From positions 1 through 29,608 of IMG/VR virus record IMGVR_UViG_3300009537_000120: a DNA stretch of 29,608 nt. The stretch is one strand, 5' to 3'. This DNA comes from a virus. The notes beneath the pieces were generated by a model. It did no database searches. It had not been told where the DNA came from and was given only the letters and a program-made list of their open reading frames with translations. The position numbers were made by a program, and so were the translations under genes. Of this stretch, positions 1-29,608 are shown one piece after another (position 1 is the first letter of the stretch; the number at the start of each line of letters is the position of its first letter).

Positions 1-831
1 CTCTCCTAGATTTGATATTGCTTCATCTACATATTGTTTGTTAGCTATGTGGAGGTCTGATACAGGGTCATCTACTGAAACATTACCATTTATGATGGTC
101 TGTGGCGTTGTTTGGTCTAGGGTGAGAAGTGTTGGTACAGTTTCAGTAAGTGAGTTTACTGTGATATTGTTTGTTGTGGTAGAACCAACATCAGTTACAG
201 ATTGAAGGTCTTGTGCATCAGAGTCGGTACTAACTACCCAATCAGTTCCATTGTACTTTAGAACAGATCCAGAAACTGCTCCTTCTGTATTTACATCAAC
301 AATCTCTCCTAGTCTTGTTGTGGGACCACCCGAATTAAGAGTTCTAACTCTTGACTCTCGGCTATTCTCTATCTTCTCAATCTCTTCAAGACAGTATTTC
401 TTGATAGACTTATAATCTATATCTTTTTGTTTTGGGATCTTTGCCAATACAGATTGTATAATAGACTCAGTATCAATCTCTACAGCCTCTGGTAACTCTG
501 GTTTTGGGATTTTGGCAACTTCTTTAATAACAAATGCTTCTATTTTTGAATAGTCAACAGGTTCAGCGTCTTTACCGTCTTCTGGCACACGAATCCTAGA
601 CATAATGTCATCAACAAACATGCTCACTTCTTCTTGTGTGAAGTAATCTTCCCCTTTGACTGGTATCTTTCCATCTGTACCAGGTTCACCTTTGTCTCCA
701 GGTTTACCCTTAATAGTTACAACTTCGACCCCTTCGAGTTCAACTTTAACCTTCTTCTCCTTGTCAATGGACTTCTTGATATCCTCGAATCCCTTTTGTT
801 GCATTTGAAACATTTGTTTGTCTTTGTCCAT
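1..831 (-). CDS. Tail fibre-like protein, N-terminal 277 residues (cut by window edge)
   Basis: The frame opens at an ATG at 831 and has no stop down to base 1, so the C-terminus lies outside the window. The product starts with a charged, coiled-coil-like helix (residues about 1-33). A short collagen-like run of four Gly-X-Y triplets follows at residues 42-53, then mixed helical segments, then from about residue 165 a Ser/Thr/Asn/Gly-rich beta region with fibre-like wording such as LQSVTDVGSTTT. Coiled coil, collagen triplets and beta repeats together are typical of trimeric phage tail fibres. It is the last gene of the minus-strand late module seen here, and a TGGTATAAT box ends 6 nt before the ATG, so it may have its own leaderless promoter. 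Which receptor it binds cannot be seen. The fibre assignment is inference from composition and position. Confidence 0.75.
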   Translation of the reverse strand, partial: MDKDKQMFQMQQKGFEDIKKSIDKEKKVKVELEGVEVVTIKGKPGDKGEPGTDGKIPVKGEDYFTQEEVSMFVDDIMSRIRVPEDGKDAEPVDYSKIEAFVIKEVAKIPKPELPEAVEIDTESIIQSVLAKIPKQKDIDYKSIKKYCLEEIEKIENSRESRVRTLNSGGPTTRLGEIVDVNTEGAVSGSVLKYNGTDWVVSTDSDAQDLQSVTDVGSTTTNNITVNSLTETVPTLLTLDQTTPQTIINGNVSVDDPVSDLHIANKQYVDEAISNLGE

Positions 832-837
832 ATAAGT

Positions 838-846
838 ATTATACCA
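838..846 (-). promoter_or_regulatory. Extended -10 promoter (TGGTATAAT) directly upstream of the tail fibre ATG
   Basis: Read on the minus strand the sequence is TGGTATAAT, a perfect -10 box with the TGn extension. Six bases separate it from the ATG at 831, so transcription would start at or next to the start codon. No TTGACA-like -35 box is visible upstream. The same arrangement recurs at several other genes in this window. Confidence 0.6.
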
Positions 847-3800
847 TTATTTTAATGCTTTCACTTCTGCGATTGCTTGTTCTGTGGATATTGTTTTATC
901 CATTTTTAGCTTAATTGCAATCTCTGCAATTTCTTTTCTAGTTGCATCTTTGTTCTGTACCGCCTTTGCTGCTGCGTTATCGAAAGGAGTATAAGAGTCA
1001 TGTTCTGCGTTTGTAACTACAGACAAATTGTTTGCTGTTGAGTCTCCTCCTGCTTTGACTGGTACAATATGCTCTAGCTTATATTTCTTTGATTCACTCC
1101 AAGGAATACCGAGTTGTGCCATTGCCTTTTTCTTATATTCATCAGAACCTCCTGGTTTATCGTACTTAATCAAGTCAAATCGTTGCATCTCTACCAAGTT
1201 TCCTTCTACAATTCCTAGTTTAGCATTTGGGCCTAGTGCCTTCCAAAAGTTTCCATTATCAATCACAAACGCCTTTGACCAATCTCTTACTGCTTTCCAT
1301 TTTAGGAATGATTCAGACCTATCCTGTACATATTCAGTTGTTCTATCTCCTGGCTGATCTTGTGCTTTGTACTTCTTTAACTCTTTTGCAACATCATCAG
1401 ATGTCATCTGGCCAGCCTCTAGTTGTTTAATCATCTCCTTAGCGAAGTCTGCTGGTGGTAATGCCAGTCTGTCTTCCTTTTCATAGGACTCAATCTTCTT
1501 AATTTCTGCATCAAGATATTCCTTTGCAACAGCAGCACTACCAAACTCGCCAGACTTTAACTTATCCAGAACCTCTTGTGCTAGTTCCTTTCTTGTTTTC
1601 TTAACTGGTTGGAATCCTCCTTCTACGTATTCTTTACCAGCAGAAGTGGAATATGTCCCAAATAATCCAGCAAACAAGGTTTCTAATGCTCCGTCAATTA
1701 TAAAAGCTTTTTCTCCAGATGCTGACATTTGAAATCCTCGTACTTTAGCAATAATAGTATCTATAACCCTATTTAAAGTTGAAGCACCTCCTATACCAGT
1801 AAATCCAAATCCCCATTTTATAAATTGTTGTCTGAACTTATCGTAGTTTCCATACTTTACCCAGTTATTTATAGCTTTATATATATCATCCACCTCTCTT
1901 ACTATTGATATTGGACTTCTTCCAGAACCAGTTTCTTTGCCAGTTATCTTTTCAATTCCGTAGTCTACCAATGGTCCAGCAATTGGAATTACAGATCCTG
2001 GTGTGAATAATCTACGTTTTGTAAGTCTAGATTGCAACCAATCAAGTGCATACGTAGTTGAAAGATATACCAACCCCTGCAAGATTCTATTCTTTTTATC
2101 TAATGGTAATCCTCCTGGTAATCCAAACACGGTTTTACCAAATCTATAAGCTTCAAATGAATACGTTTGGAATGGTGCCAAGAATCTCACAACCAATGAT
2201 TTCAGTGCTTCTGGTCTAGCAGACTTTGTATATTCTGACTGTGTTGCTCCAATCATCAAATCAGCATAAGTATCTACAGCAGATCCTTTTAATCCTTGTT
2301 TTATTGCATAATCTCTGGCTATAAAAGCAGCATTTCTAGATAATACTTCTTCTACCCAATCACCAGCAAAACCAAGAGCTTTATCAACGGCTTCTCGTCT
2401 TGAACCGATAGTTGGTTTTATTCCAGGCTCACCAATATCTCCTATACCTGTTGAAGATAGTGTCTTTGTGGTTTTAATTCCATATGTTGGCAGTGATTGT
2501 AGCCACGCTTTATCTGCATCTGATAATCCAAACGAGTCACGTGTACCAGTAATAATGTTCATTCCTGGGTTTCTTCCATATGTTAAAGAAAGAGAAAGCG
2601 GTTGAACTGTTGCAGACCACGCAACGTTAAACGCAAGAGCTGCGGTTGATCTTGCCCCCATAATTGCCTGTGCCACATTTCCAAGGAAGTGGTCTTGTGA
2701 TTCTGGCTTTGTCATTTCTTTTATAAATCTATCCACAAACGCAGATCCTTTCTTTGTACCAAACTTCTTTCCAATTAATTTACCAAATTCATCAAGTTGC
2801 TGGTATGCTCCTTCCATAAACATTTTGTTTGAAACAGCGTTTACATATCCAGCAAGCAACTTACCAATATCTTTCTCTTGTTCTCCATACAAATCTCCAC
2901 CCTTTCTTTCTTTTAAGAATGAACTAGAAAAACCTATCTTTTCTGAAGGTGTAAAGGAGTCTTCGTATTTAATTCTCTTTGTTAAGTAATCGTCAATATG
3001 TCCCATTGGAGCCTGGTTAGTAGAAGCTAGCCACTGGTTTACTTTTTGGTAAATTGACTCTGTTACTTTTGTAATTTCTTTGTTTACTTCAGCTTGTTTT
3101 GGCGTAAGTTTTATGTCTTTGTTACCAAGCCTATATTCTGCAATTGCTTTTCTATCTACCTTATTTGTATTTCTAAAGGTTTTACCAAGATTTGATTCTA
3201 TGTCTTGTACAAACTTTATCTTTTGAGCAACTGCACCTTGATAATTTGTATAAGTCTTAACTGCTGGTCCCCAGTCTCCTTTCTTAGCCACATCTTGAAT
3301 TGTCATGTTATCCAAAGAAAACATTGTGTCTCTGATATTCAAAGACTTACCACCAGCAAGTCCACTTATGTCTCGTGGTTTATAGTCTTCAAAATCTTGC
3401 TTTGTTAGTGTTTTTTGTGGTACTCCAGGACCTGGTCTGTTGTTTTTAAGCACCTCCTTACTTAGATCAACGGTTTTGTCCTCAATGATTTGTACATCTC
3501 TCTTTACAACTTCATCTGCTATCTGGTCCGCTGTTTGTTGTAGTGATTGCTCTTCTGTGACGGGTGGATTTAGTTTGGCATTAGTCTTGAACTCACGAAT
3601 AGCAGCATTTACAGCTTTCTCATCAGCTTTTAGTTGTTTTTTTGCAGCAAAGAATTTTTGTATTTCATCTGCATAGTCCTGCGGATAACCACTTCCACCG
3701 TTGTTTTCCCACTCAACTAATCTGTCTGAAACTTCTTTAGCCAATTCTGGATTTTTAATGTTATCCAGCTCTCTCATACCGCCCTTTTTAAACAGTGCCT

Positions 3801-4860
3801 TGTTATTAGGATGATTAAACGGACTTTCCTCCATTGCTTGTTTTCTAATCTCTATTGCCATCTTTTCGTTTTGTAACGCTTGCGGTACTTCCGCCTTAAA
3901 TCCAACAGGCTTAACTCTCTGTGTAGATAGACCAAGTGCTGGTGTGGGTTCTGAAATATATCCAGGCAACGCTCCAGCAATACCACGCAGTTCTGGGGCA
4001 TTTGCAGCTGGTTTTAGGTCTGGTGCCAACATTCTATCAAGTGAACCTTTGATTGGTGTAAGTGGAGTTTCTCTTGTTCCAACTTCACCATATCTAATAG
4101 CACCAGAAGAAACTCTATCTGCTAGAGTTGGTATACCGTTCTTTCTAAGTGTTCGCATTTCATTATTCAAAAGTGAGAAAGATTCGTTGGACCCATAAGG
4201 TTTATCTGGATGAAGTTCTGATGCCGCTTTTCTGAAGTTAGCTTCTGCCTCTGCCATAGTTGACGGTTTTCCAAGCGAAGTCCACGCTTTAATTCCCTCA
4301 GATAGTCCTTTTCTGTTTAATACCGCAATCGTACTATTCAAAAATGACTTCAGAACATCAGCACCGACAATAGCATCTAGCGATTTTTCACTAGCCACCC
4401 TAAGCCCTGCGATAAAAGGATTCTCTCCACGATCTAGTGCAGCAGACATCTCACCATAAGCAGTTGAAACTGCTGGTGTATCATAGCCAAGAGTTCTAAC
4501 ATCTAATCCTGGGATTTTAAATTCTTTTTGTTTGTCTTGTCTAACAGCATTAAAGATTTCAGTACCAAGCGTAAGCACTCCTCGTGCTGGCATCTCTAGT
4601 CCCCTATATACAAATTCCTGTGCAGCTTTAGTTATTGGTGCTTCGTTAGACTTGTATGTTGTAGTTGAGAACGGAAGTCTGGTAGTAGTTGGTTGTGGTT
4701 TTGTTAAATAATCAGCAGCTTTTATAACCTGTTGACCTGGACCAATTAAAGTATTTTTTATAATACCAGCAGTAGAATTATCTGGTGCATCAAAAAAACC
4801 CTTACCCTTATCAAGGATACCTTGAGCTCCTTTTCTAATTAGGTCGAATGGTGATAACAT
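847..4860 (-). CDS. Large virion/ejection-type protein (1337 aa) with J-domain and C-terminal HNH motif
   Basis: This is the largest gene of the window and the probable DNA-ejection or internal virion protein of the particle. Residues about 187-240 look like a DnaJ J-domain: an acidic/alanine helix, the invariant HPD at 217-219, then a helix ending in NNEMRTL. The middle is long and helical, with patches such as GARSTAALAFNVAW and RFLAPFQTYSFEAYRFGK that recall large polyvalent phage proteins of the internal-virion type. The last 77 residues (from about 1261) contain LEHIVPVKAGG, then NNLSVVTNAEH and YTPFDN, an HNH-nuclease-like signature without visible zinc cysteines. It starts 6 nt after the stop of the coiled-coil gene, so the two are probably co-translated. 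J-domain and HNH are recognised by motif; enzymatic or chaperone activity is inference. Confidence 0.7.
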   Translation of the reverse strand: MLSPFDLIRKGAQGILDKGKGFFDAPDNSTAGIIKNTLIGPGQQVIKAADYLTKPQPTTTRLPFSTTTYKSNEAPITKAAQEFVYRGLEMPARGVLTLGTEIFNAVRQDKQKEFKIPGLDVRTLGYDTPAVSTAYGEMSAALDRGENPFIAGLRVASEKSLDAIVGADVLKSFLNSTIAVLNRKGLSEGIKAWTSLGKPSTMAEAEANFRKAASELHPDKPYGSNESFSLLNNEMRTLRKNGIPTLADRVSSGAIRYGEVGTRETPLTPIKGSLDRMLAPDLKPAANAPELRGIAGALPGYISEPTPALGLSTQRVKPVGFKAEVPQALQNEKMAIEIRKQAMEESPFNHPNNKALFKKGGMRELDNIKNPELAKEVSDRLVEWENNGGSGYPQDYADEIQKFFAAKKQLKADEKAVNAAIREFKTNAKLNPPVTEEQSLQQTADQIADEVVKRDVQIIEDKTVDLSKEVLKNNRPGPGVPQKTLTKQDFEDYKPRDISGLAGGKSLNIRDTMFSLDNMTIQDVAKKGDWGPAVKTYTNYQGAVAQKIKFVQDIESNLGKTFRNTNKVDRKAIAEYRLGNKDIKLTPKQAEVNKEITKVTESIYQKVNQWLASTNQAPMGHIDDYLTKRIKYEDSFTPSEKIGFSSSFLKERKGGDLYGEQEKDIGKLLAGYVNAVSNKMFMEGAYQQLDEFGKLIGKKFGTKKGSAFVDRFIKEMTKPESQDHFLGNVAQAIMGARSTAALAFNVAWSATVQPLSLSLTYGRNPGMNIITGTRDSFGLSDADKAWLQSLPTYGIKTTKTLSSTGIGDIGEPGIKPTIGSRREAVDKALGFAGDWVEEVLSRNAAFIARDYAIKQGLKGSAVDTYADLMIGATQSEYTKSARPEALKSLVVRFLAPFQTYSFEAYRFGKTVFGLPGGLPLDKKNRILQGLVYLSTTYALDWLQSRLTKRRLFTPGSVIPIAGPLVDYGIEKITGKETGSGRSPISIVREVDDIYKAINNWVKYGNYDKFRQQFIKWGFGFTGIGGASTLNRVIDTIIAKVRGFQMSASGEKAFIIDGALETLFAGLFGTYSTSAGKEYVEGGFQPVKKTRKELAQEVLDKLKSGEFGSAAVAKEYLDAEIKKIESYEKEDRLALPPADFAKEMIKQLEAGQMTSDDVAKELKKYKAQDQPGDRTTEYVQDRSESFLKWKAVRDWSKAFVIDNGNFWKALGPNAKLGIVEGNLVEMQRFDLIKYDKPGGSDEYKKKAMAQLGIPWSESKKYKLEHIVPVKAGGDSTANNLSVVTNAEHDSYTPFDNAAAKAVQNKDATRKEIAEIAIKLKMDKTISTEQAIAEVKALK

Positions 4861-4866
4861 GTTGTG

Positions 4867-6705
4867 TTAGTTAGATGCGTCTATCATTGATTGTAGATCT
4901 GCTATTAATGAAGCAGTATCTGTGGAGCTGGTTTCCTCATCAGCCTTAGTCAATGTTCCAGATGTTTGTTTATATCGCAAATGTTCTGGTAACCACTGGT
5001 CATCATTAGGATTAACCCATCTTTTTGGTGGGAACTTTGATAAGAACTCTGTTCTTGTACCGTTTGCTTGTATGAACTTATCATACATTTTTTTGTAGAA
5101 GTCAGGTGACAATTTTCCATCAGCACCAGCATTAGCCTCCATGACACCTTCCATGTTGGAAACTCCTCCTAGGGGATTAGCAACTCCAACTCCAGACAGT
5201 GATCCAGTCTTTCCTCTTTTTAAAACAACTCCACCCTCAATTGCACTACTAAAATCGTACGATGTAATTGTACTTGCCATTTTCTTTGCGTACTTCTCAG
5301 CATCAGACTTAGCTTCCTTTCGATATGATTCAGATAGAGTTCTAAATTCACTAGCGTATTTCTCAATTACCTTTAGAGCATTTTCATCAGCGTCATTTTG
5401 CAGTTTAACAATTTCCTTCCATGTGTCCTCTTCAGATTTTGACAGATCATTCTTAATCTTCCAAATGTCGTTGTCTCTATTAATATCAATATTATCTAGT
5501 TGTTCATCTAGTTTTATTTCAACCTCTCTATTGTAGAACTTGTACTTGGTTTGTAGTTCCTGTGACTGTTTCTGATACTTCTGTTCTAGAGTAGCAAGCG
5601 CAAGTGGTGCAGCACCAGTAGTCTTAAGTGCCCCCATCTTTGCCAACATTCCTGTCATGTAATTTTTAGCAGCTAGTCTGTTCTCTTCTATCTCATTGGA
5701 AGCTATTTGTAATTCGGCATTTGCTTTTTCTTTTGCAAAATCAGCCTGTGCTCGTAAGTTTTCCTTATCAAGTTTTGCCTCTCGTTCCTTAAGCTTGATT
5801 TGTTCCTCTTTCAACTTTCGCTCTTTCTCTAGGAATCCTATCTGGTCTTCTGTACCAAAGTAAGCGTCTTGATATGCTTTAGCAATACCATATTGCTGTG
5901 CTATTTGCTGTTGGTAAATTTGTTGTTCTGGGATAAGGGCTTCCATAGCCTTTTGTTGCTCTGGATTAGTAATTGCTCCAAGATATTGAGATATTTCCAT
6001 ATTGGAACCTGGTGTCTGTCCTATCTTAGCAGCAATAGCATTAGGATCTCCTCCCATTTGTTTGTACTGGTTCATTGTCTGTTGGAACTCTGGACTGGCC
6101 ATCGCAGCTTTGAACTGGTCTTGTGTTTGAAATTGCTTTGCGAATTGGTCTTCGTAAGATGTGACTAGGGCTTTGTTTGTGTCCTTTGTAGACATTGATG
6201 AGTTCCAGGGCTGATTAGTAGATTCATTAACACGAAATACAAGGTCATCAAATACCTTTTTGCTTCCTGCGATTGTCTGTGGGTCATATCCAAAGGACGT
6301 ATTGGCAGATATTTGTCCTAACTTACCTTCTTTGATTTGTTGAGCTTTGGCATTGGCTTGAGATTGTGTAAGACCAACAAACTCACTATCTGCCATTCCT
6401 TGCAGACCGTATGATTTTGCTAATGCAGACGACTTTGCAGCATTAAGAGTAGGCACTGGTGTATATCCACCATAGCCACCTAATACGTTTCCATATTCAG
6501 AAGCAGGTGCACCACCAGCAGCGTTATTAGCAAGAGTTTGTGCTTCTTTATCTGTTGGGACATATTCACCCTTTCCACCAGCACCATAATCCATAGTATT
6601 ACTAGCAAAAGTACCAGATTTAGATAGTTTCAGGTTAGTGCCTTTGTTCTTGTTGATCATCGCTAGGATGTCTTCGAGTTGTTTTGATGATAGGGTATTT
6701 GCCAT
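4867..6705 (-). CDS. Coiled-coil structural protein, probable internal virion/ejection protein (612 aa)
   Basis: No enzymatic motif is visible. The N-terminal third is Gly/Ala/Gln-rich and low in complexity (for example GGAPASEYGNVLGGYGGY), with several Gln-rich stretches. Residues about 280-345 form a strongly charged Lys/Glu coiled coil, and a second charged helical part lies near residues 370-470. Such Gln/Ala-rich helical proteins placed just upstream of a giant virion protein are usual for the internal or ejection proteins of podoviruses (P22 gp7/gp16/gp20 and T7 gp14/gp15 positions), and I infer that role. There is a 42-bp gap to the upstream LamG gene and only 6 bp to the downstream 1337-residue gene. 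The start follows AT-rich sequence (ATCAATATG) without a Shine-Dalgarno. Confidence 0.6.
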   Translation of the reverse strand: MANTLSSKQLEDILAMINKNKGTNLKLSKSGTFASNTMDYGAGGKGEYVPTDKEAQTLANNAAGGAPASEYGNVLGGYGGYTPVPTLNAAKSSALAKSYGLQGMADSEFVGLTQSQANAKAQQIKEGKLGQISANTSFGYDPQTIAGSKKVFDDLVFRVNESTNQPWNSSMSTKDTNKALVTSYEDQFAKQFQTQDQFKAAMASPEFQQTMNQYKQMGGDPNAIAAKIGQTPGSNMEISQYLGAITNPEQQKAMEALIPEQQIYQQQIAQQYGIAKAYQDAYFGTEDQIGFLEKERKLKEEQIKLKEREAKLDKENLRAQADFAKEKANAELQIASNEIEENRLAAKNYMTGMLAKMGALKTTGAAPLALATLEQKYQKQSQELQTKYKFYNREVEIKLDEQLDNIDINRDNDIWKIKNDLSKSEEDTWKEIVKLQNDADENALKVIEKYASEFRTLSESYRKEAKSDAEKYAKKMASTITSYDFSSAIEGGVVLKRGKTGSLSGVGVANPLGGVSNMEGVMEANAGADGKLSPDFYKKMYDKFIQANGTRTEFLSKFPPKRWVNPNDDQWLPEHLRYKQTSGTLTKADEETSSTDTASLIADLQSMIDASN

Positions 6706-6747
6706 ATTGATAAATTTAATTTTTAATTGCTATATACATTTTAACAT

Positions 6748-9711
6748 TTATATTGAAATAATCTTACTTAATTTGTATAACCTACTTGATTCCTTCGTAC
6801 CAGAAACCGAATACTGACAAACAGTAAACGCCTCATTCAACTTTGCGTTTGAAAGAGTTATCTTAAGTGCCTGGTTCTTTGATAACATTGAAATTCTCTT
6901 TTTAACAAAGGCACTTGCATCTGCATCCGTGTTCCCGATAACAAATTCCTTAGACTTTGTATTGGTTCCATCATTAGATTCTTCAACAATAGTTAGTGTC
7001 ACATATCCATCCAAGTCCTTGAATAGAACATCTAGGTATCGGTATAAGTTGAATCGTGTAATTTCCTGATCTTCAATTCTCTTGAATGTGACAGATGAAT
7101 CTATTGGGAATACATTTACTAGAGAATCTGCTGTCCAGTCAATTGTAGCTGTGCCCAGTACCAATACCCACATCACATCGTCCACTGTGCCATCAAATCC
7201 GTCAGATGATTCAAAGATAAGACCAGTGAGGCCATTATAAGTTCCTTGAAATACTGATACTCCAGTACCAGCAGGAATTACAGATGTTGTGCCAGTTGTT
7301 CCTAGTTTTACAGTCACAGTACCAGTTGAACCTGTAACGTTACATGATACGGCATATGTTGCACCCTCAGTTGCACTAATATCTTTTGAAAATACCTTTG
7401 TGGATTGTGCAAGGGTTGTGAAAGACACGTTGTTTCCGTATCTTGTACCAACTGAGTTGGTTGCATATGCTCTAACATAGTAAGTAGTCTCGGCAGTAAG
7501 TCCAGTGATATTAGCAGAGTAAGTTCCTGTAGTACCAGCAACAGTTGAAACTGTGTCACTAAGTGTTGGGTCAGTTGTAGTTGCGTACACAAAACCTCTG
7601 GCTGATACAGTTGCACCATTGTCATCTGTCACATTACCATTGAATGTTACAGATTCTAGGTCTATATTGCTTACAGCATCTGTAGTAAGTGCTGGAGTAA
7701 GAAGGAAAGGATATTGTGTACCAGCACCAGAAGAATATAGGTCTGTTACTTCGTCAGAGGAAAGGGCACGATTCCAAAGACTAACCTCATCCAAAGACCC
7801 ATTCCAAAAATACTGGTCTGTTCCTGTTAGATTATTACTTCCGACTCTTACATAATTAGTTGCCTTATAAGCAATTCCACCAGTCCAAGTAGTTGGTGTT
7901 CCTGCTGACCCATTTGTGTAAACAACAATGTTTGAACCATTGTAAACACAAACAAAATGTTTCCAGTTCCCATCATTAATGGTTGATGTTGATAGTGCTT
8001 CTGCGTAGTCTGTATTTAAAACAGTACCAGTATTTTTCCCAACAACAAATCTTAATTTTTGACTTGTTGCACTCTTCATTATCTCAAAACCAGCTACCGC
8101 AGTATTTTGTGAATAGCTTTGGAATACGGTTGGGTAATTAGAGCCACTAGCATCTGATGTCTTTGCCCAAAAAGACACAGAAAAAGGACCTGTTGGTTTA
8201 AGTGTGGCATCATCTGCGATACTTAAATAGTTACTAGTCCCATTAAACACCGCTCCATTATCAATCTTAGCTGCGGAGAAAGTGACGGCGTTGTTAGTTA
8301 GAGTATTTGCACCATGTGAGTCTGCAGCATCACCATTTGTTTCATCAAAAGCCCAGTAGGAAACTAGGTCAGTTAGCAAGCCAGCTGTTAGAGAACCGTA
8401 CGCTAGACCAGAACCAGAGTTATATAAGGTTGTAATATCTCCTGAAGTTAAAGCTGCATCCCATATGCCAGCTTCGTCAATCTTTCCAGTAAAAAATTCT
8501 TGTGCTGGAGAAAAAAGACAACCAAAACTAAGAGGAGATGTACTATCATAAATTGCTGTGAATAAACCAGTTTGGGTTGTACCCTGTTGAGACCCATTAA
8601 CATAAAAGTCTGCAGAACCAGCAGAGGCTGTATAAACGACAGACAAATGATACCAAGTACCAGTTGATGGTGTCCACGAAACAGATGCGTTAGAATCTGT
8701 GCTTCCGTCTGAAAATACGGTTAATTGAATTTTGCCAGTAGAATTATTATAGAATAAGTTGTATGAACGCTGGTTGCCAGTAGATGTTCTTTTTGCAATT
8801 AATTGTGGAGAGCCAGTTAAACTATCAAAATTAACCCAACATGCCAATGTCATATCACCAGTAATAGATAAGGAGGCACTATCAACGGCTGAGACATATG
8901 CACTACCATTAAACACTGCTGCATTATTTATCTTACCAACAGCATAAGTAACCGCATTAGATGGCTGACTTAAATCATTACTCCCTACTGTATCAGTAAG
9001 GTCTTCTAGTTTATAGTAGGCAACTGTTGCAATCTTTAAAGACTCGTCAAATTCGTACTGGTTACCATTACCATTATCATAAAGCATTGCAACTTCGTCT
9101 GCTGATAAAGCCCTGTTCCAGATACCTACTTCGTCTAAATAAATAGAAGAATATGAACCTAAATTATCTTTACCCAAATATGTTCCCCCTGCACCAGATG
9201 AACCATTACCAGATGCCGCCGTTGTTCCCACACTCGCCCCATTAACAAAACCTTTAATGTTTGTTGTGTCATAAGTTAAAACTAGATGGTACCAGTCGGC
9301 TGTTCCAAGTGTTACATTATAATCAACTGTTTGGGCTGCCACACCTGATTTGGTTCTTGTAAATCTTAATCTTCTTGTTCCACCATTGTAATCATAATCT
9401 ATTGAATATCGAGTGAATGTTCCAGTAGAGGTAGCGTTTTCAACGAAGGTCTGAATTCCAGAACCTATTTCGGTTCTCATTTTTACCCATATTGAGATAG
9501 CAACAGCTCCACCATTTATACCTAAAGTAGAAGTGGTAGACAGGCTTTTATCAGTATTAGCAGTGCCAAAGTCCGCACCATTATTTATCAAAGCAGAGGC
9601 ATACCCGACAGTATTCGTGTTTGTAAGTGTATTACTCCCAACACTATCAGAAGCATTGCCTGATGTTTCGTCTAATTTCCAATATGATACTAAGTTCGTG
9701 TCTAATGCCAT
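6748..9711 (-). CDS. Triple LamG/concanavalin-like appendage protein with Fn3-like domain (987 aa)
   Basis: Three successive LamG-like jelly-roll repeats are visible at residues about 6-218, 229-437 and 447-666. Each begins with a phrase like LVSYWKLDET or VAYYKLEDL, has a central strand such as ISIWVKM or VSFWAKT, and ends with LDEVGIWNRAL-type wording followed by LYDNG or LYSSG. A fibronectin type III-like domain follows at about 672-766 (ending TYYVRAYATNSVGTRYG), and a beta-rich C-terminal part at 770-987 has no family I recognise. LamG domains usually bind carbohydrate, so an exposed appendage for host or surface attachment is likely. The ATG overlaps the stop of the upstream 67-residue gene (TAATG), showing translational coupling. 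Confidence 0.8.
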   Translation of the reverse strand: MALDTNLVSYWKLDETSGNASDSVGSNTLTNTNTVGYASALINNGADFGTANTDKSLSTTSTLGINGGAVAISIWVKMRTEIGSGIQTFVENATSTGTFTRYSIDYDYNGGTRRLRFTRTKSGVAAQTVDYNVTLGTADWYHLVLTYDTTNIKGFVNGASVGTTAASGNGSSGAGGTYLGKDNLGSYSSIYLDEVGIWNRALSADEVAMLYDNGNGNQYEFDESLKIATVAYYKLEDLTDTVGSNDLSQPSNAVTYAVGKINNAAVFNGSAYVSAVDSASLSITGDMTLACWVNFDSLTGSPQLIAKRTSTGNQRSYNLFYNNSTGKIQLTVFSDGSTDSNASVSWTPSTGTWYHLSVVYTASAGSADFYVNGSQQGTTQTGLFTAIYDSTSPLSFGCLFSPAQEFFTGKIDEAGIWDAALTSGDITTLYNSGSGLAYGSLTAGLLTDLVSYWAFDETNGDAADSHGANTLTNNAVTFSAAKIDNGAVFNGTSNYLSIADDATLKPTGPFSVSFWAKTSDASGSNYPTVFQSYSQNTAVAGFEIMKSATSQKLRFVVGKNTGTVLNTDYAEALSTSTINDGNWKHFVCVYNGSNIVVYTNGSAGTPTTWTGGIAYKATNYVRVGSNNLTGTDQYFWNGSLDEVSLWNRALSSDEVTDLYSSGAGTQYPFLLTPALTTDAVSNIDLESVTFNGNVTDDNGATVSARGFVYATTTDPTLSDTVSTVAGTTGTYSANITGLTAETTYYVRAYATNSVGTRYGNNVSFTTLAQSTKVFSKDISATEGATYAVSCNVTGSTGTVTVKLGTTGTTSVIPAGTGVSVFQGTYNGLTGLIFESSDGFDGTVDDVMWVLVLGTATIDWTADSLVNVFPIDSSVTFKRIEDQEITRFNLYRYLDVLFKDLDGYVTLTIVEESNDGTNTKSKEFVIGNTDADASAFVKKRISMLSKNQALKITLSNAKLNEAFTVCQYSVSGTKESSRLYKLSKIISI

Positions 9712-9914
9712 TATACTGGTTTCATGTTAAATGCTACGTTGTCCCACGTCCAATCAGTACCGATAATCCAACCGTTATTAGCTGGGTCTGTGGTAAACGT
9801 CTCCTTGTTAATAGTCTGAATACTAATATCATTCAGGACGGATAATCCAGAAATACCAGCAATAGATTCTGCTGTTAGTACCTTTCCGTCTTCTGTTGAT
9901 AATACTGTTGCCAT
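9711..9914 (-). CDS. Small conserved-position structural protein (67 aa), unknown function
   Basis: A short protein with no recognised family. It has a beta-like N-terminus (MATVLSTEDGKVLTAESIAG) and a Trp-containing C-terminal part (WIIGTDWTWDNVAFNMKPV), and no membrane segment. Its stop overlaps the ATG of the triple-LamG gene, and it lies 5 bp downstream of the HNH endonuclease gene, so it is embedded in the structural operon. Its size and position suggest a small accessory to the appendage, but nothing in the sequence proves that. The overlap with the next gene supports it being translated. Confidence 0.6.
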   Translation of the reverse strand: MATVLSTEDGKVLTAESIAGISGLSVLNDISIQTINKETFTTDPANNGWIIGTDWTWDNVAFNMKPV

Positions 9915-9919
9915 AATGT

Positions 9920-10471
9920 TTATGAGTTAATAATTAATTCTTTAAGTTCAAAAACCATCTCCTTACTCTTTCGACCTTTTGGGTGATGTTTTTGACATAA
10001 TGTAATTCCATTATTTATGTTATATCTCAACTCAGGATATTCTTTCCAACTTAAGATGTGGTGCGATTCTAATCGCCCAGAACAATCACAATTATTTATT
10101 TTACACTTCCAATTATCCCTATTTCTGACGCTTATCATCCAAAATTTGTAATTTGAATCATAACCATGTTTTTCACTCATTTTTACCTGGTTTCTGTCTT
10201 TAATCCAATTAAAATGTTCTTCTCCTTTTGCTTTCAAGACCTCTTTTTTATGACAATCTATACATCTTGTATATGTATATGCAGATAATTGTTTTCCACA
10301 TTTGCATAAAGGCAACCCTCCTTTCCAATTCTGGTTCAAACTACCTCTTTTTAATCTTTGTGCTTCTTTTTTATGCTCTGGACAAGACTGAACACCTGTT
10401 AGTCCTTTATTCCAAGGGTCCCCGTTTCCGTTTGCTTTTCTTGTTATCCAACCTTGTTTTGTAATACCCAT
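9920..10471 (-). CDS. HNH endonuclease, free-standing homing type (183 aa)
   Basis: The N-terminus has a NUMOD3-like DNA-binding phrase (DPWNKGLTG, then PEHKKEAQRLKRG and NQNWKGG). A zinc-ribbon-like segment with CxC and CxxC pairs follows at about residues 57-74. The C-terminal half is a classic HNH module: a Cys pair in KCKINNCDC, LESHHILSW, then NNGITLCQKHH. All key histidines and the Asn are present, so it looks intact. It is inserted between two structural genes and shares no evident function with them, as expected of a selfish homing endonuclease. A shorter relative with an internal deletion lies at 12273-12467. Confidence 0.85.
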   Translation of the reverse strand: MGITKQGWITRKANGNGDPWNKGLTGVQSCPEHKKEAQRLKRGSLNQNWKGGLPLCKCGKQLSAYTYTRCIDCHKKEVLKAKGEEHFNWIKDRNQVKMSEKHGYDSNYKFWMISVRNRDNWKCKINNCDCSGRLESHHILSWKEYPELRYNINNGITLCQKHHPKGRKSKEMVFELKELIINS

Positions 10472-10481
10472 ATAATTTTAA

Positions 10482-11117
10482 TTAACTAACACTGCCAACG
10501 GTATTCTCGACATTCGTTCCAATCTTTGTAAACTTGATAAATGAATCTGCTACCATTACTGGTGAAGTTGGTGCAGCAGAAAAGATAATTTGTGGAGTAA
10601 TTGTTCCTCCTGCGTTCATTCGTATGATACCCTTAAAGTTAATTGCTACTGCAGATGTCGCTGTTGCGTTTACAACAGTTGCAGCAACTTGGTTAACCCA
10701 TGTAGATGCAACAGTTGCTCCAGTTGTGTTAGCCGCTACATTCTGTGCTTGTGCGATATACTTCATAGAAGTTATGGTTGCACTTCCACCAAGTGCAAAC
10801 GCCATACCAGTTGTACAGGTTGTTCCTGACTTGTTTATGAAATACTGTCCCTCGAACTGATATGTGGTTGCGGCTTCAACGGTGAACACGTCTCCAGTAG
10901 TTGGGAAAGCTGATTGTACAGATGTTCCTACGCCAAGAGCAAAGTCTCCAGCAGGTACGATGGAATATAGAACTGGTGTTTCAAGCAGTTCCTTTACTGT
11001 GATTTTCTTCGTAACAGGTGAACCTCCTGGGTCTGAAACGATTGGAAGAACGTCAGTTGTTACTGCTGGAGTAAGTTCTGTAAGTTCTGTTACTTTTACT
11101 AATGTATCTGTTGCCAT
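10482..11117 (-). CDS. Beta-rich minor structural protein (211 aa)
   Basis: The N-terminus reads like head-binding parts of small phage fibres (VTELTELTPAV, then DVLPIVSDPGG and KKITVKELLE). The rest is rich in Ala, Thr, Val and Ser with alternating strands, suggesting a jelly-roll, perhaps TNF/C1q-like. No catalytic or membrane motif is present. It lies between the stabilisation protein and the HNH gene in the minus-strand operon. The start at 11117 is preceded by TTTAATAATATG, the usual SD-less context of this genome. A role as a small fibre, decoration or spike component is inferred from composition and place only. Confidence 0.65.
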   Translation of the reverse strand: MATDTLVKVTELTELTPAVTTDVLPIVSDPGGSPVTKKITVKELLETPVLYSIVPAGDFALGVGTSVQSAFPTTGDVFTVEAATTYQFEGQYFINKSGTTCTTGMAFALGGSATITSMKYIAQAQNVAANTTGATVASTWVNQVAATVVNATATSAVAINFKGIIRMNAGGTITPQIIFSAAPTSPVMVADSFIKFTKIGTNVENTVGSVS

Positions 11118-11121
11118 ATTA

Positions 11122-12276
11122 TTAAACGTTAACTTCTAATTTTCTTTGTAATGTTGTGGTATCGGAATCTTCTATCTCCCATTTAATGACTCCAAAGTTC
11201 GTGTTTGATATAGAAGTAAGGATAATATTATCGACAACAATAAAGTCATTAATTTTAGACTTGTCTCTTCCATTATACCTTGTCCAGCTGTTCTTATAAA
11301 GCGTATGACATACAAAAACAGTATTTGTCGTTGTGCTATCGTCTAAAGGAATTGATAAATAAAAACGTCTATTGTGATAACCAACGACAACAGTACTGTA
11401 ATAATCCTTATCAACATATTTTAATGTCTCCTTGATTGGTTCAGAGATAACAGACTTATTGATACCAAACACGCCAGTCTGTTGGTCAACGAACCCGATG
11501 GATCGTACCTCTTTCCCAGTAAAGAACCATAGGTCATTCTCAACCCACACAACGGATTTTCGTGAAACTGCACCATAGGTACCTGACTGTTGCTCTAATT
11601 TTGGTACAAAGGCCGAGGCAACCTGGTCATATGTAAACGTAAGTTTCCAAATTGAAATATCTTTGAATATCATCAACACGCCATAGTAGTTCTTTAGATT
11701 GGTTATTGTATCAGTACCAATAGGAACAACGAGGTCTGTAGCTACACCTGTCCAATCTGTGGCATCACCAACCTCAGAATAGTAAAGAGTTAGTGGTTCG
11801 TCAGTTACACCAGATATAAACATTCGATCTTCAAAAACTTCTAAGATATTACCTTTTGGGGCGGTTGCGTATTCAGTAAAAGTTGTGCCATCAAACTTGA
11901 AATAGTTTTCCACGCCATTGCAACCAAACAAGTCGTCATCATAGACCTTAAATCCAAACTCAGCCCCTTCTGTGTAGTCAGTTGTGCCAAGTCTGTACCA
12001 AGTCTTATCAATTAAAGAGTAATATTGAAGTTGTGTTTCGAAACCCCTGATTAACCAGAACGTTCCATCTTTTTTCTTATAATAAAACAAAGAGTGACAA
12101 AGTGATGCCTCTTTCTTTCCTAGAATAGAGAACCCCTGGTCTTTAGTCAAAAATCCCTCTCCCACAAAATTCATATTTATAGGTACACTTCTGCCCCTAG
12201 AATCATCTACATCTATAACAGATTGCAAATCGTCAAAAATTTTAAGAAACCGCTCTTTGTTTGGTGGAGTACTCAT
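11122..12276 (-). CDS. P22 gp10-like tail stabilisation/hub protein (384 aa)
   Basis: The protein has the pattern of podoviral packaged-DNA stabilisation proteins (P22 gp10 type). These are beta-propeller-like, with repeated short strands and phrases such as [43 protein letters not shown] and the characteristic [16 protein letters not shown] near residue 170. Such proteins plug the portal/adaptor channel and anchor the tail needle or fibres. Its ATG overlaps the stop of the HNH remnant upstream (ATGA), so translation is coupled to that degraded gene. I recognise the family by wording and order of neighbours (capsid, adaptor, then this), not by a search. Confidence 0.65.
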
Positions 12277-12467
12277 GATTGTTTTTTAGTTAATTTCCAT
12301 AAAAACGTATCTGTAGTTTTATGACAAGATTCACATAATGTTCTACCATTGTCTATAGCAAATCGTAACTCAGGAAAAAGTGAAAAAGGTTTTATATGAT
12401 CTGCATTAAGTTTCTCTCGTGTTTCCTCTGAAACAGGTTTTGTTCTTTTGTAAACTCCTGTTGCCAT
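12273..12467 (-). CDS. Internally deleted HNH endonuclease remnant (64 aa)
   Basis: The first 20 residues ([20 protein letters not shown]) resemble the NUMOD3-like start of homing endonucleases. The sequence then jumps directly to the second half of an HNH module: [13 protein letters not shown], then [17 protein letters not shown]. The zinc-knuckle and first half of the nuclease expected between them are missing while the frame is kept, which indicates an in-frame deletion. The fragment aligns by eye with LESHHILSWKEYPEL and NNGITLCQKHH of the intact HNH at 9920-10471. It starts 1 nt after the adaptor stop (TAATATG), and its TGA overlaps the ATG of the stabilisation gene. It probably has no nuclease activity. 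Confidence 0.7.
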
Positions 12468-12468
12468 A

Positions 12469-13077
12469 TTAAATTAAATTTTGATAACTAAACATTTCAC
12501 CACCTCGCTGTGGATCTTCCTCATAGTTGGAGATAGCTCCTGTTTTCTTTTTAAACTCTTCTTCATAAATGTCTCTATAGTATTTAGACAATACCTCATC
12601 TTGCAGGTCTTCGTATACTCTGTATATAGTTCCGTACACAATCAGTTCGTGTAGGTTTCCATTAATCTCTGGGTTTTGTGAAGTTGAAAGTGCTGTATAT
12701 GTCGGGTAATACTTTATCACTAGAGATGATACGGTTGTAGGATGAACTTTTATTGCAGCACCCTCAATTGTCACTCCGTTCTCTGTTGGTGTCTGGTCAA
12801 AATCAGCAATAGATTTCTCTGGGTAAGTAGTTGTATCAGTGGCAGATACTTGTGGATCACTATACAAAGTACCAAAATCTGTTGGGAGAGTACCTGTGCC
12901 ACTTGTGAATGTAACAGTGGCTGATTGGACTTGGTCATTGGTGAAAGTACGAATCTTTAATTCGTCATATGTTAAATTGGCATATTCCAATATTGTTGCA
13001 TCTGCCACAATGTCTGTAGATGCTTCAAGAATCTTCCTCCTTACTGCTGATGTTATTGCTGTTGTTGTTAATGACAT
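12469..13077 (-). CDS. Head-tail connector/adaptor protein (202 aa)
   Basis: Size, position directly after the major capsid gene, and layout fit podoviral adaptor proteins (P22 gp4 / gp6-like): an N-terminal helix pair ([13 protein letters not shown], then [17 protein letters not shown]), a beta middle with [13 protein letters not shown], and a helical C-terminus with [18 protein letters not shown]. These proteins form a ring under the portal. No enzymatic motif is seen. Its stop TAA runs into the ATG of the HNH remnant. A strong hairpin lies upstream between it and the capsid gene. The assignment rests on shape and neighbours, so a different connector class is possible. Confidence 0.6.
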
Positions 13078-13106
13078 GCTATTTTCTTTATCTAATAATG
13101 CCTATA

Positions 13107-13132
13107 GGGTCACCCACAAAAGTGAGTGAACC
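13107..13132 (-). other. Stable RNA hairpin between capsid and adaptor genes
   Basis: On the minus-strand transcript, two 11-base arms (13122-13132 and 13107-13117) pair with one mismatch and one G-U pair around a UUUU loop. It begins 8 nt after the capsid stop. No U-run follows, so it is not a standard terminator. It may be a partial terminator or a 3'-end stabiliser that keeps capsid mRNA abundant. Confidence 0.55.
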
Positions 13133-13139
13133 AAAGGGA

Positions 13140-14231
13140 TTATGCGATAGTTGCTCGCAAAACCGCTCCTCTTCCTCTGTTGCCAGCGAAGACTTTTCGT
13201 CCCCAAACAAGCAAACCTTTACAGGTTGACATGAATGAAGTTGGGTCTACTGAAGATGGAAGTATATTTACTTTCATAATCTGTAGGGCCATTGCACAGA
13301 AATCTCTAGTACCTGCTACGAACCAGTATCCTGTTGTATTGTCTCCGTCAACAAGTTCTGATGTAAAGACATCAAATCCTGCGATTCTTCCAATCTTTGC
13401 ACCTAGAACAGCGTCTTCATATGCTGCTCCAACTGCTGGGATAAATTCTGGTGCTTGTAGAAGTGCACCTTCAAAAACTGAGTTTACTACAAGAAATCTT
13501 CCTTCTTTTGGTGTAAGTTGTACACCAAGTTTAGTTCTCAAAGAAACAATATTTGCGTAAATATTGCTCTTTGTGACTGCTGTGTGAGTAGCAGCGTTAA
13601 TTACATATGTTGAAGAAGTCTCTACACCTCCTGTGTATGATGTTGAGTCTTGGTCAGTTATAGTAATTGCTGTTGCTGAAGAGTATGCTGAAACATAGTA
13701 GTAAGTAGCTCCACTATCGAAAGATAGTAAACCTCCTACCATAGCTGCTGTGAAAGTTGTTCCTGAACCAGTTACAACTCCAGTTGTTGCTGCTACAGAA
13801 ATAGTTCCTGTTGAGTAAGCTGTTCCTACGGCGTTGTCTCCGTGTACGTTCTTTCTCATGTAAGCAAGAATATCTGTGTCAAGCAATTCAACCATATCTC
13901 TTTTTGATAGAGCTGCATATTCATTGATAGTATCAATGTCATTTTGCAACTTATCAATATCATCGACAACAAACTTAAAGTAATACTGTTGGTCGATAAT
14001 CAAGTCTTCTTCTGTGGGAGTTAGGTCTTGAGCTACAAGTGTTGTACCTTTTGTATAAGCACTTAAAGTCAATTTACCTAGAGTTCTAACTCGAACTCTG
14101 TCCCCTTCGTTTGCGATTTGTCCTTCGTAGTTTGTGTTGGTAACTTTTGTATAAATAGTTTCGTTATACAAAATCTCAACCAATTTAAGCGAGAATTTAA
14201 TCGGCGTGTTTGAACTTAAATCGTTAGCCAT
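13140..14231 (-). CDS. Major capsid protein, HK97/P22-type fold with inserted beta domain (363 aa)
   Basis: The N-terminal part (residues about 20-110) has the usual capsid wording: YEGQIANEGDRVRVR, then LTLSAY, an LxIDQQYYFKFVVDDIDKLQ strand/helix and DMVELLDTDILAYM. Residues about 137-212 form a Thr/Ser/Gly-rich beta domain (TGTISVAATTGVVTGSGTTF, then YYVSAYSSATAITI) resembling an Ig-like or insertion domain. The core then resumes with LRTKLGVQLTPKEGRFLVVN and VFEGALLQAPEFIPAVG, and ends with GLLVWGRKVFAGNRGRG. The position after a scaffold-like gene and before the adaptor supports the call. Insertion of a surface domain in the capsid protein can serve in stability or binding; its role here is inferred. 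Confidence 0.85.
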   Translation of the reverse strand: MANDLSSNTPIKFSLKLVEILYNETIYTKVTNTNYEGQIANEGDRVRVRTLGKLTLSAYTKGTTLVAQDLTPTEEDLIIDQQYYFKFVVDDIDKLQNDIDTINEYAALSKRDMVELLDTDILAYMRKNVHGDNAVGTAYSTGTISVAATTGVVTGSGTTFTAAMVGGLLSFDSGATYYYVSAYSSATAITITDQDSTSYTGGVETSSTYVINAATHTAVTKSNIYANIVSLRTKLGVQLTPKEGRFLVVNSVFEGALLQAPEFIPAVGAAYEDAVLGAKIGRIAGFDVFTSELVDGDNTTGYWFVAGTRDFCAMALQIMKVNILPSSVDPTSFMSTCKGLLVWGRKVFAGNRGRGAVLRATIA

Positions 14232-14261
14232 TTTATTGGTAAATTAAATTAGTAAAATTCA

Positions 14262-15005
14262 CTATTTTAACTTTCCAGATTCAAGATCGGCTTTATACTC
14301 CTTAGACATCTGAGCGAATTTTGCAGGATTCTCCGCAATTTTGCTCCAATCTTCCAAGGATCGAGATGCGGTTGGAGTTTTATCTCCACCCTTAGATCTC
14401 TCTATATCGATCCGACTCTCATTAGCCAGGGCTTCTTGTGCTCCTAAATCCTTTGCTTTATCAAATAAATATACTTTAGATAGATCTTCGAGGATGTCAC
14501 CGATATTTTCTGGGACGACATCTGCTTTGAAGTATTTACGCTTAAAGTCTTCTTTATTTTCTCTTAACTCTGGGTACTTAGTTGCTGCATTTTCAAACGC
14601 TTCGCTCCATCGCCTTTCGTTATACGATTGCTTTGCAAATGCAATAGCTGGGTCACTATAGACATCGTTTTTGACTCTGTCTCTAATGCTGTTCGTATAA
14701 GCTATAAGGTTCTGTTGCTCTTGCGGATCTAATTGCTCGAAACCTGGGTATAGTGTCTCTGAATTGTCACTATAGCTAGTGCCTGATTCAGCAAGTTTCT
14801 TAAGACGCTCTATTTCTGCATCACGAGATTTCATCTCATCAAGCAGCCTCTGAGCTTCTCTGGTGGACTCACTAAACTTAGTTTTGTAGTCAATTTCCTC
14901 TTCGGCTGGAGTAATTGGATTTTTGACAGTGTTCTCTGTTTCTTCCGTTCCTTGAGGGTTAGTAATTTCTACGTCCTCTTGTGGAGTTTGGTTTTCTGTT
15001 GACAT
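14262..15005 (-). CDS. Scaffolding-like protein (247 aa)
   Basis: This is an acidic, highly helical and low-complexity protein. Its N-terminus is Glu/Thr/Asn-rich (residues 1-40), followed by a coiled coil (STREAQRLLDEMKSRDAEIE), a helical middle containing YNERRWSEAFENAATKYPEL, and a mixed-charge C-terminus ending ADLESGKLK. It lies 30 bp upstream of the major capsid gene, the standard place for the scaffold that guides procapsid assembly. No protease motif is visible, so scaffold removal by an encoded protease is not evident. The call rests on position and composition. Confidence 0.7.
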   Translation of the reverse strand: MSTENQTPQEDVEITNPQGTEETENTVKNPITPAEEEIDYKTKFSESTREAQRLLDEMKSRDAEIERLKKLAESGTSYSDNSETLYPGFEQLDPQEQQNLIAYTNSIRDRVKNDVYSDPAIAFAKQSYNERRWSEAFENAATKYPELRENKEDFKRKYFKADVVPENIGDILEDLSKVYLFDKAKDLGAQEALANESRIDIERSKGGDKTPTASRSLEDWSKIAENPAKFAQMSKEYKADLESGKLK

Positions 15006-15027
15006 GATTTTCTTTACCCGTCACATT

Positions 15028-15039
15028 TTGTTTAAACAA
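15028..15039. promoter_or_regulatory. 12-bp perfect palindrome upstream of the scaffold gene
   Basis: The sequence TTGTTTAAACAA is its own reverse complement and lies in the 66-bp gap between the 56-residue gene and the scaffold gene. It could bind a dimeric regulator, but no partner can be named. A chance AT-rich palindrome is also possible. Confidence 0.3.
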
Positions 15040-15071
15040 TTGTGGTTTGGGAAGTTAAATTAATTGTAATA

Positions 15072-15242
15072 CTACTTTGTCTTTTTAGACACTCTTTTTG
15101 CTTTTGGTGCAACAACTTCTTCAGCTGGTGCAAAACCCAATCGTACCTTGTCTGCGTGTGAAAGTAATGCCATATTAGCAGATATAACTTTCAACTCCGC
15201 TTCTCCGATAGATTCTTTTTTTAACGCTTCTTGTAAATTCAT
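15072..15242 (-). CDS. Small protein, 56 aa, unknown function
   Basis: The open frame runs from ATG at 15242 to TAG at 15072-15074. The product starts MNLQEALKKESIGEAELKVI, continues with a helical stretch ending in HADKVRLGF, and closes with an Ala/Lys-rich basic tail (VVAPKAKRVSKKTK). A TGGTATAAT box lies 8 nt before the ATG, which supports expression. It sits between the basic 90-residue protein and the scaffold gene. Its family is not recognised; a small head-assembly or DNA-binding role would fit the basic tail but is not shown. Confidence 0.6.
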   Translation of the reverse strand: MNLQEALKKESIGEAELKVISANMALLSHADKVRLGFAPAEEVVAPKAKRVSKKTK

Positions 15243-15250
15243 ATATCTAT

Positions 15251-15259
15251 ATTATACCA
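15251..15259 (-). promoter_or_regulatory. Extended -10 promoter (TGGTATAAT) upstream of the 56-residue gene
   Basis: On the minus strand the box reads TGGTATAAT and ends 8 nt before the ATG at 15242. The sequence is identical to the boxes before the fibre, portal and primase genes. It could start the transcript for scaffold and capsid, the most abundantly needed products. Confidence 0.55.
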
Positions 15260-15532
15260 TTAATTCTTCTTTTGTTTCCTTTTGTGTTCCATTCTAATCC
15301 ATTCTGCCATGTTCCTAGTTCTTACTTGGGTTTCGCTCCCTGTCCAATTCCCTGGCTTTCTATTATCGATGTCATTTTTTAAAATAAAGACATCTCCTTT
15401 TGCTTTACTTATTGCTTTCTTTGATTTATATCTTGCTGGGGCAGATAAGACATCTGAAGTTACACCAATAACCTTTCTTCTGGCTTTTGTTGCAACGTCC
15501 TTCATTTTTTTATTGAATGTTTTTATTTTCAT
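15260..15532 (-). CDS. Very basic small protein (90 aa), unknown function
   Basis: Lys and Arg dominate the protein: the N-terminus KTFNKKMKDVATKARRKV, the middle YKSKKAISKAKGD and the C-terminus MEHKRKQKKN. A Trp-containing stretch (KPGNWTGSETQVRTRNMAEW) is the only non-basic island. There are no membrane segments or catalytic motifs. Its ATG overlaps the stop of the 81-residue gene upstream (ATGA), so it is translationally coupled. The charge suggests contact with DNA in the head, but this is inference. Confidence 0.6.
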   Translation of the reverse strand: MKIKTFNKKMKDVATKARRKVIGVTSDVLSAPARYKSKKAISKAKGDVFILKNDIDNRKPGNWTGSETQVRTRNMAEWIRMEHKRKQKKN

Positions 15533-15774
15533 ACTTTTGCTTTTAATTTTTTAACTTTACCCTTTGTCTTCTCTTTCATGTCAGCCTGCTTTTGCTTTAG
15601 CATATCCGTCATAATCCAATCGACCTCCTTGCCTAAAGTCGAATCCTTTGGCACCTCTGCAACAACATTAAACTTCTCTAGCCCAGGAATTTCTGTTCGT
15701 AGAGTTGCAATCATTACCCGTTTACTTTCACCCGTTGCATCTTCTAAGTGGTCTATATCTAATGTTAATCTCAT
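15529..15774 (-). CDS. Small protein (81 aa), unknown, head-gene neighbourhood
   Basis: Starts with a beta-like stretch (MRLTLDIDHLEDATGESKRV), has a hydrophobic core (IPGLEKFNVVAEV), and ends in a Lys-rich tail (KEKTKGKVKKLKAKV). The TGA stop overlaps the start of the basic 90-residue gene, and the start follows the 105-residue gene by 2 bp. Such packing argues that it is a real gene. No family is recognised. Confidence 0.55.
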   Translation of the reverse strand: MRLTLDIDHLEDATGESKRVMIATLRTEIPGLEKFNVVAEVPKDSTLGKEVDWIMTDMLKQKQADMKEKTKGKVKKLKAKV

Positions 15775-15776
15775 GT

Positions 15777-16094
15777 TTATTTTATTAAATTGCTAATGTT
15801 TCTCTCCAACATTTGTTTCTCAAATTCTGGGCTAAACAAAAAGCCTCGTATCTTTCTTATCATCTCTAATTTCATCTTCAAAAAAACATCATCTCGTTCT
15901 GATAGTGGAGCATTGATTAATTTTACTATAGTTTCATCTTCTTGCACCTGTAAAAAGGTTGCAACGTCTTCATCAGTCAGTTTCTTGCCATTTAATCCTT
16001 GTTCCCATACTTTATAAGTTTCCTTCTCTTCAGCGTTTAACTCACTATAGTTATCTACTCCAATCTTCTTTAAATATTTTTGTAATATACTCAT
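15777..16094 (-). CDS. Small helical protein (105 aa), unknown, next to portal
   Basis: The protein is predicted mainly helical and charged: LQKYLKKIGVDNYSELNAEE at the start, a middle with GKKLTDEDVATFL, and MKLEMIRKIRGFLFSPEFEK near the end. Its ATG comes one base after the portal stop (TAATATG), so it is likely translated by ribosomes ending on the portal. Genes of this size right after portals are often assembly accessories or small head proteins. I do not recognise the family, and no active-site residues stand out. Confidence 0.6.
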   Translation of the reverse strand: MSILQKYLKKIGVDNYSELNAEEKETYKVWEQGLNGKKLTDEDVATFLQVQEDETIVKLINAPLSERDDVFLKMKLEMIRKIRGFLFSPEFEKQMLERNISNLIK

Positions 16095-16095
16095 A

Positions 16096-17805
16096 TTATT
16101 GTTGTGTTGTTTGTTGCATTACTTGCTCATTGCTAAAAGGATTACCGTTTGCTTGGCCTGCTGGTGGTTTTGCACCTTCCTGTGTAGGGTCTTGTGCCAT
16201 TCCCATCTTTTGCTCTTCAAACTGGATGGCCTTGTCTATCTCCTCTCTTGTCCAGTCTCCTCCAAGTTCCAATTGTTTTTTCTTTGCAATCGTTAGTGCG
16301 ACAGGATTGTCTTGGAATGATACAATTATATACTGTGCTCGTTGTAGAGCAAACTGATCCAAAGCTTCTTGTTCAGCTTTCATTACAACTTGTACCTGAT
16401 AACCCTCTGGCATTTGCCATGCTGATGGATATACCTCCTTTTTGTACAAATCTCCATTACTTCCTTCTTTATACAATACAAGAGTTCCCTTCACATTGTT
16501 ATTCATCAAGTCATAAAATAGCTCACCAACCTCTTCCCACGCTCGTCTGTAGTGCTTTGATGATACTGAGTTTCGTCCTTGTGATTGTGATAGGTTCAAT
16601 TGAACCTCACCAAGTGTTGTTCGTGACTTTGTTTGCTCTCCTCTTTCTGTAGGTGTTTGGGCAACAGATGATTGAATCAAGTCCTTCAAGAATTGAATCT
16701 GTGCAGTCGTGTCATTCAACGGTTCAATTCGTACCTGTTGTAATATCTCTGCAGGATTTCCTGGAATACCGTACATACCGAATGGTTTAGGATCAAAGGC
16801 TTGTGGTCGGAATGTTCCGTTCATGGTGTTAAAGAAGTACATACCAAAGTTTCGATATGTTCTGTTCTCAAGGTCTTGTGACATGTACATATTCACAACC
16901 TTATTGATTGTTCGTACTGAGTCACCCTTTCCATCACACCAGATGTCATTTATATCTGGATCATCAGCCCAAGATACAATTGGTAATCGCTTTATTCCAA
17001 TAGCGTCCTCAAGTGGCTTGTTGTACAAAACAACCTTATCAGCAGCAATAATAATCAAATGTCTTACAAATTGGTTAATGTCAGCGTGCCATTGTAGTTT
17101 GTATGATTCGTTAATCTCAACCAATAACTCTGATGCATTGTAGTCATCAAAGTTTTGAGCTCCCAAGTTTCGTAATCTTTCAACCTTACTCAAATATGCT
17201 TCATAAGACTCACCAGACTTAATAACGCCCTCCTTGGAATCCAAGTACATCTTCAATTCCCTCTTGCCAGCAGAATCATACTTACTATTCGCCAATATCT
17301 CCCTCAAAGGCTTAAAGATATGTGTTCGGATAATATATTGTGCAGAGTTTAAATCAAGAGGATTCACTCTAGGAGACACCTCAATATCATATGGATCTAT
17401 AATATCTAGGAAGAAATCACCATTAGAAATACCAGCAATCTTAAATGATCGCCCCTGTAATCCAACAATCTTCTTATCGACATTATCAAGAATGTCTAGC
17501 TTCAACTTATCAAAGTAGTGGCCCCACATTTCATCAACAATAATCTCGCCATTTTTATGACGTGCTGTTCTGCCTCGTGATTTGAAGTGTAATTCTGGCG
17601 GTTCATCAATCTTGGAAATCCAAGTTTGAATAGTCTCCCGCATAATTGGGAGATTGATTGGTTGTCTTTGTGTTAATCTATTTGTGTCTACCTTATCTCT
17701 GTACAGAGAGTAGTTCTCATTCCACTGAGTAAATCTTCGACTTTTGAAGTCCTCCGATTCCCTCTTTTCCTTTGTGTGTTCACTTATTAATTTGTCTTTA
17801 TCCAT
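16096..17805 (-). CDS. Portal protein (569 aa)
   Basis: Size and wording fit a dsDNA-phage portal that forms the dodecameric channel for DNA entry. The N-terminus has FTQWNENYSLYRDKVDTN and the conserved helix around MRETIQTWISKIDEPPELHF. A typical central segment reads IKRLPIVSWADDPDINDIWC with GDSVRTINKVVNMYMSQDLE. A wing/clip part follows, and the C-terminal tail is Gln-rich (EEQKMGMAQDPTQEG to QQTTQQ). The Gln-rich tail recalls podoviral portals with C-terminal barrel extensions. It lies downstream of the terminase genes, as usual. Transcription may start at a TGGTATAAT box 25 bp upstream. Confidence 0.8.
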   Translation of the reverse strand: MDKDKLISEHTKEKRESEDFKSRRFTQWNENYSLYRDKVDTNRLTQRQPINLPIMRETIQTWISKIDEPPELHFKSRGRTARHKNGEIIVDEMWGHYFDKLKLDILDNVDKKIVGLQGRSFKIAGISNGDFFLDIIDPYDIEVSPRVNPLDLNSAQYIIRTHIFKPLREILANSKYDSAGKRELKMYLDSKEGVIKSGESYEAYLSKVERLRNLGAQNFDDYNASELLVEINESYKLQWHADINQFVRHLIIIAADKVVLYNKPLEDAIGIKRLPIVSWADDPDINDIWCDGKGDSVRTINKVVNMYMSQDLENRTYRNFGMYFFNTMNGTFRPQAFDPKPFGMYGIPGNPAEILQQVRIEPLNDTTAQIQFLKDLIQSSVAQTPTERGEQTKSRTTLGEVQLNLSQSQGRNSVSSKHYRRAWEEVGELFYDLMNNNVKGTLVLYKEGSNGDLYKKEVYPSAWQMPEGYQVQVVMKAEQEALDQFALQRAQYIIVSFQDNPVALTIAKKKQLELGGDWTREEIDKAIQFEEQKMGMAQDPTQEGAKPPAGQANGNPFSNEQVMQQTTQQ

Positions 17806-17830
17806 ATAAAAAAGTTACTGATATACAGTT

Positions 17831-17839
17831 ATTATACCA
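17831..17839 (-). promoter_or_regulatory. Extended -10 promoter (TGGTATAAT) before the portal gene
   Basis: The minus-strand box TGGTATAAT lies 25 nt before the portal ATG at 17805. A TTGACA occurs only 13 nt upstream of TATAAT, too close for normal sigma-70 spacing. The expected leader of about 19 nt holds no Shine-Dalgarno. Confidence 0.5.
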
Positions 17840-17843
17840 CATT

Positions 17844-18047
17844 TTATTTTGTCAATACTGTACAAGTAGTTCCAGCAACCACAATCTCATTCGTGTACGC
17901 ACATTTTAGTGTTACGTGTATCTGAAACACGAACCACAACAGCAAACTAAAGGCGACCAAACCAACCACCGCCATTGCTATCTTGGTCCATTGAATGAAA
18001 CGTTCTTCTGGCGACATCTGCATAATATTTTTCTTTTTCTTTTTCAT
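17844..18047 (-). CDS. Small single-span membrane protein (67 aa)
   Basis: A very basic N-terminus (five Lys) is followed by a hydrophobic helix at about residues 23-43 (IAMAVVGLVAFSLLLWFVFQ). A short outer part with two Cys (positions 49 and 62) could form a disulphide. It overlaps the preceding membrane-protein gene by about 100 bp in another frame. Starts at 18023 or 18017 would shorten the overlap and remove the Lys run, so the start is uncertain. A holin-like or other lysis role is possible, but no endolysin is seen nearby. Confidence 0.5.
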   Translation of the reverse strand: MKKKKKNIMQMSPEERFIQWTKIAMAVVGLVAFSLLLWFVFQIHVTLKCAYTNEIVVAGTTCTVLTK

Positions 18048-18144
18048 TTAAGTCTTTTGTTACACTTTCTATTAAGAAGAATTGTATAAACATCAATCCA
18101 ATTCCTACCATTATCCCAACTATTATCGCTACTAAGATTATCAT
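17947..18144 (-). CDS. Small membrane protein (65 aa) coupled to the upstream 297-residue gene
   Basis: The N-terminus is a strong membrane segment rich in Ile, Val, Met and Gly (residues 2-26, IILVAIIVGIMVGIGLMFIQ), followed by a charged helix (LNEKEKEKYYADVARRTF) and a Gly-rich end (NGGGWFGRL). Its ATG overlaps the TGA of the 18141-19034 gene (ATGA), a strong sign of real coupled translation. Its 3' half shares about 100 bp with the next small membrane gene in a different frame. The function is unknown; a pair of overlapping small membrane proteins could act in lysis or membrane remodelling. Confidence 0.6.
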   Translation of the reverse strand: MIILVAIIVGIMVGIGLMFIQFFLIESVTKDLNEKEKEKYYADVARRTFHSMDQDSNGGGWFGRL

Positions 18145-19034
18145 TGTTTTGTAAACTCTGGTTTGTTAAAATCGTCCAGCATCTTAATTCGTTCCTCATA
18201 AGTTAAACCCATAAACTTATAATCCTTTCTGAAACATACCCAGTACCTATCACTATCGTCATATTGTAGGTTCCTAAGATTAATTTCTAATAATACCCCA
18301 TTAAATGCTTTTCTTACCTTTGGAATCCACAAGGCCCACAAAAGTAGTTGAGCAACGGCTGTAAACTTCCTAACCACAACACCATCGTCTCTTTTAGAGT
18401 ATATTTTCAACAACCTCTTAATTTCTTTTCTAGGGTTTGCCAACAGTCTAGCCTTATCTGTCTCGGACATTATATCGTTCAATCTAAACCTGTACGCATT
18501 ATCTAACTCAATCATGTGAGAGAAGATCTTACCCATTCTTTCCGATGTCATCTCACTCACCTTTAATCGCTTCAAGAAGGAGTACACTAACCAGTCCAGC
18601 TCCTTACCCACAGAGTTTCTGTATTGTTCCTTAAGATATATGGAGTTTATAACCTTATCCGACTTATCTGCAAACGTGTGCAAGAATAACTCTAAGTGTT
18701 TCACGGGTTTCATAGCCAACAATACCAGTGCTGGTATAAACTGCCACCTTGCCAACAGCATCACGCTATTGATGAAATCTCGCTTCACCACATTCAACAG
18801 CCACATAGTCTGTGGTTCCACAAATCCTTTCTGTGGATACTCTGCACCTTGTATATACAACTTCACTCCATCAGTCCAGTCTAACCGTTCCACCCTCACA
18901 ACTTCCTGTGATTCTCTTGCAACCTGCATAGCTCCATCATCATTCAAATAACAACTCCTTGGTAATTCCAACTTCTGTTCTTGCCGTGCAATCTGGTGCA
19001 TTGGCTTATTTCTTTTTGGTTTTTGTTTACTCAT
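18141..19034 (-). CDS. Unknown protein between terminase and portal (297 aa)
   Basis: I chose the ATG at 19034 because the alternative at 19055 would overlap the end of the large terminase gene. The N-terminus is basic (KQKPKRNKPMHQIARQEQK). Two hydrophobic stretches are visible, FINSVMLLARWQFIPALVLL in the first half and FTAVAQLLLWALWIP in the second, with a helical basic part between them (KARLLANPRKEIKRLLKIYS). No nuclease, protease or ATPase motif is seen. Its stop overlaps the start of the small membrane protein. Its place in the packaging block suggests a role in head assembly or membrane association, but the family is not recognised. Confidence 0.6.
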   Translation of the reverse strand: MSKQKPKRNKPMHQIARQEQKLELPRSCYLNDDGAMQVARESQEVVRVERLDWTDGVKLYIQGAEYPQKGFVEPQTMWLLNVVKRDFINSVMLLARWQFIPALVLLAMKPVKHLELFLHTFADKSDKVINSIYLKEQYRNSVGKELDWLVYSFLKRLKVSEMTSERMGKIFSHMIELDNAYRFRLNDIMSETDKARLLANPRKEIKRLLKIYSKRDDGVVVRKFTAVAQLLLWALWIPKVRKAFNGVLLEINLRNLQYDDSDRYWVCFRKDYKFMGLTYEERIKMLDDFNKPEFTKQ

Positions 19035-19044
19035 AGTTTTTATA

Positions 19045-20331
19045 TTAAATTCCAAACTCCTCGTACATGGGGCGGTACCCTGATGACTGTTCTACTCGGT
19101 TGATAGATGCCGCTGTTATTGGCTTGTATGGTAGTTCCCATACAGCCAAGGCTAGTGACATCAGGTAATCATCATGCTTTCCGTCTGGCACCTGCATCCT
19201 TGTCTTTCCAGAGGGCATTATCTCATAATAACAACTTTCCAACTGCTCAATCAACTCAGGACAGTTGGGTATCTGTATCTTATTCTGCTCCAACAATATC
19301 TGTAAGTTTAGCAACAATTCCATCCTAGATTGCTGTGTGAATGTAAACGGTGTAATGTTTATCCCCTTATACAACAAATCATCCAATATCGGTTGCCCTA
19401 CTCCAGTAGCATCAAGTATCACTCTGGGTTTTCCAAGTCTAAGATACGTAGCCTCTATCCTCGCTTTCTGTAGGTTGTAGTCTATCTGATTGAAAGCCTC
19501 TGGCTCCAACACCTTAAACGTAGTTAAATCTATCGGTGTAAGCACCGTCCAGTCGTTTAACTTCGCAAGATCCACCCCTAACTGAAAGAAGTTGGCTTTT
19601 GGTTCGTAGGTGCCTTCGTATATCCTTGATTTTACATTCTTAAACACCGCCGCATCACTCTCCGTAAAGGCACACTCCCACTCCTGTTGATACAGTGCGT
19701 CTGGCATGTTCATCCGCTCCTCCTCCAGCACCTCCTCAGGTACCGCGCGAGTCTTAGACACTGGCAATATCTCCACGTGCCACTTTGGATTCTTCTGTGC
19801 TGCCTTCATCAGTGAGTATGCGTGGTTTTGTCCTCTGGGAGTAGTAACAAAAACCGCCCATCCACCGTTCTCCGCTAAAATAGGAGACAAAAGATTCCAA
19901 ACGTCAGGTTTCATCAGGGCATATTCGCTAAACACCACTCCAACAGGGTTAGTACCTACAATCCTGTCAATGTTATCAGCACCAACCATCTGCAATATAG
20001 AGCCATTAGTCAACTCTATCCTCATCTCCGTCTCATTCTTATCCTTCACGATCTGCGGAGGGAAGTGGTCCAAGAACCTAAACCCATCCTTATCCGCACC
20101 AGTCCATATAACCTTCTTCGCTTGGGTATATGTAGGTAGGAAATAGAAATAAGTACCCACTCTCTCCATCATTTTAGCAGGTAAATTGGCAAATATAGTC
20201 TTATCCTTCCCCGCACGCCTATGTGCAACGAAGAATATACGCTTAATATCATCACTTTCCCACGCCTTCAGTAAGGGAATCTGATATGGACGTGGTGTAA
20301 AGTGGTGTGGGAGGGTTACAATTTCACTCAT
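19045..20331 (-). CDS. terL: Terminase large subunit (428 aa)
   Basis: This is the packaging motor ATPase and headful or site-specific nuclease. The Walker A variant is at residues about 36-44 (AHRRAGKDK, the Arg-rich phage form). The Walker B strand VGVVFSEY is at 130-137, followed by the coupling TTP at 163-165. The RNase H-like nuclease domain shows its acidic residues at D254 (LGVDLAKLNDW), D307 (VILDATGVGQPI) and D387/D388 (GKHDDYLMSLALA). Length fits the family. A TATAAT box ends 6 nt before the ATG and overlaps the stop of the small gene upstream, so it probably has a leaderless promoter. Confidence 0.92.
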   Translation of the reverse strand: MSEIVTLPHHFTPRPYQIPLLKAWESDDIKRIFFVAHRRAGKDKTIFANLPAKMMERVGTYFYFLPTYTQAKKVIWTGADKDGFRFLDHFPPQIVKDKNETEMRIELTNGSILQMVGADNIDRIVGTNPVGVVFSEYALMKPDVWNLLSPILAENGGWAVFVTTPRGQNHAYSLMKAAQKNPKWHVEILPVSKTRAVPEEVLEEERMNMPDALYQQEWECAFTESDAAVFKNVKSRIYEGTYEPKANFFQLGVDLAKLNDWTVLTPIDLTTFKVLEPEAFNQIDYNLQKARIEATYLRLGKPRVILDATGVGQPILDDLLYKGINITPFTFTQQSRMELLLNLQILLEQNKIQIPNCPELIEQLESCYYEIMPSGKTRMQVPDGKHDDYLMSLALAVWELPYKPITAASINRVEQSSGYRPMYEEFGI

Positions 20332-20337
20332 AAACGT

Positions 20338-20343
20338 ATTATA
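20338..20343 (-). promoter_or_regulatory. TATAAT box 6 nt before the terL ATG
   Basis: The minus-strand TATAAT covers the last codons of the 57-residue gene, including its TAA stop, and is followed by 6 nt and the terL ATG. The TGn extension is absent here. Spacing predicts a transcript beginning at the ATG. Confidence 0.5.
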
Positions 20344-20512
20344 ACTCTTTTTCCAATTGCGTGTATAGATGCGAAATCAAAAATTCCCTAAGTGCCAGTG
20401 ATTTCTTGGGTCTTGTTATCTTATTCTTCTCATATAGTGAAAAGGTGACTCTTTCGAACTTTTCGACTTCCCTTTCTGTAAGTTCTACCACAAATTTATA
20501 ATTTTTCTTCAT
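20339..20512 (-). CDS. Small RHH-like protein upstream of terL (57 aa)
   Basis: The frame runs from ATG at 20512 to TAA at 20339-20341. The product begins with a basic strand and helix, MKKNYKFVVELTEREVEKFE, and ends with a helix-rich part, KSLALREFLISHLYTQLEKEL. A short beta strand followed by two helices in fewer than 60 residues fits a ribbon-helix-helix DNA-binding protein (Arc/MetJ type), though no residue proves it. It sits between the gene-free region and terL, and its stop lies inside the terL -10 box. A regulator of the packaging genes is plausible. A vestigial part of a terminase subunit is an alternative. Confidence 0.5.
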   Translation of the reverse strand: MKKNYKFVVELTEREVEKFERVTFSLYEKNKITRPKKSLALREFLISHLYTQLEKEL

Positions 20513-20680
20513 GTTTTATACAATTATCTACTAATAACCCTATTTTATCATCTTTTGTAAGAATATCAAGGTGATATGGAAAGTGAACTTTTTTGTATAT
20601 TTTTTTGTGATTTTTGAGGAGAAAATGGGCATTATTACACAAAAACAGCAGGAAAAAGGGTTTTAAGGGCCCCTCAAATC

Positions 20681-20705
20681 TTATACTCAGCTACGTTGAG
20701 TATAA
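20681..20705. repeat. Perfect inverted repeat, 9-bp arms, 7-nt loop
   Basis: TTATACTCA pairs exactly with TGAGTATAA across the loop gctacgt. No U-run follows on either strand, so it is not an obvious terminator. Its geometry is the same as that of the hairpin at 23658-23682 (9-bp arms, 7-nt loop), although the sequences differ. Confidence 0.7.
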
Positions 20706-20945
20706 CATTCGAGAGAGGTAAATTGCAAGTAAATCTATAGTTAGAATATGCGATTTGATAGCTGTCAAGTGGCTTATTTTGGATCTAATCGTGATTTGTA
20801 CTAGGTTCGGAGAAGGCGACTTTGAAAAAATGGTCTACAACTAAATTGGCCTATTTACTTATTCCTCAAGTAATTCTATTGGTGACATACCCCGTACCCT
20901 ATACCCTGTACTATATACATATAAATAAACAAATAAAATAAAGGA

Positions 20946-20961
20946 ACACACTATCGTGTGT
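20946..20961. repeat. Short inverted repeat ACACAC/GTGTGT
   Basis: Six-base arms ACACAC and GTGTGT flank TATC. It lies in the AT-rich part of the gene-free region and could form a small hairpin or a protein-binding site. Confidence 0.45.
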
Positions 20962-20994
20962 ACTACTATCTATATATAAATAAGAGAGTATATA

Positions 20995-21013
20995 TACTTA
21001 TGTATCATAAGTA
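20995..21013. repeat. Perfect inverted repeat, 8-bp arms, 3-nt loop
   Basis: TACTTATG and CATAAGTA flank TAT. The close arms resemble an operator for a dimeric regulator more than a terminator. It lies about 80 bp downstream of the terS stop on the minus strand. Confidence 0.5.
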
Positions 21014-21088
21014 CCACATATACAAAGACCATAAAGACAAGGTACTATATACCATATACAATGTTAGTACTCACAACTTACCATATAA

Positions 21089-21550
21089 CTAGTCTATCTC
21101 TACATCAATGACCTTATGCCCTTGACTAGGTTCTGTTTCTGTGTCATTGTATTTGATAATGTTTATCTGGACAGCTTGTGCCTTGTGCTTTTTTTCCTCT
21201 GAATACTTCGCTTTGGCTAGAGTCTTTGCTATAAACTTTGAAACATCAACTTGAAGCTTGGCAAGGTCTATGTTTTCCTTTTTATCGTCTGGAGTATCAA
21301 GTCGCAATTCAATTGTCGCATATCGCTTTAAGTTCTTTTCGCTAGCTTGTATCATTTCAACTGTATTTTGTAATGTTTCCGTTATCCAACTTGGCTTCGC
21401 ACCTGTTATAGCTCTCGCATAACTAGGTTTAAATCCACTTTCAACTGCTGACTGGTATAAATTACCAAATGTATTTGACTCTGGGTTAGTATAAAGCTTA
21501 ATACACTTCGCTTGTAATGGATTTTTAATCGTGCTTATTTTATTTGACAT
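21089..21550 (-). CDS. terS: Terminase small subunit (153 aa)
   Basis: The N-terminal half has the HTH layout of phage small terminases: NPLQAKCIKLYTNPES, then a helix-turn-helix phrase NLYQSAVESGFKPSYARAI and a third helix with GAKPSWITETLQ. A central helical oligomerisation region follows (KNLKRYATIELRLD to VSKFIAKTLAKAK), and the tail is acidic (HKVIDVEID). Length is typical. In the family this protein binds the pac or cos DNA and recruits the large subunit. Its gene is separated from terL by the palindrome-rich region and the small RHH-like gene. A TGATATAAT box ends 6 nt before the ATG. Confidence 0.7.
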   Translation of the reverse strand: MSNKISTIKNPLQAKCIKLYTNPESNTFGNLYQSAVESGFKPSYARAITGAKPSWITETLQNTVEMIQASEKNLKRYATIELRLDTPDDKKENIDLAKLQVDVSKFIAKTLAKAKYSEEKKHKAQAVQINIIKYNDTETEPSQGHKVIDVEID

Positions 21551-21556
21551 ATTATC

Positions 21557-21565
21557 ATTATATCA
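21557..21565 (-). promoter_or_regulatory. Extended -10 promoter (TGATATAAT) before terS
   Basis: The minus-strand TGATATAAT is followed by 6 nt (GATAAT) and the ATG at 21550, predicting a leaderless message. It faces the plus-strand early operon across a divergent gap of about 150 bp. Confidence 0.55.
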
Positions 21566-21645
21566 TTTAATCTCATTTATAACACTCTACACTTGACAAT
21601 TCCACCATTCTATGTACTAACTATAAACTGTGTATAACTTTATCG

Positions 21646-21674
21646 TTGATTTATTCTATCATTATGATATCATA
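21646..21674 (+). promoter_or_regulatory. Putative promoter with overlapping 12-bp palindrome for the plus-strand small-gene operon
   Basis: TTGATT at 21646-21651 and TATCAT at 21668-21673 lie 16 nt apart, an acceptable sigma-70 spacing though both are imperfect. A perfect palindrome TATGATATCATA at 21663-21674 covers the -10 box and could be an operator. The transcript would have a leader of about 20-25 nt before the ATG at 21703. Confidence 0.35.
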
Positions 21675-21702
21675 TAGTAGTTATAAGAATAACAATAATA
21701 AT

Positions 21703-21957
21703 ATGAAATATATAATAACAACAACAGACGCCGTTGATACAAAACTACCAAATGCCCTTTATGATGTAGCAGATAAAGAAGATGACTTTGATAATTATGA
21801 TGTAGCAGATTTATATGATGACTATGAAGCAGAAATAGTTTTGGGGATTTATGAAGCAGAAAACGAAACAGAAGCAAAAGGACAAGCAATAAAAGAATTA
21901 GAACAAAATGAATATTCTAGTCATAACATTGATTTACTAGCTTATGAACTAAAATAA
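21703..21957 (+). CDS. Highly acidic small protein, first gene of the early-type operon (84 aa)
   Basis: I chose the ATG at 21703, after AATAATAATATG, over an in-frame ATG at 21646 that would lie in the promoter region. The product is strongly acidic, about 23 Asp/Glu against 6 Lys, with a repeated YDVAD motif (ALYDVADKEDD, DNYDVADLYDD), then a beta/alpha part (EAEIVLGIYEAENETEAKGQ). No family is recognised. An acidic first early protein could be a DNA mimic against host nucleases, as known for T7 Ocr, but this is speculation. A one-base gap separates it from the next gene. Confidence 0.6.
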   Translation: MKYIITTTDAVDTKLPNALYDVADKEDDFDNYDVADLYDDYEAEIVLGIYEAENETEAKGQAIKELEQNEYSSHNIDLLAYELK

Positions 21958-21958
21958 T

Positions 21959-22174
21959 ATGATACACGACACACAAAAAAAGCATATAAGACTAGGTAAA
22001 GAAGAATTATATATTCCAACCTTTCACCACCTAGCAAAAATGATTTTAATCGCATTACTAATCGCAATAGCAATAGCACACCTGAACATAGCACAAGACC
22101 AGTTAAACCTAAACAAATGTATAGCATTTAACACCACAAGCGACCAAGTAGTTAATTGCTATTTTAACAGCTAG
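21959..22174 (+). CDS. Small single-span membrane protein (71 aa)
   Basis: A soluble basic/polar N-terminus (MIHDTQKKHIRLGKEELYIP) leads to one hydrophobic helix at about residues 28-41 (ILIALLIAIAIAHL) and a polar tail with two Cys. The start follows TAATATG, one base after the preceding stop. A membrane protein made early might alter the host envelope or act in superinfection exclusion, but no family is recognised. Confidence 0.55.
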   Translation: MIHDTQKKHIRLGKEELYIPTFHHLAKMILIALLIAIAIAHLNIAQDQLNLNKCIAFNTTSDQVVNCYFNS

Positions 22175-22222
22175 TTATCAGTTATCAAGCCTTTATGGGC
22201 TTGAAATACTGCTCACAAGCAG
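22174..22222 (+). repeat. Tandem GTTATCA heptamers and two adjacent hairpins in the 5' leader of the 65-residue gene
   Basis: GTTATCA occurs twice in direct tandem at 22174-22187. Then come TCAAGCC/GGCTTGA (22185-22191 and 22198-22204, 6-nt loop) and CTGCT/AGCAG (22209-22213 and 22218-22222, 4-nt loop). No U-run follows. Together they form a structured untranslated stretch of about 75 nt in an operon whose other gaps are mostly 1-5 nt, so a regulatory leader or a processing site is likely. Confidence 0.5.
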
Positions 22223-22248
22223 GAAAATTAATAAGTAATATATACAAT

Positions 22249-22446
22249 ATGAGTTATTACAAAGACATAGTAGAACAGGGCGATTATGTAGAAAAAGTTT
22301 TACTAAAAAAAGATGTATACAGCGAAGAGTTTTTGACAGCTTTTTATCAAATGTTAGAGAAGTTTGTCAATGAATACGACGATATGAGCCAAATGACAGC
22401 AATACAACAGGCGACAGCATTATTAGAAACATTTAACGATATGTAA
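22249..22446 (+). CDS. Small helical protein (65 aa), unknown
   Basis: The start at 22249 (ACAATATG) is preferred to an in-frame ATG at 22195, which lies inside the hairpin TCAAGCC/GGCTTGA. The product is helical and acidic (MSYYKDIVEQGDYVEKVLLK, then EEFLTAFYQMLEKFVNEYDD). No motif is recognised. The stop is followed by one base and the next ATG (TAATATG). Confidence 0.55.
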   Translation: MSYYKDIVEQGDYVEKVLLKKDVYSEEFLTAFYQMLEKFVNEYDDMSQMTAIQQATALLETFNDM

Positions 22447-22447
22447 T

Positions 22448-22771
22448 ATGGAAAAAATTTTACTAAATGTGTTTTATGAAGATACAACGAGGAAATTTTG
22501 GAGTGATAGTTATATCAAAAACAAGATTTTCAATGTAAAAAAAGATATAAATTCTACAATAGCCGACGCTTTATATGAAAATGACTTTATGGAAATGTCA
22601 TATAAAGGAAAACCCGTATCAACAATGTATTGTGATACAAAAAACGGGGAAACAAAAGCAGTTGGGTATATTTACAGAGTAAAGACAGAAATTGACGGAA
22701 AGAAAGCCTATTTTGATGCTTGGGTGGAGATTAACTCCGTAGAAGATTATAAGATTAAAGAATTAATATGA
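22448..22771 (+). CDS. Small protein (107 aa), unknown
   Basis: A mixed alpha/beta protein with phrases FYEDTTRKFWSDSYIKNKI and GKPVSTMYCDTKNGE, then YIYRVKTEIDGKKAYFDAWV, suggesting a beta-sheet C-terminal half. No catalytic motif, zinc ligands or membrane segment are visible. Its TGA stop overlaps the ATG of the next gene, which supports both. It is one of a run of tiny early-type genes whose functions cannot be read from sequence. Confidence 0.6.
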   Translation: MEKILLNVFYEDTTRKFWSDSYIKNKIFNVKKDINSTIADALYENDFMEMSYKGKPVSTMYCDTKNGETKAVGYIYRVKTEIDGKKAYFDAWVEINSVEDYKIKELI

Positions 22772-22941
22772 CCTACTACATAACAGCACAAGACCAGAAG
22801 AGCAAGGCGATAGTATCCGAGCTAGTAGCAGGAGAAAGCGAGAGAAAGGCAATTAACTTCTTTTTGGACTTACAAGTATCAAAGTACTGGGAGAGAAGTA
22901 TAAAGGACTTTATTATCAGAGAAGTAGAACTAATAAATTAA
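22768..22941 (+). CDS. Small protein (57 aa), unknown
   Basis: The frame opens in the ATGA overlap with the preceding gene and ends with TAA at 22939-22941. The product is helical and charged: MTYYITAQDQKSKAIVSELV, then a middle with ERKAINFFLDLQVSKYWERS and the tail DFIIREVELIN. No family is recognised. Confidence 0.55.
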   Translation: MTYYITAQDQKSKAIVSELVAGESERKAINFFLDLQVSKYWERSIKDFIIREVELIN

Positions 22942-22943
22942 AT

Positions 22944-23114
22944 ATGGAGAATAAAATACAACACGACCATAAGTGCGACATCTGTGGAGAACCAGCAACC
23001 ATAAACGCACAAGAAACAACAATATTCTACGAGATAGACAAAGACGGAAATTTTAGAGAGTACGACCAGAGTTGCAACGGAGATAATGAATTTTACTGCG
23101 ATAAACATAAATAA
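22944..23114 (+). CDS. Zinc-knuckle-like small protein (56 aa)
   Basis: The N-terminus holds a CxxC pair at residues 11 and 14 (HDHKCDICGEPAT). A later C44, and C52 with H55 (FYCDKHK), could complete a zinc site. Between them is a beta-hairpin-like stretch (TTIFYEIDKDGNFREYD). The start follows TAAATATG, two bases after the preceding stop. A small zinc protein of a phage early operon may bind a host protein or nucleic acid; the target is unknown. Confidence 0.6.
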   Translation: MENKIQHDHKCDICGEPATINAQETTIFYEIDKDGNFREYDQSCNGDNEFYCDKHK

Positions 23115-23115
23115 T

Positions 23116-23265
23116 ATGAAAATAACATCAATAATAGATATTGCTAGAAACTTAATACAAGCAATAGAGGAAGCAGGAATTGACACCGAAAATATCAGAC
23201 ACGAACTTTTTGACCTAGAAGAGTGGGCTAGAGAGGGGAAATTAGAAGAAAGAATAATAGATTAA
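23116..23265 (+). CDS. Small acidic helical protein (49 aa), unknown
   Basis: The open frame starts at the TAATATG junction one base after the zinc-knuckle gene and ends with TAA. The product has two predicted helices (IIDIARNLIQAIEEAGID and ELFDLEEWAREGKLEERI) and a net negative charge. Nothing is recognised. Its packing in the operon is the main support. Confidence 0.5.
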   Translation: MKITSIIDIARNLIQAIEEAGIDTENIRHELFDLEEWAREGKLEERIID

Positions 23266-23270
23266 ATAAT

Positions 23271-23450
23271 ATGAACAACGACCAACAAATAAAACATTAC
23301 CTGTATTGGATTATGAGAACAATGGGCTATATTACAGGCACAAAAGAAGAGATACAAAGCAAATACAAGGAGATTATGGAGAACGAATTATCAGAGGAAG
23401 TGTGCAACGAGATAGACGAGCTTGTAGCACATATTAAACTTAACTATTAA
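23271..23450 (+). CDS. Small helical protein (59 aa), unknown
   Basis: The frame begins after TAAATAATATG and ends with TAA at 23450. The product starts MNNDQQIKHYLYWIMRTMGY, has a KYKEIMENELSEE helix, and ends VAHIKLNY. It has no membrane segment or zinc ligands. The function is unknown, and the tight spacing (5 nt before, 2 nt after) supports translation. Confidence 0.5.
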   Translation: MNNDQQIKHYLYWIMRTMGYITGTKEEIQSKYKEIMENELSEEVCNEIDELVAHIKLNY

Positions 23451-23452
23451 AT

Positions 23453-23620
23453 ATGCAAGTACGAGAAATAATACCACTAATAGATAAAGGCCTTACATAC
23501 GGCCAAATAGCGACCAAGTACAAGGTGTCAGAAGCCACAGTCAACAGGTGGGTAAAGAGATTGAGAGAGGCAGGGTACGAGATCAAGAATAAAGCAGGAA
23601 GAAAGCATAAGCCACTATAA
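23453..23620 (+). CDS. Helix-turn-helix DNA-binding protein (55 aa)
   Basis: The protein is almost only an HTH domain. Helix one is in VREIIPLIDKG, helix two in TYGQIATKYKV, the turn is VSE, and the recognition helix is in EATVNRWVKRLREAG. A basic tail with KNKAGRKHK follows. The phrase resembles homeodomain-like HTH of resolvases and small terminases (HTH_23 type). As last gene of the early-type operon it may regulate the module, for example through the palindromes at 21663 or 23658, but the site is not shown. It ends just before the terminator region. Confidence 0.7.
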   Translation: MQVREIIPLIDKGLTYGQIATKYKVSEATVNRWVKRLREAGYEIKNKAGRKHKPL

Positions 23621-23621
23621 G

Positions 23622-23682
23622 TTATCAACAGTTGACAACTGGCCACTCAATTTGGTACTATGTACGAGCAAGCCGTACATAG
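23622..23682. promoter_or_regulatory. Intergenic DnaA-box-like site, short inverted repeat and strong 9-bp hairpin
   Basis: After the HTH gene come TTATCAACA (23622-23630, one mismatch to the DnaA box TTATCCACA), the inverted repeat CAGTTG-A-CAACTG, and a perfect hairpin CTATGTACG/CGTACATAG (23658-23666 and 23674-23682, 7-nt loop). The hairpin has no U-run, and the operon terminator is a separate structure 22 bp further on. These could be operators, a small RNA or a replication element. Confidence 0.45.
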
Positions 23683-23704
23683 CATCTAATGGCTAGAAAT
23701 AAGG

Positions 23705-23735
23705 AAAAAGCACCTCTCTCATCAGGTGCTTTTTT
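23705..23735. terminator. Bidirectional intrinsic terminator between converging operons
   Basis: An 11-bp stem AAAAAGCACCT/AGGTGCTTTTT with an 8-nt loop is flanked by A- and T-runs, so it can terminate from both sides. It separates the plus-strand small-gene operon from the ATPase gene, whose stop codon overlaps its left-reading end. Confidence 0.85.
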
Positions 23736-24999
23736 ATAACTCTCCAAACTCTTTTTCTGCTATCTCATCAAGCTCATCATCTTCTTCTGAACTAGCACCA
23801 CGATTTTTAATCTCATCAAAGTCTTTCTTCTTTTCTATTCTACGCACAAGGTCATAGTCCTCCTTGTTTACAAAAGCCCAACTCAATCCTCGTCCCTCAT
23901 CACTCCCAGAACGATCCAGAACTCCGACAGCAGACAGGTTTTGTAGGAAGTTTCTTACAATTGTAGTATCAAGACCAACCCTGTCAGCGATTGCAGATGT
24001 AGAAAGCTCTCGGTCAAACTCCACAGAGGCCAATATAGACAGGCACTTTCGCTTTTCTTCATTCGCCAGAGAGTAGCCACACCAGTCAATTGTAGAAAGA
24101 TCATTTTCATCAAGCTCCATAGAGCCAGTATCGTGAAGTTTCATGAGCATAAGAGCTTTGACAACTGTTGCAAGTTGCATAGCAACACGAGTGGGCTTTG
24201 CAGGTATTGGTATTCTGGTAATCTTTTTGTCAGAGGTAAATTTGTCCGTGTGTGCAACTGTTCTAACTCTTTCAGCAAAGGAGGACACCTCAATAATTCT
24301 CTCAATAATATATTCTGGTATATCAAAATGTTCTGTTGGAGCATTGACCACTACATCTTTTATATATTCAGCGTACTTGTCAGCTAGTTCTTGATCCAAC
24401 TCACGACCTATCTTGCTCCTAGTCAGAGCTAGTCGAGTGGACTTGTTGCCGTCAAACTCTTTCATACGATAATAGACAAACCTCTCTCCCATTTCCGAGG
24501 CCTCCTCAAACATAGAATATACAGAAGGAGTTGAACCAGAAATAACACCAACATAACCCTGCCAACGCAGAGGTTCTGGCGAGTTTCCAGCGTGCTTGAT
24601 CATCTCTCCGTCATATACCATACGAAACTGAGATAGAATTGCAGACTTGCTTTCTGAACTCTTGGACATAAGCACAGTCATATCTGATATGGCCAACATT
24701 CCGTGATCTCCTATCTTCTTCAAAAGTGATACTTCTCCATCACCCTTTTTTTTCATAGCAGAGAGCAGAGTGTTCTCGGTCATATCATCAAGTCTATGTA
24801 TAAATTTCCTGTCGGTCATTGAAAGTGGACGAATGATCTGGGACTTTCCACCAGACGAAGCTCCAATGATAATAAACCAGAGAGGTTCACCTAACTTCAA
24901 ACGAGTTGCAATTATAGAGGCAACGGACATATCTATAATGTTAGTATCTTCTAAATACTGGTACTTCTGTATCTCGTTTTTTAAATCTTGCAGATTCAT
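23734..24999 (-). CDS. AAA+-like replication ATPase/helicase with C-terminal winged helix (421 aa)
   Basis: Walker A is GASSGGKS at residues 46-53. A Walker B-like strand MLAISDMT lies at 101-108 with D106, and a sensor-like phrase VGVISGSTPSVY and an Arg-bearing strand GERFVYYRM follow. The C-terminal third has a winged-helix-like region (TSAIADRVGLDTTIVRNFLQ) and an acidic tail (SEEDDELDEIAEKEF). The gene overlaps the primase stop (ATGA), so a primase-helicase pair is likely. The ATPase could be the replicative helicase or a helicase loader. The family was judged by motif only. Confidence 0.65.
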   Translation of the reverse strand: MNLQDLKNEIQKYQYLEDTNIIDMSVASIIATRLKLGEPLWFIIIGASSGGKSQIIRPLSMTDRKFIHRLDDMTENTLLSAMKKKGDGEVSLLKKIGDHGMLAISDMTVLMSKSSESKSAILSQFRMVYDGEMIKHAGNSPEPLRWQGYVGVISGSTPSVYSMFEEASEMGERFVYYRMKEFDGNKSTRLALTRSKIGRELDQELADKYAEYIKDVVVNAPTEHFDIPEYIIERIIEVSSFAERVRTVAHTDKFTSDKKITRIPIPAKPTRVAMQLATVVKALMLMKLHDTGSMELDENDLSTIDWCGYSLANEEKRKCLSILASVEFDRELSTSAIADRVGLDTTIVRNFLQNLSAVGVLDRSGSDEGRGLSWAFVNKEDYDLVRRIEKKKDFDEIKNRGASSEEDDELDEIAEKEFGEL

Positions 25000-25910
25000 A
25001 TCATTTTATTTAATTCCTCAACAGCCGTCTTGAAATCACAACCATTCAACTGTTGATAAAGGTCAATGCTATCGGCAACTTTTCCACAGCCGAAGCAGTA
25101 GCAGGAATTAGTTTTTTTGAAATAAGTAAAAGATCCAGTCTTCTCATTATGATAAGGGCAACGAGCTTTGTCATTTTTAAACTCCATAAGATTTATGGCT
25201 GGGTACATTTTTGCATTTGAAACATTATCAGAGGAAAATGTTTGTTGTGCTTTTGGAAGTTTGTTTACTTTTGTATGTTCTTTGATAAACGCCTCGTGGA
25301 AAAAAACAGACTGATACAAAGCAACACGACTGCTTCTGTCTTCTTTAACGGCTTCAATGGTATTTAAACTTTTTGCTGTCTTTAATAATGAATGTAAATC
25401 TCCACCAGAAACAACATAATCAGAAATGTCCTTTATGTTTGCTCTATCTGGAATTAATAGTATTTTTGCTTGTGGTATAAAGGACAAAACTTTTACCATT
25501 CCATTTGCCCCAGCTTCATCATTATCAAAACAAATAATAACTTCTTTATCTTTAAAATATGTTGCCCATTCTTCTTGAAAAGATAATGCTCCACCTGTAC
25601 TCGTAACTGCAGGAATATTATGCGACCAAGCAACAAGGCAATCTTTTTCTCCCTCACATATTAAAATAGTTTTGTGTTCTTTGGCTTTGTGCATTCCGTA
25701 CAACATAACCTTTCCACCTTTGTCATACCAGTATTTTGGCTTGTCATCTGATAAAGGATTTCTTCTGTACTTATTAAAAGAAAAATTCCCGTCTATATCA
25801 TAAACGGGGATCACTATGTCATCAGTAAAAGAAATATTAAAGTCCTCTTGAACTTGTGGAGTTATCTTGTTGGTATTTAACCAATCACTAAACACTTTAT
25901 GAAATTGCAT
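24996..25910 (-). CDS. Primase-like protein with N-terminal TOPRIM and C-terminal CHC2 zinc domain (304 aa)
   Basis: The start at 25910 is chosen because a TGGTATAAT box ends 6 nt before it; an upstream ATG at 25949 would lie inside the promoter. Residues 30-75 resemble the T7 gp4/Twinkle-type N-terminal strand region (VIPVYDIDGNF and KPKYWYDKGG). TOPRIM follows with EGEKDC at 86-91 and the acidic DNDEAG at 129-134. At the C-terminus is a DnaG-like zinc domain: CPYHNEKTGSF (C251, H254) and CYCFGCG (C272, C275). In DnaG and T7 gp4 the zinc domain comes first, so the order here is reversed. The downstream ATPase overlaps by ATGA. Confidence 0.75.
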   Translation of the reverse strand: MQFHKVFSDWLNTNKITPQVQEDFNISFTDDIVIPVYDIDGNFSFNKYRRNPLSDDKPKYWYDKGGKVMLYGMHKAKEHKTILICEGEKDCLVAWSHNIPAVTSTGGALSFQEEWATYFKDKEVIICFDNDEAGANGMVKVLSFIPQAKILLIPDRANIKDISDYVVSGGDLHSLLKTAKSLNTIEAVKEDRSSRVALYQSVFFHEAFIKEHTKVNKLPKAQQTFSSDNVSNAKMYPAINLMEFKNDKARCPYHNEKTGSFTYFKKTNSCYCFGCGKVADSIDLYQQLNGCDFKTAVEELNKMI

Positions 25911-25916
25911 ATAAAA

Positions 25917-25925
25917 ATTATACCA
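25917..25925 (-). promoter_or_regulatory. Extended -10 promoter (TGGTATAAT) of the primase gene
   Basis: The minus-strand TGGTATAAT ends 6 nt before the ATG at 25910. Its mirror partner serves the divergent helicase (25971-25979), and ATACCATAT/ATATGGTAT form a 9-bp inverted repeat around the shared control region. A DnaA-box lies just upstream, where a -35 box would be. Confidence 0.6.
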
Positions 25926-25933
25926 TATTGTAT

Positions 25934-25961
25934 TTATCCACAACCCCAAACCTGTGGAAAA
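25934..25961. promoter_or_regulatory. Inverted pair of DnaA-box-like sites between divergent primase and helicase promoters
   Basis: TTATCCACA at 25934-25942 is a perfect DnaA box. TGTGGAAAA at 25953-25961 is the reverse of TTTTCCACA, which also fits the loose consensus TTWTNCACA. The two face each other across 10 bases between the two -10 boxes. DnaA or a phage protein could use them for origin function or promoter control. Confidence 0.55.
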
Positions 25962-25970
25962 CTTTTGATA

Positions 25971-25979
25971 TGGTATTAT
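25971..25979 (+). promoter_or_regulatory. Extended -10 promoter (TGGTATTAT) of the SF2 helicase gene
   Basis: TGGTATTAT ends 8 nt before the ATG at 25988, one mismatch away from the consensus used elsewhere. Its use explains why the earlier ATGs at 25928 and 25970 are unlikely starts. Confidence 0.5.
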
Positions 25980-25987
25980 TACTAATA

Positions 25988-27229
25988 ATGTTATATCAAC
26001 ATCAGAAAGATATTATAGATAATAATAAGTATAGAACTGGCCTTTTTATGGGAACAGGATCTGGAAAGACTTTAATAGCACTTCACCTAGCACAAGGAAA
26101 GATACTTTGCATTACTCCAAAGCTACAACGAGAAGAGCAGAACTTTATAAGAGAAACAAAAAAATCTAATTTAACAAAAGATATAACCCAAATTTCAAAA
26201 GAGGACTTTAAAAAAGTTGCAGGAACTCTGGAACAATTTGATACAGTCATAGTTGATGAGGCTCACACAGTTGCAGGTGCAACTCCAAATGTTAGATATG
26301 TTAAACGAAGACCAATTCCAAAATGCTCACAAACTTTTGACTACTTGATAGATTATCTTAATCGTAAACCACCAAAGAGATTATATCTTCTCACAGCAAC
26401 TCCAATCAGATCTCCAATGACAGTCTGGGCGTTGGCAAAAATTCTTGGTGTTGACTGGAACTTCTACGAGTTCAGAGATACCTTTTACTTTTCCGTAAAG
26501 AATGGGTACAAGGAATTTTTTGTAATTAAATCTGATGACGAAAGCAAAGAGCGACTTGGTAAGGCCGTCCAGAAACTTGGATACACAGGAAAGTTGGAAG
26601 ATTACTTTGATGTCCCAGAACAAACTTTCAGAACTGTTTTTGTTTCAACAACAAAAGAACAGGACAAAAGACTCCGAGAAATACAAACAGAATATCCAGA
26701 ACCAATTGTACTTGTTGGTAAAAAACATCAAGTTGAAAATGGTGTTTTAACTGGTGATGAATTTTCTGCACCAGAAACTTACAAAGATGAAAAGATAGAG
26801 AAGCTACTAGACTTCGCTTTGGAGTTTCCTAAAATGGTTATCTTCGCAAAGTACACAGCACAGATTGAAAAGATAAAAGAAGCATTAAAAGATTATAATG
26901 TTAAAACCTTGCAAGGGTCAACAAAGAACCGAGATGAAGTTATCAAGTCAGCAGAAGAAAGTAAAAATTGTATAATGATAATACAGTCGCAAATAAGTGC
27001 AGGGTTCGAGCTTCCAAGTTTTCCTGTAATGATCTTCGCTTCAATGTCTTATTCTGTTGTGGATAGGATACAAGCAGAGGGCAGAATATTACGAGCCAAC
27101 GCTTTGAAGAAAAACTTGTACATCACTCTTGTTGTTAAGGGTGGTGTAGATGAAGCAGTTTATAAATCAATACTTAACAAACAGGATTTTAACGAGCGTA
27201 TATATGCAGAAAAAGGAAGCAAAAAGTAG
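25988..27229 (+). CDS. SF2 DEAH-box helicase (413 aa)
   Basis: Starting at the ATG at 25988, residues 3-10 give a Q-motif-like YQHQKDII. Walker A GTGSGKT is at 22-28, DEAH at 90-93 (TVIVDEAHTV), motif III TATP at 136-139, and the C-terminal RecA-like domain ends with motif VI QAEGRILRANA, whose Arg residues complete the ATP site. The order is that of UvsW/RecG/type-III-R-like phage helicases that act on recombination or replication forks. The gene is followed by an overlapping nuclease gene, so the two may work together. No nuclease or zinc extension is seen in the helicase itself. Confidence 0.85.
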   Translation: MLYQHQKDIIDNNKYRTGLFMGTGSGKTLIALHLAQGKILCITPKLQREEQNFIRETKKSNLTKDITQISKEDFKKVAGTLEQFDTVIVDEAHTVAGATPNVRYVKRRPIPKCSQTFDYLIDYLNRKPPKRLYLLTATPIRSPMTVWALAKILGVDWNFYEFRDTFYFSVKNGYKEFFVIKSDDESKERLGKAVQKLGYTGKLEDYFDVPEQTFRTVFVSTTKEQDKRLREIQTEYPEPIVLVGKKHQVENGVLTGDEFSAPETYKDEKIEKLLDFALEFPKMVIFAKYTAQIEKIKEALKDYNVKTLQGSTKNRDEVIKSAEESKNCIMIIQSQISAGFELPSFPVMIFASMSYSVVDRIQAEGRILRANALKKNLYITLVVKGGVDEAVYKSILNKQDFNERIYAEKGSKK

Positions 27230-27581
27230 CATAAAATTTAGACACTGGTTAATGGCCAACCCCCAGATGACTTGTGCCTATGAAATGAAAGACACCAGAG
27301 GCAAGTCATCATTCCCAATGAGCGAGTGGAAAGAGGCACAGGAGATCTTTGCAGAAGCAATCAGATATGGAAAGAAAGGTGTACTCATCAGAACCGAAGG
27401 GGTCAAAGGACTTCCTGACTATGTTTATTTACATAATGCTCCAAGCTATGTAGTTATCAAATATCCAAAGGGATTTACTATTATCTCTGGGGACGCACTG
27501 GCTCTGGAAAAGAAACGAGCAGACACCAACCTTCTAACCTATGGCCGAGCCAAAGATATAGCAATCAAAGTAATAGAGTAA
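27204..27581 (+). CDS. Small PD-(D/E)XK nuclease-like, Holliday-junction-resolvase-type protein (125 aa)
   Basis: With start at 27204 (inside the helicase end, 26-bp overlap) the product has ExK at E27-K29 (CAYEMKDTRG) followed by SSFPMSEWKEAQEIF, and then GLPDYVYL with D72, AP-SYVVIKYPKGF and a C-terminal helix with LLTYGRAKDIA. This pattern resembles RecU/PBP-related-factor-A nucleases, where E-x-K and Asp coordinate the metal. A VRR-NUC reading was considered, but the position after PD (VVIKYP) lacks its E-x-K. The overlap with the helicase indicates co-expression and a common role in recombination. Confidence 0.55.
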   Translation: MQKKEAKSSIKFRHWLMANPQMTCAYEMKDTRGKSSFPMSEWKEAQEIFAEAIRYGKKGVLIRTEGVKGLPDYVYLHNAPSYVVIKYPKGFTIISGDALALEKKRADTNLLTYGRAKDIAIKVIE

Positions 27582-27606
27582 AGACCACCCGTGAAGGTGG
27601 CCTTTT
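27580..27606. terminator. Bidirectional intrinsic terminator after the nuclease and SSB-like genes
   Basis: The stem AAAG-a-CCACC/GGTGG-c-CTTT with loop CGTGAA has one mismatch and is followed by T-runs on the plus strand and preceded by A's for the other strand. It sits between the converging nuclease gene and the SSB-like gene. Confidence 0.75.
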
Positions 27607-27633
27607 ACTTTGTGAGTGAAGATAATTAGTAAT

Positions 27634-28134
27634 TTAGAATTTTCCTTCTGGTGCTAGGGGATCTTCCTCCTCTTCTTCTGGTTTAGGAGCTTCTGATCCA
27701 CCCGCTAATCTATCTTCATCTGTTAATTCTTTAACGGTTTTGTTACCTTCTGACTCTGGAATGTTTGTTCCATAGAATGAAAATACTTTTGCACCGTTTT
27801 GTCCTTTCTTTTGTGAAGGAGCGATTTTTTCTAGTTCAATCCTGATAGGATCTCCAACTCTAAGGTTGTCTGTTCCAGCCAGAACGAAACTTAAATCTTT
27901 TACCCCCACATTGATAAGTGTTCCGTCTTCTTGTTTGATAGTGATACCTCTTTGTGATCGGAAGGCGATTGACTTATCGTCATTCAATTCTTCTGGTCTG
28001 AAAAAAGCGTCTGCTACGAAACCTTCTACACCGTCACCAATTGGAGCATCTTTCCAAGATTTCCAGTTGTCCCAAGCGATGTCTCTTGGCCGTGTTGTTG
28101 AGTGCTTTTTTATATTTTTGATGTCAAATGTCAT
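27634..28134 (-). CDS. Single-stranded DNA-binding-like protein with acidic C-tail ending in Phe (166 aa)
   Basis: The start at 28134 follows ACATATG; an earlier ATG at 28155 is less likely. A beta-rich core (VEGFVADAFFRPEEL, then GITIKQEDGTLINVGVKDLSF and RVGDPIRIELEKI) reads like an OB-fold. The C-terminus is a Pro/Glu-rich tail, PKPEEEEEDPLAPEGKF, ending in Phe. Acidic tails ending in an aromatic are the hallmark of bacterial SSB and T7 gp2.5, where they recruit replication partners. The gene is placed within the replication block. No SSB family signature is otherwise visible, so it is an analogue by architecture. Confidence 0.6.
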   Translation of the reverse strand: MTFDIKNIKKHSTTRPRDIAWDNWKSWKDAPIGDGVEGFVADAFFRPEELNDDKSIAFRSQRGITIKQEDGTLINVGVKDLSFVLAGTDNLRVGDPIRIELEKIAPSQKKGQNGAKVFSFYGTNIPESEGNKTVKELTDEDRLAGGSEAPKPEEEEEDPLAPEGKF

Positions 28135-28165
28135 ATGTTTTATTGTTAATTTCACTCACTTATAA

Positions 28166-28193
28166 AGTGTATCACACCTATTTTTGATGTCAA
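28166..28193 (-). promoter_or_regulatory. Sigma-70-type promoter of the SSB-like gene
   Basis: TTGACA (28188-28193, minus strand) is perfect and lies 16 nt before TACACT (28166-28171). This is the only promoter in the window with a perfect -35 box at normal spacing; its transcript would have a leader of roughly 25 nt without Shine-Dalgarno. Confidence 0.6.
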
Positions 28194-28197
28194 AAAG

Positions 28198-28206
28198 TTA
28201 TCCACA
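28198..28206. promoter_or_regulatory. Perfect DnaA box in the SSB/nuclease divergent region
   Basis: TTATCCACA matches the DnaA consensus exactly and lies just upstream of the SSB promoter. It is the second perfect copy noted in the window, again in a divergent control region of replication genes. Confidence 0.5.
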
Positions 28207-28249
28207 GGCACTCCTTTACAAGGATTTTATCTGGTGGTAATGTTAAATA

Positions 28250-28264
28250 GTACCGTTAAGGTAC
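28250..28264. promoter_or_regulatory. Inverted repeat GTACC/GGTAC upstream of the RecB-like nuclease
   Basis: GTACC and GGTAC flank GTTAA, 17 bp before the ATG at 28282, overlapping the probable promoter. It may be an operator. No clear TATAAT is seen at this gene; TAATAC ends 6 nt before the ATG. Confidence 0.4.
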
Positions 28265-28281
28265 ATTAATAATACGGACAT

Positions 28282-28935
28282 ATGACATATATACTACCCC
28301 GTCCATACCTCTCCTATTCTGCATATAAATTGTGGAAAACGAGCAAGGAAGGATATAGGAAGAGATACTATCTTAATGAAGATCCATTCAAAACAGTAGA
28401 GACGATGTTTGGAAATAAGATAGGAAAGATTGTAGAAGATGAAGAGCATTCAGACAATGAAGTTCTTTCTCAACTAATCAACTATCCAGAAAAGGAATAT
28501 AGAATTGAGGCAGAACACAAAGGTCTTAACCTTTTGGGATACCTAGACCAATTCAATCCTGAAACTTTATCAATCTTGGAAATGAAAACAGGACACAAAA
28601 GCCTAAAGGGAAAATCTCCTTGGGACAGAATCAAAGTGCAAAAGCACGAGCAACTTGTTTTCTATTCCATGTTGGTTGAATTAAAGTTTGGCAAAGTTGA
28701 TCCTGTTGCAATCCTACAATGGTTAGAAACAGACTTTGAGATTGAATCACGAGATGTCATGGGTCATAAGGTTGAAGCCTCTACACGAAACTTAATCTTG
28801 ACTGGGAACATTGAAACATTCAAAAGACGAATATATAAATGGGAACGAGAAAAGATGAAGAAGGAAGTATTACAAGTCGCAGAAGAAATAACTAAAGATT
28901 ACAATGAATACAGAACTACTACAGAGATACTCTGA
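28282..28935 (+). CDS. RecB/Cas4-like PD-(D/E)XK nuclease (217 aa)
   Basis: The N-terminal phrase LSYSAYKLWKTS resembles the first helix of RecB/Cas4 family nucleases. The catalytic core has GYLDQF (D89), ILEMKTG (E100, K102) and, 22 residues on, the Q-motif QLVFYS (Q124), all in the standard order. No iron-sulphur Cys cluster of Cas4 is visible. A phage exonuclease for recombination or DNA processing is the likely role. The stop overlaps the start of the next gene by about 30 bp, suggesting an operon that continues to the window end. Confidence 0.75.
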   Translation: MTYILPRPYLSYSAYKLWKTSKEGYRKRYYLNEDPFKTVETMFGNKIGKIVEDEEHSDNEVLSQLINYPEKEYRIEAEHKGLNLLGYLDQFNPETLSILEMKTGHKSLKGKSPWDRIKVQKHEQLVFYSMLVELKFGKVDPVAILQWLETDFEIESRDVMGHKVEASTRNLILTGNIETFKRRIYKWEREKMKKEVLQVAEEITKDYNEYRTTTEIL

Positions 28936-29176
28936 AATTAAGAGAAAACTCTCTGAACTAAAAGATGAAGAAGATTTATTGAAGGTTGCAATACTTGATG
29001 ACATGAACACTAATGGAAAAAAGAAAGTTGAAACTATCTTTGGAAAGTTTAGTGTACTAATACACAAGTCATATATATACCCAGAAGCTGTACAACTAGC
29101 AATGTTAAGAGCAAAGGATCAGGGTAAATGTAAAGTAAAGCAAACTCCATATGTGAAGTTTACTGCTAACAAATAA
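28904..29176 (+). CDS. Small protein coupled to the nuclease (90 aa), unknown
   Basis: A coiled-coil helix (RYSEIKRKLSELKDEEDLLK) leads to a beta part (KKKVETIFGKFSVLIHKSYI) and a Lys-rich end (GKCKVKQTPYVKF). Small proteins with this helix-plus-sheet layout often accompany phage exonucleases and single-strand annealing genes, and their role is not established. Its start lies about 30 bp inside the nuclease gene. Confidence 0.6.
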   Translation: MNTELLQRYSEIKRKLSELKDEEDLLKVAILDDMNTNGKKKVETIFGKFSVLIHKSYIYPEAVQLAMLRAKDQGKCKVKQTPYVKFTANK

Positions 29177-29180
29177 TAAT

Positions 29181-29381
29181 ATGAAACACATAATCAACGA
29201 AGTTGTAGATGAGTGTGACACAAAGGTTGCTGATAGAATCATGAGCCAGATATTTAATCTTAAAAAAGATCCATCCACTTGCCTATCAGAAAAAGAAGAC
29301 ATTTTAAAAGCAGAAATTGAAAGAGATAGAATGAATGATGACGGAGAAGATTATCATGAGTATGTAGATAACAACTTATAA
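29181..29381 (+). CDS. Small acidic protein (66 aa), unknown
   Basis: The start follows TAATAATATG. The product is charged and helical (MKHIINEVVDECDTKVADRI, then DPSTCLSEKEDILKAEIERD) with an acidic end (DDGEDYHEYVDNNL). Nothing is recognised. Confidence 0.55.
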   Translation: MKHIINEVVDECDTKVADRIMSQIFNLKKDPSTCLSEKEDILKAEIERDRMNDDGEDYHEYVDNNL

Positions 29382-29383
29382 TT

Positions 29384-29536
29384 ATGAAACAAAACATAAT
29401 CGGTGACACAATGTCACCACAAAAAAGAAAAGCAAAGTTTAACGAGATAACAGAATCACCATCAATGTACTTCGCAACAGTAGTAGTGATGACATTAGCA
29501 GGATTATTATGGGGAGTAATATTATGTACAATATGA
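29384..29536 (+). CDS. Small single-span membrane protein (50 aa)
   Basis: A polar N-terminus (MKQNIIGDTMSPQKRKAKFN) precedes one hydrophobic helix (residues about 29-49, MYFATVVVMTLAGLLWGVIL). The TGA stop overlaps the start of the next gene. A perfect hairpin GGTGACA/TGTCACC (29402-29408 and 29412-29418) lies inside the first codons, which might occlude the message or bind a protein. Confidence 0.5.
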   Translation: MKQNIIGDTMSPQKRKAKFNEITESPSMYFATVVVMTLAGLLWGVILCTI

Positions 29537-29608
29537 AATACACATTAACAAACAATATAAAAATATATTTAGGGATAAAACTTTATCAGATTAAAGCAGA
29601 GATTGATT
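29533..29608 (+). CDS. Start of a further small gene (cut by window edge)
   Basis: ATG at 29533 lies in an ATGA overlap with the preceding gene. The 25 visible residues start MKYTLTNNIKIYLGIKLYQI and continue to the window end without stop. Nothing can be said about function. Confidence 0.45.
   Translation, partial: MKYTLTNNIKIYLGIKLYQIKAEID

Follow-up and report, generated by a model that had tools for sequence, protein, structure and literature searches.

What does it mean for a virus to carry a TATAAT-like hexamer a few nucleotides ahead of the ATG of several unrelated genes, and how would messages started from such boxes be read? The question is raised by the window analysed here, a complete virus record of 29,608 bases, for which a first-pass annotation had described such boxes and had proposed that they are promoters of leaderless type. 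Its box coordinates and gaps, the gap being the distance in nucleotides between box and ATG, are all correct: 6 nt for gene 1-831 and for the terL, terS and primase genes, 8 nt for the 56-aa gene and the helicase gene, and 25 nt for the portal gene (see the table). Two of its gene names deserve more caution, as the profile matches of gene 1-831 are too weak to support the name 'tail fibre', and the label 'portal', which we keep for the gene at 16096..17805, is taken from the same annotation for a protein that is without a profile match in PHROGs. TGn is present at all of the listed boxes except that of terL; at the helicase gene, the promoter of which is divergent from that of the primase gene, the best hexamer agrees with TATAAT at 5 of 6 positions and TGn precedes this TATTAT. 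No TTGACA-like -35 is evident at the window's own boxes, and the window gave no match in Rfam or tRNA scans.

Table. Putative promoter elements and associated genes in the window (coordinates from position 1 of the record)
Feature	Coordinates	Strand	Remarks
Extended -10, TGGTATAAT	838..846	-	gap 6 to ATG at 831
Gene behind the 838..846 box	1..831	-	3' end beyond window edge; weak profile matches
Extended -10, TGGTATAAT	15251..15259	-	gap 8 to ATG at 15242
56-aa gene	15072..15242	-	behind box 15251..15259
Extended -10, TGGTATAAT	17831..17839 (TATAAT 17831-17836)	-	gap 25 to portal ATG at 17805
Portal-position gene, 569 aa	16096..17805	-	conserved in the viral family analysed
-10, TATAAT, no TGn	20338..20343	-	gap 6 to terL ATG at 20331
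Terminase large subunit (terL)	19045..20331	-	
Extended -10, TGATATAAT	21557..21565	-	gap 6 to terS ATG at 21550
Terminase small subunit (terS), probable	21089..21550	-	profile match E 3e-4
Extended -10, TGGTATAAT	25917..25925	-	gap 6 to primase ATG at 25910
DNA primase	24996..25910	-	profile match E 1e-31
Variant extended -10, TGGTATTAT (TATTAT)	25971..25979	+	gap 8 to helicase ATG at 25988
DEAD/ResIII-type helicase	25988..27229	+	
TTGACA-16-TACACT, TG before second hexamer (candidate)	28166..28193	-	31 nt to ATG at 28134

The boxes could owe their positions to chance, TATAAT being found everywhere in an AT-rich genome and TAA-like stop codons falling just before starts. Indeed, bare TATAAT is not enriched over the whole window (34 copies against 30.8 expected from shuffles), 9 shuffles in 100 do as well as the window on a loose TATAAT-N4-10-ATG pattern, and the box of terL shares bases with the stop codon that ends a small ORF upstream. 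Bare or loose counts show little, however, and what is informative is to set gene starts against the ATGs that do not start a gene: within the window, exact TATAAT lies at a gap of 6-8 before 5 of the 40 former but before only 2 of the 889 latter (Fisher test, one-sided, 2.3e-6). When the upstream regions were shuffled with dinucleotides preserved, none of 2000 shuffles reached five (mean 0.32, maximum 3); four starts had been placed 1-2 nt off in this run, and the same five genes are positive with the starts corrected. The first ATG was used as the start of each gene, which is possibly wrong in places. TGnTATAAT occurs five times in the window, each time ahead of a gene start. The enrichment of TATAAT at gaps of 6-8 over shuffled controls, on which the first-pass reading had been staked, is found.

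As the portal-position protein is found in many IMG/VR records, the proposal could be tested on sequences other than the window from which it came. In 521 distinct starts from close relatives, with the window excluded, TATAAT was found 0 times at gap 4, 0 times at gap 5, 14 times at gap 6, and 3, 9, 8, 5 and 7 times at gaps 7 to 11, a total of 46 boxes at gaps 6-11 over a background of 0.56 per position at greater distances from the start. The reverse complement of the word gave a flat profile in the same set, and unrelated AT-rich viral contigs had no TATAAT at gaps 6-11 while displaying a Shine-Dalgarno (SD) signal. Chance would account neither for a peak that recurs in relatives once the window is left out and that is bounded by the empty gaps 4-5, nor for the difference between gene starts and other ATGs, nor for the further promoter elements described below, and we regard it as scarcely credible. 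Beyond the close group the signal is scant, with two boxes at gaps 6-11 among 177 genes of distant relatives. The spacing, as established by these sequence statistics, appears to have a lower bound of 6 nt and an upward spread rather than a single fixed value, so that of the rigid distance between -10 and ATG once claimed for this phage the close placement stands and the rigidity does not: gaps run from 6 to 8 in the window and from 6 to 11, with a tail to 40, in relatives.

The starts also argue that the usual ribosome-binding sequence is missing. No SD core was found at -16 to -5 of any of the 40 window gene starts, and in the close relatives SD cores are rarer near starts than at control positions (3.1% vs 9.0%), an absence of SD that is thus shown statistically; in the distant relatives the corresponding values are 11% and 6%.

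If the boxes are not accidental, are they signals for transcription or for translation? An A/T-rich stretch in front of a start codon might act as a translational enhancer, by way of ribosomal protein S1 or an unstructured start region, and such regions have been discussed as S1 sites or as structure-free regions for genes that lack an SD sequence (PMC5397173). These phages do show a strong enrichment of A/T-rich words immediately in front of the ATG; in an unbiased scan of 6-mers, TATAAT at gap 6 is among the top words, the others being A/T-rich and adjacent to the ATG. The company that TATAAT keeps is nevertheless that of a promoter. In the whole set of 715 starts, window included, there are 53 boxes at gaps 6-11, 41 of which have TGn at the extended -10 position. 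Exact TTGACA accompanies 14 of the 53, in 14 of 14 cases at a spacer of 17, where shuffles lead one to expect about 0.05 perfect copies at spacers 15-19; with up to one mismatch allowed, TTGACA is found at 17 boxes at spacers of 16-17. A translational signal would need neither TGn nor a TTGACA placed exactly 17 nt upstream, and TATAAT is largely missing before the major head genes (1 of 37 within 44 nt), all of which makes an enhancer very unlikely as the function of the boxes. The association of TGn and TTGACA-17 with the boxes is the grammar of primary-sigma promoters, and it is on this statistical footing that we identify the boxes as promoters.

A second feature of the whole set bears on where transcripts would begin. 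Of the 31 boxes with gaps of 8-11, 27 are followed by an A at the seventh base, whereas the two positions before this base and the three after it have A in 9-18 of the 31. Transcripts should therefore start at this base, which predicts a leaderless message at gap 6 and leaders of 2-5 nt at gaps 8-11; the 56-aa gene, with A at base 7 after its box, would have a leader of 2 nt. The boxes might also be real promoters from which transcription starts farther upstream, or the messages might be processed, so that they would not be leaderless. Leadered promoters do exist in the window: the portal gene, with its box at gap 25, lacks an SD sequence, and the arrangement at 28166..28193 is a candidate for a leadered, SD-less promoter of gene 27634-28134, at gap 31. 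(The promoter scan that served just to locate 28166-28193 found 78 candidates in the window, close to the 65.6 expected from shuffles.) Portal boxes also drift: of 52 distinct upstream regions, 28 have one, at distances of 6-40 nt, and in 16 of these it lies at 6-11. On the other hand, a start 7 nt after the box agrees with the gap-6 peak, with the lack of boxes at gaps 4-5 and with the conserved A, and while additional upstream promoters could lengthen the transcripts, there would be no SD core for the longer leaders to use. We therefore consider an upstream start or processing improbable as the general explanation.

Followed gene by gene, the boxes stay close to their starts with gaps that vary between phages. 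Before terS they lie at gaps of 6, 6, 9 and 9 in four phages (the window phage, L001, L003 and L021), the last three of which have terS proteins with 34-47% identity to that of the window. Before terL the gap is 6 in L001 and L002, 8 in L021 and 10 in L098, and homologues of the 56-aa gene in L086 and L054 have TATAAT at gap 6 where the window has it at gap 8.

Taken as sigma-70-type -10 elements that give rise to leaderless or very short-leader messages, in a pattern that probably comes from the host expression system, the boxes are in our judgement very probably explained. They would belong, as -10 elements, to ordinary promoters of the primary sigma factor, the extended type (TGnTATAAT) being in the majority. 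RNA polymerase would start 7 nt after the box, at the A of the start codon when the gap is 6 and a few nucleotides earlier when it is 7-11, so that messages would be leaderless or have leaders too short to hold an SD site. The 5'-terminal AUG would then be recognised directly, probably by 70S ribosomes, by which leaderless messages of this kind are typically translated (PMC9031893). Genes internal to the same transcripts abut the preceding stop codon and would be read by termination-reinitiation; in the window, the distance from the preceding stop is -4 to +10 nt for 22 of the 40 starts, which is what such coupling of internal genes would lead one to expect. A few promoters, those of the portal gene and of gene 27634-28134, would give longer leaders that are also SD-less. 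The leaderless-type reading of the first-pass annotation is thereby borne out by the gap-6 peak that relatives show when the window is excluded, by TGn and by TTGACA at 17 nt, and it gains further support from the A at base 7, the missing SD signal and a similar peak in genomes of Patescibacteria.

The host is probably a member of the Patescibacteria, as judged from cellular genomes that contain relatives of the portal protein. In a scan of 84,980 species such relatives were present in three genomes: AH-259-L07, a genome of Patescibacteria which, to judge by its name, comes from a single cell; nzgw467, a MAG from the same phylum draw; and one archaeal MAG, in which the relative (L048) sits in an assembly named as an archaeon and thus in another phylum. 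A second draw, of 380 Patescibacteria genomes, added one further portal relative, in G373, a genome in five contigs, with the portal, TerL and an integrase all lying within one contig of 149 kb. The relatives linked to Patescibacteria (L050, from a single-cell genome; the prophage in G373; and L049/G002) are all distant, with none among the close group, and the portal relatives in cellular genomes share 35-42% identity where reported, those of the three Patescibacteria genomes 37-42%; since those in Patescibacteria genomes are all distant, we infer the host of the window phage and its close group from them at one remove. Among GenBank phages there was no portal relative, and TerL matches were all below 60%.

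If this host assignment is right, the pattern was probably inherited from the expression system of the host. In a pooled sample of stretches from 26 Patescibacteria genomes (726 starts; the sampled stretches are small), TATAAT occurs 13 times at gap 6 and six times at gap 7 over a background of about 0.7, with an SD peak alongside, and no 6-mer ranks above TATAAT at gap 6 in an unbiased scan of Patescibacteria. Patescibacteria differ among themselves in SD use: G029 has an SD core before 71% of its starts, whereas an SD peak is missing from G008 and G040, both of which have boxes at gaps 6-9. The prophage-bearing G373 has TATAAT at gap 6 in 4 of 129 starts. AH-259-L07, which seemed SD-less in a small sample, has a clear SD peak in a larger one. 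CCTCC is kept at every complete readable 16S 3' end, in SD-using and SD-poor genomes (G008 included), in a set that left out G029 (unreadable) and G040 (partial 16S), and the 16S match search gave none in AH-259-L07 and some other genomes; the SD route has thus not been lost from the ribosome. Because the probable host phylum has the same pattern, it looks like a trait of the host expression system: the unusual arrangement first remarked on in this phage is real, and it does not look peculiar to the phage. That relatives and some bacteria of the probable host phylum do likewise suggests that the proteins of the phage are started without the usual ribosome-binding sequence. It is tempting to extend this to the phage lineage and some of its probable Patescibacteria hosts as a whole, which may start translation nearly without SD sequences, using leaderless messages or leaders of 1-5 nt and stop-start reinitiation at internal genes with the anti-SD retained, but we put this broader picture forward tentatively, as one that may well turn out otherwise.

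The arrangement has partial likenesses elsewhere. The middle and late transcripts of Thermus phage P23-45, which apart from 25% TerL identity has no relation to the window phage, are reportedly leaderless. As described in one study (PMC7403470, citing Berdygulova 2011 and Tagami 2014), its middle and late promoters belong to the extended -10 class and, as proposed here, are served by the host polymerase; in P23-45 a sigma-remodelling protein, gp39, favours them. In cellular genomes, leaderless genes with a -10 box at such a distance are known from Actinobacteria, Deinococcus-Thermus and others (PMC3160421, PMC12340547). Zheng et al. (2011) described TA-led bacterial genes with TANNNT about 10-12 bp before the start (PMC3160421), which resemble the genes considered here in having a Pribnow-like signal at leaderless distance and no SD sequence, and for which the same mechanism was proposed; their survey was of cellular genomes, whereas the present case concerns a phage lineage and Patescibacteria, with an extended TGn and SD cores below background. 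Candidate-division or TM7 terms were not found in the text of that survey. In Deinococcus-Thermus, a -10 about 6-7 bp before the ORF leads to leaderless mRNA, as supported by a transcriptome and expression tests (PMC12340547). There too the -10 adjoins the ORF, but the motif is TANNNT, often TACACT, and occurs beside SD genes, in contrast to the near-perfect TATAAT with TGn at gaps 6-11 of an SD-poor phage. Leaderless, -10-adjacent genes are thus known elsewhere, and a full-text search of the open-licence part of the literature gave no description of leaderless genes in Patescibacteria or the candidate phyla radiation.

For Patescibacteria, a bacterial group that is very large and for the most part uncultured, there seem to be few descriptions of how translation is initiated, and a promoter grammar that can be read at phage gene starts supplies a clean set of predicted leaderless starts, as well as hints as to which host lineages can express the phage. 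It could also help to annotate start codons better in genomes poor in SD sequences, which can defeat gene finders built on such motifs. Finally, the boxes and their genes offer ready constructs for asking how start codons are chosen by reduced ribosomes that have retained the anti-SD.

The -10 elements of the divergently transcribed primase (minus strand) and helicase (plus strand) genes both take the TGGTATNAT form, and the two promoters occupy one shared stretch of 77 bases. Elsewhere on the window, 576 bases without an assigned gene run from the small ORF upstream of the terminase large subunit gene (terL) to the probable small subunit gene (terS), and a gene surrounded by structural genes matches HNH endonuclease profiles and is possibly a homing endonuclease.

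Coordinates of the features described
Feature	Sequence	Position
HNH gene	window	9920-10471
terL-terS interval	window	20513-21088
Primase-helicase promoters	window	25911-25987
Portal relative	L048 (6,702 bases), MAG ARS1334	4769-6463
Prophage	G373 contig C1 (L252-L253)	~31.5-53 kb; L252:11547-12536
16S rRNA match	G053 contig C3 (L203, L205)	

The portal relative in ARS1334, a MAG named as an archaeon, has 35% identity, and bacterial ribosomal protein L27 is absent from the entire phylum draw of this MAG; either the contig is misbinned or a related virus infects an archaeon. In one Patescibacteria genome, G053, the 16S rRNA match is split into two overlapping pieces that extend over ~3 kb, a pattern suggestive of an intron or insertion. 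Another, G373, harbors a prophage in which a relative of the window's portal occurs together with TerL and an integrase; this prophage is a candidate system for work on the host.
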